A stretch of 51,809 nt of DNA, taken from Eubacterium sp. (GTDB lineage Bacteria; Bacillota; Clostridia; Lachnospirales; Lachnospiraceae). The stretch's first letter is position 1. Every line of letters begins with the position of its first letter. Shown here piece by piece: positions 1-51,809 of the stretch. The stretch is taken from positions 1 to 51,809 of the forward strand of contig JAFUDC010000035.1 in assembly GCA_017459345.1 (NCBI GenBank), read 5' to 3'. The translations under genes were made by a program, and so were the position numbers. Below the pieces are notes generated by a model. It worked only from the letters and a program-made list of their open reading frames with translations, ran no database searches and was not told the origin of the DNA.

Positions 1-14
1 CCGGTTGCTTTCAT
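1..14 (-). CDS. Start of a gene leaving the window (only M-K-A-T visible)
   Basis: On the minus strand an ATG (bases 12-14) follows a good ribosome site, AGGAAGGAG, at about 22-30. Only four codons are inside the window, so nothing can be said about the product. An in-frame ATG seven codons upstream (33-35) is less likely because the ribosome site lies between the two. The gene would be divergent from the YfhO-type gene. Confidence 0.5.
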
Positions 15-103
15 AGGTGGTCTCCTTCCTGTCATCGTTAAGCTCTCTTAGTATTTGATGACAGAGACACTTTTATGCAGATAACTTTCATGCAGGTATC
101 GTA

Positions 104-132
104 TTGCAAAATTATCTCCGATGACTTAAAAT
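104..132 (+). promoter_or_regulatory. Sigma-A-type promoter for the YfhO-type gene
   Basis: TTGCAA (104-109) and TAAAAT (127-132) are separated by 17 bases, five of six matches at each hexamer. It sits about 80 bases upstream of the ATG at 214, which has its own strong AAAGGAGG site at 194-201. Confidence 0.6.
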
Positions 133-213
133 AACCCATATAGCTTAACGTAGGCATATTTGCGAGACTATCTGTGAGAACCTATCTTGATATAAAGGAG
201 GAAGCACCCCGAT

Positions 214-2994
214 ATGAGAGACAATAAAAGCACCAGCTTTCATCCGTCCCCTTTTCTGACTCCACGACGGATTATTCTGTATTTTTTCTGCTATACCCTT
301 TTGTGGCTGTTAATCGCAGGCATTGCCTTTTCTCCCTTTCGTGCGGAGAAAATCAGCCTGGTCTGGAAAATTGACGGCATCCCCCAGTACATGATCTGGC
401 TTCAGTATACCGGAAAATATATAAGAGGCCTGCTTAAACAGATTCCCAGGGGAATCATTACATTTCCCATGTATGATTTTAATATAGGAATGGGCAACGA
501 TATCCGCAGTTTTTTTAAAACGGAACCCATCGGATTCCTTGGAATCTTTCTCAGAAACGGGACTAAGGGAACTTCCACACTATATGCCCAGCTTTTCGGG
601 CTGCGGGTTTATCTGATCGGGATAGCCTTTTCCTGCTACGGGCTTTACATGAGGAAGGATTACAGGGCGGTACTTGCAGGAGCCCTTACCTATACCTTCA
701 GCTCCTACACATACTATCAGGTGGAAAGACATCCTCAGTTTGTCTTAGCTGCAGTCATGCTCCCCCTGCTTCTGATCGGACTGGAGCAGATAATCAGGAG
801 AAAGAGCTGTCTGCTTTTTGCTTTTTTAGTGGCTTTATCCCTGATGGGCAGCTATTACTTCCTGTATATGAATACTTTGATCATGGGATGCTATGCCCTG
901 GTAAGGTTTACAGATATTTATGATACTCACAGAATCCGAGAATTCTTTCAGATGCTTGCCCGCATCATTGCCGCCTATCTTTTCGGCTGCGGTATGAGCC
1001 TGCTTTTTATTATGCCAACCATAGCAGGCTTCTTCCAGTCCGCAAGAAGCTCGGGAGGCACGGGGGCCAAAGCAGTGGGCAGCTTTTTATCCTACGGTAA
1101 ATACCGCCTGCTGACAGAGTATATGTCTCTGATTGCCCCGGTAAGACAGGGGGAATCTCTCACAACAATCTCTGTCTGTGCCTTCGTCATACCGGCATTG
1201 ATCCTGCTCTTCATGAAGCGGGACAGGGATAAACGGTCATTGAAGATCGGTATCATCATAGGTATTGTATTCCTGATGGTTCCTCTGTTCGGATATATAT
1301 TCTCAGGCTTCAGCACTGTGAACAACCGCTGGTCTTTTGCCTTTGTCTTCCTGATGGCGGTAACTGTCATGACAGAATTTGTTCATATGCCGGATATCAC
1401 ACTGCCCCAATACCTGGTAATGATTGCTGCAGCAGGGGCCTACGGCATCTTCGGCTACTTAAGATGGCCGGGAAAGCTGGCCTTTCAGGCGGCCTTTGTT
1501 ATACTGGTCATTACGGTAGTCCTGATTGGCATAATCCGGATTACTCCAATCCGGAAAAGCCAGGCGGCAGCTGTAATCCTGCTTTTTGTTATCGGTCTGT
1601 CTGTAACATATAACGGATACTTTATGAATGCCAAGGATCTCGGGAACCTGGTATCACAGTTCCAGGATGAAGAAACTGTGGATGATTATTTTACCAGTTC
1701 CAGATATAAGCTTCTGCGGCATATTGACGATGACAGCTTTTATCGGATTGATACCGATATGATGTTCAATAACTATAACAATGTTGCTGTGGCCCTGGGT
1801 TACAACGGAATCTCTCTTTACAACAGCACTATCGGTTCCGGTATCATCTCTTATTTCAAGGAATCAGAGAGCATCGGCATCAGCGCCGTGAACCGCACAC
1901 TCTTTCTCGACAACCGGTCCGAGCAGGAAGCGCTGGCCTGCGTAAAGTATTATATAACCTTCAAGGACTCACCAAGGACAGTTCCTTATGGCTTTGTTTT
2001 AGATGAGGATATTTCATCCCATTCACAGTTATATGATGTCTACCGGAATGAGTACCCTCTGCCAATCGGTTACACCTATGACAACGTAACCAGCCGGTCT
2101 GAGTACGAATCCGCATCTGCAATCGAAAAACAGAATCTGCAGTTTAATACTGCGGTAATCGACGATGAGGACATGGAATATTTTCATTCTCTTAATGGGG
2201 AGGAGACCGGGAACAGCGGAATCACCCGGGGCAGAGTCACCATTACCGGGATTGATGCGGGAATCACCCAGGAGGGAGATAGCTATATTTACGACAAAGA
2301 CCAGACCCAGGACTGGCACCCGGAGTCCGATGATCAGACAGAGACGCAAACCCCGAAGATTCATTTCTCTGCATCGTCCAAAGCTAACTGTGAAGTCTAT
2401 CTGCATTTTCAGGATATCACTACATCCAGAAAAAGCAGAAGCGATATCTATGTCTATACAGAAGATATCAAAAAGAGGGCTCTTTTCAGAAGCGATGTGG
2501 ATACCTACAGTCTTAACATGGATGATTTTCTGGTGAACCTGGGCTATTATGACAAAGAGGAAGAGATTCAGGGTTCCATAGGATTCAGCCACTCCGGTGA
2601 TTATCGCTTTGGCAATATCGAAATTATCTATGTGCCTATGGATCATTACGGGGAACAGATCAGAGAATTAAAAGAAGAATCCCTGGAGAACATCGTTATG
2701 GAAACCAATACCATCAGCGGACAGGTTAACAGCTCCAGAGAACATCTGATGGCCTTTTCCATACCTTACCATGCCGGCTGGTCAGCCTACCTGGATGGGC
2801 AGAGGGTTCCCCTGTACCGTGTCAATACTCTCTACATGGGAATGCATATCCCGGACGGCTTCCATGAGATTACATTAAGATACCAGTCACCGGGAATCGG
2901 TATCGGTGTCGCAATCTCTACTGTCTTTATCATGCTTTACCTTATACTTCTGCTTCGATGGATCCGCAGTGTAAAAAGGGATAAAAGAAATTGA
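214..2994 (+). CDS. YfhO-family multispanning membrane protein (GT-C type sugar transferase)
   Basis: A 926-residue membrane protein, the usual size for the YfhO family. The first hydrophobic helix is near residues 20-42 and many others follow up to about residue 480. A soluble, mostly beta external region follows (about 490-890), then a last helix near 897-917 and a basic tail. The late motif PYHAGWSAYLDGQ is typical of YfhO, where the family shows PYxxGWxxYVDG. Known members in Bacillus and Listeria act outside the membrane and move a sugar from a polyprenyl-phosphate carrier onto lipoteichoic acid, with a CsbB-like transferase making the carrier-linked sugar. Here a WecE-type aminotransferase and a CsbB/GtrB-like enzyme lie directly downstream on the same strand, which fits that role. 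The acceptor polymer cannot be read from the sequence. Confidence 0.8.
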   Translation: MRDNKSTSFHPSPFLTPRRIILYFFCYTLLWLLIAGIAFSPFRAEKISLVWKIDGIPQYMIWLQYTGKYIRGLLKQIPRGIITFPMYDFNIGMGNDIRSFFKTEPIGFLGIFLRNGTKGTSTLYAQLFGLRVYLIGIAFSCYGLYMRKDYRAVLAGALTYTFSSYTYYQVERHPQFVLAAVMLPLLLIGLEQIIRRKSCLLFAFLVALSLMGSYYFLYMNTLIMGCYALVRFTDIYDTHRIREFFQMLARIIAAYLFGCGMSLLFIMPTIAGFFQSARSSGGTGAKAVGSFLSYGKYRLLTEYMSLIAPVRQGESLTTISVCAFVIPALILLFMKRDRDKRSLKIGIIIGIVFLMVPLFGYIFSGFSTVNNRWSFAFVFLMAVTVMTEFVHMPDITLPQYLVMIAAAGAYGIFGYLRWPGKLAFQAAFVILVITVVLIGIIRITPIRKSQAAAVILLFVIGLSVTYNGYFMNAKDLGNLVSQFQDEETVDDYFTSSRYKLLRHIDDDSFYRIDTDMMFNNYNNVAVALGYNGISLYNSTIGSGIISYFKESESIGISAVNRTLFLDNRSEQEALACVKYYITFKDSPRTVPYGFVLDEDISSHSQLYDVYRNEYPLPIGYTYDNVTSRSEYESASAIEKQNLQFNTAVIDDEDMEYFHSLNGEETGNSGITRGRVTITGIDAGITQEGDSYIYDKDQTQDWHPESDDQTETQTPKIHFSASSKANCEVYLHFQDITTSRKSRSDIYVYTEDIKKRALFRSDVDTYSLNMDDFLVNLGYYDKEEEIQGSIGFSHSGDYRFGNIEIIYVPMDHYGEQIRELKEESLENIVMETNTISGQVNSSREHLMAFSIPYHAGWSAYLDGQRVPLYRVNTLYMGMHIPDGFHEITLRYQSPGIGIGVAISTVFIMLYLILLLRWIRSVKRDKRN

Positions 2995-3002
2995 TGTACG
3001 AC

Positions 3003-3031
3003 TATACATTTTCGTCAGACTTTGATATAAT
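3003..3031 (+). promoter_or_regulatory. Extended -10 promoter upstream of the sugar aminotransferase
   Basis: TGATATAAT (3023-3031) is a consensus extended -10 element. A weak -35 (TATACA, 3003-3008) lies 17 bases upstream of the TATAAT. It suggests that the aminotransferase and the glycosyltransferase after it can be transcribed independently of the YfhO-type gene. No clear terminator follows the YfhO-type gene. Confidence 0.55.
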
Positions 3032-3108
3032 CTGTTATGTCTGAAACAAAACAGGCACGAAAAGATATACCGGTTTTCTCAATACTATTAAAATAAAAAG
3101 GACTCATT

Positions 3109-4242
3109 ATGATTACATTTAATGTACCGCCCTACACGGGCAAAGAAATTGATTATATAAAAGAGGCGATTCAAAACCATAAGATCAGCGGTGATGGCGA
3201 GTTCACCCGGCGCTGCAGTGAATGGATCGAGGAGAAAACAGGCACAGGCAAGGCACTCCTGACTACCTCCTGTACCCACGCCACAGAGATGGCTGCTCTC
3301 CTTTCTGATATCAGGCCCGGGGATGAAGTCATCCTGCCCTCCTACACCTTCGTATCCACTGCGGATGCCTTTGTTCTTCGAGGTGCCACCGCCGTATTTG
3401 TTGACATCCGGCCGGATACCATGAACATTGATGAGAAGCTGATCGAGGAGGCCATCACTCCCAGAACCCGGGCCATTGTCCCCGTCCATTACGCCGGTGT
3501 GGCCTGCGAGATGGACACAATCATGGATATAGCGGCCAGGCATAACCTTCTGGTCATTGAAGATGCCGCCCAGGGTGTCTTGTCTTACTATAAAGGACAG
3601 GCTTTGGGCAGCATTGGGGATTTTGGATGTTTCAGCTTCCACGAAACCAAGAACTACAGCATGGGTGAGGGGGGCTGTCTCCTGATCAAAGATCCGGCTT
3701 ACATTGAGAAGGCTGAGATCATTCGGGAGAAGGGCACCAACCGCAGTAAGTTCTTCCGGGGAGAAATTGACAAATATACCTGGGTCGATGCCGGCTCCTC
3801 CTATCTTCCCAGCGACCTGAATGCCGCTTATCTCTGGGCACAGTTTGAGGCAGCCGATGCCATATTTAACGACCGCATGAGGTCATGGAATCAATATTAT
3901 GAGCTCCTGTCTCCTCTTCAGGAGAAGGGCTGTATTGATCTCCCAATTATTCCGGAGGAATGCAGTCATAACGCTCATATGTTTTATGTGAAAGCCAGAG
4001 ATTTAGAAGAGCGCACAGCCCTCATCCGCTTTCTCCGGGAACATGACGTGGCTTCTGTTTTCCATTACATTCCTCTTCATGGGGCACCTGCAGGTAAACG
4101 TTTCGGAAGATTTCATGGGACAGACCGCTATACCACGAAGGAAAGTGAAAGGCTGACCCGTCTTCCCATGTATTACGGCCTGGAGTCAGATACGGTGGAA
4201 ATGATCTGCGATCTGATCAAAGAGTTCTACGCAGGCATATAG
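3109..4242 (+). CDS. wecE: dTDP-4-amino-4,6-dideoxygalactose transaminase, DegT/DnrJ/EryC1/StrS family
   Basis: A 377-residue PLP enzyme that closely matches E. coli WecE/RffA along its whole length, including the segments PSYTFVSTADAFVLRG, YAGVACEMDTIM and CFSFHETKNY. The PLP lysine is K181, the same number as in the E. coli enzyme, and EDAAQ at 151-155 provides the PLP-ring contact. The reaction is transfer of an amino group from glutamate to TDP-4-keto-6-deoxyglucose, giving a TDP-4-amino-4,6-dideoxyhexose. The TDP-glucose enzymes RmlA and RmlB are not in this window. A TTG-start glycosyltransferase follows after 23 bases, so the two are probably one operon that makes and then loads the amino sugar. 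The ATG has an AAAAGGA site. Confidence 0.9.
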   Translation: MITFNVPPYTGKEIDYIKEAIQNHKISGDGEFTRRCSEWIEEKTGTGKALLTTSCTHATEMAALLSDIRPGDEVILPSYTFVSTADAFVLRGATAVFVDIRPDTMNIDEKLIEEAITPRTRAIVPVHYAGVACEMDTIMDIAARHNLLVIEDAAQGVLSYYKGQALGSIGDFGCFSFHETKNYSMGEGGCLLIKDPAYIEKAEIIREKGTNRSKFFRGEIDKYTWVDAGSSYLPSDLNAAYLWAQFEAADAIFNDRMRSWNQYYELLSPLQEKGCIDLPIIPEECSHNAHMFYVKARDLEERTALIRFLREHDVASVFHYIPLHGAPAGKRFGRFHGTDRYTTKESERLTRLPMYYGLESDTVEMICDLIKEFYAGI

Positions 4243-4265
4243 CATTCAACACAGGAGGCCGTATT

Positions 4266-5201
4266 TTGTTATACTCTGTTATCATACCTTGTTATAAATC
4301 TTCAAAAACAATACGTAAGGTTGTAGAATTAACCAAAGAGGAGTTGATCAGGCTGAATCATCCGGACTTTGAATTCATCCTCGTCGATGATTACTCGCCT
4401 GATGATGGGGCAACACTTGCTGAGCTCAAGGCCCTCTCCGATGATTATCCATTTGTAAAAACAATATCCCTTGCCCGTAACTCCGGCCAGCACAATGCTG
4501 TGATGGCCGGTTTAAATTACGCACAGGGTGACTATCTGATTGCCATGGATGATGATATGCAGACCCATCCCTCCCAGCTTCAGTACCTGATTGCGGAAAT
4601 TGAGAAGGGCTACGATATTGTCTATGGCTATTACCCATCGAAGAAGCACTCCCTATTTCGTAATTTCGGAAGCTTCGTCAATTATCTGACTGTGCGTATC
4701 CTCATCGGGAAGCCCAAGGAGCTGAAAACCTCCAGCTACTGGATCATAAAGCGTTTTGTCAGAGACTATGTAATCCAGTATAAGAGCCCCTACACACATC
4801 TTCAGGGATTATTCCTGAGGACAACCCGCAATATCAGCTGTATCCCCATCAAGCACTTTGAACGTGAAGTGGGGCAATCGGGATATACCTTCGGCAAACT
4901 GATCCAATTGTGGTCAAATGTTATCGGATATTCTGTTGTACCTTTGCGGCTGGCCACCTATGCCGGTTATTTCTTCTCTCTCTTAAGTATTCTTGGAGCT
5001 GTCCTTGTGGTAATCCTTAAGATTGTCATGCCCGCCATGCATCTGGGCTGGCCCTCATTGATGTGTGCCCTCTGCTTCTTTTCCGGTATCAATATGCTGT
5101 TTATGGGCTTAGTTGGCGAGTATCTGGGACGGATGTTTCTTGGCATGAATAATCAGCCCCAATTTGTAGTCAGAGAGGTCTATCAGAAGAGTAAGTCCTG
5201 A
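4266..5201 (+). CDS. GtrB/CsbB-like polyprenyl-phosphate glycosyltransferase (GT2)
   Basis: 311 residues. The GT-A domain has the nucleotide-binding DDYSPDD motif (41-47) and the metal-binding run AMDDDMQTHP (93-102). Two hydrophobic helices near 231-252 and 263-288 place it on the membrane, and the C-terminal GEYLGRMF is a hallmark of the GtrB/DPM1-like group. Such enzymes transfer a sugar from a nucleotide to undecaprenyl phosphate on the cytoplasmic side. The start is TTG, chosen because AGGAGG at 4253-4258 is seven bases upstream and no ATG fits. Gene order suggests its donor is the amino sugar made by the preceding WecE-type enzyme. That link is inference; glucose or GlcNAc are alternatives. 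Confidence 0.82.
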   Translation: MLYSVIIPCYKSSKTIRKVVELTKEELIRLNHPDFEFILVDDYSPDDGATLAELKALSDDYPFVKTISLARNSGQHNAVMAGLNYAQGDYLIAMDDDMQTHPSQLQYLIAEIEKGYDIVYGYYPSKKHSLFRNFGSFVNYLTVRILIGKPKELKTSSYWIIKRFVRDYVIQYKSPYTHLQGLFLRTTRNISCIPIKHFEREVGQSGYTFGKLIQLWSNVIGYSVVPLRLATYAGYFFSLLSILGAVLVVILKIVMPAMHLGWPSLMCALCFFSGINMLFMGLVGEYLGRMFLGMNNQPQFVVREVYQKSKS

Positions 5202-5242
5202 AACAGGAGCGAAAAAATCAGCCGACAAATCAAATTCTACAT

Positions 5243-5287
5243 AAAGAAACTGCCGATATATCTTCACGATATATCGGCAGTTTCTTT
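5243..5287 (+). terminator. Bidirectional intrinsic terminator between convergent genes
   Basis: A perfect 17-bp stem (5246-5262 with 5268-5284) encloses the loop TTCAC. It is followed by a T run on the plus strand and flanked by an AAA on the left that also gives a short T run on the minus strand. It lies between the 3' ends of the plus-strand glycosyltransferase and the minus-strand L,D-transpeptidase, so it can serve both. Confidence 0.85.
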
Positions 5288-5316
5288 TTATCTTAGAATT
5301 TTTGTGCCTTGAAGGA

Positions 5317-6498
5317 TTACCAGATCCTCACCTTGGTACCTAACGGAATCTTTTTATAGATAAAGATTGCATATTTGTCAGGACACCTTACACATCCTCC
5401 TGAAATAGGAGCTTTCAGCGTGCTGTTAATCGGTTTCTTGCTCTTCTTCCATATCGGACGTGCATGGAAGGAACCCCTTTTGTAGAAATGGGTAACCCAG
5501 TTGGTAGTGTATGTGGGATGATTCCAGCTTTTCTCATGCATAAAGAGCTTGAAGGTCCCCCTCGGCGTTCCGCTGCCGAAGGCGCCGGAGGCAATATCAA
5601 AGGTGTATAATATCTTCCACTTGCCCTTGGAGCCGGTGTAGATGGTACACTGCTGAGTATACAAGCTTACCCAGATCAGGTACTTGGTCTTGCTGGAATA
5701 ACCATAGTAGTTCACATAAGCTTCTTTTACTTCATTGGAATAGGAGTTTTTGGTAAATACATACTTATTCCCTGAAACACCTATGGATCTTACCCGCTCG
5801 GCAAGAAGACGCAGTCTGTTCTTTTTCAGATATGTAGCCGGTTTAACGGAAACAGACTTGGATGCTTTTTCTCCCCTGACATTCCCTTTCTGAGCATATA
5901 CGACAAAGGAATACTTTTTATTCTGATCAAGCTTACGTAAGCCATAAGCATTCCCCTTGGTCTCCGCAAGGAACTGATAAGACTTTTCCTTACCCGTCTT
6001 ATAAGCAATCGCATAGGAATCAGCGCCTTTTAACTTGGACCATCTGATGACAACCTGAGTTCCGCCCCTGTCTGTACTGATTAATACCTTTTTAATCTGT
6101 CCAGGACCTTTTTTTATCTTGATGGATTTACTATCAGAATATGGGCCGGCAACGATATTATTGTTCTGAACCGTGTAGGCACATACACGGACCTCGTAAC
6201 TTTTGCCAAATGCAGCGCCCCCGATGGTACATGAAGTCTCCGTCACACGTTTAGCCATAGTAAAAACTTTAGAACCCGGTTTCTTCACATAGACCTCATA
6301 CCCTTTTGCACCTTCAACAGCCTGCCAGGAAACGCCTATCTTCTTGACAGATTCCTGCATTAGTTTTAAACCTGTTACTTTAGTAAGACTCACGGATTGT
6401 GCCGTCTCTTCTGCCTTGACATCCACAGTTGAAACTGCCAAAGGAAGCAGGAGCATCACGGTCAGCATCATCATGATTCTTGCAGCATACTTCTTCAT
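5317..6498 (-). CDS. Secreted L,D-transpeptidase (YkuD domain) with two fibronectin type III-like domains
   Basis: 393 residues from the ATG at 6498, which has GAGGAGGG just upstream. A longer frame adds 22 residues ahead of the signal peptide and lacks a ribosome site. A signal peptide covers about residues 1-29. Two fibronectin-like beta domains follow (about 37-128 and 129-222), then the YkuD catalytic domain at the C-terminus with H345 and ISGGCVRCPD, giving the nucleophile C369 and R371. The enzyme makes 3-3 crosslinks in peptidoglycan or anchors proteins to it, and acts outside the membrane. The fibronectin-like part probably positions it in the wall. A second cysteine at 372, three residues after the nucleophile, is a small oddity. 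It is its own unit with a promoter at 6575-6604. Confidence 0.88.
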   Translation of the reverse strand: MKKYAARIMMMLTVMLLLPLAVSTVDVKAEETAQSVSLTKVTGLKLMQESVKKIGVSWQAVEGAKGYEVYVKKPGSKVFTMAKRVTETSCTIGGAAFGKSYEVRVCAYTVQNNNIVAGPYSDSKSIKIKKGPGQIKKVLISTDRGGTQVVIRWSKLKGADSYAIAYKTGKEKSYQFLAETKGNAYGLRKLDQNKKYSFVVYAQKGNVRGEKASKSVSVKPATYLKKNRLRLLAERVRSIGVSGNKYVFTKNSYSNEVKEAYVNYYGYSSKTKYLIWVSLYTQQCTIYTGSKGKWKILYTFDIASGAFGSGTPRGTFKLFMHEKSWNHPTYTTNWVTHFYKRGSFHARPIWKKSKKPINSTLKAPISGGCVRCPDKYAIFIYKKIPLGTKVRIW

Positions 6499-6574
6499 TA
6501 AGAATACCCTCCTCAATATCATTCGTTGTAAGCTTCTGTAAAAACATATCACTATGATATGCATGTTAGAATAT

Positions 6575-6604
6575 ACTTTAACATAATAATTACGAAAGTG
6601 TCAA
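6575..6604 (-). promoter_or_regulatory. Promoter of the L,D-transpeptidase gene
   Basis: On the minus strand a consensus TTGACA (6599-6604) and TAAAGT (6575-6580) are 18 bases apart. This is about 75 bases upstream of the chosen ATG and directly after the stop codon of the ATP-grasp gene, with no terminator visible between them. Confidence 0.6.
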
Positions 6605-6639
6605 TTAAATGTTAAAATACATTACTGTACCTTCCGGCT

Positions 6640-7761
6640 TTAACTTGATTTCTTCCAGATTGCATATCCACATTTTTCAATGTATCCAGTCAGTTTTTTG
6701 ACAGGATCATCCTGATCATAGTACCATCTGACATATTCGGCCCCTGACAGGTCATATTTACTCTTATCGACAATGGCTCCCGTCTTCTCGCTGATGAATT
6801 CAAGAATCCATTCATCGTCAGATAAGTATACCTCTTCGTCCAGGACACTCTTACCATAAAGCAGATGATCAAAGGATGCATTAAGGATGTCCACGCCGCA
6901 ATATGATCTGATCAGCCTCCACATATGACATCCGTCCAGCCTCGGGGTAATCTCCAGAATGACTGGATGTCCATGATCCAGCTTAATCTGACAGTAGCAT
7001 GGTCCATTATCTATCCCGACTTTCCTGGCGATACGAATAGTCAGGTCAATGGCGGCTTTCTGCTCATTTTTATCAGCAAAGCTTGAAGGGAGTCTGTGCT
7101 TCTTAATAATGCCTCCGGGATATTCTTCAAATGTAATCCTGTCCGAAACCAGGCCGAATTTAAGCTGCCCATCCTGAAAATAGGCATTCACCGATATCTC
7201 CGGACCATCAATATAAGACTCAATGATTACCTTTTTACATATGGAGTGTTCCATGGATGCTGAAAAGAACTTCCTGATCTCATCCGGTGAGTTCACACAG
7301 TAGCATCCCCGCTGTCCCTGGGAATCCACAGGTTTCATCATCCCGGGGAAGGAGCTAAAGGTAAGTGCCTCTGACAGCGATGAACAGGAAATATAATCAA
7401 TATTGCCGTCAAAATCTTTTCCCAGAGCCTCTCTGAGAAGGTGCTTGGAATGACAGATTCTGGCTGTCTCAGAGGAAATAAAATGGGGCAGTCCAAGTAT
7501 TTCACTTGCTTCCATCACGGTCGGCATAGCCAGGTCAGAGCCAACAGAATAGATGGCATCAGCTCCGAATTCTTCTGCGAACTTCACCACGCCGGCAGTA
7601 TCACATATGTTCACCTGCCTGAAATGGTGAAGCAGGGGGATGCCTCTGTCCGTGTCCGTATAACTGCAGCCTGCAACCTCATATCCCTTTTCTCTGCAGT
7701 ACTCTATTGCATCTATCTGTGCGTTTCCCACACCAAGAATTAGTAATTTCCTGAAACTCAT
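6640..7761 (-). CDS. ATP-grasp ligase (first of two in the locus)
   Basis: 373 residues from the ATG at 7761. A TTG 12 codons upstream is open but has no ribosome site, while GAGGAG stands 12 bases before the ATG. The N-terminus (LLILGVGNAQIDAI) is the Rossmann-like pre-ATP-grasp domain. The ATP-grasp core shows MMKPVDSQGQRGC (about 141-153) and the metal-binding segment EITPRLDGCHMW (about 270-281), where relatives usually have EINPRLGGG. Enzymes of this fold form an acyl phosphate from a carboxylate and ATP and join it to an amine or thiol. It is the last gene of the operon with the CapK-like and ketopantoate-reductase-like genes. The substrate is unknown. An amide bond between a small acid and an amino sugar or amino acid is one possibility. 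Confidence 0.82.
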   Translation of the reverse strand: MSFRKLLILGVGNAQIDAIEYCREKGYEVAGCSYTDTDRGIPLLHHFRQVNICDTAGVVKFAEEFGADAIYSVGSDLAMPTVMEASEILGLPHFISSETARICHSKHLLREALGKDFDGNIDYISCSSLSEALTFSSFPGMMKPVDSQGQRGCYCVNSPDEIRKFFSASMEHSICKKVIIESYIDGPEISVNAYFQDGQLKFGLVSDRITFEEYPGGIIKKHRLPSSFADKNEQKAAIDLTIRIARKVGIDNGPCYCQIKLDHGHPVILEITPRLDGCHMWRLIRSYCGVDILNASFDHLLYGKSVLDEEVYLSDDEWILEFISEKTGAIVDKSKYDLSGAEYVRWYYDQDDPVKKLTGYIEKCGYAIWKKSS

Positions 7762-7800
7762 TATATCTTCTAACTCCTCTGTTATAAGAGAAAGCAAACG

Positions 7801-9105
7801 TCAGACTTCGCAGACGAAGCACCTCTGTTTTCCGGTCTTATCCGGTTCAATTACATCTTTCCACGCGATATGGATCCTGAATTCATCTCCATAAAGTTCC
7901 TTGACTGAATTGATAAAATGCTGTTCAATCTCCTCTTTTGATTTGCTCTTATTATAAGGATCCGTTACCATCTGGATTTCCATGTCATGATAGCTCTTCT
8001 GAACAAATCTGAACTGGGATAATCCCACCGTATGATTGGCGATACGCATCAGCATCAAGGCGGATGACTCTACTCCATCCTCATGCTTAACCAGATCGTT
8101 CATTCTTCCCTCGATAGCGGTAAAATAGCGAAGACCATTCTTCACATAAGATCTTCCGATATCCAGCACATCATAATTAATCAGCGGATAGGTCTTCTTG
8201 TAGAGGGCAGTCAGGATTATTCTGCCATTGTCAGCCAGCTGGTTGTTCTCGTCATACACGTTGGCCACTGCCATGTCATTGGCAACATAATAAAAGTCAT
8301 TTCCGGGGAACTTATATATACAGCTTCCCATCTCCGATATCCCGTATGCATCAATCAGACCATCTCCGAATGTTTCATACAGGAGCTTGACGGTCACTTC
8401 ATCGACCATCTCACTGACAGGCACATATAATTTAGGCCGATAGATCGGCATGTCGTGAGTTTTTGAGTAAGCTGCGATACGCACCAGACAATTCCGCCTG
8501 AAGCAGAGCATATCCGGCTTGTAGGCATTGATGTCCCGGATGGTATCCGCAATGCCATCCCCCACACAGTAGTCCTCGGATACAACCTTGCGGCGCATCA
8601 GCCCGAACCTCTGGATAAAGGAATCCCGGCTTTTATCGTTGGGATCCTTGTGACTGGTCTGGAAGGAGTACATTTTCCCTCTTAAGGGCCGGTAACCTGC
8701 TGCAGACAGAACTCTTACCCAGTTGGCATCACTGAAGGCCTGCTCTTTCTGAGTATAAAGAGTTTTAAGGGGTACTCCGGAGGATCCGCTGGTGCTAAGA
8801 ACATTAACACGATCATGAATCTCGGGATGATCGTCCCACTCCTTCTGCATCCAGAGCCGTAATTCCGGCTTGGAAAGTGTTGGGAACTTGACAAGGTCCT
8901 CGCTGCAGTGATAATCATTGGGTGTTGTTTTGGACTGTTTGAATTTCTTTCTGTAAACGGGGATATTCCATGCCCTTTTCATCAGCTCATGGATCTTTTT
9001 ATTCTGATCCGCCTTAATCTTTTTCGGATCACCCTCAAAGGATTTCTTTAAGGTTAACAGATAATACAATGTATAGACATTTTTCATTCTCTTTTGAAAA
9101 CTCAT
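7801..9105 (-). CDS. CapK/PaaK-like adenylate-forming enzyme (phenylacetate-CoA ligase family)
   Basis: 434 residues, typical for the CapK/phenylacetyl-CoA ligase-like family. The phosphate-binding loop STSGSSGVPLK lies at 104-114, the adenine-binding DAYGISEMG at about 252-260, and YPLINYDVLDIG at about 306-317. It begins with a basic, amphipathic N-terminus. The family activates a carboxylic acid as an acyl-adenylate and often transfers it to CoA; CapK-like versions are common in capsule and surface-sugar clusters. A GAGGAG site precedes the ATG. It lies between the reductase and the ATP-grasp ligase, so it may activate or transfer the acid those enzymes handle. The acid itself cannot be told from the sequence. 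Confidence 0.8.
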   Translation of the reverse strand: MSFQKRMKNVYTLYYLLTLKKSFEGDPKKIKADQNKKIHELMKRAWNIPVYRKKFKQSKTTPNDYHCSEDLVKFPTLSKPELRLWMQKEWDDHPEIHDRVNVLSTSGSSGVPLKTLYTQKEQAFSDANWVRVLSAAGYRPLRGKMYSFQTSHKDPNDKSRDSFIQRFGLMRRKVVSEDYCVGDGIADTIRDINAYKPDMLCFRRNCLVRIAAYSKTHDMPIYRPKLYVPVSEMVDEVTVKLLYETFGDGLIDAYGISEMGSCIYKFPGNDFYYVANDMAVANVYDENNQLADNGRIILTALYKKTYPLINYDVLDIGRSYVKNGLRYFTAIEGRMNDLVKHEDGVESSALMLMRIANHTVGLSQFRFVQKSYHDMEIQMVTDPYNKSKSKEEIEQHFINSVKELYGDEFRIHIAWKDVIEPDKTGKQRCFVCEV

Positions 9106-9150
9106 GACTGGCTCCTCTCATCTTTATGGGAATAGCTGTATCAGACAGCT

Positions 9151-10089
9151 CTAGGATGACATACTCTTTCTTCGTATTATTCCAATCTTTTCACGGGCAG
9201 TGATGGCCAGGTAGAGAACCTTGTTGATGGGAGTGTCTATCCCGTGTTTCTTCCCAAGCTCAATCACCGTACCGGCATATTCTTCTATCTCCGTCGTCCG
9301 TCCTGCCTCCAGGTCCTGGAGCATGGACATCTTCTTGTCCGGAGGATAACTGATCAGGATATCAATAATTTCGTCACGGTCTTTCTTCGTCACATTTACT
9401 TTTTCGCATTCTGCCAGCATCAGGATTTCATCCATGCATAAGGCCATCAGCTCGGGAATCTCAGGCACCATGCCAAAGAAACCACACTCAACCCCTGTTT
9501 CTGCGGCTACCTGACTGGCCCCGGTATTGAGCATCCACTTAAGCCACTGGACCCTCCGCATGTCCTCATAGATTTTTATGTTGATTCCCAGCTTCTTAAG
9601 CCGTTCATGTACCTGTGCTACTTCCGGCTTAATCTCTCTGTTATCGGCATAGCCGATTTTTGTCTCTCCTAAGGTGTTATAATAAACCCTGTGCCCAATC
9701 CGATGGGCATCGGTCCGCTGCACAGTGCCATATAAAACCCTGTTCCCGGGAAAGCGGCTTTTTAACCGTTCGGTAGTCCGGATCCCGTTCTGCAGAGGCA
9801 GTAAAATCGTATCCTCCGAGATCAGATCCGCCATGTCTTCCATGACCGAATCCAGCGAATAAGTCTTCACCACAATAATCAGTAAATCCAGGTGGATCTG
9901 CTGGGCCGGATCGGCATATATTACAGGATGCATAATCTCGTTGTTGACAGAAATCCCCTTTTCCCTGAGACGTAAGGCACGATTCCCCTTTGCCAGAAGA
10001 TAAGTATGTTCCGGATCTGCTTTATGAATAAGCGAAAACATGGCGCTGCCGACAGAACCGGCACCGATCAGGCCTATATTATTAATCAT
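9151..10089 (-). CDS. 2-dehydropantoate 2-reductase family (PanE/ApbA-like) NAD(P)H oxidoreductase
   Basis: 312 residues, full length for the family. The dinucleotide-binding GAGSVG is at 9-14, VKTYSLD near 74-80 and PLQNGI near 98-103. The catalytic lysine and partner asparagine appear as K184 and N188 in WLKWMLNTG. PanE reduces ketopantoate to pantoate, but this family also contains reductases for other branched 2-keto acids. The neighbours are an acid-activating enzyme and an ATP-grasp ligase rather than panB or panC. I therefore infer that it reduces a keto acid of the local pathway, although a housekeeping PanE cannot be excluded. It is first in its operon, with a promoter at 10112-10141. 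Confidence 0.8.
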   Translation of the reverse strand: MINNIGLIGAGSVGSAMFSLIHKADPEHTYLLAKGNRALRLREKGISVNNEIMHPVIYADPAQQIHLDLLIIVVKTYSLDSVMEDMADLISEDTILLPLQNGIRTTERLKSRFPGNRVLYGTVQRTDAHRIGHRVYYNTLGETKIGYADNREIKPEVAQVHERLKKLGINIKIYEDMRRVQWLKWMLNTGASQVAAETGVECGFFGMVPEIPELMALCMDEILMLAECEKVNVTKKDRDEIIDILISYPPDKKMSMLQDLEAGRTTEIEEYAGTVIELGKKHGIDTPINKVLYLAITAREKIGIIRRKSMSS

Positions 10090-10111
10090 TACATTACCTC
10101 TTATCCTTGCT

Positions 10112-10141
10112 ATTATCAGTTCGCAACTTGGCGATTGACAA
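10112..10141 (-). promoter_or_regulatory. Promoter of the ketopantoate-reductase/CapK/ATP-grasp operon
   Basis: Minus-strand TTGTCA (10136-10141) and GATAAT (10112-10117), 18 bases apart, lie about 25 bases before the ATG. Its -35 box overlaps that of the divergent epimerase promoter by five bases. Confidence 0.6.
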
Positions 10142-10163
10142 ATAAGTACTCCGGTAGTATTTT
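10135..10163 (+). promoter_or_regulatory. Promoter of the epimerase gene
   Basis: Consensus TTGACA (10135-10140) and TATTTT (10158-10163) are separated by exactly 17 bases. The start codon at 10217 has AAAAGGAG at 10202-10209. Confidence 0.7.
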
Positions 10164-10216
10164 TTTTATTAAATAAGATAAATAAAGGTCTTCAACACCA
10201 CAAAAGGAGTTTGAAT

Positions 10217-11107
10217 ATGAAAATTGCAATTACTGGTGCCAGCGGTTATATCGGCTCATTCCTCCGGGAGGAACTGCAGCAGGAAAAGGATCGGGATTTA
10301 CTCTTGTTATCATCCAGACAGGAGGCACCGCCATTTGTCAAGGTATCCTATGATGATCCCGAAAGTTTACAATCTGTCCTTGCGGGGACAGACATCCTGA
10401 TCCATCTGGCTGCCATAAAAAAAGTAGCTTCATTTGATGATGCTTCAGAGAACATTTCCATGACCCGGCATATCATTGATGCCGCCTGCACAGCCGGAGT
10501 AAAGCAGGTCATTTATGCCTCCTCCATCTCTGTCTATTCAGGGGCATCTCTCCTCCCATGGTCTGAAGATATCTCAGAAAGACCGGAAACTCTGTATGGG
10601 ATGTCAAAGCTGACTTCAGAACACATCATCAGGATCCGCTGCAGCCATTCGGCCACTTCCTACACCAATCTCCGGCTTGCCCATATCATCGGTGACCATA
10701 TGCCCGGAAGCTATATGATGCCTGTCTTTTTTAAAAAGGCTGCCTCCGGTGAGGACATTACAATCCTGGGCAGAAGCACGGCAAGAAGGGAATTCGTCCA
10801 TGTATCTGATGTGTGCAGGGTAATCAGCCGCTGTATTGACAACCCCCGGGTTTATAACCAGACCATTAATGTGGGCTGCGGTTCCGGAATCACCAATGAA
10901 GAAGCCGCTCTTTCAATCAGCCGCTTCTGTCCTGCCACCCATGTTAATATGGCTGACAAAGAGGATAATTCCATCGTTTCCTCCTATATGGATGTTGCCA
11001 GACTGAAAGCCTTGAATCTTCCTCTTCCCTGTGATTCTGTCGAAGCAATAAGGCGAATATGTATGAAGATTGAGTCGACCCGCCAGGCTAAGACAGGAGT
11101 CTGCTAA
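10217..11107 (+). CDS. NAD-dependent epimerase/dehydratase (extended SDR)
   Basis: 296 residues from the ATG at 10217. A TTG two codons earlier is only a few bases from the ribosome site and is less likely. The nucleotide-binding motif GASGYIG is at 7-13, the active-site strand ASSISVYSG near 101-109, and the catalytic pair Y127/K131 in YGMSK. This is the UDP- or TDP-sugar epimerase/4-reductase group of extended short-chain dehydrogenases. It is the only plus-strand gene in the 6.6-22 kb block. Its end overlaps by four bases the end of the convergent fumarase alpha gene. A nucleotide sugar used by the nearby glycosyltransferase is the likely substrate, by inference only. It is shorter than GalE (about 330). 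Confidence 0.8.
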   Translation: MKIAITGASGYIGSFLREELQQEKDRDLLLLSSRQEAPPFVKVSYDDPESLQSVLAGTDILIHLAAIKKVASFDDASENISMTRHIIDAACTAGVKQVIYASSISVYSGASLLPWSEDISERPETLYGMSKLTSEHIIRIRCSHSATSYTNLRLAHIIGDHMPGSYMMPVFFKKAASGEDITILGRSTARREFVHVSDVCRVISRCIDNPRVYNQTINVGCGSGITNEEAALSISRFCPATHVNMADKEDNSIVSSYMDVARLKALNLPLPCDSVEAIRRICMKIESTRQAKTGVC

Positions 11108-11967
11108 AAATCTGCCCTGGACACGCGGGGTTCAAAACAGCAGCAGGGTCTCATGCAGACGATTCTGACTCCACTTGCCCTCTGGGGGCCAACCTTCATA
11201 AAGGTGGCAAGCACGGATACTTTTCCTCCCAGCCCCATGGAACCGACCTTTGTCTGGTTTAATGCATCGGTAATTCTTTTTTCATATGCGGACTGTTTTT
11301 CATAATTCCCCTCTGCCATGGCCTGAAGCATCATGGCGGAGGCCTCATAATGGGATCTGCCAATGCCAACGGCAATTGTACATGGGGTACAGCCCAGCTG
11401 GCTGATGCTCTCCCTGGCCCAGGAGAGGATTTCCTCCACTACCACATCCATGCTGTGCCGGTGAAAGATCCGGTAGGTCTTTGCCCGTATCTCCGGACCG
11501 CCGCCCTGCATCAGGACGGTGAGCCTCAACCGGTTTTCGTCATCACTGTGGATGATCTGAACAGGAGCAGGGACCACGGTCTCGGATTCGGGATAGAGTC
11601 CTGCTGACTGGCTGACCCGCTCCACATCATCTCCACGGATGGCCATGGGTCTTCCGGGAAGTAGGGCAAGTCCGCTGGCAACCCCTTCATGAATTGCCAA
11701 AAGCCCTTCTCCTGTCAGGATTCTGTTTCTCCCGATTTCCAGAAGCAGATGAGGAATCCCCGTATCATCACACAGGGGACTGTGGTCCTTCCTTGCTGTC
11801 AGGGCATTATCCCGGATGGTATCAAGCGCCCAGGCTGCAAGCGGCTCTGTTTCTGCCTCCAATGCCTTCTCATAGGCTGCCAGCTTATCTTCGGAAAAGA
11901 CAGAGCTGGCATTGACCAGTGTTTCGGCCACCTTTTTCCTGATCTCATCACTATTTATGTTAATCAT
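11104..11967 (-). CDS. Class I fumarase / L-tartrate dehydratase-type alpha subunit
   Basis: 287 residues from the ATG at 11967, preceded by GGAGGGG. The frame opens nine codons earlier but without a ribosome site. The sequence matches the alpha part of oxygen-sensitive [4Fe-4S] hydro-lyases: PLCDDTG (64-70, C66), GCTPCTIAVGIG (192-203, C193/C196) and a cysteine-rich end CMRPCCC (271-277) at the place of the third cluster ligand. The family adds or removes water on a small di-acid such as fumarate, tartrate or mesaconate. The beta subunit is encoded just upstream, overlapping by eight bases. Beta-before-alpha is the reverse of the usual order. The context argues for a specialised acid rather than the citric acid cycle. 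Confidence 0.82.
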   Translation of the reverse strand: MININSDEIRKKVAETLVNASSVFSEDKLAAYEKALEAETEPLAAWALDTIRDNALTARKDHSPLCDDTGIPHLLLEIGRNRILTGEGLLAIHEGVASGLALLPGRPMAIRGDDVERVSQSAGLYPESETVVPAPVQIIHSDDENRLRLTVLMQGGGPEIRAKTYRIFHRHSMDVVVEEILSWARESISQLGCTPCTIAVGIGRSHYEASAMMLQAMAEGNYEKQSAYEKRITDALNQTKVGSMGLGGKVSVLATFMKVGPQRASGVRIVCMRPCCCFEPRVSRADF

Positions 11968-12472
11968 ATATGGATTCCCCTCCTGCAATGGCAATGACTG
12001 CCGGATAGTCTTCTACCTCAAGCTCATAGAAGGCTTCCATTCCCAGCTCCGGGAAGGCGGTCAGCTTTTTCGCTTTTGTCCGGCTGTTCAGCAAAGCCGT
12101 AACCGGTGGAATTACAGCGTATACCGCATGCTGTTCCTCAAGCTTTGCCACCGTCTCTGCCTTCAGAGCGCCTTTACCCAGATGCATACGTATTCCTGCT
12201 TTGGAAAGAGTCTCCATGGTACTTTCTATCTCATATTTATTACTGGAAGTAGGCCCCACACCAGCCTGGCTGACTGCAGTGTGAAATATCAGCCCCCCTT
12301 CCAGATTCAAATGACTTTCTTTAATTGTTCCATCTTCGATCATGGCTGCAATCTTTGGCAAAACCGCATCTCTTCCACAGAAAATTCGGCCGGAAATCAG
12401 CACCTGATCTCTGATTTTTAACTGGTCTGTTTCCTCCCTGCTTATCGGGAATACCAACTTCTTTTTCATCAT
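11960..12472 (-). CDS. Class I fumarase / L-tartrate dehydratase-type beta subunit
   Basis: 170 residues, slightly shorter than most beta subunits. It contains the signature GPTSSNKYE near 74-82 (family GPTTSxRM) and GKGAL near 99-103, which forms the swivelling domain that closes over the substrate. The start ATGATG overlaps the stop codon of the dehydrogenase gene upstream (ATGA), so translation is probably coupled. An alternative start at the second ATG (12469) changes only one residue. The protein should pair with the alpha subunit to make one hydro-lyase. In the signature, asparagine and tyrosine replace the usual arginine and methionine, which may mean a changed substrate. Confidence 0.8.
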   Translation of the reverse strand: MMKKKLVFPISREETDQLKIRDQVLISGRIFCGRDAVLPKIAAMIEDGTIKESHLNLEGGLIFHTAVSQAGVGPTSSNKYEIESTMETLSKAGIRMHLGKGALKAETVAKLEEQHAVYAVIPPVTALLNSRTKAKKLTAFPELGMEAFYELEVEDYPAVIAIAGGESIYD

Positions 12473-13443
12473 CCAATTATCCTGTTTCCCTCGATTTCCT
12501 CCAGACGGCCCTGATCATACATGCTAATATTATAAACTGCCTTTTCCATCATCCGCGAGAAGGCCTCATAGGATACTCCTCCAATATGGGGTGAGAGCAA
12601 TGCCTGGTCAAAAGCTGCCAGCCTGGATATACTTTTCGGAGGTTCCTCCTCAAAGGTATCAATCCCACAGGCTGATATCTTCCCGCTTGCCAGGGCATCG
12701 GCAAGATCATCCTCACACACGAGACGGCCGCGGGCAGTATTGACCAGAACTGCCCCATCTTTCATGAGTGCGATACTCTTCCTGTTGATCAGGTACTCAT
12801 TATCTTTGTTCAGACCGCAGTGGAGAGAAAGGATATCTGCCTGCCGCAGCAAAGCCTCCTGATCAAGATAGGAAACTCCCAGACTCCTTTCTTCTTCGGG
12901 GGAAAGGCGGATACGGTCATAGTAGATAATCTTCACACCAAAAGCTGACAGTCTCTGTGCGGTCAGTTTCCCGATATGTCCCATACCAATCAGGCCGATA
13001 GTCCTCCCGAAAATCTCATGGGTCTTCAGGCCTGTTTCCTGCTTTTTCCAGATACCGTCCCTCATCTGCCTGTTAACCATATAGCTTTTTTTGAGAGCAG
13101 ATAACATCAGCATCACGGTATGCTCCGCCACACTGATGGCATTTACTCCCCGATTGACATAGAGGGGAATGCCGCAGTTCTTCAAAGCATCAAGATCAAT
13201 GTTGTCTAATCCCACACCGGTTCTCTGTACCATCCTCAATTTCTTAGCAGCCAGTACCAGGTCCCGATCCACTTTGAGCCGTCCGCTCACAAGCAGATAG
13301 TCTGCCTGTCCGATTGCTTCAAGCAGGGCCTCTTTATCCACCCGGGGAAGCATGAGCAAGTAAAAGTCGTCACCGACCGCCTCCTCCAGAATCTTAAAGG
13401 GGGTTCCCTGATATTGATTCGTCAATAGAATTGTTCTTTTCAT
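12469..13443 (-). CDS. D-2-hydroxyacid dehydrogenase (phosphoglycerate dehydrogenase-like)
   Basis: 324 residues with the complete D-isomer-specific 2-hydroxyacid dehydrogenase layout. The NAD-binding GLIGMGHIGK is at 150-159 and the catalytic set is R238 (NTARGR), E267 (FEEEPP) and H286 (SPHIGG). There is no regulatory ACT domain, unlike many SerA proteins. The enzyme interconverts a 2-hydroxy acid and its 2-keto acid using NAD. It stands between the C-C lyase and the split hydro-lyase, so a plausible order is hydration to a hydroxy acid, oxidation to a keto acid and C-C bond making or breaking. This chain is inference. Confidence 0.85.
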   Translation of the reverse strand: MKRTILLTNQYQGTPFKILEEAVGDDFYLLMLPRVDKEALLEAIGQADYLLVSGRLKVDRDLVLAAKKLRMVQRTGVGLDNIDLDALKNCGIPLYVNRGVNAISVAEHTVMLMLSALKKSYMVNRQMRDGIWKKQETGLKTHEIFGRTIGLIGMGHIGKLTAQRLSAFGVKIIYYDRIRLSPEEERSLGVSYLDQEALLRQADILSLHCGLNKDNEYLINRKSIALMKDGAVLVNTARGRLVCEDDLADALASGKISACGIDTFEEEPPKSISRLAAFDQALLSPHIGGVSYEAFSRMMEKAVYNISMYDQGRLEEIEGNRIIG

Positions 13444-13455
13444 CTCTCTTTTTCC

Positions 13456-14589
13456 CTACAGAAAAAGCTGTGTATAACAGGACTCATCCCGGATGACCCC
13501 GTAGGCCAGGGATCTCATATAGATCTTCTGAGCCCACATCTTATGGGGGCCAATCTCGTTCATTTTGTTCGACTGTTCACTTTTTACCACGCCGCCATCT
13601 GCATTCAGTATCTGGATAGCATCATTGAATACTTCCTGTGTCACAGAGAGCATCCCATTCACATAGGGAATGTGGGTGGGATGGATGATTGTTTTGCCGA
13701 CAAAGCCATTAGCCCTGTCCTGGATCAACTCCCTGAGCAGTCCGTCCACCGCATCGTTGATGATGGGTTCACGCCGGAAAATGGACGCGTTGATGCTCTG
13801 GGGCATATGGTCAAACTTCATGCGCTTATTTGCTCTGAAATACTCCCAGACCGGTCCGGAAACACAGTAATCATTATTCCTGGAGAAAACGTTCAGTACA
13901 TCCTTCAGGCAGTCAGCCACGGGAAGGATATCATAAATAGTATAGTTGATTCCTCTCCGGACGCCGAACACTGATGACCAGTCTGTTCCGCCGACCCGAA
14001 TGTTCAGTACCAGATGCTTGTAGCGGTCCAGTATCTGCTTTACACCGGATAGTTCAGCCTGGCGGGTTTCAATATAAGCCATTGCCCGGCTTTCGAGGAT
14101 AGGCATCCCGTAGATGATCTCCCCAAACTGATCATTCAGCTTCTGCAGATACTCAAAGTATGCCTCCCCGTTCTCCATGGAAAACTTGGGAAAATTAAAG
14201 GCAGTGATCAGAGAAACATGCTCTTTTTTCAGTCTGGAAGCAAAATGCTTAAACTGATCCAGGTTACGAACACGGAATATGATCAATGGTACATATTCTT
14301 TGCTGATAACCCCATCGGCAATTGCCTTCCCCAGTTTTTCCAGAAGGTGGAGGGAATTCTCCTCGGCGGCGGGAACATCTTCCAGCCGGCATGCATCTTC
14401 AAAGCATAGTACCAGTGAGGTAAGCCCCGGATACTTCCTGCTTAAGATTGCTTCCAGGAAGTCCTTGGTGCCCGGCATATACATGGTCGCACCCAGGCAG
14501 TACTTCAGCAGGGATGTCTCTGTATATTTATCAAATTCTACCGGCTTATGAATAAACTTGGAAGATGGCTGATAATTATGATGTCTCAT
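13456..14589 (-). CDS. CitE-like HpcH/HpaI C-C bond lyase of the Ter-cluster type
   Basis: 377 residues from the ATG at 14589, preceded by AAGG within the end of the upstream gene; a start five codons earlier has no ribosome site. Visible motifs are LCFEDA (61-66), FRVRN (105-109), MPILES with a probable metal ligand E166, GTDWSS (201-206), DRANGFVGKT and IIHPTHI (291-307), and NKMNE near 341-345. This is a citrate-lyase-beta-like TIM barrel. The pattern matches, from memory of the family, the C-C lyase encoded in tellurium-resistance (TerD) biosynthetic clusters (Pfam C-C_Bond_Lyase), not ordinary CitE of about 290 residues. No TerD, PRTase or HAD partner gene is nearby. The reaction should cleave or form a C-C bond next to a carboxyl or thioester, with Mg2+. 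Confidence 0.8.
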   Translation of the reverse strand: MRHHNYQPSSKFIHKPVEFDKYTETSLLKYCLGATMYMPGTKDFLEAILSRKYPGLTSLVLCFEDACRLEDVPAAEENSLHLLEKLGKAIADGVISKEYVPLIIFRVRNLDQFKHFASRLKKEHVSLITAFNFPKFSMENGEAYFEYLQKLNDQFGEIIYGMPILESRAMAYIETRQAELSGVKQILDRYKHLVLNIRVGGTDWSSVFGVRRGINYTIYDILPVADCLKDVLNVFSRNNDYCVSGPVWEYFRANKRMKFDHMPQSINASIFRREPIINDAVDGLLRELIQDRANGFVGKTIIHPTHIPYVNGMLSVTQEVFNDAIQILNADGGVVKSEQSNKMNEIGPHKMWAQKIYMRSLAYGVIRDESCYTQLFL

Positions 14590-14593
14590 GTCA

Positions 14594-15865
14594 TTAACCT
14601 TCATCAGTCACTGAAGCCATATCCTTTATCCCCAGCACAAGGCTTCTGTCCGTGACATCCTTTCCTTTATCGTCTATAACCTTAATCACTTTCATGATTT
14701 CCTGGAGTCTTAAAAAGCATTCCTCCGGTCCGGAGCCTTCTACCAGCAGAGCAGCAACTCGGGAACTGCTGACCTTCTCTGTTGTGACAGCCATCCCCTT
14801 TGTCTTCTGGTAAAAGCATTCGGTAATCAGACCCTTCTCTTTCAGGATATCTACGCCCTCGAGATGATCAAAGACGCACTCATGAGCCTGAAGCTGGTAG
14901 ATCAGAAATCTGCTCTTCTCTTTGCGGGGCTCCTGATCATTGTCCAGATGGAGATAGGAATCAATGGAAGCCTCCAGCATATCGAATCCGGCATTATGTT
15001 CCATCAGATAGTAACAGGTTCCCCCACCCAGTCTTGGAGAAAACTCGATGACATCCACAGACCCGCCTTTACCCACCATGACCTGGAGAAACAGAGGCGT
15101 GGTATTCAGGCCGAAAACCTGGGCAACCTTCGTGGCAATCTCCTCGATTCGTTTCCTGACGGCATCACTGAGTGAGGCAGGGCTGATACCTCCATAGTAT
15201 CGTATCTCCTTGCCGGAGACATAACTCACCCTGTTCAGGGTCGTGACCAGTCTGGCCTTTCCATCCTTCACATAGGTATATACATTAATCTCTCTGCCGG
15301 TTTTAAACTCTTCAACAATGGCTTCGCTGCTCCAGCTCCACTGACAGGCCTCTCTTACTGCTTCCTCCAGATTGGCCGCTACTTCCACCCTGGTTACACC
15401 GGCAGAGCCGCAGCAATCGACAGGTTTTACCACAAGAGGATAATCTATGGCAAGATTGCTTAAATCGGTATCTGTGCCCACCTGATAGTGTCTGGCAGTG
15501 GGGATTCCGTGATCAAGCATCATCTTCTTCATATATTTTTTGTTGGTAACATTAACCGCTGTCTGACTGTCGAAGGGATGGGGCAATCCCAGCTTTTCCG
15601 AGACCTTCATGGCAATCATCAGCTGCTGGTCCAGACAGGGGGACACCACCAGTTTGGCATTCGTTTCTTTCGCAATCTGAAGGACCATATCCTCATCCAT
15701 GGCACTCTCTTTGCGATGCTCGTCTGCGTGGACAGCTGCCGGAGGATTATCAAAATAATCAATCAGGATAGTGTGATATCCTCTCTTTTTTAACTTATCC
15801 AGGGCTGCTCCATGCGGATAGATACCCCCAAGCACGATGGCAACGGGTTTATTTTCATTTTTCAT
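14594..15865 (-). CDS. ATP-grasp ligase (second of two in the locus)
   Basis: 423 residues. The N-terminal domain starts VAIVLGGIYPHG. The ATP-grasp core has LVVKPVDCCGSAGV (about 144-157) and the magnesium-binding EFSPRLGGG (274-282), all key positions kept. A C-terminal region of about 110 residues follows. The family activates a carboxylate as an acyl phosphate for attack by an amine. Its stop codon is just upstream of the C-C lyase start, so the two are tightly coupled. Ter-type clusters also pair an ATP-grasp with this C-C lyase, which supports a shared pathway. It is only distantly similar to the ATP-grasp protein at 6640-7761, so the two probably act on different substrates. The ATG has an AAGGAAG site. 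Confidence 0.83.
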   Translation of the reverse strand: MKNENKPVAIVLGGIYPHGAALDKLKKRGYHTILIDYFDNPPAAVHADEHRKESAMDEDMVLQIAKETNAKLVVSPCLDQQLMIAMKVSEKLGLPHPFDSQTAVNVTNKKYMKKMMLDHGIPTARHYQVGTDTDLSNLAIDYPLVVKPVDCCGSAGVTRVEVAANLEEAVREACQWSWSSEAIVEEFKTGREINVYTYVKDGKARLVTTLNRVSYVSGKEIRYYGGISPASLSDAVRKRIEEIATKVAQVFGLNTTPLFLQVMVGKGGSVDVIEFSPRLGGGTCYYLMEHNAGFDMLEASIDSYLHLDNDQEPRKEKSRFLIYQLQAHECVFDHLEGVDILKEKGLITECFYQKTKGMAVTTEKVSSSRVAALLVEGSGPEECFLRLQEIMKVIKVIDDKGKDVTDRSLVLGIKDMASVTDEG

Positions 15866-15925
15866 ATCTGTCTTCCTTATCTTTCAACTATTCATAAGAG
15901 TGGGCAGGATTCATGCTCAGCAGCT

Positions 15926-16816
15926 TTATTTCCATATGGCCGGAGACATCACTGAATCGGGATAGTATCTTTCAATCATGCCTTTAACCAGTACGATCTG
16001 CTTTGCTCTCTTCTTTGCATCATCCACAGAAGTATCCCAACTATGGGTCTTTGCCACCGAGCCGCCTGTTTTTAAATAAATCGGTGCTGCAACCCGAATC
16101 ATGTCAGGTACTTCATAATGCCTGATAAATCCTCCGGAAGAAGCCGGGTTCTCTGTATGAATATCAATCGGAATGTCAATTGCCTGACGAATGGCACCCA
16201 GCATCTGCAGCTGAATATCTCTGACCGGGTTGAAGGAATCCGCGCCAATGCTTTCCAGAAGCTTTGCCGAACAGGGATTGCCATGACCGGTGTGGGCAGA
16301 GACCTTAAAATGGCAGTCTGAAGGAATCTCTCCTGCCTTGCGCATCTGATTCAGTATCCACAGGCACCCTTCATCATAAACCATAAAACCTCTGGCCCCA
16401 AGATCAACTGCTCGACGGACTTCTTCAACAGCACGCACGATCTGCTCCTGTCCCCGGAGTCTGTAACCCATTCTCTGCCCTTCCGGCGTGTGAACGGATG
16501 CGCTGGTATCTGTGGTGGCTCGCGGCCCGATCGCCAGTATCAGCTGCACATGATACTCACGGGACAGGGAGACCATCTCTTTGATCTCATCATCCAGAAG
16601 GGTCCATATTCCCTTTGTCTGTGTGACCCGGTGTATGGGAGCACCATAACCGTCGAGAGCCTCAAGAAGAGCCCTCATCACGCCAGGGCTCTGTATCCCC
16701 GGTACTTCAAATCTGTATTGTCCGCCATCCGCAAAGGTCTTTCCTGAGGGTGAAAGATCATAGGCATCACCACCCGGAAGGCCCAGGGATTCCAAAAAAG
16801 CTCTTGTTTTTTTCAT
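15926..16816 (-). CDS. U32-peptidase-like TIM-barrel protein of unknown function
   Basis: 296 residues, soluble, with no signal peptide. The alternating strand and helix pattern (QLILAIGPR, GARGFMVYDEG, CHFKVSAHTGHGN, PIDIHTENP, APIYLKTGG) indicates a TIM barrel. I recognise it as the group often annotated U32-family peptidase, although it lacks the long C-terminal parts of true U32 proteases such as YegQ/RlhA. Conserved-looking polar residues are E149 of YDEG, H175/H178 of SAHTGHGN and E222 of HTENP, which could form an active site. No function is established to my knowledge. Its position between the PrpD-like and ATP-grasp genes suggests that it modifies the same small acid. The name 'peptidase' should not be taken literally. 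Confidence 0.65.
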   Translation of the reverse strand: MKKTRAFLESLGLPGGDAYDLSPSGKTFADGGQYRFEVPGIQSPGVMRALLEALDGYGAPIHRVTQTKGIWTLLDDEIKEMVSLSREYHVQLILAIGPRATTDTSASVHTPEGQRMGYRLRGQEQIVRAVEEVRRAVDLGARGFMVYDEGCLWILNQMRKAGEIPSDCHFKVSAHTGHGNPCSAKLLESIGADSFNPVRDIQLQMLGAIRQAIDIPIDIHTENPASSGGFIRHYEVPDMIRVAAPIYLKTGGSVAKTHSWDTSVDDAKKRAKQIVLVKGMIERYYPDSVMSPAIWK

Positions 16817-16899
16817 ATTCCCAGTCTCTTTCCTTTATCTTAAAACACTGTTATCTTGCGGAATCATCTTTGGATTCCTGTGTTTTGTAACTATATATC

Positions 16900-18243
16900 T
16901 TAGACTATATCCCACAATCGGTCAAGTCTGCCTTCTATATTATAAATACATGAAAGAATTTCTTCAGCTCTAACCGAGTCAACCCCGGCAACCGCCATCA
17001 ATGAGCGATATTTCTCCTCAACCATGGATCTGTCCATAGGGTTCTCCGGCTCTCCAAGGGGATGATCAACCCGACAGGAGTATCGGTTTTCAGGCATCAC
17101 CACTGTCACGACAGCTGCCCGTTTTCCAGGCACCAGAGCTGATAATTCCGGATCCTCCCTTACCTGGACTTTCTGACTTAAACTCAGGACGGCTTCGTCC
17201 TTCCAGGAGTCCTGCTCATACTGCAGAGCATCGACCCTGCCTTTTTGCAGGGCAGCTGCCACCGCATAGGGAATACTCATCTTTGCCGAAGCTGAACCTG
17301 TAACATCCCGGTGGTCGTGTCCCTTCACGGCCATCCCGTAGGTATCTACGATTACACTGATGATGGCTTCCGGATCCAGCTGATGAGCCTCACGGATACG
17401 CAGGGCTGCTTCAATAGGGGCATGGGCATGTCTGCATGAAGCATAAGGCTTTCTGTATATATTCTCGATGGCCAATACCGGCATAGTGCCCTTAAGAAGG
17501 ATCTCCTGGTTCACATCCCCGGCCATTGCCTTAAAGAAACCTCTTGGCCCCCCCAGGATATCCGGAGGTCCGCATAATCCCATAGTGCCGACCCGAAAGG
17601 CGTTGACAGCTGCCACCGCAGCCCGTCCAGCATTGTATGGCTTTAATTCGGAGCCGTTATCTCCAGCCTCCAGCAAGCCTGCCGCATCGGTTGCCGCCGC
17701 AGTGATCACCGCATTCCACTGATTGCGGGGCAGTCCAAGAGCCGCTGCCAGTCCCAAAGCTGTACCGACCGTGGTACAGGTCGCTGTGGTATGATATCCT
17801 TTCAGCTTATGCCGGGGCTGCATGGAAGCGGCCAGCCTTACTGTTGCCTCATAGCTGACAATGATACCCCTGAGCAGGGAAACCCCGTCAAGGCCCCGGT
17901 CCTGGCAGACTGCTAATACTGCGCTGATCACAGGGGCTCCCAGGTGAATCATGGCAAAGCGGTGCCCGTCATCCAGCTCAGGGGCATGGGCATTCATGGC
18001 GTTAAGCATTGCTGCCTCCAGGATGCCGCACTTTTCTCCCAGGCCAATCAGGGAAACATTGCCCCGTGGCAGAGCCTGCTGCCTGATCCACTTCTTTTCT
18101 TTATCACCAAGTTCATGAACTCCCATATAGGTACAGGCAAAATAATCAGCCAGGCAGTCTTTTGTCTGCTCCATGATCTTTTCTTCCGGATATCGGGCAG
18201 AAAAATCCCAAATGGCATCAAGAAATCTTTTCGTTATCGTCAT
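16900..18243 (-). CDS. MmgE/PrpD-family dehydratase or decarboxylase
   Basis: 447 residues, full length for the MmgE/PrpD fold. The helical first domain carries ELDDGHRFAMIHLGAPVI (near 91-108), in which D93, D94 and H96 sit at the active-site position of the family, and YHTTATCTTVGTALG follows near 149-163. Known members are 2-methylcitrate dehydratase and cis-aconitate decarboxylase, acting on tricarboxylic acids. No prpB or prpC is nearby, so propionate catabolism is not supported. The start overlaps the preceding glycosyltransferase gene by 26 bases and AGGGGA lies almost against the ATG. An in-frame stop just upstream means no earlier start exists, so coupled translation is likely. It links the sugar genes and acid genes in one operon. 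Confidence 0.82.
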   Translation of the reverse strand: MTITKRFLDAIWDFSARYPEEKIMEQTKDCLADYFACTYMGVHELGDKEKKWIRQQALPRGNVSLIGLGEKCGILEAAMLNAMNAHAPELDDGHRFAMIHLGAPVISAVLAVCQDRGLDGVSLLRGIIVSYEATVRLAASMQPRHKLKGYHTTATCTTVGTALGLAAALGLPRNQWNAVITAAATDAAGLLEAGDNGSELKPYNAGRAAVAAVNAFRVGTMGLCGPPDILGGPRGFFKAMAGDVNQEILLKGTMPVLAIENIYRKPYASCRHAHAPIEAALRIREAHQLDPEAIISVIVDTYGMAVKGHDHRDVTGSASAKMSIPYAVAAALQKGRVDALQYEQDSWKDEAVLSLSQKVQVREDPELSALVPGKRAAVVTVVMPENRYSCRVDHPLGEPENPMDRSMVEEKYRSLMAVAGVDSVRAEEILSCIYNIEGRLDRLWDIV

Positions 18244-19165
18244 TCCCCTGAATCACCTCACGGACATTATACTGTGGTTTGTCACTGATCGTCATATAGA
18301 TACGGCCAAGATACTCTCCCATGATCCCCAGCATAATCATCATGATACCGCCAATAAAAAGGACCGTGATCATGGTGCTTGTATAACCAGCCACTCCTGA
18401 ACCCCTGATCAGCTTTCGCAGAAAAAGATAGATAATTCCGATAAAACCTGCTCCCGAAAACAGGAATCCCAGGTAGGTTGCCAATCTTAATGGAAGCATG
18501 GAAAAACTGATAAAAAGGTTCAGCCACATGGCGAACAGTTTTCTGAAAGTGTATCCTGATTTACCAACCATTCGCTCCTTATGTTCTATCTCAACATTGG
18601 CAAACTTCCATGCCACTGTCATCATGTAGGATCCGATGGATACAAAGGGGCTGTGATAGGACATCATGGCTTCTGCAACCATCCTGCTCCAGCATGTAAA
18701 TGATGACCTTCGAACTCCTTTGGGTTTGCTGCCCATCTTTTCCGCCAGGGCATTGTGAAGATTGGAGGTGGTCCGCTTAAAAAAGCTATGTTTTTTATTC
18801 TTAAAGTCAGCATAAACAACGTCATAGCCTTCCTGAAGCTTATCCACCAGCTTAAAAATACCATAGGCAGGATGCTGACCATCATCATCCATAAAAACGA
18901 TCACATCTCCCCTGGCATAGGGCAGGGCGGCAAGCTTTGCCGAAGCCTGTCCGTAATTTCTGGAAAGATTCACTCCTGTAATTCTGGGATCAGCTGCGCA
19001 GAGCTCCCTGATCACCTCAAAGGTATTATCCTTAGGTGATCCGTCATTGACCAGAACTATCTGATAGTCCTCCGGTCTTTTTGCAAATTCTTCTTTTATT
19101 CCCTGAACCACCGTGGGAAGTGTCTTTGATGAATTATAGCAGGGAATACATACGGATATCAACAT
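18218..19165 (-). CDS. GtrB-like polyprenyl-phosphate glycosyltransferase (GT2), second copy
   Basis: 315 residues with the same plan as the enzyme at 4266-5201. The GT-A motifs are VNDGSPKD (39-46) and FMDDDGQHP (91-99), there are two C-terminal membrane helices between about 225 and 300, and the end GEYLGRIYM is typical. Sequence identity between the two copies is only moderate, so they probably use different donors. It should load a sugar onto undecaprenyl phosphate facing the cytoplasm. The next genes upstream in the operon are a GT-C-like membrane protein and a flippase, which would supply the other two parts of a three-component glycosylation system. The acid-making genes start directly after it. 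Confidence 0.82.
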   Translation of the reverse strand: MLISVCIPCYNSSKTLPTVVQGIKEEFAKRPEDYQIVLVNDGSPKDNTFEVIRELCAADPRITGVNLSRNYGQASAKLAALPYARGDVIVFMDDDGQHPAYGIFKLVDKLQEGYDVVYADFKNKKHSFFKRTTSNLHNALAEKMGSKPKGVRRSSFTCWSRMVAEAMMSYHSPFVSIGSYMMTVAWKFANVEIEHKERMVGKSGYTFRKLFAMWLNLFISFSMLPLRLATYLGFLFSGAGFIGIIYLFLRKLIRGSGVAGYTSTMITVLFIGGIMMIMLGIMGEYLGRIYMTISDKPQYNVREVIQGNDDNEKIS

Positions 19166-19202
19166 AATCTCTCTCTTTTCATCAATCTGAAATATCTCTT
19201 GT

Positions 19203-20891
19203 CTATTCTGTAACTATTCTGTATACGTTCCACTTACCGATCTTGTCTACCTTTACGGCCTTTGCATCTTTCGCATACCAGTTTCTGAGGTATTCCACCA
19301 TGATATCGATATTCTTATCAATCAGGAGAACCCGATCGTTGTCAATCATATCCCGGAAACATATGGGATTGCTTACCGGATAGGAATCCAGAACGCTCCT
19401 TGCCGTTTCTGTCTGAGCAGCCCAGCCGCCTAAGGAATATTGATTATTCGCTATTCCCACAGGTATGGGATCGAAGACCCCATAGGCATGATAAAAAGAA
19501 ACAGTCCCGATGGTCTTCAGATATAGGTGATCCTGATCATCATGAATCTGTTCTATTATCTTCCGATTGGCCTCCTGGCTTTTCGCCCGGTTCTGACCGT
19601 TTATCCTCATCTGCCCCCCATGCTGATACAGAGTCAGCACGAGGAGAACTCCTGCCAGAAGTACAGTAACCGTCTTTGCCATCCTCCTTCTCTCACAACT
19701 GTAGATCAGAAGCAATACAAAGACAGCCGCAAGCCAGATACCCACGTCAATCCTGCGCTTCATGAACCGCCCCTGATAATAGGTGTATGCATATATGATA
19801 AGGACCACCAGCATCTCATAGAAGAGGGCTATCCACTTTTTGAAGCTTGCCTTTCCCCAGATCAGGCAAAAAACAGCCGCAATGGCAAAGCACCAGAAGA
19901 CAGACAGTTTTTTCAGCCCCTTTAGGAATTTGTGCACAAACTTAAGGACATAAGCCTTGTCAATCTTCTTTTCAGAGGAAAGACTGTTTTTTAGTTCTAC
20001 TATTTTATGCAGTGACTGGGCAGTATACCTTTCCGAATCCTGGAAAGTCCATCTCCGAAGCAGCTTGATGGCACTTAGATCAAAGCCCATCTCCTCGTAC
20101 TCTTTTTCATGACCTTTATACTGGGGAAATCCATAGTCTGACAGCTTAACCCTCTGGGAATTGAAGTCTCTGTAATAACTCCAGCTCTCCGATCGATACT
20201 GCAGCTGGTCAAACTTATCCACCCCAAAAACGGCCAATAGCAAAAAAGCCCCTGTCAGCAGACTGATAATCAGACGTTTCCCGGGTTTTTGGCTATCATA
20301 ATCAGTAAGAGTCAGAATATAGTAAAAAGCAGCAGCAGAAAAGATGATAAGGATACATTTGAACACACTCATCCGGTACATTGCCCCCAAAAGGACCAGC
20401 AGGCAGCCCAGAAACAGATTTCTCTTCCGTAACTTGTCCTGAAAAAACGTATAAAACAAGAGGGTAAAGCCTGCAACGACCAGAACAGCTGCTGTTTTGG
20501 AGAATTGCGGTCTGACATAAAGATCATATCCAAATACCAGCAATATGGAAACGATCAGTCCCAGGTATCCTTTGTACTGCAGATGATTCATCAGACACAG
20601 GGTCAGTACAATCAGGGAAATCAGTATAAAGAAATACTGCATCAAGGCATACCAGGGAATGGAGGCCGTAATCTGATAGAGATGAACATAGATAAACCCC
20701 AATATATAATTCTGAAAAATCACATGGGGATCATAAACCCCCATGGACCCATTCACCAGATTAGCAAGAGCAGAATCATCATTCACTTCATAAGCAGGAG
20801 AAAACAATACTAAATATATCAGCAGTATAGCTGCATTGATCAGTATTGCCATCAGTAAATCGCTCTTCTTTTCATTTTTTCCTGTTCCCAT
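19203..20891 (-). CDS. Multispanning membrane protein, GT-C (GtrII-like) glycosyltransferase candidate
   Basis: 562 residues with about ten to twelve hydrophobic helices over the first 420 residues and a soluble C-terminal part. After the first helix comes EVNDDSALANLVNG (about 35-48). An acidic pair in the first outer loop is where GT-C enzymes keep their catalytic acid. This matches GtrII-like and related integral transferases that move sugars from polyprenyl phosphate to an outer polymer. The start overlaps the flippase stop by one base (TAATG). The assignment rests on architecture and context, not on a strong family motif. A polysaccharide polymerase is the main alternative. Confidence 0.6.
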   Translation of the reverse strand: MGTGKNEKKSDLLMAILINAAILLIYLVLFSPAYEVNDDSALANLVNGSMGVYDPHVIFQNYILGFIYVHLYQITASIPWYALMQYFFILISLIVLTLCLMNHLQYKGYLGLIVSILLVFGYDLYVRPQFSKTAAVLVVAGFTLLFYTFFQDKLRKRNLFLGCLLVLLGAMYRMSVFKCILIIFSAAAFYYILTLTDYDSQKPGKRLIISLLTGAFLLLAVFGVDKFDQLQYRSESWSYYRDFNSQRVKLSDYGFPQYKGHEKEYEEMGFDLSAIKLLRRWTFQDSERYTAQSLHKIVELKNSLSSEKKIDKAYVLKFVHKFLKGLKKLSVFWCFAIAAVFCLIWGKASFKKWIALFYEMLVVLIIYAYTYYQGRFMKRRIDVGIWLAAVFVLLLIYSCERRRMAKTVTVLLAGVLLVLTLYQHGGQMRINGQNRAKSQEANRKIIEQIHDDQDHLYLKTIGTVSFYHAYGVFDPIPVGIANNQYSLGGWAAQTETARSVLDSYPVSNPICFRDMIDNDRVLLIDKNIDIMVEYLRNWYAKDAKAVKVDKIGKWNVYRIVTE

Positions 20892-22174
20892 TATACACCT
20901 GTATCCTTTTCTCTTTGAGTATGCAGTTTAGCAAACAGGATGATCCCCAGTATGATTGTCAAAACTGTCATAATTACAGCATAGAGCAGGGCAGCACCTA
21001 AAATCCCCTGGTTTTTAACAAATATTCCGGAAAAGATATAAGCAGCCAGGGCCGCAATTCCGTAGGAGATGATCAGTGTGTTATGAAGCCGTATGATAGT
21101 AATCACCGTAGTGAAAAAGACGGAGAAAGCCAGCATACCGCCGCCGATCATCACAATGCAAAGTTCTCTCTTATAGGCCTTTAGCTCCGCATTGAAAACC
21201 AGGGAAAGCACCGGAATCCCAATCGTGGCTGCTACCGCCAGTCCCAGGATGGTCAGTCCGATAATGACCAGAATCTGTCTTCGTATCAATCTGCGCAAGG
21301 TAGTCATCTCCTTGCGAACCCACAGCTCAGCATAGGTTGTCAGAATCGGATTAAAGATGAAGAGGGCAACCAGCTGCACCACATAGGCCGGCATAAAGAT
21401 CAGGTTGTAGGTGGCCTGAATCTCCTCTGTCAGGTAGGCATCTATGGCATATTTGGGCGCATTGCTTAAATACATATTAAGAAAGAGGCTTAAGAAGAGA
21501 GGGAGTCCTTCAAGAAACAGCCTCTTAAACCTGTCCAAACTGAGACCCGGCTTCAGCTCACAGTAATCTGCTGCCGCATTCAATGATGTAAATAAAAAAA
21601 TAACAAAGGACGAGATGGTGCAGGCCAGAGCAGAGATTACCAGATTATGCGTGATAATCAACATGACAGAAAATGAGACCACTTCCATGACATAGCGGAC
21701 AAAGGAACACTTGGTTGCCACATCAAGGCGCCCTTTTTGCTGCATCCTCCCGTGAAATACGTCAGAAAAAGCCTGGATGCAGCGGACGAAACACATCAGC
21801 ATGATCACGATAAACTTATCCGGGCTGTAGCCCCTGGTAAAGGTCCCGTAGATACAGTATCCAAGACTGGCCAGCATCATGGCGATGCAGGTAATGATCC
21901 GCATCCCGTAATATTCATTAAAGCTGTACCTCTCCATAACATCAGATGACTGAAACTTACGGATACCGAACTGACCAATATGAAGCATCAAAGAGCCGAT
22001 GGCATAGGCAATGCTGAATATCCCGGCATCATAGGTTCCGTTGGTCCGGTTCAGCACCATGAGAATGAGTGCTGATTCCGCTGCGGAGAAGGTGGCATTC
22101 ACAGAGTTCCAGATATATGAGCTTCTTTTGACATTATTGGTCCTGTTTAATAATAATCTGATTGATTTAAGCAT
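20891..22174 (-). CDS. Wzx-like polysaccharide/lipid-linked sugar flippase
   Basis: 427 residues with about twelve hydrophobic segments, in the size range of Wzx and MOP-superfamily flippases. SSYIWNSVNATFSAAESAL at the start and IGIPVLSLVFNAEL in the second half resemble oligosaccharide flippases of firmicute surface loci. It would turn an undecaprenyl-linked sugar from the inner to the outer face. It is the first gene of the long minus-strand operon, with a promoter at 22236-22264. In classical three-part sugar decoration systems a small GtrA/GtcA protein does this job; none is present here, so this protein may replace it. Confidence 0.8.
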   Translation of the reverse strand: MLKSIRLLLNRTNNVKRSSYIWNSVNATFSAAESALILMVLNRTNGTYDAGIFSIAYAIGSLMLHIGQFGIRKFQSSDVMERYSFNEYYGMRIITCIAMMLASLGYCIYGTFTRGYSPDKFIVIMLMCFVRCIQAFSDVFHGRMQQKGRLDVATKCSFVRYVMEVVSFSVMLIITHNLVISALACTISSFVIFLFTSLNAAADYCELKPGLSLDRFKRLFLEGLPLFLSLFLNMYLSNAPKYAIDAYLTEEIQATYNLIFMPAYVVQLVALFIFNPILTTYAELWVRKEMTTLRRLIRRQILVIIGLTILGLAVAATIGIPVLSLVFNAELKAYKRELCIVMIGGGMLAFSVFFTTVITIIRLHNTLIISYGIAALAAYIFSGIFVKNQGILGAALLYAVIMTVLTIILGIILFAKLHTQREKDTGV

Positions 22175-22235
22175 GATAACTCCGTTATCTTCTTCTGGCT
22201 TCGAAAACTTTATGTCTAATCTAAACTACTGCTAC

Positions 22236-22264
22236 AGTATACCTTATTCTCCTGAAATAATCAA
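22236..22264 (-). promoter_or_regulatory. Promoter of the 11-kb glycan and acid operon
   Basis: Minus-strand TTGATT (22259-22264) and TATACT (22236-22241) are separated by 17 bases, about 60 bases before the flippase ATG. No other comparable promoter or terminator was seen between here and 11104, and the ten genes are closely spaced or overlapping, so they probably form one transcript. Confidence 0.65.
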
Positions 22265-22335
22265 GCCTTGCCGAAAGGCCGTCAGACAGGCTAAGTTTTG
22301 TCGATTTCGCAGGAAAACAGATTATCACAGGAATC

Positions 22336-22382
22336 AAAAACAGACCCGCTTCTAACAATACGTTAGCGGCGAGTCTGTTTTT
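22336..22382 (-). terminator. Intrinsic terminator after the secreted NlpC-like gene
   Basis: AAAAACAGAC (22336-22345) pairs with GTCTGTTTTT (22373-22382), with further pairing inside (CTAAC with GTTAG). Read on the minus strand it ends in a T run just past the stop at 22416. It also insulates the flippase promoter. Confidence 0.75.
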
Positions 22383-22415
22383 ATATTACTGCTCTGTTAT
22401 GATATTATAATTCGA

Positions 22416-23081
22416 TTACTTAATGCGGATCACATATCCCACAAGTCTGTTCTCAAGATATTTGTTATATCGGGCGGACACAACCTTATACCGGCTTCCG
22501 GCACAATGTCCGTATGTAGACTGATGTCTTCCTGCATCATACCAGGTCCTTTTTCCCTGTGAATTCTTACCGGCATAAACGCACACATGAGCCTTTCCGG
22601 TTGCCCAGCAGATGACATCGCCCGGCTTAAGGTTAGCATGTTTGGTTGTCTTATAAACTCTGACAACCTGAATCTTTTTCTTGTCCCACTTTGTCTTGCT
22701 GGGAAGCCCTCTCCCCTTGCCGTAGAAGAGCTTTCCTTTCGGAAGGACACCATACTCCTGCAGACACCAGGAAACATAGGTGGCACACGTTGCTACTCTT
22801 CTATGCTTCAATGCAGAGCTGTAAGAGCGGGCTCTGGATGAGTATCCATAGCGGAAGCCCTTCTTATTGAGATTAATCCCAATCTCTTTACATATATTGA
22901 GAAACTGCTCACGATGGGCAGCGGTACTGTCAACTTCAACTTTTTTGTTGGTCACTGCTGAGCTCTTTGCAGCGCTTTCAGCATAAACCTGTATGGTTGA
23001 TGCAGTATTATTATATCCAGCAAGTCCGATTAAAGTGAAGAAAGCAATGAAAATCATGCTTCTTCGAATAAAAATATTCAT
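22416..23081 (-). CDS. Secreted NlpC/P60-like cysteine peptidase
   Basis: 221 residues from the ATG at 23081, with AAGGAG upstream; a TTG three codons earlier is too close to that site. A signal peptide spans about residues 1-35. The remaining domain has the papain-like order of NlpC/P60: a nucleophile at C99 in VATCATYVSW, PGDVICWATGKAHVCVYAG with H165, and a third polar position in YDAGRHQ (182-187). The usual DCSGF motif is replaced by TCATY, so this is a divergent family member. Such enzymes cut peptide stems in peptidoglycan outside the cell. The mature protein is rich in lysine and arginine, which would favour binding to wall polymers. It has its own near-perfect promoter and a terminator. 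Confidence 0.7.
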   Translation of the reverse strand: MNIFIRRSMIFIAFFTLIGLAGYNNTASTIQVYAESAAKSSAVTNKKVEVDSTAAHREQFLNICKEIGINLNKKGFRYGYSSRARSYSSALKHRRVATCATYVSWCLQEYGVLPKGKLFYGKGRGLPSKTKWDKKKIQVVRVYKTTKHANLKPGDVICWATGKAHVCVYAGKNSQGKRTWYDAGRHQSTYGHCAGSRYKVVSARYNKYLENRLVGYVIRIK

Positions 23082-23146
23082 GGCTAACAATCTCCTTGTT
23101 ATGATTTTATCCGTTTTATGCGTTAATTATTTCATAAACTTTGAGT

Positions 23147-23175
23147 ATTATAACCCAATTGTTAAGCCATGTCAA
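23147..23175 (-). promoter_or_regulatory. Perfect consensus sigma-A promoter
   Basis: TTGACA (23170-23175), a 17-base spacer and TATAAT (23147-23152) on the minus strand match the consensus at every hexamer base. It drives the NlpC-like gene starting at 23081. Confidence 0.85.
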
Positions 23176-23209
23176 GGTTTATTAATATTTTTGTAACATT
23201 TAAAGGACT

Positions 23210-24490
23210 TTACTCTTTCCAGCGCATGATCTCGCTGATCTTGCATTCATTCAGCCGGTAGGAGCCGACACCGTAATTCTGTGTGATTCCATTCGGATAA
23301 TGACCATTTTTCAGGCAGGAACTGCCGCCTTCGTAAACCATGTATCCGTTTCCGCTATAGACAAAGGTATGGGTTTTACCCTTAAAGCCGATAATATCCC
23401 CCTTCCGGAGCAGGCCCCTGTCTACTGCTGTCTTTACGCTCAGTCCGACAACTTCGCCGCTTGTGATATAGTCAAATGTTTCTACCATTCCGCCTGTATA
23501 TTGGCCCTTAAAGGTTCCGTTATTGCAGGAGAGGAGAGCGTTTCCGTCCTTTCTCTTCACACCCATGGCATAGAGAGCCCAGCGGCATGGTACAACACAG
23601 GTAATACCGACAGTTTCTCCGGCATCGATTTTCGCCTGAGCCTTCTCAAAGCTGGTTAGACCTACTGTAAAATTTCTGATAAACATATCACCATGTGCCA
23701 TAATATACTGATGGTAATTCTCCAGATACTCGATAAATATCGTGGCACTCTTCTTCTTAACGACAACCGGGCAGGTATAGTATACTCCGTTGACCGCAGC
23801 AGTGACCGTACAGCTCCCCGGGCCTACAGGGACAACCTGACTGCCCACAATCCGAGCTACATTCTCATTAGAAGATGTGTAAACCTTTGTACCGGATTCA
23901 TTCACAAGGTTAAGTGTGGCGGCAGCCCCTGTCTCTGTTAAAGTGATGAGGTCTTCCCGGAAGCCTGACACTTTAATCTTCCGTTTGTAGCTGATGCCAT
24001 TAATGCTCCCTGTAATGGTGCAGCTGCCGGGCTGGACTGCCTGAATCCTTCCGCTTTTACTGATGGTGGCAATCAGGGGGTCCGAACTTATCCATTTCTC
24101 CTGTTTTGTACCATAGAGATTCACAGATGCCTGTGAACCCTTCTTGATCGTCATGGTTTCGGTATTCATGGAGTAGACCGTCATCTTGCAGGAGAGTTTT
24201 TTCTTCTTTTTTTTCTTACCTGCTTTATACTTAAAAGTGGCGGTAATATAGGTAGAGCCGCATTTCTTTGTCGTCACAAGACCCTTATTGCTGACGGAGG
24301 CAACCTTTTTGTTGCTGCTCTTCCAGCTGATCTTGCCTGATGCCCCCTTGATCTTCAGCTGTTTCTTTCCACCGGCTTTTATGTATACCTTCTTGCTGCT
24401 GATTGATGGGGTTGCCGCACTGACAGGCCGGGCATATATACCGAGACAGAGAATAAATACTAATAATAGGAACGCAGTTCTTCTTCTCAT
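23210..24490 (-). CDS. Secreted protein with bacterial Ig-like (BIG2) repeats and a C-terminal NlpC/P60-like domain
   Basis: 426 residues. The signal peptide ends near VSA-A (25/26). A BIG2 Ig-like domain (about 28-105) with ISWKSSNKKVASVSNKG ends in a run of seven lysines (GKKKKKKK). Two shorter Ig-like repeats follow at about 108-175 and 180-245. The C-terminal 170 residues look like a cysteine peptidase of the NlpC/P60 group: TCVVPCRWALYAMG with C302 as likely nucleophile, then RKGDIIGF and KTHTFVYSG with H374. It probably acts in the cell wall, with the Ig-like part as spacer or anchor. AAGGAGG precedes the ATG and a strong promoter lies at 24543-24571. Confidence 0.72.
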   Translation of the reverse strand: MRRRTAFLLLVFILCLGIYARPVSAATPSISSKKVYIKAGGKKQLKIKGASGKISWKSSNKKVASVSNKGLVTTKKCGSTYITATFKYKAGKKKKKKKLSCKMTVYSMNTETMTIKKGSQASVNLYGTKQEKWISSDPLIATISKSGRIQAVQPGSCTITGSINGISYKRKIKVSGFREDLITLTETGAAATLNLVNESGTKVYTSSNENVARIVGSQVVPVGPGSCTVTAAVNGVYYTCPVVVKKKSATIFIEYLENYHQYIMAHGDMFIRNFTVGLTSFEKAQAKIDAGETVGITCVVPCRWALYAMGVKRKDGNALLSCNNGTFKGQYTGGMVETFDYITSGEVVGLSVKTAVDRGLLRKGDIIGFKGKTHTFVYSGNGYMVYEGGSSCLKNGHYPNGITQNYGVGSYRLNECKISEIMRWKE

Positions 24491-24542
24491 GGTACCTCCT
24501 TATGATAATCTGCTGTTAGACAAAAATGAAAACTTGTATTAC

Positions 24543-24571
24543 ATTTTATTTCAAAAGGAATTATTTGTCAA
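24543..24571 (-). promoter_or_regulatory. Promoter of the Ig/NlpC-like protein gene
   Basis: Consensus TTGACA (24566-24571) and TAAAAT (24543-24548) with a 17-base spacer, about 55 bases upstream of the ATG at 24490. Confidence 0.75.
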
Positions 24572-24608
24572 GGGCAGAATCGGGAGCTAAAAAGATGGAC
24601 ATAAAACA

Positions 24609-24642
24609 AGACCGACACCCTGCGTGGCCAGGGCACCGGTCT
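24609..24642 (-). terminator. Intrinsic terminator after the lysine-rich secreted protein gene
   Basis: On the minus strand a GC-rich stem of 14 positions, AGACCGGTGCCCTG with CAGGGTGTCGGTCT (one G-T pair), has loop GCCACG and is followed by TGTTTTAT. It lies about 60 bases past the stop at 24705. Confidence 0.8.
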
Positions 24643-24704
24643 GTCCCGGGTTTAAAACCCGCTTTATAAGTCTGTTAAATATATAAAAAGATTATATCTG
24701 TTTA

Positions 24705-25316
24705 TTATTTTACAGTTACAGTGATCTTTCTTGTAATCTTGTAGTTCTTTGTCTCATACTTAACAGTAACTACATATTTACCCTTAGCAAGACCCTTCTT
24801 AACAACAAGGCCCTTTCCACTCTTGGAGAAGAACTTCTTAGCTTTCTTAGCGGAAAGCTTGCCGCTCTTAACCTTGACAGAAAGCTTGCCTGCAGTCTTA
24901 GCCCAGCTCTTCTTGCAGGAGATCTGAACTTTCTTCTTCTTAGCAGTCTTAGCCTTCTTAGCCTTGTAAGTCCTCTTAATCTTCTTTGTTACTTTAGCTT
25001 TATTGATGGTGTAGGAAGCAGTAGCAGTACCCTTATAGGAACCGATACCTTCGATTGTAACAGTATACTTGCCGGCAGACTTAGCCTGAGCGCCGCTTAC
25101 AACCTTGAAGTCCTTATCCTGAACCAGTGTCTTTCCATCAACAGTAACTGTTAACTTAGCAGCCTGCTGCTTTCCATTATAAGTCTGGTTTGCAGCCTTA
25201 GCTGTAGCCTTGCTAAGATCTGTAGCTGTAGCACTGGGTGCAGCGCTGACTGCCAGAGAAGAAACAGCAAGAGTCAATGCCATAGCTAATGTAACAACCT
25301 TTTTTGCTAATTTCAA
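24705..25316 (-). CDS. Small secreted protein: MBG-like beta domain plus lysine-rich tail
   Basis: 203 residues starting at a TTG (25316) nine bases after AGGAGG. The longer open frame runs through the ribosome site and is rejected. A signal peptide ends near SAA (about 29). Residues about 40-105 (NQTYNGKQQ, KDFKVVSG, KYTVTIEGIGSYKG) resemble the MBG-type Ig-like repeat of firmicute surface proteins. The rest is extremely lysine-rich, with several KKAK and KKKK clusters, and ends in a beta hairpin KITVTVK. No catalytic motif is visible. The positive charge suggests binding to anionic wall polymers. It could be an abundant structural envelope protein. Confidence 0.65.
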   Translation of the reverse strand: MKLAKKVVTLAMALTLAVSSLAVSAAPSATATDLSKATAKAANQTYNGKQQAAKLTVTVDGKTLVQDKDFKVVSGAQAKSAGKYTVTIEGIGSYKGTATASYTINKAKVTKKIKRTYKAKKAKTAKKKKVQISCKKSWAKTAGKLSVKVKSGKLSAKKAKKFFSKSGKGLVVKKGLAKGKYVVTVKYETKNYKITRKITVTVK

Positions 25317-25351
25317 TGGACCGTACCTCCTTATAGATTTTAGCTTATGAC

Positions 25352-25378
25352 AGTCTATCGCCACGTATGGGCTGTCAA
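25352..25378 (-). promoter_or_regulatory. Possible promoter/operator of the lysine-rich protein gene
   Basis: Minus-strand TTGACA (25373-25378) has a weak -10, TAGACT (25352-25357), at a short 15-base spacing. TGACAG and CTGTCA arms (25348-25353, 25372-25377) form an inverted repeat across it, which might be an operator. Confidence 0.35.
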
Positions 25379-25487
25379 TTTATAACCACTGACTTAACCT
25401 GAGGCCAAATCAGTAATTATCTCATTATTCAGTATAAAACCGTCAGAGCCTTATTCAATGTAAGGTCATGATTCCGGTTACTGCCGT

Positions 25488-26213
25488 CTACTTCTTATCC
25501 GAAGACCGGCCGTAACCATAGTAACCGTACTTATAGTATTTGCCGTAGCCTTTACCATAGTACTTCTTGTAGGCTCTTCTTTCCATGTCTACCCGGTTTA
25601 AGACCACACCCAGCAGCCGGCACTTTACCCTCTCCAGCTGCATCATGGAATTCTTGATCAGAGACCGGGAGGTCTCCCCGCTTCTTACCACCAGGATAGC
25701 CCCGTCACAGAGTGACGCTACCAAAGCGCCATCGGATACACTGTCCAAAGGCGGGGAATCAATGATCACATACCGATAGTCCTCGGCAAGCTTGTCCATC
25801 AGCTCCTCCAGGCGGGGATCCTCCAGCAGGGGGGAGGGATTCTCAAGCAGGTTGGAGCATGGGACGATATAAGCATTGGGAATGTTGGTCTTGTAAACCA
25901 CATCCTGGTACTCCGCCTGGCCGGAAAGGTAATAATCCAGACCGATAATCTCATCTGCTCCGGAAAAAAGGTGTCTGTTCTTTAATACAGATTTACGAAG
26001 ATCCACATCCACCAGTACAGAAGGGAAGCCTGCTTCCGCCAGCATCTTCCAGAGGTTAGCGGAGGTAAAGCTCTTTCCCTCGTTGGGAACACTGCTGATT
26101 ACCAGAATCTTCCTGGTGTTCTTGCCGCAGAACTTGATATTCACCCTGAGGCGGTTCAATGCTTCCTCAACCTCGTAGGGCAAATCAGAAAATGTCATTT
26201 GTATCTCTTTCAT
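25488..26213 (-). CDS. cpsD: Capsular polysaccharide tyrosine autokinase (BY-kinase)
   Basis: 241 residues from the ATG at 26213, which shares one base with the stop of cpsC (TGATG); a GTG just before is the alternative. Numbering from that GTG, Walker A is SSVPNEGKSFT (41-51), Walker A' VLVDVDLRK (67-75) and Walker B YVIIDSPP (149-156). The tail carries ten tyrosines within residues 216-235, the sites phosphorylated between subunits. The kinase has no membrane helices and needs the CpsC membrane protein for activation. Phosphorylation cycles, undone by CpsB, control length and export of the surface polysaccharide. It is the last gene of the cps regulatory operon, and no polymer-assembly gene follows. 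Confidence 0.93.
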   Translation of the reverse strand: MKEIQMTFSDLPYEVEEALNRLRVNIKFCGKNTRKILVISSVPNEGKSFTSANLWKMLAEAGFPSVLVDVDLRKSVLKNRHLFSGADEIIGLDYYLSGQAEYQDVVYKTNIPNAYIVPCSNLLENPSPLLEDPRLEELMDKLAEDYRYVIIDSPPLDSVSDGALVASLCDGAILVVRSGETSRSLIKNSMMQLERVKCRLLGVVLNRVDMERRAYKKYYGKGYGKYYKYGYYGYGRSSDKK

Positions 26214-27034
26214 CACTTCCGCCTTCCTAATCTAAAACGCTTCCTGCCCTTCTCTTTTTGTTCCTCGGCATAATCCACGAACAACTCATTGTTGGGAATG
26301 GAGGTAAGAGGAACTATTCCAAAGTACTTCTCCATATCCTCTGCAGTATGTACTGTGTCGTCCGTCATATAGAGGAATACCACCCAGGCACAGTAAATCA
26401 GAGCCCCGAGAAAAGCGCCAATTAAGGTAAACTTGCTGTAGCTGGGTCCTGCCTTATGGTCAGCCAGCTTGGCTTTCTGGGCAATATTAGGAGCGTTGGT
26501 GCTCATGGTCTCCGGCAGATAGGATACCGCCACTTCAGCCACGGTATCCGCCAGCTTTTTGGCCTCTTCCGGGTCAGTGCTGGTGGCCTTGATTTCAAGG
26601 ATTCGGGTATCAGCAGGGTTCCTCAGGCTGATCATCTCCTTTAAATCATCAGCATCCATGTCCAGACTCATCTTCTTTATTACCCGGTCCATGACCGGAT
26701 AGCTTAAGATCAATTCCTCGTAATCTGCCGTCAGAGACGTACCGATATTCAGGTCGGTCAGGTCAACCACAGAGTCCTTGGATGTGGAAACAATGTACAT
26801 CTTTGCAGTGGACTCGTAGGTGGGGGCGATACAGAAAAAGGCAAATGCATTGGCCAGTACTGCACCAATCAGGAAGAAGAGGATAATGTAATGGATCTTG
26901 TCAAACAGCTCCATGAGCAGGTCTAACAGATCAATCTCCATCTCCCCGTCATTATCGGCGGCAGCCCCCCTGGGCAGATCCACCAGAGTCAGGGCTGTTT
27001 CGTTATCAGTCGCACTCTTATTCACTAGACTCAT
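26213..27034 (-). CDS. cpsC: Chain-length determinant / kinase activator CpsC (Wzz family)
   Basis: 273 residues with the two-helix layout of CpsC/CapA: helix 1 near 47-70, an extracytoplasmic loop of about 130 residues including RILEIKATSTDPEEAK, and helix 2 near 203-223. A cytoplasmic tail follows (YFGIVPLTSIPN) that docks the kinase. The N-terminal cytoplasmic extension of about 45 residues is somewhat long. It sits in the membrane, helps set polymer length and activates CpsD. AAGGAGA stands before the ATG and the LCP gene ends one base upstream, so the operon is tight. Confidence 0.9.
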   Translation of the reverse strand: MSLVNKSATDNETALTLVDLPRGAAADNDGEMEIDLLDLLMELFDKIHYIILFFLIGAVLANAFAFFCIAPTYESTAKMYIVSTSKDSVVDLTDLNIGTSLTADYEELILSYPVMDRVIKKMSLDMDADDLKEMISLRNPADTRILEIKATSTDPEEAKKLADTVAEVAVSYLPETMSTNAPNIAQKAKLADHKAGPSYSKFTLIGAFLGALIYCAWVVFLYMTDDTVHTAEDMEKYFGIVPLTSIPNNELFVDYAEEQKEKGRKRFRLGRRK

Positions 27035-27035
27035 G

Positions 27036-28064
27036 TCAATCTCCTTCTACTTTATCATAAAACAGTTCAAGGACAGTATCCTCAAGACTGTCTTCATCCA
27101 CGGTAAACTCCATAAAATCCCAGCGTCCCACCTTGCTGGTTCCTGTGATTTCCGGAGCCTCTTTCTCATCCAGGGCAACAAGCTTGGCTGCAAGCTTGAT
27201 GAAGTCATTCCTGGACATATCTGTTACCATATAGGGCTCAAGAGTATCATATATCTCCAGAGCATACTTATTATCCGCCCTGCAGCGGTCAAAAAGCACA
27301 GGCTTTACCGCATCAATATAGGTCTCCTGCCGCCGCATTCTGGCTTCATTCGTCCCGTCTCCTACATTCATGCGGTCATGAATATAGTGGACAGCCTGGT
27401 CATCGGTCAGATGTACCGTCTCTCCTATAATAAGAGACGGATCCGTCTGGGAGAAATCATCCTCTATGGTAACTGTGGCACCGCCTACCAGTTGATTAAG
27501 AGAGGCTATAGCCCCCATCCTGACAGAGCAGTACTTATCAATCTCCTGTCCATAGAGCAGGTTGGATACGGCGTCTGCCGCATTCTCACAGCTGATGACA
27601 TCATCATCGTCCACCTGGGCATAGGCAAGAGCCAGCTGTATTTTTGTTATCGCCAGCAGGTTTCCGTCCTGGTCCAGGGACTTGACATCTGTCATGGTAT
27701 CCCTGTTAAGAGAGAGCCTGCTGTAGGTTCCCTCCCGGTTATCAATGACGACAAGCTGAATCGTATCACACTGGCCTCCCCCCAGATTCTCTCTGGAGTC
27801 ATCTCCCTCCTCGGTGGCATCTATCCCCAGAAAAAGGTAGGTCATCAAATCTGTCTTCTTCTTATAATCCACCCCGTCAACTGTGAGGATGCCTGTCCGG
27901 TCCTCTGTGGAAGCTTCCTCAGCATGGGAGCCGCTTCCTGCCCGGTCCGCAATACGAAACATCAGAAAAAGAAGTATTGTGACAAGGGCAACTGCCATCA
28001 CCGATACTCCGACTTTTGCGGCAATTCTTCTCTTTTCAGTTGTGGACAGATTCCGACTTGCCAT
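27036..28064 (-). CDS. LytR-CpsA-Psr (LCP) family wall-polymer attachment enzyme
   Basis: 342 residues. A single membrane helix near 20-37 follows a short basic N-terminus, with the rest outside. LCP landmarks are YLFLGID (76-82), QCDTIQLVVID with D100, LSLNRDTM with R121, and NEARMRRQ in the segment RMNVGDGTNEARMRRQ near 222-237. These residues bind the pyrophosphate of an undecaprenyl-linked polymer and Mg2+ in known LCP proteins. The family transfers capsule, teichoic acid or other glycans onto peptidoglycan. Its place inside the cps operon points to the polysaccharide controlled by CpsB, CpsC and CpsD. The ribosome site is GGGAGAG. Confidence 0.9.
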   Translation of the reverse strand: MASRNLSTTEKRRIAAKVGVSVMAVALVTILLFLMFRIADRAGSGSHAEEASTEDRTGILTVDGVDYKKKTDLMTYLFLGIDATEEGDDSRENLGGGQCDTIQLVVIDNREGTYSRLSLNRDTMTDVKSLDQDGNLLAITKIQLALAYAQVDDDDVISCENAADAVSNLLYGQEIDKYCSVRMGAIASLNQLVGGATVTIEDDFSQTDPSLIIGETVHLTDDQAVHYIHDRMNVGDGTNEARMRRQETYIDAVKPVLFDRCRADNKYALEIYDTLEPYMVTDMSRNDFIKLAAKLVALDEKEAPEITGTSKVGRWDFMEFTVDEDSLEDTVLELFYDKVEGD

Positions 28065-28149
28065 TACTTTCTCTCCCTGCAGATGTATTGCACTTCACCT
28101 TACCTGGAGCATGTTTTCTTCCTTAGTATCATGAAGCACGGGGCATAAG

Positions 28150-28272
28150 TCAGCCCAGGATACCCTGTATGAGGGCTGTTCCCGATTCCGGATTCAAATG
28201 CTCGAAAAAAAACAGTACTACCAGAAGAATAAATAGTACCACACAGAAAAAATATGTAAGTTTCTTAGACAT
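28150..28272 (-). CDS. 40-residue single-pass membrane protein inside the cps operon
   Basis: A short frame of 40 codons: MSKKLTYFFCVV, then a continuous hydrophobic stretch to about residue 23 (LFFF), and a short tail ending IQGILG. ATG overlaps the end of cpsB by eight bases (ATGTCTAA), and GGGAGA in the end of cpsB makes a good ribosome site, so translation is likely coupled. A basic N-terminus and one helix predict an inside-to-outside topology. I know no named family for it. It may adjust the CpsB/CpsC/CpsD machinery, by position only. The 85 bases between it and the LCP gene show nothing else. Confidence 0.6.
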   Translation of the reverse strand: MSKKLTYFFCVVLFILLVVLFFFEHLNPESGTALIQGILG

Positions 28273-29017
28273 GGGTATCTCCCTTCAATCCCAGTAAATT
28301 ACTGCCTCTCTCATCCAGCTTCTTAAGATAAGCTTCACCCAGCTTCTCCTTAAGCGCATTCCTTCCGGCTATCAGATTGGGCAGGCGATGGTGTATACCA
28401 TGACAGTCACTGCCCAGCAGGTGAGCCTGTCCATCCTTAAACATGTTGATCAATGTTTTTCGCCGGCGCCAGTCTCTAAGCTTGCCACCGGAAATGCTCT
28501 CTGCATTGATCTGGACGTAAAGAGGAAGATCAAACAGGTCTGCATACCTTCTGCGGTTCTGCCCGATATCCATGTATCGTTCCAGATGAGCAAGGATGAT
28601 AGTAAAATGTCTGTCGAGAACCAAATCCCGGACCTCCTTTATATCACGGTCCGTCCAGGGTTCAAAATGCATCTCAAGCAGCATGATGTCGCTGTCGCCC
28701 ACAGTCATGGCTCCAATCTTATCAGCCTGGCTGATTCCCCTGAAAAAGGCCACCTCCGCGCCCAGCAGAATATCCGGAACCTTCCCCTCATGATGGGCAA
28801 GTCCCTCCTTTAGGCGGTTCCAGGAAGCCTCCCTTCTGGGCAGAAATTCCTCGACACGGTGTCTGGACGCATAAAAATGCGGCGTGGCGATCATGAGATC
28901 CACACCCTGGGAAGCAGCCATGTCAAGCATCCGCAAAGAAGTCTCCACATCCTTGCTGCCATCATCGATCCCGGGGAGAATATGTGAATGAAAATCTATA
29001 ACCGGCACATCCGCCAC
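28265..29017 (-). CDS. cpsB: Manganese-dependent tyrosine-protein phosphatase CpsB (PHP fold)
   Basis: 250 residues with the PHP metal motifs: DFHSH (H10, H12), ATPHFY (H47), GAEVAFF (E88), LLEMHFE, ILAHLERY and LGSDCHG near the end. CpsB removes phosphate from the tyrosine tail of CpsD and so controls polysaccharide synthesis. The start is GTG, with AAAGGAAGG just upstream. It is the first gene of the operon cpsB, small membrane protein, LCP, cpsC, cpsD. I did not find a convincing promoter in the 130 bases upstream, only AT-rich sequence between here and the glmS terminator. Confidence 0.92.
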   Translation of the reverse strand: MADVPVIDFHSHILPGIDDGSKDVETSLRMLDMAASQGVDLMIATPHFYASRHRVEEFLPRREASWNRLKEGLAHHEGKVPDILLGAEVAFFRGISQADKIGAMTVGDSDIMLLEMHFEPWTDRDIKEVRDLVLDRHFTIILAHLERYMDIGQNRRRYADLFDLPLYVQINAESISGGKLRDWRRRKTLINMFKDGQAHLLGSDCHGIHHRLPNLIAGRNALKEKLGEAYLKKLDERGSNLLGLKGDTHV

Positions 29018-29146
29018 CCGACCTTCCTTTACTTAAAAATCTAGATAACCTATACTATTCTACTACAAACGAAATAAATAATCTACCGTGATTTCAAACA
29101 AAAAACGAAAGCTTTTCGCCCTTTTTCATATGCAAGAAGAAGTGAG

Positions 29147-29173
29147 TGGGGCTCCGGCTTTAAGCCGGAGCCC
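29147..29173 (-). terminator. Hairpin after glmS
   Basis: A perfect 13-bp GC-rich palindrome, GGGGCTCCGGCTT with AAGCCGGAGCCCC around a single central base. It lies about 40 bases past the glmS stop. The following minus-strand bases (ACTCACTTCTTC) are only moderately T-rich. Confidence 0.6.
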
Positions 29174-29210
29174 CAATTTGTGCCATATTCTGATTATAAT
29201 AAATCCATCA

Positions 29211-31067
29211 TCATTCCACTGTCACGGACTTGGCCAGGTTTCTGGGCTTATCCACATCCAGTCCTCTGGCAACACTGATATAATAACCCAGAAGCTGAAG
29301 GGGGATCACCGCAAGGCTTGTGGTAAAGTGTTCGTCCGTTTTGGGAATGTATACATTGAAATCGACTGTATCCTCTATCTCATAGTGGCCGTAGGTGGTC
29401 AGACCCATCAGGTAGGCGCCCCGGCTCTTAACCTCCACCATATTGCTGACAGTCTTCTCATAGAGATCATTCTGGGTCAGCACCCCGATTACAAGTGTAC
29501 CATCCTCGATCAGGCTGATGGTGCCATGCTTAAGTTCTCCGGCTGCGTAAGCCTCACTGTGAACATAGGAGATCTCCTTCATCTTGAGGCTGCCTTCCAT
29601 ACAAATACCGTAATCGATCCCTCTTCCGATGAAGAAGACATCCTTTGCACTGGAGAACTTGGAGGCAAACCACTGCAGCCTCTCATTATCTTCGAAAATC
29701 TTCTCCACCTTGCCCGGCAGGGTCTTCAGCTCTTTTAAAAGGCCGTGATAGCGGTCTGGAGTGATGGTTTCCCTGACACGTGCGAAAGCCAGGGCAAGCA
29801 GGTATACTGCCACCAGCTGGGTGGAGTAGGCCTTGGTGGTGGCCACGGCAATCTCCGGCCCGGCCAGGGTATAGAGGACATGATCCGCCTCTCTGGCTAT
29901 GGAAGACCCTATTACATTGATGATGCCCAGAGTCTTCATCCCTCCCTCTTTGGCGGCACGGAGTGCCGCAAGGGAATCTGCCGTCTCACCGGACTGGGAG
30001 ATAACCACCGCCAGCCCGTCGGGGTCTATGATGGGCTTCCGGTAGCGGTACTCGGAACCCAGCTCAACCCGCACCGGGATCCTGGCCAGGTCTTCTAATA
30101 CATACTGGGCAACCATGCCCACATGGTAGGCAGACCCGCACCCGATGATGGTGATGCCGCTGACTCCCCGGATATCTTCCTCTGTCAGCCCCATCGCGGA
30201 CAGGTCAATGTCCAGATCGGATTCCTCTTCTCCCCTCACCACAGATGCGATGGTATCCTGGATGGCTCTTGGCTGCTCATGGATCTCCTTCATCATGAAG
30301 TGCTCATATCCGCCCTTCTCGGCAGCTTCGGCATCCCAGTCGATCTCCACCAGGTCCTTATCCACGATATCTCCGTCCAGGTTGTAGAAATCAACATGCC
30401 CCGGTGTCAGTCTGGCCATCTCCAGGTTGCCGATGTAGTAAACCTGACGGGTATACTTTAAGATAGCAGGAACATCTGAAGCCACATAGGTCTCCCCATC
30501 CTTGATACCGATAATCATGGGGCTGTCCTTGCGGGCAACATAGATTTCTCCGGGGAAATCCTTAAACATCACTGCAAGAGCGTAAGATCCCCTCACCCGG
30601 ACCATGGTCTTAGCCAGAGCATCGATAGGGCCTACCCCATATTTCTTATAGTAGTAATCCACGGTCTTGATGGCTACTTCTGTATCAGTCTGACTGTAAA
30701 ACTTATATCCCTTGCGGATAAGCTTATCCCTAAGCTCCACAAAATTCTCAATGATCCCGTTATGGACGCCGATCACATTCTCATCATCCGTGGTATGGGG
30801 ATGGGCATTTAATTCACTGGGCTCCCCGTGGGTTGCCCAACGGGTATGACCGATCCCGGTGGTACCACGAATGGCAGTCCCGCCATCCGTCTTCTCCGAA
30901 AGCAGCTTTAATCTTCCCTTGGCCTTAACCAGCTTAGGAGAAAGATCGCCGTCCCGGACAGCGATACCTGCCGAATCATATCCTCTGTATTCAAGCTTTG
31001 CAAGTCCATCCAGCAGAATGGGAGCTGCATTGGTCTCGTTACTGGTAAATCCAACTATTCCGCACAT
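29211..31067 (-). CDS. glmS: Glutamine--fructose-6-phosphate aminotransferase (isomerising)
   Basis: 618 residues, full length. The N-terminal glutaminase domain begins MCGIVGF with the catalytic Cys2 and includes GIGHTRWATHG and NGIIENF. Two SIS sugar-phosphate domains follow (about 285-430 and 460-600), and the end DKPRNLAKSVTVE is the classical GlmS C-terminus. It makes glucosamine-6-phosphate, the entry to UDP-GlcNAc for peptidoglycan and surface glycans. It stands alone between terminators. AAAGGAAC precedes the ATG. The 5' region has no sequence I recognise as the glmS ribozyme that many Firmicutes carry. Confidence 0.96.
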   Translation of the reverse strand: MCGIVGFTSNETNAAPILLDGLAKLEYRGYDSAGIAVRDGDLSPKLVKAKGRLKLLSEKTDGGTAIRGTTGIGHTRWATHGEPSELNAHPHTTDDENVIGVHNGIIENFVELRDKLIRKGYKFYSQTDTEVAIKTVDYYYKKYGVGPIDALAKTMVRVRGSYALAVMFKDFPGEIYVARKDSPMIIGIKDGETYVASDVPAILKYTRQVYYIGNLEMARLTPGHVDFYNLDGDIVDKDLVEIDWDAEAAEKGGYEHFMMKEIHEQPRAIQDTIASVVRGEEESDLDIDLSAMGLTEEDIRGVSGITIIGCGSAYHVGMVAQYVLEDLARIPVRVELGSEYRYRKPIIDPDGLAVVISQSGETADSLAALRAAKEGGMKTLGIINVIGSSIAREADHVLYTLAGPEIAVATTKAYSTQLVAVYLLALAFARVRETITPDRYHGLLKELKTLPGKVEKIFEDNERLQWFASKFSSAKDVFFIGRGIDYGICMEGSLKMKEISYVHSEAYAAGELKHGTISLIEDGTLVIGVLTQNDLYEKTVSNMVEVKSRGAYLMGLTTYGHYEIEDTVDFNVYIPKTDEHFTTSLAVIPLQLLGYYISVARGLDVDKPRNLAKSVTVE

Positions 31068-31239
31068 AATCTGTTCCTTTCCGAAAAATATTCAGGCCAT
31101 CCGGACATTTCCGCACATTCAGCGCAGAAGCTGCTCTCTAAAATGATATGATGGCAGGGTTGAAGAATTCTCAGATATGATATTACCACAAGTTCTAAAA
31201 AATTACACTTAAAATCTTAATCTTTGTGGGGGACATAGT
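31068..31239 (-). other. Region upstream of glmS without a recognised element
   Basis: With the following terminator and spacer this is a 303-base stretch without a gene. A TAATAT near 31180 on the minus strand could be a -10 box, but no matching -35 is seen. I found no conserved glmS ribozyme core. Confidence 0.4.
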
Positions 31240-31278
31240 AAAAACTGCCGCCAGATATGGCTCCGGCGGCAGTTTTTT
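31240..31278 (-). terminator. Intrinsic terminator after the giant surface protein gene
   Basis: AAAAACTGCCGCC (31240-31252) pairs with GGCGGCAGTTTTT (31265-31277) around a 12-base loop. On the minus strand the stem ends in a T run. It lies about 95 bases past the stop at 31371. Confidence 0.85.
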
Positions 31279-31370
31279 CATGCTAACCATACTATAATGC
31301 CCGGTCTGCCGGCAGGTATAAGACCTGCCGGATTCCAGGATTAGCTGGCTTTTGGTTTATGTGGTTATGG

Positions 31371-34300
31371 TTATTTTACATTGACAGTAACCTTTGCCTT
31401 CTTCTTGCCAGCCTTGATGGTAAGGGTTGATTTTCCTTTCTTCAGACCCTTCACCTTGACAGTTACCTTGCCCTTGGCTGTAGCGATGCTGGTTACTGAA
31501 GCTACGGCTGCCTTGCCGGATTTGGCTGTGATGGCATCCGTCGTGGGCTGCTTCTTATCCTTGGCATCAACCTTGATGACAATACTTGCCGTCTTATTGG
31601 CTTTTACTGTGATTGCCTTCTTGGATGCTTTGGCAGATTTGGCAGCGTTTGCTTTCTTTGCAACGGTAACTTTAACCTTAACCGTCCGGGCACCAACCTT
31701 GACAGTGATCACGCTCTTGCCGGCTTTCAGACCCTTCACTTTGAAGGTGAGCTTGCCTGCAGCCAGTTTCTGGCCACTTACCTTGGCAATCTTTGTCTTG
31801 GAGGATACCACGGATGCAGTGTCAGTACTTACCTTGCTATTATCCCTGGCGGTTACCAGAACTGTCACGGTCTTGCTCTTCTTTGGTGCAAGGATAACCG
31901 GAGTTTCATATGCGCTAAGTGCAGTTGTCGGGTTCAAGGCAGCGGCGGCCTGGGCAGCCTGTCTGGCTTTCTCTGCTTCTGCAGCCTGTCTTGCGGCTTC
32001 TGCCTGGGCAGCAGCTTTCCTGGCAGCTTCTGCGGCTTCTGCGGCCTTTCTGGCAGCTTCTGCCTCTTCAGCCTTCTTTGCATCTTCTGCAGCCGTAACC
32101 TTCTGGGTAACTGTTGCCTGAGCTGACTCCAGCTTCTTCTGAATAGTATCACTGACATATTTCTTCTGATCAGCGTTAAGATTCTCATATGCATTTTGGA
32201 TATCGGCAAGCTTAGCCTGATCATTCACGGTCAGTTCATCATTATTGATGTCCTTAATCTGATCAATGACACTCTTTGCAGCCGTCATATCCGCGAAGGT
32301 TGTCTGGGCATTCGCAATATTGCTTCTGGCATCGGCAAATTTTGCCTGCTGTGCTTTAGACATCTGAGTCATCTGCTCATCAGTGATTTTGTCCAGAGCA
32401 TCCTGAGCATTTTTGATGGCATCTCCTGCTTTGTCAAAGGAGGTTTGATCTTCGACGATCGAAGCCTCTAGCTCCGGAATCTGAGCTGCTTTCTCGATCA
32501 CATCCTGAGCTGCCTTATCTGCTGCTTCCATTTCCTCAGTTTTTTCAATCGTCAGCTTGGCCATGGCAGTTACAGTTTCTTTATCTTCCGGGAAGATGTG
32601 ATTGCTGTCTGCAGTGTATGTCACTTCTGCTGCATATTCACCCGGCTCAACCGGCTTGTCAACGGTTTCACCGTCGAGAGAATAAACCACATTGGATGAT
32701 GCCCCGTCGATAGCCGCCGGAACAATCCCCTGTGCTTCGCCATCATATACGACTTTAAGGTCACTGACAGCGGTATCCTCATTAATCACCGCCCTGTTAA
32801 TGGCTGCAGCTGCGGTCAGATTGATTTCACCCAGGCTGTAATTCTTCATCTTAAGATTACTTTCGTCAGTAACCTGACCCCTGGAGTCCACAAGCCTGAT
32901 ACCAGAAACGGTGACGGTCTTATCCTTGCCAGCCATATCATTCTCAAAACTTCCAAAACCGGAGAGGGCAAGTCCGTCAGCCTCTAGCAAGGCTGCCAAT
33001 GTCTCATTTGTAACGGCAATCTCTACCTCTGCAAAAACATTTCCTGCCTGGTATGATCTGTTTGCTGCAGTGGCTTTAAGATCAGCCACAGTAATCGCAA
33101 GGGGCTGAATCGTGATATCCTGTAAGACAGCGTCTACAGGAGTTTTTTCCGAACCATTCTTGCGGTAGATTGTCGCCTTGTAGGTATGGGTACCTGCCGT
33201 TGCATACCCTCCGGCTGTCTCAGCGATATAGGTATAACCATCTTTGCTGACATAGCCTTCTTCAGGAATGGCCTCTCCGTCTGCAAGTACGGTAACGGCC
33301 GGAGACTTACCATCATAGGTATAAGACTCAGCCTGACCGGCGCTGAATTTAGGAATCGCAACCTTCTCGATTGCCTCCTCATTAACCTTTACCGTATCTG
33401 CAACCAAAGTTTCCGGAATCAGGGTCTTCTGGCCGTCCTGACTGCCTGCAGAGTCATCGATGGTTCCGCTTCCCTTAATCTGTGCATCAAGAGCTTCAGA
33501 GGAGAGCCGGTTTCCGTTAAGATCCAGGGTAACATTCTCGCCAAGCTCCATGTTCTCCTTAATCACGGAATCATTGGTCAGGGTAACCGTCGCCGGATCA
33601 GTTCCTTCCATCTTGTTAGCATCTTCTACGGCTGCTTCCACAGCGGCATAGTAGGTAATGGTGCTGGCGCCCTCTGTGCCAGTGGTTTCAAGTTTGGCAG
33701 AGTCACCACTTAAGTTCTTCTGAATGGTTTCCTCATTGATTTCCTCGGTGGATTCAATCACCAGGGTTCCGGTGCCTCCTGCCAGTCGGAAGTTTGCGTC
33801 ATCAATCAAAGCTTCAATGCTGGCCGCCTTAGCCAGAGCTCTTTTAACTTTGGATAAGAGCCTGCCCTTTGATTCTTCCACATTCCTCAGTCGGAGTGTA
33901 CCATATATTCTGAGGGCTCCATTGTAGTTCTTGCCTGCCAGGTTCAGGATCACACTGCGACCTTCCTTGATTTCTGCTAGATCACTGGCCTTATGAAGGA
34001 TCTCGGACTGCGGCGTGTCGGCAAGGAGGATCAGAGTCTTAGGATCATCTGCTGCAGGGAATCTGTCGGTGTCAAAGATTGCCGAGAGGGCAGAGGATAC
34101 GCTGATATAGGTATCTCCTCCTTCAACTTTAACAATCGGCTCATATACGCGAACGGTGAAGGTCACTTCAGCTGAAGAATCTATGCCTTTTTCTTCATTC
34201 TCCGCGTAAGCAGTCAACGTGGTTTCACCGGCAGCATGACCTCTCAGCTCATGGCTGGTCTCATCGTAGGTTACAACGCTCTCATCCCCAATGGTAATGT

Positions 34301-37300
34301 GCAGGTTGGCCCCTTCGGATATGGTGAAGAGCTCCTCCTTCACGACATCATATGCTGCATCGGCTGAACCCTCTGTTCCCAGGTTCACGGTCTTCTGGTT
34401 AAGCTTGATGGTTGCCCTGCCTTCTTTCACGGTTACTTCCACGGTCACATCTTCCGCTGCCTCATAGAGGTCTGTTTCGCCGGCGCTGATGGTGATGAGG
34501 GCAGTACCTGCCTTCTTCAGGGTAACCGTTCCTTTAGTATCAACATCAGCAACTTCAGTATCGCTGCTCTGGTAGCTGAGGGCTGCATCACTGTTTGTGC
34601 TTGCTCCAAGATCAACCGTACCCGTAGAGGATGTATATACGCTGATGCTGGTCTTTTCCACAGTGATGGAAGCACTGCCCTTGATGACAGTCAGGGTGAC
34701 GGTCACAGGCTGGGTGTCTAACTGCTTTGAGGTACAGTTGACAGTCAGGGTCACCGTGCCCTTATTCTTCAGGGCAACCTTGCCGTTCTTATCCACGGAA
34801 GCGATGGCGCTGTTGCTGCTCTCATAGGTAAAAGTGCCACTAACAAGGTCTGCATTGTAATTGTGACTGATCCGGGCATCCAGCTTAGGTTCTGCGCCCA
34901 TGGCAGCCGTGTAGGATCCATCTGCCCCCTTGTCCGCTCCGCTAAGGCTGACATTCAGCGTACCGGTACCTTTCTCGATGGTAAAGAACAGTTCCTGACT
35001 GCCCTTGTACTTGCCGATACCGCTGATGGTCACTACTGCCTCAGTGGTGGGATCCAGGTTATCATCATAGCTTACGTCGTAATCTTCCCCTTCTACGAGT
35101 CCGGATACACTGGTCACTGCAGGGCAGATCTTCTCGCCGGTAAAGGCAAAGCTGTCTTTTTCAAGGGCAAATTCAATCTCGCTTATATCAATTCTCTCAT
35201 CATCCGGATCTTCTTGGCCCTCTGCCTTCCATTCTTTCCCGTTCCAGTAGTAGTAGGTTTCTTCCTCATCCACCCATGCCCTGGCATCTGTATAGGTACC
35301 TGCCAGATGATCCAGGTCTTCCTTGCCGGGAACATTGGCATAGTCATCGATGAGGACCGTGCCTTTGCTAATTGCCGAAGGATTATTGAGGTAGAATGAT
35401 TCTTTTATAGTGAGTGTTCCATCAATTGCCAGCTGGCTGGCTCCTTCAATGGTTAACCGATAGCAGGTGACATTGGCAGCAGAAGGAATAGTCAGAGAAT
35501 TATCGCTCATATATAGACTGTTGAAGGCCAGGCTGCCTCCCTTACTGATGGCTTCCTTCCAATCTATGAAGTTAGTAACAGAACCTGCTAAGGCCTCCAG
35601 CTCTTCTCCGTAAATATTGTTATATTTACCATATTTATCTCTGATTGAGACAGAGGAAAGCTGGAGCTTGTCTCCGCTTGCCACTCCCCAGTATTCGTCG
35701 ATATACATGCTGCCGCTGATCTTCCCGTCCTTGTAACTGAAGTCATTGACAGATATGTATACCTCAGCATCATCATACTCATCGGATGAAGGCTCAGCAT
35801 TCCTGAACCCAAGGGATACCTGTTTCACATCATTCTCACTCTGAGCTGTCAGCTCAAAGGGAACGATCTGCTGGTAGGATATAGTGTCTGGCAGGGTAAC
35901 CGCGGTCACTTCAGGCACCTCGTTATCCAGCATCATTCGGACAGATACAGTTTCCGGTGCTGTTTCATCCTCCTCATCATAGTAATACAGCCAGGTGTAA
36001 TAGGTGGCACCTTCCGCAAACTCCTGATTCCAGAATTCTTCTCCATCTTCATCAACCCAACCGCTATCCGCATCATTCCACACATGGTCATTGTCCTGGA
36101 AGATTACATAGCTGCCGGTCTCTTTGGGGGTGAACTTAATCCGGACAGATGTATGAAGAGGTATCTCCACATCCTTATCCGTAAATAGCTCTACCGGACC
36201 GGTGAACTTCAAGCTGCAGGTGGGCAGGTTCTCAGCCTGAACATAGGCACTTGTTATGTAACCGGACTTGACGCTGCTCTCTCCGCCAGACTGATTATAG
36301 TAGATGGTATAGTATGACTCCCAGTCATTATCTCCATATGTATCTGTACCAGAATATAATTGCAGGCTGGAGATATGATAATCAGCATCTTCCGTCTGCT
36401 GACTATAAGAAATCTTTTGGGATCCGGTGAGAACATCATCTTCCCTGTTCAATGAGATACTGAAAGACTCCTCTCCATCCTCATCAGCAAGATACAGCCA
36501 TCCCCTAGTGATATTGGCATCATCAGGGTCTGTGACAGGGATGCTGACAGATACTTCATTGCACTGTAGTTTCTGGTTATCCGTTACCGTAAGGTCTGCC
36601 TTTTCGATATCCACAGCCCTTGCCAGGTCTTCAGCAGACAGGGCAGACTCTGCCTTCTTCAGGCGGATCTTTGCAGGAAGTTCAGTTTCAGTGTACACTC
36701 TCACACAGATCATCTCCCCTGCCTCCAGGTAGAGACCTGTACCTCTCCATCCCAGCTCATGATAGCTGCCATCTGCATAGATATAAATAGTCATTCCTGA
36801 TTCATCAGTGTCAGAAAGCTCAACCTCATAGCTGCCGGATTCTTCCATGGTGCGCTTGTACCAGTACTCATTATATCCCCATTCGTTAGAAATTGGTTCG
36901 CCAACCTCCGACCAGTCTATACCATCCTTATCCGGAATAGCCAGAGCATTCATCTCATTGGGGTTGGGCATACCATCATCTCTTGCTTCCTTCCACTCAG
37001 CCCCATCCCAGGTCAAGGCTTTGGACTGGCCATCCTGATAGCCCCTCATGCGGGCACCCTTCTGGCTGCCCAGGATTATATCCTTGAGTAGCTCAATATC
37101 ATAGATAGAGTTGTCAGATGTGGAAATTCTGAGCCCGTAGATGGCACCGCTGTCTTCCCTGCTGATCTTGGCCCGGTCTCCGATATGTAATTCTTTTACA
37201 TTCAAAGTACCGTATACCTGAACCTTCATGGAATTATATATATCCATATTATCCACAGATAGGGTCATGCCTTCCGGTATGATCAGGGTTCCATCACCAA

Positions 37301-39860
37301 GGCTAAGAGACTCCAGAGACTGGTCGGTATTGCCCTCGGCCTTCTGGGCTGCCAGCCAGTCAGACAGGGACATGGCCTTTATGGTGATGGTTGAAAAGTC
37401 GATCTGGTCAAGATCTTTATCATAGAAAGTTCTGCTTCTTCCATACTCATCGATAACCTCAAGAGACTCCAGGGAATAGGTCCCAGTTTCTGGATTACCC
37501 CATGTCGTATCCGCATTGGCCATGTATCCATATGATCTTGAGGAATCCCTGGATCCAAAGTTGGCCCAGATCTGTCTTGGATTACCTGTTGTGGATACAT
37601 CAATCCTGAAGCTGCTTCCATTGGTGACAGCAGAGTCCGTTCCGGAAAGAGATATACTCTCAACCTCCACCTGGCCGGTATCCGCAGTCACACCGATTGC
37701 ACACTCTTGTTCGGAGTAATAGGGCTCCGCAATAAAGTAGATTTCCTCATCCACCTCAAGAGTTTCCGTAATGGAATGAGGATATTGCCATCCGGTATAA
37801 TAAGAGATTCTGCTATCCTCATTTACCCGATATTCTCTATTATATCCTTCACCGGTCAGATAGAAGGTGTAGGTGCCCTCCTCCTCTGCCTTGAAGTGGA
37901 AGGCCGATTTGGAACCCTGAGTAAGTGCAACTGGCTCCATACCCAGGCTCAGTTCAGCCGGCTCCAGGTAGAGAGGACTCAGCTTGAAGCTGGTTAAAGT
38001 TTCCGGCATATCTACAGAGATTTCCTGATAACCATCGTTGGAATCTGTACCCGGATGGATGTAATACCAGGTATCATTATATCTGCATTCGAAACGATTA
38101 AGCTGGTAGCTGAGCTCTTCTTCTTGTACAGATATCGCCTCAATCTCCTGCTCAAAGAGAAGGACGTTCCCATTGCGTTCTCCGTTGAAAGTATAATAAT
38201 AAATATCTCCGGTATAACCTAATTCCAGCCGGCTGACATCTTCTGGGAATTCCAGGGCCACGGGAATAGATATGGTTACTTTCTTATAGGCAGGATTCTC
38301 CGCATCCTCCACCGACAGGCTGGCATTATCAAAGTGGATGTAGTCTGCCAGCTCCTCAGCACTCATGAACTGGTCTGAACATTCTCCCGAGAAAGAGATG
38401 GATGTCCGCCCGTTATACATATCAAGCCTGATATAGTAAGTGCTGCCCGGCGAAAGGAGGGTAGATAATTCACTGGAATCAGAATAGACATACAGACTCT
38501 TAAGCACAGTGTTATTGTCCGCATTCCGAATTTCAATTTCAGCATTCCTCCCGCTGTCTAACTCAGCGGCCAGGCTGATTCTGGCCTTATTCCAGTCGGA
38601 AGGCACGGTAAACCGGTACCAGGCCTCATCCCGGTATTCTTCCTGGCTGCTAAAGCTTTCACTAAAAGAAGACGCATCGATATCCGTGATCTCGTCCTCA
38701 TCGGGAACCTGGCCGGATTGGATGGGCTCTCTCCACTTGCCATGGCGCCACTGATAGGATTCGCCATCGATATACTCCACTGTCAGGCCATATCCGGCAT
38801 CGATCATCTCATGATTCAAAGTATAATTGCCTTCATCGTTCTTATAAATATAGACATCATTACGATAAATGGCAAACACTCCGGCCCCCTCCTTATTGAG
38901 GGACGCACCATCCCGGGCATATACTGAACCGTCTGTAACCTTCACCGTTCCTTTTATCGTCAGGGGGGCACTCAGGTTAAGTCCGCCGGCTAACTCCAGT
39001 GTGACAGCTTCCGGCACGGTGAGGGCTTCCTCTATATATGTATAGTAATCCAGCTTCAGGTCACCACCACCCTGGGCTGCCAGCTCATCCAGAGTATCCT
39101 GAAGGCCGGAAACCGTAAGGCTTACTGTGCTCAGATTCAGGGAATCATCACTGAAAGTATAAGGGATGCCATGCTCATCCAGGAGGATAAGCTCATACAC
39201 TGTATATGTCCTGCCATCCTGAAGGCCGGAAATCTCCAGCTCGATATGTCCGTCGGAAGCCTTTGGATAGGTCACACTGTTTGAGCTATACCCGTCATCA
39301 TCTGACCTAAGCTTAGCATAGGCTCCGGAAATATTTGTCTTATCCAGGGCAATATCCAGGGTCACAGATTCGCCGGCACTGACCGGATTCTTATCCGGTG
39401 TGATGGAAGACACCTTAATCTCCTGCTGTGCATACTCTGTCACGCACAGATTGGTCTTTGATGCCGAGGCAGACTCGCCATTGGCACTGATATAATATGT
39501 GGTATCTCCATCCAGATTTACCGTATAACCGGCAGGATATCTAGTGCCATAATAATCCGGAGAGCCCACCGGATCAATGGTCGCGCCAGTTTCATCATAT
39601 ACATTCAGATAGGCATAGCTTGCCCCTTCCTCCAGGTAGAAGGTATACTTACCTGCCTTCTCCGGGGTAAATGTGTAATAGTAGGTCTGCCAGTCCAGCT
39701 GAACCATCTTTCCCTGGTTCAGATAAACCGGATAGATCGTCTTGGCTCCCTTCCAGGGAAGGGAGTCTTCGGCTCTTGCCCCAACTGGAATGAAAACCAG
39801 CATGATAAAACATAGCAAGAGCATCCTAAACGGCCTGAAGATTGTCTTTTTGTCCTTCAT
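31371..39860 (-). CDS. Giant secreted multi-domain surface protein (about 2829 residues)
   Basis: Start chosen at the ATG at 39860, five bases after AAAGGAG; 15 earlier codons lack a site. A signal peptide (about 1-31, ending ARA) is followed by three diverged copies of a beta-rich module of about 585 residues, to about residue 1560. Next come an MBG-like domain, Ig-like BIG2 repeats (about 1620-1930), two regions with VTLDLNGN/VILNLAGK motifs and three more MBG-like domains. A helical alanine/glutamate-rich segment (about 2435-2650, many EAARKAAE units) and two tandem lysine-rich Ig-like repeats ending VTVNVK complete it. No LPxTG, S-layer or choline-binding motif is visible, so attachment probably uses the basic C-terminus. 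No enzyme motif was recognised; adhesion or structural roles are inference. Confidence 0.85.
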   Translation of the reverse strand: MKDKKTIFRPFRMLLLCFIMLVFIPVGARAEDSLPWKGAKTIYPVYLNQGKMVQLDWQTYYYTFTPEKAGKYTFYLEEGASYAYLNVYDETGATIDPVGSPDYYGTRYPAGYTVNLDGDTTYYISANGESASASKTNLCVTEYAQQEIKVSSITPDKNPVSAGESVTLDIALDKTNISGAYAKLRSDDDGYSSNSVTYPKASDGHIELEISGLQDGRTYTVYELILLDEHGIPYTFSDDSLNLSTVSLTVSGLQDTLDELAAQGGGDLKLDYYTYIEEALTVPEAVTLELAGGLNLSAPLTIKGTVKVTDGSVYARDGASLNKEGAGVFAIYRNDVYIYKNDEGNYTLNHEMIDAGYGLTVEYIDGESYQWRHGKWREPIQSGQVPDEDEITDIDASSFSESFSSQEEYRDEAWYRFTVPSDWNKARISLAAELDSGRNAEIEIRNADNNTVLKSLYVYSDSSELSTLLSPGSTYYIRLDMYNGRTSISFSGECSDQFMSAEELADYIHFDNASLSVEDAENPAYKKVTISIPVALEFPEDVSRLELGYTGDIYYYTFNGERNGNVLLFEQEIEAISVQEEELSYQLNRFECRYNDTWYYIHPGTDSNDGYQEISVDMPETLTSFKLSPLYLEPAELSLGMEPVALTQGSKSAFHFKAEEEGTYTFYLTGEGYNREYRVNEDSRISYYTGWQYPHSITETLEVDEEIYFIAEPYYSEQECAIGVTADTGQVEVESISLSGTDSAVTNGSSFRIDVSTTGNPRQIWANFGSRDSSRSYGYMANADTTWGNPETGTYSLESLEVIDEYGRSRTFYDKDLDQIDFSTITIKAMSLSDWLAAQKAEGNTDQSLESLSLGDGTLIIPEGMTLSVDNMDIYNSMKVQVYGTLNVKELHIGDRAKISREDSGAIYGLRISTSDNSIYDIELLKDIILGSQKGARMRGYQDGQSKALTWDGAEWKEARDDGMPNPNEMNALAIPDKDGIDWSEVGEPISNEWGYNEYWYKRTMEESGSYEVELSDTDESGMTIYIYADGSYHELGWRGTGLYLEAGEMICVRVYTETELPAKIRLKKAESALSAEDLARAVDIEKADLTVTDNQKLQCNEVSVSIPVTDPDDANITRGWLYLADEDGEESFSISLNREDDVLTGSQKISYSQQTEDADYHISSLQLYSGTDTYGDNDWESYYTIYYNQSGGESSVKSGYITSAYVQAENLPTCSLKFTGPVELFTDKDVEIPLHTSVRIKFTPKETGSYVIFQDNDHVWNDADSGWVDEDGEEFWNQEFAEGATYYTWLYYYDEEDETAPETVSVRMMLDNEVPEVTAVTLPDTISYQQIVPFELTAQSENDVKQVSLGFRNAEPSSDEYDDAEVYISVNDFSYKDGKISGSMYIDEYWGVASGDKLQLSSVSIRDKYGKYNNIYGEELEALAGSVTNFIDWKEAISKGGSLAFNSLYMSDNSLTIPSAANVTCYRLTIEGASQLAIDGTLTIKESFYLNNPSAISKGTVLIDDYANVPGKEDLDHLAGTYTDARAWVDEEETYYYWNGKEWKAEGQEDPDDERIDISEIEFALEKDSFAFTGEKICPAVTSVSGLVEGEDYDVSYDDNLDPTTEAVVTISGIGKYKGSQELFFTIEKGTGTLNVSLSGADKGADGSYTAAMGAEPKLDARISHNYNADLVSGTFTYESSNSAIASVDKNGKVALKNKGTVTLTVNCTSKQLDTQPVTVTLTVIKGSASITVEKTSISVYTSSTGTVDLGASTNSDAALSYQSSDTEVADVDTKGTVTLKKAGTALITISAGETDLYEAAEDVTVEVTVKEGRATIKLNQKTVNLGTEGSADAAYDVVKEELFTISEGANLHITIGDESVVTYDETSHELRGHAAGETTLTAYAENEEKGIDSSAEVTFTVRVYEPIVKVEGGDTYISVSSALSAIFDTDRFPAADDPKTLILLADTPQSEILHKASDLAEIKEGRSVILNLAGKNYNGALRIYGTLRLRNVEESKGRLLSKVKRALAKAASIEALIDDANFRLAGGTGTLVIESTEEINEETIQKNLSGDSAKLETTGTEGASTITYYAAVEAAVEDANKMEGTDPATVTLTNDSVIKENMELGENVTLDLNGNRLSSEALDAQIKGSGTIDDSAGSQDGQKTLIPETLVADTVKVNEEAIEKVAIPKFSAGQAESYTYDGKSPAVTVLADGEAIPEEGYVSKDGYTYIAETAGGYATAGTHTYKATIYRKNGSEKTPVDAVLQDITIQPLAITVADLKATAANRSYQAGNVFAEVEIAVTNETLAALLEADGLALSGFGSFENDMAGKDKTVTVSGIRLVDSRGQVTDESNLKMKNYSLGEINLTAAAAINRAVINEDTAVSDLKVVYDGEAQGIVPAAIDGASSNVVYSLDGETVDKPVEPGEYAAEVTYTADSNHIFPEDKETVTAMAKLTIEKTEEMEAADKAAQDVIEKAAQIPELEASIVEDQTSFDKAGDAIKNAQDALDKITDEQMTQMSKAQQAKFADARSNIANAQTTFADMTAAKSVIDQIKDINNDELTVNDQAKLADIQNAYENLNADQKKYVSDTIQKKLESAQATVTQKVTAAEDAKKAEEAEAARKAAEAAEAARKAAAQAEAARQAAEAEKARQAAQAAAALNPTTALSAYETPVILAPKKSKTVTVLVTARDNSKVSTDTASVVSSKTKIAKVSGQKLAAGKLTFKVKGLKAGKSVITVKVGARTVKVKVTVAKKANAAKSAKASKKAITVKANKTASIVIKVDAKDKKQPTTDAITAKSGKAAVASVTSIATAKGKVTVKVKGLKKGKSTLTIKAGKKKAKVTVNVK
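35180..39740 (-). repeat. Three diverged copies of a long protein module within the giant gene
   Basis: Three copies share an order of parts: a PPC-like beta domain (PEKAGKYTFYL, EEEGTYTFYL, PKETGSYVIF), an Ig-like part, and a motif of the type WxGKEWK followed by DP/PN-D/E. The W motifs fall at about residues 373, 957 and 1545, a spacing of about 585. Boundaries are approximate and similarity is at protein level only. Confidence 0.6.
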
Positions 39861-39961
39861 AGATACTCCTTTCTCTCTTCCGGCATGGTTAATGGTTACA
39901 TGCAAAGGGCCGATTAACCGGTGCGTTGTAATCGGCCATAAAACAAATATTGATATTAATT

Positions 39962-39990
39962 ATTATATCATCCGAAAAGTTTCCCTGCAA
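39962..39990 (-). promoter_or_regulatory. Promoter of the giant surface protein gene
   Basis: TTGCAG (39985-39990), a 17-base spacer and a perfect TATAAT (39962-39967) on the minus strand. It lies about 100 bases upstream of the ATG at 39860. Confidence 0.75.
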
Positions 39991-40020
39991 TAAAGGCGCT
40001 CATCGCTTCTGGATTTTCGG

Positions 40021-40059
40021 AAAACTCTCTAAAAATTTTCTTAATTTTTAGAGAGTTTT
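40021..40059. repeat. Long AT-rich perfect inverted repeat
   Basis: A 17-bp perfect stem (40021-40037 with 40043-40059) with loop TTCTT lies between the pyruvate:ferredoxin oxidoreductase terminator and the promoter of the giant gene. It has few G-C pairs and no T run of its own, so it may be a second terminator, a transcript stabiliser or a regulator site. Confidence 0.7.
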
Positions 40060-40064
40060 CACAT

Positions 40065-40095
40065 AAAAAGAGACAGGGAACCTTCCCTGTCTCTT
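40065..40095 (-). terminator. Intrinsic terminator of the pyruvate:ferredoxin oxidoreductase gene
   Basis: AAGAGACAGGGAA pairs perfectly with TTCCCTGTCTCTT around a two-base loop and is followed on the minus strand by a T run, 15 bases past the stop codon. Confidence 0.85.
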
Positions 40096-40109
40096 AAGAT
40101 TCTATTTAA

Positions 40110-43100
40110 TTACTTGTACAGCTCAACCAATCTCTCAAGATGCTCGAATCTCTCTTTCGCTGCCTTCTCGGATTCTGCGAAGAGTCTCTCTGCTCTCTCC
40201 GGGAACGGCTTGATCAGACGGGTATAGCGGGCCTCGTTGTTGAGGAAGTCCTGATAGGATCCGTCCGGAGCCTTGGAGGTCAGGGTGAATGGATTCTTGC
40301 CTGCTGCCTTCTTGGCAGGATCGAAGGAGAAGAGGTTCCAGTAACCGGCCTTAACGGCTTTCTTCATCTCATCCTGGCAGTGGTTCATGCCGCCCTTGGC
40401 GATACCGTGAAGCTCGCAGGGAGCGTAACCGATGATCAGGGATGGTCCGTCATATGCCTCTGCCTCGGCGATGCACTTAACGGCCTGAGCCGGGTTGGCA
40501 CCGAGAGCGATCTGGGCAACGTATACATAGCCATAGCTCATAGCGATCTCTGCCAGACTCTTCTTCTTGATTTCCTTACCGGCTGCTGCGAACTGGCAAA
40601 CCTCACCGATGTTGGAAGCCTTGGAAGCCTGTCCGCCGGTGTTGGAGTACATCTCTGTATCGAATACCATGACGTTTACATTCTCGCCGGATGCTAATAC
40701 GTGGTCTAATCCGCCGAAGCCGATATCGTATGCCCATCCGTCACCACCAAAGATCCATACGGACTTCTTGGGCAGGTACTGCTTCATGGCAAGAACTTCC
40801 GGAGCGTCCGGGCAGCCGGCTGCTGCTGCCTTCTCAACCTCTGCGATCAGGGCATTGGCTGCAGGTGTGTTGGCCTTGGTGTCTTCCTTGGTCTCCATGA
40901 ACTTGTCAAATGCTGCCTTGAACTCATCAGATGCCTTGTCGGACTCTGCCATCTTGGCAACCTTGGCGATGGTATGATCTCTTAATACCTTCTGACCAAG
41001 TTCCATACCATAGCCGTGCTCTGCGTTATCCTCAAAGAGGGAGTTGGACCATGCCGGACCCTGTAAGCTGTCTTTGTTCACTGTGTATGGTGATGTAGCT
41101 GCAGGACCGCCCCAGATGGAGGAACATCCTGTTGCATTGGAAATGTACATCTGCTCTCCGAAAAGCTGAGTAATCAGGCGGGCATAGGATGTCTCTGCAC
41201 ATCCTGCACAGGAGCCGGAGAACTCAAGGAGCGGCTGATTGTACTGGGAGCCGATTACAGTGTTGTCTGCAAACTTGGTCTGCTTCTTTCCAACGTTAGC
41301 TACCAGATAATCGAATACAGGCTGCTCTGCTGCCTGGGATTCCTGCGGTACCATCTCGATGGCTGCCTTGGGACATACCGTGATACACTCGCCGCATCCC
41401 ATACAGTCTAACGGGGATACAGACATGGTGTACTTGCTGCCTGCAAGGTGCTTGGAGTCAGCCAGCTTGATATTAGCAGGAGCTGCTGCCACTTCTTCAT
41501 CTGTTAAGATAAATGGACGGATGGTAGCATGTGAGCATACAAATGCACACTGATTACACTGGATACATTTCTCCGGATCCCAGGTAGGAACGGTAACAGC
41601 GGTACCACGCTTCTCGTAGGCGGAAGCGCCTGTCTCGAACTGACCGTCTGCCTTGTCAGCAAAGAGGGATACAGGAATGGAGTATCCATCCATCTTGCCG
41701 ATGGGGTCGAGGAGCTCGTTAACCATCTTAACTGTTGCGGCGCGTCCGGTCTTCTCAGCTGCCGGAGCGTCTGCCTCAGGATTAGACCAGGATGCAGGAA
41801 TCTCTACCTTATGGGTAGCGTCTACACCGGCGTCGATGGCCTTGTAGTTCATCTCTACAACAGCGTCGCCCTTCTTGCTGTAGGACTTCTTGGCAGCTGC
41901 CTTCATGAAATCAACAGCATCATCGATTGGCATAACATTGGCCAGCTTAAAGAATGCGGACTGGAGGATGGTATTGGTACGCTTGCCCATACCGATCTCG
42001 ATGGCCTTGTCGATGGCGTTGATGGTATATAACTGAATATTGTTGTCTGCAATGTACTTCTTAGCTTCTGCAGGCATATGCTTGTCTAATTCCTCATCGG
42101 ACCACTGGCAGTTGATCATGAAGACTCCGCCCGGCTTAACGTCCTGAACCATCTTATAACCTTTGACTACATAAGATGGGTTATGACAGGCAACGAAGTC
42201 AGCCTGGTTGATGTAGTAAGGACTTCTGATGGGGTTGTCGCCAAAACGTAAGTGGGAGATGGTGATACCGCCGGTCTTCTTGGAGTCATACTGGAAGTAT
42301 GCCTGGATAAACTTATCAGTGTGGTCACCGATAATCTTGGTGGAGTTCTTGTTGGCACCTACAGTACCGTCTCCGCCCAGACCCCAGAACTTGCACTCAA
42401 CTGTGCCGGGTGCGGATGTAATCGGAGCTGGTTTTACTTCCGGCAGGGACAGGTTTGTCACATCATCCACGATACCGATAGTAAATCTTGGCTTGGGAGC
42501 ATCCTTCTCAAGCTCTGTATAGATGGCAAATACGCTTGAAGGCGGTGTATCCTTGGAACCTAAGCCGTAACGTCCGCCGGTAAGCACGATGTCATTAAGA
42601 CCTGCCTCACGAAGGGTAGCAGCCACATCGATGAATAAGGGCTCACCTAAGGAACCAGGCTCTTTGGTACGGTCAAGAACAGCAATCTTCTTAGCGGTAG
42701 CAGGGATAGCCTTAACCAGGGCATCGGATACCCATGGACGATAGAGGCGAACCTTAACCAGGCCGACCTTCTCGCCCTTGGCGGTCAGATAATCAATAAC
42801 TTCCTCAATTACGTCATTGATGGAGCCCATGGCGATGATGACACGGTCAGCATCCGGAGCGCCATAGTAGTTAAAGAGACTGTAGTCTGTGCCTAACTTC
42901 TCATTGATCTTGCCCATGTACTTCTCAACAACAGCGGGAAGAGCCTCGTAAACAGAGTTGCAGGCCTCTCTGTGCTGGAAGAATACGTCATCATTCTCAT
43001 GGGAGCCGCGCATGGTAGGCTTGGTGGGATTCAGGGCGTGTGCACGGAACTCTTCCACCTTATCCATGGGGCACATCTCTTTCAGATCTGCATAATCCCA

Positions 43101-43655
43101 CTTCTCGATCTTCTGAATCTCGTGGGAGGTACGGAAACCATCAAAGAAGTTGATAAAGGGAACCTTACCCTCAAGAGCTGCCAGATGGGCAACCGGGCTT
43201 AAGTCCATAACTTCCTGGGGATTGGTCTCACAGAGCATGGCAAAACCGGTCTGACGACAGGCATAAACGTCAGAATGGTCACCAAAGATGTTCAGCGCAT
43301 GTGTGGAAACGGTACGCGCGGACACATCGAATACACAGGGAAGCTGCTCTGCAGCAATCTTGTACATGTTGGGGATCATCAGAAGAAGACCCTGGGAAGC
43401 GGTAAATGTGGTGGTAAGAGCACCGGTTGCAAGGGAACCGTGAACGGCACCTGCTGCGCCGGCCTCAGACTGCAGCTCACTTACAACAACCTGATTGCCG
43501 AAAATGTTCTCCTGGCCTGCTGCTGCCCACTGGTCAACAGAGTCAGCCATAGGACTGGATGGAGTGATGGGATAGATAGCCGCAACTTCGGTATAAGCAT
43601 AAGCAACATGAGCCGCTGCGGTATTGCCATCCATGGACTGTTTTGCTCTAGGCAT
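40110..43655 (-). CDS. nifJ: Pyruvate:ferredoxin (flavodoxin) oxidoreductase, single-chain
   Basis: 1181 residues, full length for the one-chain enzyme. The N-terminal domain begins with TPSSPMADSVDQWAA, followed by the pyruvate and CoA domains. Two [4Fe-4S] motifs are CIQCNQCAFVCSH (near 698) and CMGCGECITVCP (near 752), and a third cluster uses CAGC near 810-815. The thiamine diphosphate site is GDGWAYDIGFGG (near 972) with NTGGQ. It oxidises pyruvate to acetyl-CoA and CO2 with reduction of ferredoxin, the central step of strict anaerobes. It is monocistronic, with AAGGAGGAATT before the ATG, a long leader, its own promoter and a strong terminator. The symbol por is also used. Confidence 0.96.
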   Translation of the reverse strand: MPRAKQSMDGNTAAAHVAYAYTEVAAIYPITPSSPMADSVDQWAAAGQENIFGNQVVVSELQSEAGAAGAVHGSLATGALTTTFTASQGLLLMIPNMYKIAAEQLPCVFDVSARTVSTHALNIFGDHSDVYACRQTGFAMLCETNPQEVMDLSPVAHLAALEGKVPFINFFDGFRTSHEIQKIEKWDYADLKEMCPMDKVEEFRAHALNPTKPTMRGSHENDDVFFQHREACNSVYEALPAVVEKYMGKINEKLGTDYSLFNYYGAPDADRVIIAMGSINDVIEEVIDYLTAKGEKVGLVKVRLYRPWVSDALVKAIPATAKKIAVLDRTKEPGSLGEPLFIDVAATLREAGLNDIVLTGGRYGLGSKDTPPSSVFAIYTELEKDAPKPRFTIGIVDDVTNLSLPEVKPAPITSAPGTVECKFWGLGGDGTVGANKNSTKIIGDHTDKFIQAYFQYDSKKTGGITISHLRFGDNPIRSPYYINQADFVACHNPSYVVKGYKMVQDVKPGGVFMINCQWSDEELDKHMPAEAKKYIADNNIQLYTINAIDKAIEIGMGKRTNTILQSAFFKLANVMPIDDAVDFMKAAAKKSYSKKGDAVVEMNYKAIDAGVDATHKVEIPASWSNPEADAPAAEKTGRAATVKMVNELLDPIGKMDGYSIPVSLFADKADGQFETGASAYEKRGTAVTVPTWDPEKCIQCNQCAFVCSHATIRPFILTDEEVAAAPANIKLADSKHLAGSKYTMSVSPLDCMGCGECITVCPKAAIEMVPQESQAAEQPVFDYLVANVGKKQTKFADNTVIGSQYNQPLLEFSGSCAGCAETSYARLITQLFGEQMYISNATGCSSIWGGPAATSPYTVNKDSLQGPAWSNSLFEDNAEHGYGMELGQKVLRDHTIAKVAKMAESDKASDEFKAAFDKFMETKEDTKANTPAANALIAEVEKAAAAGCPDAPEVLAMKQYLPKKSVWIFGGDGWAYDIGFGGLDHVLASGENVNVMVFDTEMYSNTGGQASKASNIGEVCQFAAAGKEIKKKSLAEIAMSYGYVYVAQIALGANPAQAVKCIAEAEAYDGPSLIIGYAPCELHGIAKGGMNHCQDEMKKAVKAGYWNLFSFDPAKKAAGKNPFTLTSKAPDGSYQDFLNNEARYTRLIKPFPERAERLFAESEKAAKERFEHLERLVELYK

Positions 43656-43726
43656 GATAATTCCTCCTTAATAATGTGAGTTGTAATCCCTCCGGAGTCC
43701 TTAAGAAAAAGTACTTCATAACCGAA

Positions 43727-43780
43727 TCCTTCTTAAACCAGAAGGAAAAGGGTCTGAGTACCAGCTTCTCATCGAACCCT
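43727..43780 (-). other. Structured 5' leader of the oxidoreductase mRNA
   Basis: The roughly 150-base leader has two neighbouring hairpins. One is a 7-bp perfect stem (43727-43733 with 43740-43746). The other is an interrupted stem (43749-43753 with 43776-43780, and TGAG/CTCA inside). A pyrimidine run lies between them. No known riboswitch or T-box signature was recognised. Confidence 0.4.
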
Positions 43781-43812
43781 AAAGGTCATTAATTGTGGTT
43801 AATTTCGACATA

Positions 43813-43841
43813 ATTTTATCATTTATTTTACGCAAAGTAAA
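43813..43841 (-). promoter_or_regulatory. Promoter of the pyruvate:ferredoxin oxidoreductase gene
   Basis: TTTACT (43836-43841), a 17-base spacer and TAAAAT (43813-43818) on the minus strand. TGA directly before the -10 makes it an extended -10 promoter. Confidence 0.7.
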
Positions 43842-43857
43842 GAGGATTTGCTTATGT

Positions 43858-44400
43858 TCAAAATAATGTACAAATAATTACCACTGCAAAGACAAGGAGT
43901 ATCCAGCCATTTTTCTGCAGCAGATGACAAAAAAAGCCATACCAAGCTACCCTTCCCTCCACTTTTCCCCTTATATCATCCTGTTTGATGACATAGGGGT
44001 CTTCCTGCTCGTTGGCATCCCCCTTGGTGAGATAACCGTCCTGAACTTTTTTCACAATGCGGTGGGTAATACTGATGGCCTGTCCACTCTGGCCGGATAT
44101 GGACCTGTTTTTTTCTCCGGGAAGGTTATCCGACCGGAAAACTATAATATCTCCCGGCTTATAATTCTTATATCTCTTTACCAGCAGCAGGTCACCTCTC
44201 TTAATCACCGGTTTCATACTTTCTGATGTTTCATAATAAACCTGTACCCCGGCAAGAAAGGACAGGCCTGAAAAAAGGCACAGGCCAAAAAGAAAACCGC
44301 CGGCCAGAGAGACGGCGATTCTCAAAATCGTTTTATAATATCTGTAAAATGGGACAGTTTCTTTGCCCGCACATTTTTCATCACTGATATATCGATCCAT
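43858..44400 (-). CDS. SipW-type (ER-like) signal peptidase I
   Basis: 180 residues. A membrane helix near 27-50 is followed by the catalytic domain: SESMKP with the nucleophile S61, ITHRIV with H113, and YLTKGDAN with D128. A second helix lies at the C-terminus (about 163-179). The Ser-His-Asp set, with histidine in place of the lysine of ordinary bacterial LepB/SipS enzymes, defines the SipW/ER type. SipW-like enzymes process special secreted proteins such as TasA-type fibre proteins. No such partner is next to it, which is unusual because the gene is normally clustered with its substrates. The ATG has AGGATG upstream. It is divergent from the AraC gene. Confidence 0.85.
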   Translation of the reverse strand: MDRYISDEKCAGKETVPFYRYYKTILRIAVSLAGGFLFGLCLFSGLSFLAGVQVYYETSESMKPVIKRGDLLLVKRYKNYKPGDIIVFRSDNLPGEKNRSISGQSGQAISITHRIVKKVQDGYLTKGDANEQEDPYVIKQDDIRGKVEGRVAWYGFFCHLLQKNGWILLVFAVVIICTLF

Positions 44401-44479
44401 AGTTCATCCTATGCATTTCTTTTCTTATTTAGAACCGTCAACAGGGAAAAATATCTTATTTTTTTCATGGGTATTCTCA

Positions 44480-44507
44480 TGGACAAATCATCAATCTGTG
44501 ATATAAT
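44480..44507 (+). promoter_or_regulatory. Promoter upstream of the AraC-type regulator
   Basis: TGGACA (44480-44485), a 16-base spacer and a perfect TATAAT (44502-44507) with the extended TG element in front. It predicts a leader of about 130 bases before the ATG at 44643. Confidence 0.65.
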
Positions 44508-44526
44508 ACATGTCACCCGATTAAAT

Positions 44527-44542
44527 CATATATTCATATATG
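44527..44542. repeat. Perfect short inverted repeat in the regulator leader
   Basis: CATATAT-TC-ATATATG lies about 20 bases after the predicted -10 box. It could be an operator for self-control, or chance in AT-rich DNA. Confidence 0.4.
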
Positions 44543-44642
44543 TTTTATATGTTTATACGACCCAACTTACAATATATGTCAGACTATTATCAAAGTTTAT
44601 GATTAAATATTTATTATTACTACATAGAAAAAGAGGAAAACC

Positions 44643-45629
44643 ATGTATCGAACAGGTCTTATTCTGGACAACAGCAGACTGCTGGCAAAACTGACTTCAC
44701 TTCATGTCTGGGGAGAAATCACCCAGTTTGAGATTGAGGCCGTCTGCAGCTCTCTTCCCTCCCTGCTGAGATTACTGGATCAGAAACCCTTTGATTTTCT
44801 GATCATTGAAGATAAACTGGTAAGCCAGGATAATTTCAGGCCTCTGAAAAAAATACTTTCCCACAAAGGCTGCCGGCATGCGGCCCTGTGCAGCGACGAC
44901 CAGGATATGCTTTCCGCCGGCATACTCCCCTTTTCCGGTGTGGAGGACCATTTTACCCTCCCTTTCCGGGAAGACCATATTCTTGCCTTTTTTGACAGGA
45001 TCCGGGCAGAGGACGAAGATGTACAGATCTCCACAGTGGAATTAAGCGACAGGCTTTTTTCCATGTTTATGGCGCAGGATGATGATATAGATTCTTATCT
45101 GGACTATCTATACCAGAGAAGGATCATAGGAGAGGTTACAGATGCTGCCATAAAGAAGCTGTTTGATCAGCATGAATGGCTGGACCTGTATGCCAATGAA
45201 GAAGATTATCTTTTCGAATCCCTTATGGACTATATGGTCTATAAGAACCGATTTCTGGGCCTCCTTGGCTGCTACCATCAGCTTCTGCCGGACCATAGTC
45301 CGAATCTCAGTGAAATTCTACTGTACATTCTTTATAATCCGGAGAATGATTTAAGGCAAAAGACTCTCTCTGAGACATTTCATATCAACCAATCCTATCT
45401 GAGTATGGTCTTTCCCGCCCAGGTAGATGTCCGGTTTGTTGATTATATCTCCTACGTGAAGCTGATGAGGGCTGCCTGGTTTTTGAAAAACACAGATATG
45501 AAAGTGATCGAGATTGCCAGGAGAATGAACTATAAGGATGTTGCCTATTTTTCCAGGCAGTTTAAAAAGACTTTTCATGTGACCCCGTCCCAGTACAGGC
45601 TGCCGGACGATTATTCTTTTGTCATATGA
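44643..45629 (+). CDS. AraC-family transcription regulator with a degenerate receiver domain
   Basis: 328 residues. The C-terminal 90 residues form a double helix-turn-helix (SETFHINQSYLSMVF, then VIEIARRMNYKDVAYFSRQF and the typical end TPSQYR). The N-terminal 120 residues follow the receiver (CheY) fold, but its active site is altered: D9/N10 replace the acidic pair, E56 stands where the phosphorylated aspartate should be (DFLIIED), and L106 replaces the switch lysine (TLPF for TKPF). It is therefore unlikely to be phosphorylated. No histidine kinase lies nearby. The aminotransferase and ABC transporter operon directly downstream is the likely target, with a promoter in the gap. The ATG has AGAGGA upstream. 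Confidence 0.82.
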   Translation: MYRTGLILDNSRLLAKLTSLHVWGEITQFEIEAVCSSLPSLLRLLDQKPFDFLIIEDKLVSQDNFRPLKKILSHKGCRHAALCSDDQDMLSAGILPFSGVEDHFTLPFREDHILAFFDRIRAEDEDVQISTVELSDRLFSMFMAQDDDIDSYLDYLYQRRIIGEVTDAAIKKLFDQHEWLDLYANEEDYLFESLMDYMVYKNRFLGLLGCYHQLLPDHSPNLSEILLYILYNPENDLRQKTLSETFHINQSYLSMVFPAQVDVRFVDYISYVKLMRAAWFLKNTDMKVIEIARRMNYKDVAYFSRQFKKTFHVTPSQYRLPDDYSFVI

Positions 45630-45665
45630 TAATATCAGCAGTTGACTGCCATGAAGCAGCCATCC

Positions 45666-45694
45666 CTGACAGCTTTTGACGTTTTATCGATAAT
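45666..45694 (+). promoter_or_regulatory. Promoter of the aminotransferase and ABC transporter operon
   Basis: CTGACA (45666-45671), a 17-base spacer and GATAAT (45689-45694), each one base from consensus, 27 bases before the start codon at 45722. Imperfect boxes fit an activator-dependent promoter, plausibly controlled by the adjacent AraC protein. Confidence 0.55.
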
Positions 45695-45721
45695 ATATGT
45701 TCTATAGAGAGGAGTTTACCA

Positions 45722-47056
45722 ATGTCACAATTATCAAGAGAACAGGTACTTAACTATGATTCCAGCTACAACCAGCATCCCTGGCTTACCGGGACAGTGA
45801 ACGCAATCCCGGTGGAGAAGGCCGAAGGCATCTATTTCTGGGACTATAACGGCAAGCGCTACTTCGATATGTCCTCCCAGCTGGCCAATGTAAATCTGGG
45901 CTATGGCAACCGGGACATCATTAAGGCCATCAAGGAACAGGTGGATATTCTGCCCTACATCGCACCTGCCTACGCTTCCGGTCCCCGGTCTGAGCTGGCT
46001 AAGCTCCTGATTGATCTGGCTCCTGACAACATGGGCAAGGTCTTCTTTTCCTGCGGGGGGTCCGATGCCAATGAGGCCGCTATCTACGCTGCCAGAACCT
46101 ACACAGGAAGAAGCAAGATTTTCTCCCGCTACCGCAGCTACCATGGGTCTACCTTAGGTTCCGGAAACCTGTCCGGAGATCCCAGAAGGTTTGCTCTTGA
46201 AGCACCGGCAGCTACCGGCTTCATCAAGTTTGTGGACCCCTATGTCTACCGGTCAGATATTACATTTGCCAATGACCAGGAGGCTTCCCGCTACTATCTG
46301 AATCTGCTGGAGCAGCAGGTTCAGTACGAAGGACCGGACAACATTGCTGCCATCGAGGTGGAGTCCATCACCGGAGCGAATGGCGTCATCATACCCCCTG
46401 ACGGTTACCTGCAGGGGCTTCGGGCTCTATGTGACAAGTACGGTATCCTTCTCATCTGTGACGAAGTCATGGCAGGCTTCGGCAGGACCGGAACCATGTT
46501 CTCCTTTGAACACTGGGGCATCAAACCCGATATCATCTCCTTTGCCAAGGGAGTGACCTGCGGTTATGTCCAGCTGGGCGGCATCATCATGAGCAGGGAG
46601 ATTGCAGAGTATTTTGAAGATAAGGTTTTCCTCTACGGCCTTACCTACAGCGGCCACTCTCTTGCCTGTGCGGCCGGGATCGCCGCCGTGAATTATTATA
46701 AGAACGAACATATTCTTGAGCATGTAAATGAAGTGGGAATTCTTTTCGGAGAATTACTGGAGGATATCAAAAAAAGACATCGCTGTGTGGGTGACGTGAG
46801 ATATATCGGTCTGTTTGGGGCAGTGGAGCTGATGAAAGATACAGAAAAGAGAATCCCCCTTGTTCCCTACGGATACGATGAGAACAAGACCATGGCCAAA
46901 ATTCAGGGGTTGCTGAAGGAAAGAGGATTTGCAGCCTTCGGCCGGGAGAACAACATCAACATCACACCCCCTCTGATCATCACCAAAGAAGAACTTCGGG
47001 AGGCATTTTCCATCCTGGATGAGGTTCTGACCATTGTGGATCAGGACTTTCTGTAG
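45722..47056 (+). CDS. Class III PLP aminotransferase, probably acting on taurine or another omega-amine
   Basis: 444 residues with the full class III (omega-aminotransferase) set: SCGGSDANEAA (110-120), the PLP ring stacker in YRSYHGST (138-144), CDEVMAGFGR with D247, and the PLP lysine K276 in FAKGVTCG. The overall sequence, including NYDSSYNQHPWLTG near the start, resembles taurine--2-oxoglutarate or taurine--pyruvate aminotransferases. The three genes behind it encode a nitrate/sulfonate/taurine-type ABC importer, which strengthens that reading. Taurine would give sulfoacetaldehyde. No sulfoacetaldehyde-processing gene is in the window, so another imported amine remains possible. The gene has GAGAGGAG upstream and heads the operon. 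Confidence 0.8.
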   Translation: MSQLSREQVLNYDSSYNQHPWLTGTVNAIPVEKAEGIYFWDYNGKRYFDMSSQLANVNLGYGNRDIIKAIKEQVDILPYIAPAYASGPRSELAKLLIDLAPDNMGKVFFSCGGSDANEAAIYAARTYTGRSKIFSRYRSYHGSTLGSGNLSGDPRRFALEAPAATGFIKFVDPYVYRSDITFANDQEASRYYLNLLEQQVQYEGPDNIAAIEVESITGANGVIIPPDGYLQGLRALCDKYGILLICDEVMAGFGRTGTMFSFEHWGIKPDIISFAKGVTCGYVQLGGIIMSREIAEYFEDKVFLYGLTYSGHSLACAAGIAAVNYYKNEHILEHVNEVGILFGELLEDIKKRHRCVGDVRYIGLFGAVELMKDTEKRIPLVPYGYDENKTMAKIQGLLKERGFAAFGRENNINITPPLIITKEELREAFSILDEVLTIVDQDFL

Positions 47057-47070
47057 AAGGAGGATCTTAT

Positions 47071-47085
47071 ATGATTTTCTTGTAA
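47071..47085 (+). other. Five-codon mini-frame behind a strong ribosome site
   Basis: AAGGAGG at 47057-47063 is followed after seven bases by ATG and only three more codons before TAA (M-I-F-L-stop). It lies in the 100-base gap between the aminotransferase and permease genes. It may be a leader peptide, a remnant of a lost gene or chance. Confidence 0.3.
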
Positions 47086-47158
47086 CTACTCGGAATTCCG
47101 CAGGGATATTTCAAAAAAATGGTACTAAAAAATCAAAAAAAGAAAAGGAGCAGATAAT

Positions 47159-47935
47159 ATGAGTAAAAAATGGAGCATTGAACGGACTCTGACCGTGATC
47201 ACCATCCTTGCCGTCTTTATCCTGTGGTTTGGCCTCACGGCAACCGGGGCATTTTCAGAGACAATCATTCCATCACCAAAAAGCGTACTGGAAAGCTTTC
47301 TGGATGTGGCAAGAGATGGCTACAAGGGTCATACATTAATCCAGCATCTTTTAACCAGTATGAAGCGGCTGGTGATTGCCTACCTGCTGGTGGTGGTCAC
47401 CGCAGTTCCTCTGGGTCTTCTGAGCGGATACAATTCCAAGGTCAGAGCAGTCCTGGAACCCATCGTGGAATTCTACCGCCCTCTTCCGCCCCTGGCCTAC
47501 TATACCATCCTTGTACTGTGGATGGGAATTGACGAGGAATCCAAGCTGGCCCTGCTTTTCCTTGCCGGCTTTGCCCCGGTATTTATCAACTGCGTTTCCG
47601 GTGTAATCCGCATCAACGAAGATTATATCAACGGAGCCAAAACCCTGGGCGCAAACAACAAACAGATCTTCTTTTACGTCATCTTCCCGGCAGCACTGAC
47701 GGACGTATTCACCGGTCTTCGGACCGCCCTTGGTGTTGAGTATACCACACTGGTTGCGGCAGAGATGGTTGCAGCCACTGCCGGTATGGGCTGGCTGGTT
47801 CTGGACGCCAGTAATTATCTGCGAAGCGATATCGTCTTTATGGGCGTTATCATCATGGGAATCACCGGCGTTCTGCTGGATTGGCTGATCCGGTTAATCG
47901 AAAGCACTGTAGTACATTGGAAAGGAAAAAAATAA
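47159..47935 (+). CDS. ABC transporter permease, SsuC/TauC (nitrate/sulfonate/taurine) type
   Basis: 258 residues with six or so hydrophobic helices. Near residues 154-170 is the loop RINEDYINGAKTLGANNKQ, the EAA motif that touches the ATPase, followed by the usual IFFYVIFPAALTDVFTGLR. IIPSPKSVLESF near the N-terminus is also typical for this family. It forms the membrane channel of the importer, as a dimer. AAAAGGAG precedes the ATG. The neighbouring binding protein and ATPase complete the transporter. Confidence 0.9.
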   Translation: MSKKWSIERTLTVITILAVFILWFGLTATGAFSETIIPSPKSVLESFLDVARDGYKGHTLIQHLLTSMKRLVIAYLLVVVTAVPLGLLSGYNSKVRAVLEPIVEFYRPLPPLAYYTILVLWMGIDEESKLALLFLAGFAPVFINCVSGVIRINEDYINGAKTLGANNKQIFFYVIFPAALTDVFTGLRTALGVEYTTLVAAEMVAATAGMGWLVLDASNYLRSDIVFMGVIIMGITGVLLDWLIRLIESTVVHWKGKK

Positions 47936-47959
47936 TACCCTGTAAGGAGGACATGAACC

Positions 47960-48976
47960 ATGAAAAAAATAAGAAGAAAAATTGCAGCTATTGCCCTGTC
48001 GTTAATCACCATCACAAGCCTTGCTGCCTGCGGCGGCGGGGCAAAGGAAAGCACATCGGCTGATGGAGCAGCAGCTTCCATCACCATCGGCACCTTAAAT
48101 CTTGTCAACGGCGACCTGATCGCTCAATATGAAAAATGGTATGAGGATGAGCTGGGAGTGGATGTAAAGCTGATCAAGTTTGACTCCGGCAAGGATATCA
48201 ACTCTGCCATCGCTTCCGGAAGTATTGATATCGGACAGGAGGGTACTTCTCCTGCCGCTCTGGCCATCTCCAACGACCTGGATATTCAGGTGTTCTGGAT
48301 CGGTGATATCATCGGTTCCGCAGAAACACTGGTGGCAAGAGACGGTTCCGGTATCAGCAGTCTGGCAGACCTGAAGGGCAAAAAGGTTGCCACACCATTT
48401 GCTTCCACCGCACATTACAGTCTCTTAAATGCACTGAAGCTGGAAGGTGTGGACCAGAATGATGTAGAGCTTCTGGACCTTCAGCCGGATGATATCTTTG
48501 CTGCATGGACCAGAGGAGACATCGACGCTGCATATGTATGGTATCCGGTTCTCAGCAGCCTTCTTGAAAACGGCACTGCCATTACGGATTCCGAACAGCT
48601 GGCAGACAAAGGTATTGTTACCGCAGATACCAATGTAGTAAGAAGAGAATTTGCCGAGGCTAATCCGGAGCTTATTACCAGGTTCGTTGAGCTCCAGCTT
48701 AAAGCCAATGATGTCATCAACAATGACAGCACAAAAGCAGCACAGGAGATTTCCTCAATTCTTGAGATCGATGAGGCTGATGCAGCAGAACAGATTACCC
48801 AGTTCCAGTATCTGAACAAGGACCAGCAGCTGGAATACCTGGATGGAAATTTTGCTGAAACATTGAAAAATACAGCAGACTTCCTGGTAGAGCAAAAAAG
48901 CATCAAATCGGCACCCGACCTTAATACCTTCAAGGAAAGGGTAACTTCTGAATATGTAAAAGCAGCATCGGAGTAA
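47960..48976 (+). CDS. Substrate-binding lipoprotein of a taurine/sulfonate-type ABC importer
   Basis: 338 residues. A lipoprotein signal ends TSLAACGGG, with lipidation at C24, so it is anchored on the outer face of the membrane. The mature part matches the TauA/SsuA/NrtA fold: ITIGTLNLVNGDLIAQYEKW at the start, then VLIKFDSGKDI-like and SGSIDIGQEGTSPAALAIS segments that line the ligand site. The ligand cannot be proven from the sequence; taurine fits the adjacent aminotransferase. TAAGGAGG is upstream of the start and the gap to the permease gene is 24 bases. Confidence 0.88.
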   Translation: MKKIRRKIAAIALSLITITSLAACGGGAKESTSADGAAASITIGTLNLVNGDLIAQYEKWYEDELGVDVKLIKFDSGKDINSAIASGSIDIGQEGTSPAALAISNDLDIQVFWIGDIIGSAETLVARDGSGISSLADLKGKKVATPFASTAHYSLLNALKLEGVDQNDVELLDLQPDDIFAAWTRGDIDAAYVWYPVLSSLLENGTAITDSEQLADKGIVTADTNVVRREFAEANPELITRFVELQLKANDVINNDSTKAAQEISSILEIDEADAAEQITQFQYLNKDQQLEYLDGNFAETLKNTADFLVEQKSIKSAPDLNTFKERVTSEYVKAASE

Positions 48977-49008
48977 AGTCCGGCTTAGAATTGTCAAGGA
49001 GGTATATT

Positions 49009-49878
49009 ATGTCTGATACCTGGAAAGAGAAGCTTTACGAGCCTGCCGGCGAACTGGTGCAGGTAGATAATGTCAATTACGTTGGTCATGAACCTGTTAT
49101 AGAAGGGGAAGAACTGATCACCATTGATGGCGTGGATCTGGATTATCACGGAAAGACAGGGCCCATCAAAGCCCTTGAGAACATCACCTTTAACATATAC
49201 CCCAGAGAATTCATCTGCGTCCTTGGTCCTTCCGGCTGCGGTAAGAGTACCCTGCTAAAGATCCTGGCCGGTTTCATCAATCCTACTGCCGGCTCAGTCA
49301 AGCTGGACGGTGAGGAAATCGTAGGAACAGACTGGCATCGTGGTGTCGTATTCCAGCATCCGCCACTGTATGAATGGTTCTCCGTCCGCACCAATGTGGC
49401 CTTCGGACCCAAAATGCGAGGCCTGCCAAAGGAAGAATATGAGCCTCTGGTAGAGGAATATATCGATAAAGTAAAATTAACAGAATTCGCAGACAAAAAA
49501 ATCTACGAATTATCCGGTGGTATGAAGCAGCGGGTTTCCATCGCCAGAGCCCTGATCAATAATCCTGAGATCCTCCTGATGGATGAGCCCTTCGGCGCTC
49601 TGGACGCCCTGACCAGGGAAAGCGTCCAGGATCTGACCAGACAGATCTGGTGGGATACCGGAAAGACCATCTTCTTCATCACCCATGATGTGGAGGAGGC
49701 CCTTCTCCTGGCCTCCCGGATCATCGTATTAAGCAAGCATCCCGGAAGAGTCATCGAGGATATCCAGGTGAACTTCTCCCGGCAGATCATCGAGGACGGG
49801 GCCACCGACCTCAAGTTCTCTCCGGAATTCTACAAGTACCGGGAGATGCTGCTCAGGCTGATCAACTCGCAGGAATAA
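49009..49878 (+). CDS. ABC transporter ATPase, TauB/SsuB type
   Basis: 289 residues from the ATG at 49009, chosen because AAGGAGG lies directly before it; a TTG six codons earlier overlaps that site. Walker A is GPSGCGKST (73-81), the signature LSGGMKQR near 166-173, Walker B ILLMDEPFGALD near 188-199, and the switch histidine lies in FFITHDVEEAL. The first 35 residues, before the conserved ITIDGVDLDYHG, are an extra N-terminal extension compared with most TauB proteins. It powers the importer. Its last 17 bases overlap the end of the convergent peptidase gene. Confidence 0.92.
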   Translation: MSDTWKEKLYEPAGELVQVDNVNYVGHEPVIEGEELITIDGVDLDYHGKTGPIKALENITFNIYPREFICVLGPSGCGKSTLLKILAGFINPTAGSVKLDGEEIVGTDWHRGVVFQHPPLYEWFSVRTNVAFGPKMRGLPKEEYEPLVEEYIDKVKLTEFADKKIYELSGGMKQRVSIARALINNPEILLMDEPFGALDALTRESVQDLTRQIWWDTGKTIFFITHDVEEALLLASRIIVLSKHPGRVIEDIQVNFSRQIIEDGATDLKFSPEFYKYREMLLRLINSQE

Positions 49879-50335
49879 AAAGAGCCGCTGCCAGACCGGC
49901 ACTTAAGAAGGGGCCGAAGGCAAAGGCATCCTTCCGCCCTGCTCTCCCTGTGATCAGGAGGAAGATGGCATAGACTCCTGCCGTCATCACCCCGATCACA
50001 GCCGCATAGAGATTCCTCTTCCAGCCCAGAAGCAGTCCGGCGGCGGCCATCAGCTTGATGTCGCCGCCGCCGAAGCCTCCCGGCAGGGCAAGGTCGACCA
50101 TAATCATGGGAATTGAGATGATTCCCATACCGATCAATCGTTCTGTGAGATTGACACCAGACATGGTCCAGATTGACACTATGCCGATCAATCCCAATAG
50201 CAGATTCCACCCATCCGGTATAGTCATAGTCTTTATGTCAATCCAGGCAATCCGGATCAGAACACAGATCCAGGTAAGAAGGGTGACGGTCTCCTTGAAA
50301 CTATGAAGTTGTAAGAGATTCTGAAAGACAGACAT
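49862..50335 (-). CDS. Type IV prepilin peptidase-like protein (A24 family, TadV/CpaA type)
   Basis: 157 residues with about five hydrophobic helices. It has the two membrane aspartates of A24 peptidases: D33 in WIDIKTMTIPD and D92 in GFGGGDIK. It lacks the N-terminal methyltransferase domain of PilD, so it is the short CpaA/TadV class. Such enzymes cut the leader of type IV pilins or Tad/Flp pilins. No pilin, ATPase or Tad gene is in the window, so its substrates lie elsewhere. The ATG has AGGAAA upstream. The end overlaps the ABC ATPase gene by 17 bases and no terminator separates them. Confidence 0.85.
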   Translation of the reverse strand: MSVFQNLLQLHSFKETVTLLTWICVLIRIAWIDIKTMTIPDGWNLLLGLIGIVSIWTMSGVNLTERLIGMGIISIPMIMVDLALPGGFGGGDIKLMAAAGLLLGWKRNLYAAVIGVMTAGVYAIFLLITGRAGRKDAFAFGPFLSAGLAAALFIPAS

Positions 50336-50421
50336 GATAATTATTTCCTGTTAATTCCTTTATTTCCTTATTATGGTATCATGTCGTCCCCTCAAAGTCA
50401 ACTTATTTACTATATTTTTAC

Positions 50422-51729
50422 TTAATCCACTTTTACAAAGAACTTAATGGCAGCCCTTCTTGACTTGTCCGGATCTTCCTTCCCGTTCTCATCATATACC
50501 GGGTCAGAGCTGGCGTATCCGACAGCGGTTGCCAGTTTCTTCAGGCTGGCCTTCTGGTCGGCTGTCATATTATTCTTTTCACTTTCCAGACAGTATGACA
50601 GGATGGCATCGGCCCGGTTCTGGGAGAGCTTCAGGTTGTAGTCTTCCTCCCCGCTGGAATCCGTATGCCCCTCATAGCGGACCTCCTTAATGGAATCTGA
50701 ATATTTCTCTCCAAATACTACTGAGGCATAGGCCTCCATGAAGCGGTCAAGATAGTCCTTTCCTTCATCGGAAAGCTCATAGGAATCCAGGGCAAAGAGG
50801 ATATCATTGCCCATGACGATCTCACCGGACTCATCATTGATATCCACATCCAGGTCTGCTTCCTCGAATGCCTTCTTTAACTCATCCAGGATATCATTTC
50901 TGGTCTGTACTGCTATATCAAGATCTTTCTGCTCGATGCTGTCCAGTGAGTCCTCATCCAGATTATCCTCCATGCCGCTGTAACAGATATCCGGAAGAAC
51001 ATAGGTAAACCTGGTCAACACGCCATTCTCAAAGTCCAGAGTAAGCTCACAGTCTCCGGAAGGATCAAGAATCTTGTCTCCTTTGGAATCCGGCTCAAGG
51101 CTGAACTCCATATCTACCGGAGTAAGGACCCAGGTTTTGTAAACCAGTTTATTCTCCGTCTTCTGGTAGACATCCCTGTATGTCAGGTCATCGTAGCTGG
51201 CCTGGCCGCAGTATTGATAATCACTGTCCATGGAGAAGACGCCTGACTTATCCTGGCTGGACACACTGCAGACGATACAGTCAGCCAAAGTCGCCTCATT
51301 CTCGTAGGGATTCACCGCAGCTACCTCAAGTTGAGCATCCTTGTGATGCAGAACGATATCCCTTTTAACTTCCCCGGCCTTCAGGACGGTATTTTCCAGA
51401 TCAAGATCTGTTTTTAAGCCTTCTTCTTCCATCCTCTTCATTCTGAGGCCGAAGATAGCAGCGTTTTTCTCATTCATATAGAGCCCAAACATCGGCCGCA
51501 CCTTCATGGATGGTGGTAAAGTTCCTTCGATGGATTGGGTGCTCTCGGGAATCGGCTCAGAATCGTAAGTTGTTCCTTCAGTTGTAAAGGTTGCAGTTAT
51601 AGAATTATTTGCCCCGGTCTGGCTCTCTGCTGCCGGTGCCGATGACTGGGAGGTCTGTTTGGATCCTCCGCAGGCTGTCAGGACAGCCAGACAGGTCATG
51701 GTCAATATTAATATTCCATATTTTTTCAT
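50422..51729 (-). CDS. Lipoprotein with a C-terminal OmpA-like domain
   Basis: 435 residues. A lipoprotein signal ends AVLTACGGS (lipidation at C20). A low-complexity linker follows, then a region of about 200 residues without a clear match and the OmpA-like domain from about residue 300: DILFALDSYELSDEGKDYL, then VRYEGHTDSSGEEDYNLKLS and QNRADAILSYCL, with a final RRAAIKFFV. The D of EGHTDS and the R of QNRA bind diaminopimelate in known OmpA-like domains, so the protein should hold peptidoglycan from the outer face of the membrane. OmpA domains as lipoproteins are less common in Gram-positives. AAGGAGGG stands before the ATG. Confidence 0.85.
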   Translation of the reverse strand: MKKYGILILTMTCLAVLTACGGSKQTSQSSAPAAESQTGANNSITATFTTEGTTYDSEPIPESTQSIEGTLPPSMKVRPMFGLYMNEKNAAIFGLRMKRMEEEGLKTDLDLENTVLKAGEVKRDIVLHHKDAQLEVAAVNPYENEATLADCIVCSVSSQDKSGVFSMDSDYQYCGQASYDDLTYRDVYQKTENKLVYKTWVLTPVDMEFSLEPDSKGDKILDPSGDCELTLDFENGVLTRFTYVLPDICYSGMEDNLDEDSLDSIEQKDLDIAVQTRNDILDELKKAFEEADLDVDINDESGEIVMGNDILFALDSYELSDEGKDYLDRFMEAYASVVFGEKYSDSIKEVRYEGHTDSSGEEDYNLKLSQNRADAILSYCLESEKNNMTADQKASLKKLATAVGYASSDPVYDENGKEDPDKSRRAAIKFFVKVD

Positions 51730-51809
51730 GTATATACCCTCCTTAAGTCTAACTAAAAAACACCCTGTTTTTCTTATCTGCTTATATCATTTTATCAGCA
51801 TGGCATCCC

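Follow-up and report, generated by a model that had tools for sequence, protein, structure and literature searches.

The window, the whole stretch of 51,809 nucleotides analysed here, contains two separate units rather than one (Table 1). Unit 1 spans positions 11104 to 22174 on the minus strand, all of its genes are open, and the spacing between neighbouring genes lies between -35 and +83 bases, five of the pairs overlapping; because of these short gaps and overlaps, a single operon is plausible. Most of the identities given to unit 1 by the first-pass annotation stood when compared with Pfam (the flippase, GT2 transferase, MmgE/PrpD enzyme, ATP-grasp, PF15617 lyase, 2-Hacid_dh enzyme and split hydro-lyase), an exception being the GT-C glycosyltransferase: this large membrane protein has no Pfam family above cut-off, and has weak relatives (21-27%) in loci L024, L025 and L035. 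The best NCBIfam models for GtrB2, PRK10714 and PgfS, are below cut-off.

Table 1. Genes of the two units and of their surroundings in the window.
Feature	Position	Strand	Evidence
Flippase (Polysacc_synt)	20891..22174	-	PF01943, E 1.2e-9, above cut-off
Large membrane protein, candidate GT-C glycosyltransferase	19203..20891	-	Reading of first-pass annotation and of this analysis
GtrB-like polyprenyl-phosphate glycosyltransferase (GtrB2)	18218..19165	-	PF00535, E 1.6e-30
MmgE/PrpD-family enzyme, core	16900..18243	-	PF03972, PF19305
U32-like TIM-barrel protein, core, best marker	15926..16816	-	Alignment A3; predicted fold; Foldseek 5d88
ATP-grasp ligase (ATPg1), proposed amide-forming step	14594..15865	-	PF13535, E 9.5e-16
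C-C bond lyase, core	13456..14604	-	PF15617, E 1.3e-109
D-isomer 2-hydroxyacid dehydrogenase	12469..13443	-	PF02826, PF00389
Hydro-lyase beta subunit (FumB-like), core	11960..12472	-	PF05683 (Fumerase_C)
Hydro-lyase alpha subunit (FumA-like), core	11104..11994	-	PF05681 (Fumerase)
SDR-type NAD epimerase/dehydratase	10211..11107	+	PF01370
Ketopantoate-reductase-like enzyme (KPR), unit 2	9151..10089	-	TIGR00745, 194 bits (cut-off 141)
CapK/PaaK-like adenylating enzyme, unit 2	7801..9105	-	Weak PaaK match
Second ATP-grasp, unit 2	6640..7797	-	PF13535
YfhO membrane protein, linked to unit 2	214..2994	+	PF09586, E 3e-100
WecE-type aminotransferase (dTDP-4-amino-4,6-dideoxyhexose)	3109..4242	+	TIGR02379 and NF008687, above cut-off
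Second GtrB-like transferase (GtrB1)	4266..5201	+	PF00535
Capsule-type control genes (context): ParA/tyrosine-kinase-like ATPase, Wzz, LytR-CpsA-Psr, CpsB/CapC	25488..29017	-	PF13614, PF02706, PF03816, PF19567

The core of unit 1 was defined as five genes, PrpD, U32, C-C lyase, FumB and FumA. The C-C lyase matches PF15617 with 366.7 bits (gathering cut-off 28.4), and its AlphaFold model (pLDDT 86), with CLYBL, malyl-CoA lyase, citramalyl-CoA lyase and CitE in the top Foldseek rows (E from 1.9e-9), places it in the CitE/malyl-CoA lyase TIM-barrel fold, while no CoA-activating gene is found among the five core genes. The lyase family is not peculiar to the module: of 398 genomes sampled from the phylum, 56 have a member above cut-off. 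The U32-like label proposed in the first-pass annotation falls short of the PF01136 cut-off (11.5 against 22.4 bits), but of three distant relatives two score above it (23.0 and 25.3 bits), and the protein is a predicted TIM barrel (pLDDT 85) whose top Foldseek match is the U32 protein 5d88. The PrpD-family enzyme, whose nearest solved structures are B. subtilis IRG1 and IDS-epimerase, is the least conserved of the core proteins (27-57% identity, median 38, among 73 relatives), and because this is far below the values for FumA (53-68%) and FumB (51-75%), its role may vary. The hydro-lyase subunits have both class I fumarase/tartrate dehydratase domains above cut-off (PF05681 and PF05683), and they miss the curated fumarase cut-offs of NCBIfam (TIGR00723, 76 against 145 bits; TIGR00722, 99.3 against 100.65). 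In class I fumarase/tartrate dehydratase, the GSEN and GPTT[SA]xR motifs bind substrate. All 66 clustered relatives of the FumA-like subunit contain LCDD[TS]G and GGGPxIR, and none of the 66 contains GSEN; likewise, GPTSSNK is present in 63/63 clustered relatives of the FumB-like subunit and the usual GPTT[SA]xR in 0/63. An ordinary fumarase is also encoded elsewhere in the source genome (392 bits, compared with 163 for the module copy). The set is similar to the 2-methylcitrate cycle and class I fumarase in combining a PrpD-family enzyme, a hydratase and a C-C lyase, but it differs in that its enzymes are not above the NCBIfam cut-offs and the GSEN and GPTTSxR-type motifs are absent.

A relative of the U32-like protein is encoded by 348 stretches in a collection containing one genome per species, and the best 80 of these were examined. 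Near U32 in the best 80 of the 348 are found the C-C lyase (77), PrpD (71), FumA (69) and FumB (69), with the complete core in 61, and it is complete in 40 of the 43 loci having at least 8 kb on both sides. Despite ample room, PrpD is absent from L028, L054 and L061, FumAB from L043, L054, L064, L090 and L091, and the C-C lyase from L091. In a sample of 299 genomes of the family, U32 is present in eight, and the full-length C-C lyase and divergent FumA are in the same eight, with a lower-scoring divergent FumA in a ninth; this co-occurrence is far above chance. The five-gene core is conserved as a module across many Clostridia and, going by record titles, some other phyla; our literature searches found no publication on the five-gene set. 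For the SDR-type epimerase no conserved link to the core was found: among the best 80 of the 348 loci, ten have a match, and these matches reach no more than 22-27%. Dozens of bacteria carry the five-gene set, and animal guts are the source of many of these.

The first-pass annotation had proposed that acid enzymes are coupled to surface-sugar genes, and this is borne out in many genomes: using only markers taken from the window, a glycan marker is present in 23 of 43 loci compared with 3 of 34 control windows, and so the acid genes do not always occur without sugar genes. A wider marker set raises the count to 37/43 against 3/34, though that set is biased because it was partly picked from the loci themselves. 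Neighbours in module operons include the Wzy_C, Bac_transf, CpsB/CapC and flippase families, and the module is enriched in the neighbourhood of glycan genes. The further proposal that a hydroxy or keto acid is made, attached to a sugar and exported has the support of logic only, and the core probably makes an unusual small acid carried on surface sugars.

Two largely exclusive endings accompany the core, either the 2-hydroxyacid dehydrogenase with ATP-grasp seen in the window, or a ThDP decarboxylase with an aldo-keto reductase (decarboxylase plus reductase in 46 loci, 2-hydroxyacid dehydrogenase in 20, Ldh2 in 5, and both in one locus). Of the 25 dehydrogenase-type loci, 21 have an ATP-grasp no more than 4 kb from U32, versus 1 of 46 of the decarboxylase type (Fisher p 5e-13), and the C-C lyase tree divides by ending type with one change (SH-aLRT 96). 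Locus L035 is a GtrB/WecE locus, yet has the decarboxylase ending. These alternatives point to a single 2-oxo acid that can be processed in two ways, since the partners of the core are a 2-hydroxyacid dehydrogenase or a 2-oxo-acid decarboxylase. The decarboxylase branch may serve another purpose, because a TRAP-type permease is present in 14 of its 46 loci and a LysR gene in seven, and 6 of 26 such loci of at least 19 kb lack a glycan marker. It could be argued that the whole module serves to break down or ferment an organic acid taken up from outside, with its proximity to glycan genes being secondary. A FumAB relative in genome G046 is consistent with this, as its catabolic-looking operon also contains an RraA-like aldolase, TRAP parts and a LysR-like gene; however, the permease occurs in none of the 25 dehydrogenase-type loci, all 13 HADH loci of at least 19 kb have a glycan marker by the wider, biased set, and the window unit is close to Wzz, LCP and CpsB genes, which together make that explanation improbable.

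A second alternative arises from the decarboxylase itself, since the one protein tested, from L048, passes the phosphonopyruvate decarboxylase model TIGR03297 (397.8 against 312.5 bits), and L-sulfolactate dehydrogenase is the nearest match, though below cut-off, for the Ldh2 enzyme of L022. The core might then lead to phosphonopyruvate or sulfopyruvate without PEP mutase, and from these the decarboxylase and 2-hydroxyacid dehydrogenases would yield phosphono- or sulfo-acids. Among 48 genomes of unstated completeness with decarboxylase-type loci, only 9 have a PEP mutase above cut-off, its absence from the other 39 being compatible with such a route and at the same time distinguishing the module from the known pathway of PEP mutase and Ppd, and none was found in the source genome. 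On the other hand, 44 module decarboxylases are 49-85% identical to the module reference (median 77), while a separate decarboxylase in 6 of 7 PEP mutase neighbourhoods is only 43-45% identical to it; we also know of no chemistry by which these enzyme families would form a C-P or C-S bond, which counts against this route, and we regard it as very unlikely.

Unit 2 adjoins unit 1 in the window, and the first-pass annotation treated all genes from 6640 to 22264 as one system with one product. The CapK-like protein has no Pfam match at 1e-3 and only weak PaaK-type NCBIfam matches. CapK is present in 9 of the 299 family genomes, including the source genome, and none of the other eight is among the eight U32 carriers, so that the two sets overlap only in the source genome. 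Around seven CapK relatives there are GtrB in six (61-73% to GtrB1), an ATP-grasp in six, YfhO in four, and WecE and KPR in two each, but none of the U32-module genes. Unit 2 is inherited separately from unit 1, the proposal that KPR, CapK and the second ATP-grasp are part of one system with unit 1 is not supported, and a single system with one product is the least credible of the explanations considered.

Our preferred reading, to which we assign a probability of roughly one half, is that unit 1 couples the acid module, with its five enzymes, to the machinery of a surface sugar. The C-C lyase, with its CitE fold, would make or break a C-C bond in a small oxo acid, PrpD and the Fe-S hydro-lyase would remove and add water, and the U32-like barrel would carry out one more carbon-skeleton step, giving a 2-oxo acid as the core product. 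In the window version the dehydrogenase would reduce this to a 2-hydroxy acid, and the ATP-grasp enzyme would form an amide between that acid and the free amino group of the 4-amino-4,6-dideoxyhexose made by WecE; GtrB would then transfer the sugar to undecaprenyl phosphate, the flippase would turn the lipid-linked sugar to the outside, and the large membrane protein would transfer the sugar onto a cell-surface polymer. Unit 2 (KPR, CapK and second ATP-grasp, with YfhO, WecE and GtrB1) may do a like job with a different acid, and the best reading of the window is that two adjacent modules each supply an acyl group for a lipid-linked 4-amino-4,6-dideoxyhexose. Bacterial polysaccharides are known to carry hydroxy-acid amides (malyl, D-glyceroyl, hydroxybutanoyl) on their amino sugars, with 4-amino sugars reported to carry hydroxybutanoyl, D-glyceroyl and 3-hydroxy-3-methylbutyryl groups and 3-amino uronic acids malyl groups (passages of PMC3210612 and PMC10609480).

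The WecE-type enzyme is a likely source of the amino sugar, passing TIGR02379 (645.4 against 434.85 bits) and NF008687 (639.5 against 375 bits), and RmlB is above cut-off in the source genome. The first-pass annotation had overlooked this enzyme, as well as the decarboxylase ending of relatives and the PF15617 membership of the lyase. The first of these models is named gluco and the second galacto, and so they name different epimers. WecE is above cut-off in 8/8 genomes with GtrB-linked loci against 12/42 others, the eight not being independent cases because these loci include close relatives, and it lies within or adjoining the module in L016, L024, L025 and L035. It is missing above cut-off from 30 of 50 module genomes tested, where loci can carry other DegT, RmlB or sugar transferase genes, and sugar-transfer ATP-grasps of PF14397 and LAL_C2 ligase domains also occur, suggesting that the core acid could be correct but the linkage other than the WecE-sugar amino group, for example a uronic-acid amide via an amino acid, an ester, or a free small molecule. 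Given WecE in all eight GtrB-linked genomes tested, we consider this unlikely, though the most serious of the alternatives. More tentative than the coupling of acid module and surface sugar is the broader proposal that the five genes are an undescribed route to a 2-oxo acid new to biology, used as a glycan plug-in in several phyla. One form of the route would end in an amide of the 2-hydroxy acid; in the other, a misnamed 'phosphonopyruvate decarboxylase' would decarboxylate the 2-oxo acid and a reduction would then give an alcohol. Were this true, an unread pathway whose product decorates the surface would be common to many gut and rumen bacteria, and annotations would be corrected for module genes that score as fumarate hydratase, as U32 peptidase or as phosphonopyruvate decarboxylase, since these probably have other functions; because the endings restrict the product to a 2-oxo acid, the pathway is testable with a few purified enzymes.

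The unit 1 operon resembles three-component extracytoplasmic glycosylation in having a GT2 transferase, a flippase and a large protein, the third without a family above cut-off, but differs in its large Polysacc_synt-type flippase, candidate GT-C and seven more enzyme genes; GtrB-type transferase/flippase/GT-C systems appear in PMC11127046 and PMC8035078. The WecE-type aminotransferase and the acyl group proposed on N4 are reminiscent of anthrose and other N-acylated amino sugars, whereas here the acid would come from a dedicated core and be joined by an ATP-grasp. Finally, PF15617 lyases on two inspected plasmids are 49% (Brevibacillus) and 35% (Prescottella) identical to the unit 1 lyase, and PF15632 ATP-grasps are among the neighbours of relatives; the second ATP-grasp of the window scores 26.3 bits against PF15632 ATPgrasp_Ter, below the cut-off of 29.1. 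Unlike unit 1, both plasmids have the lyase beside a phosphoribosyltransferase and StiP, with TerD genes in Prescottella, and no phosphoribosyltransferase, StiP or Ter family match was above cut-off in the 20 window proteins scanned. The PF15617 lyase is within a Ter operon in one of the two plasmids, and the module, if our reading is true, would place this family, already familiar from Ter operons, in a second context.

Unit 1, the minus-strand gene run that holds the candidate acid-forming enzymes, is tightly packed, with intergenic distances of -35 to +83 bases. Pfam backs every gene name in it except two: the large membrane protein, for which no family was found above cut-off, and the U32-like protein, which scores 11.5 bits against a cut-off of 22.4. 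On the other side of unit 2, the WecE-type aminotransferase is well above cut-off with both TIGR02379 (645 against 435 bits) and NF008687 (640 against 375 bits). A promoter and terminator scan, compared with shuffles, gave 36 against 23.8 and 20 against 12.6 matches, with nothing decisive.

Gene content of the window, including features that lie outside the two acid-related units
Feature	Position	Strand	Content
Unit 1	22174-11104	minus	flippase, large membrane protein, GtrB-like transferase, MmgE/PrpD, U32-like barrel, ATP-grasp, C-C lyase, 2-hydroxyacid dehydrogenase, FumB-like, FumA-like
SDR gene	between units 1 and 2	plus	
Unit 2	10089-6640	minus	ketopantoate-reductase-like enzyme (KPR), CapK/PaaK-like protein, second ATP-grasp
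Genes left of unit 2	214-5201	plus	YfhO, WecE-type aminotransferase, second GtrB-like transferase (GtrB1)
Capsule-type control genes	right of unit 1		Wzz, LCP, CpsB/CapC
Edges of the glycan genes	5317-6564 and 22416-24490		fn3 + YkuD (L,D-transpeptidase) protein, protein with a weak CHAP match, Big_2-domain protein
Surface-type protein gene	31371-39905	minus	2844-residue product, much longer than its neighbours
Regulator and transport genes	44643-49878		AraC-type regulator, class III aminotransferase, NMT1-type ABC transport set and its binding protein

Five of the unit 1 genes, encoding PrpD, the U32-like protein, the C-C lyase (PF15617), FumB and FumA, form a conserved core. Of 299 genomes of the family, 8 carry the U32 gene, the source genome of the window included; the full-length C-C lyase (E < 1e-130) is found in the identical eight, with partial matches only (34-47% identity) in 15 others, and the divergent FumA (E < 1e-100) in these eight and, at 50% identity, in a ninth, G046. 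For independent genomes, the chance of one set of eight coinciding with the same eight of 299 is about 7e-16, but genomes are not entirely independent. In a collection covering 84,980 species, 348 relatives of the U32 protein turned up, and around the best 80 of these, hence those closest to the query, tblastn places the C-C lyase beside U32 in 77 loci, PrpD in 71, and FumA and FumB in 69 each. The complete core is present in 61 of these 80 loci, and in 40 of the 43 with flanks of 8 kb or more to either side. Despite ample room, PrpD is absent from L028, L054 and L061, FumAB from L043, L054, L064, L090 and L091, and the C-C lyase from L091. By record title the carriers are mostly Clostridia, and 8 of the 80 titles give other phyla (Bacteroidales, Victivallales, Fibrobacter, Billgrantia); horizontal transfer would explain the module in several phyla, though draft-genome labels may be wrong. 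Among the open-access papers listed in literature searches on the gene set and its parts, none was seen to describe the core.

The core is joined by one of two nearly exclusive endings. By the tblastn rule, 46 of the 80 loci carry a ThDP decarboxylase with an aldo-keto reductase, 20 a 2-hydroxyacid dehydrogenase, and 5 Ldh2, which is unrelated to that dehydrogenase; one locus (L080) has both endings, two have the decarboxylase alone, one the reductase alone, and five have neither. These last five (L030, L043, L054, L057 and L070) are short or divergent, and in L030 the decarboxylase and reductase were found by clustering, yet fall under the 50% identity limit of the rule. De novo clustering of neighbours placed the decarboxylase in 45 loci and the reductase in 45. 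Of the 25 dehydrogenase-type loci, 21 have an ATP-grasp gene no more than 4 kb from U32; of the 46 decarboxylase-type loci, one does. In a quick-method tree of 68 C-C lyase rows, which carries a long-branch warning for L090 joining L024 and L025, the two ending types separate with a single change (SH-aLRT 96). Since the place of a 2-oxo-acid decarboxylase is taken in other loci by one or other of two unrelated 2-hydroxyacid dehydrogenases, the gene anatomy most simply suggests that the shared core would yield a 2-oxo acid.

For the single module decarboxylase that was scored, the phosphonopyruvate decarboxylase model TIGR03297 is above cut-off, though a reading of the module as a phosphonate route is unlikely. 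PEP mutase is above cut-off in 9 of 48 genomes with decarboxylase-type loci (45 of the 46 decarboxylase-plus-reductase loci, without L051, together with L030, L080 and L094), and a search of the source genome of the window found none above cut-off. Of 11 places where PEP mutase is above cut-off, seven neighbourhoods were studied, and six of them hold a separate decarboxylase that is 43-45% identical to the module reference; 44 module copies show 49-85% identity to that reference (median 77), and in L058 both kinds occur within one 21 kb stretch. The phosphonate route keeps a low probability on account of L028, where a fused PEP mutase gene (the mutase part being residues 385-668 of a 669-residue protein) stands right behind the module and no second decarboxylase was found in the stretch. 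Since PEP mutase is mostly absent and a separate, less similar decarboxylase lies near it where it is present, the module enzyme most likely acts on a 2-oxo acid other than phosphonopyruvate, and its phosphonopyruvate decarboxylase label is probably a misnomer. The PEP mutase genes that directly adjoin a decarboxylase-type module lie at 16031-20474 in L058 and 15989-17998 in L028.

Among the core enzymes, the predicted model of the C-C lyase takes the CitE/malyl-CoA lyase fold in a fold search. Across the phylum, its family, PF15617, is above cut-off in 56 of 398 genomes; the two plasmid relatives inspected each adjoin phosphoribosyltransferase and StiP genes, and one of them sits inside a Ter operon. 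PrpD, with B. subtilis IRG1 and IDS-epimerase as its closest solved structures, shows the weakest conservation in the set (27-57% identity across 73 relatives). The hydro-lyase proteins carry diagnostic motifs: LCDD[TS]G and GGGPxIR are present, and GSEN absent, in all 66 clustered FumA-like sequences, while GPTSSNK is present, and the GPTT[SA]xR pattern absent, in all 63 clustered FumB-like ones. By these motifs the module hydro-lyase is a distinct subfamily. A housekeeping origin of the Fum genes was rejected in view of a separate ordinary fumarase in the source genome of the window (392 bits, contig C28), which shares 24% identity with the module FumA. For the U32-like barrel (model pLDDT 85), Foldseek ranked the U32 protein 5d88 first, followed by class II aldolases and ICL/PEPM-type barrels, and a second aligner put CutC and RuBisCO-like folds on top; aldolase, RuBisCO-like, CutC and, within Foldseek, ICL/PEPM-type barrels have similar scores with none clearly ahead, and the fold search does not settle the reaction. 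No usable match came from PDB sequence searches with U32 or with the C-C lyase. The FumAB relative of G046 (L167, 3752-11871) lies among genes for an RraA-like aldolase, DUF6282, a DUF1932 dehydrogenase, a TRAP transporter and a LysR-like protein, perhaps a catabolic acid pathway, and the RraA-family aldolase presumably hints toward branched 2-oxo-dicarboxylates.

The central idea of the first-pass annotation, that acid genes are linked to surface sugars, is partly borne out by the neighbourhoods. Glycan markers taken from the window alone occur in 23 of 43 loci of at least 19 kb versus 3 of the 34 controls (p 3e-5), these counts leaving aside the shorter stretches (37 of 80 loci and 6 of 40 controls) and the controls being non-random, namely contig C1 of 14 family genomes, three of them module carriers. 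A wider marker set, partly chosen from the loci and hence biased, gives 37 of 43 versus 3 of 34 (13/13 for the 2-hydroxyacid dehydrogenase (HADH) type and 20/26 for the decarboxylase type). Among the 25 commonest families in the Pfam tallies of operon neighbours (97 out of 178 and 81 out of 200 covered) are O-antigen ligase, flippase, sugar transferase, CpsB/CapC and the sugar-transfer ATP-grasps. The module stands with a GtrB relative of at least 50% identity in 8 of 80 loci, several of them close relatives and one (L035) with a decarboxylase ending, and WecE is above cut-off in all 8 of their genomes versus 12 of 42 other tested genomes (p 2e-4). RmlB, which is required for the WecE substrate, is above cut-off in the source genome of the window. 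Against a purely glycan role of the module count the TRAP-type permease genes in 14 of 46 decarboxylase-type loci and the LysR genes in 7.

Precedents exist for amino sugars of bacterial polysaccharides acylated by malic, D-glyceric, 3-hydroxybutanoic and larger hydroxy acids, the malyl cases being on 3-amino uronic acids (PMC3210612, PMC10609480). Three-component glycosylation, too, is already known. We infer from the gene set that the acid would be joined to a sugar through an amide bond and exported, each of the reactions being a prediction of the same kind.

The same annotation had drawn 6640-22264 as a single system, which proved too wide and was rejected on distribution. Eight other genomes of the family hold CapK relatives, and none of these is a U32 carrier. 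Around the seven that were studied, a GtrB1 relative (61-73% identity) and an ATP-grasp each lie six times, YfhO four times, and KPR and WecE twice each, with no U32-module gene found. Because CapK relatives keep this company, the YfhO, WecE and GtrB1 genes to its left are the most likely partners of unit 2, and the window most likely holds two adjacent acid modules of the same logic. The find is better than first stated, because the acid genes are a widely shared module with readable logic.

A mobile element or virus as the origin was rejected: the U32 search found no relative in a viral contig collection and four distant ones on plasmids (Thermomicrobium, Enterobacter, Streptomyces, Nonomuraea). 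No module genes were found around the Thermomicrobium copy, and none except a weak dehydrogenase match around that of Enterobacter; in the Streptomyces record, which carries no annotation at that place, U32 is the sole module match. On the Enterobacter plasmid (L010, 8898-20861) the U32-like gene stands with an aminotransferase and iron-containing redox enzymes, in an arrangement that resembles a small-molecule gene cluster.
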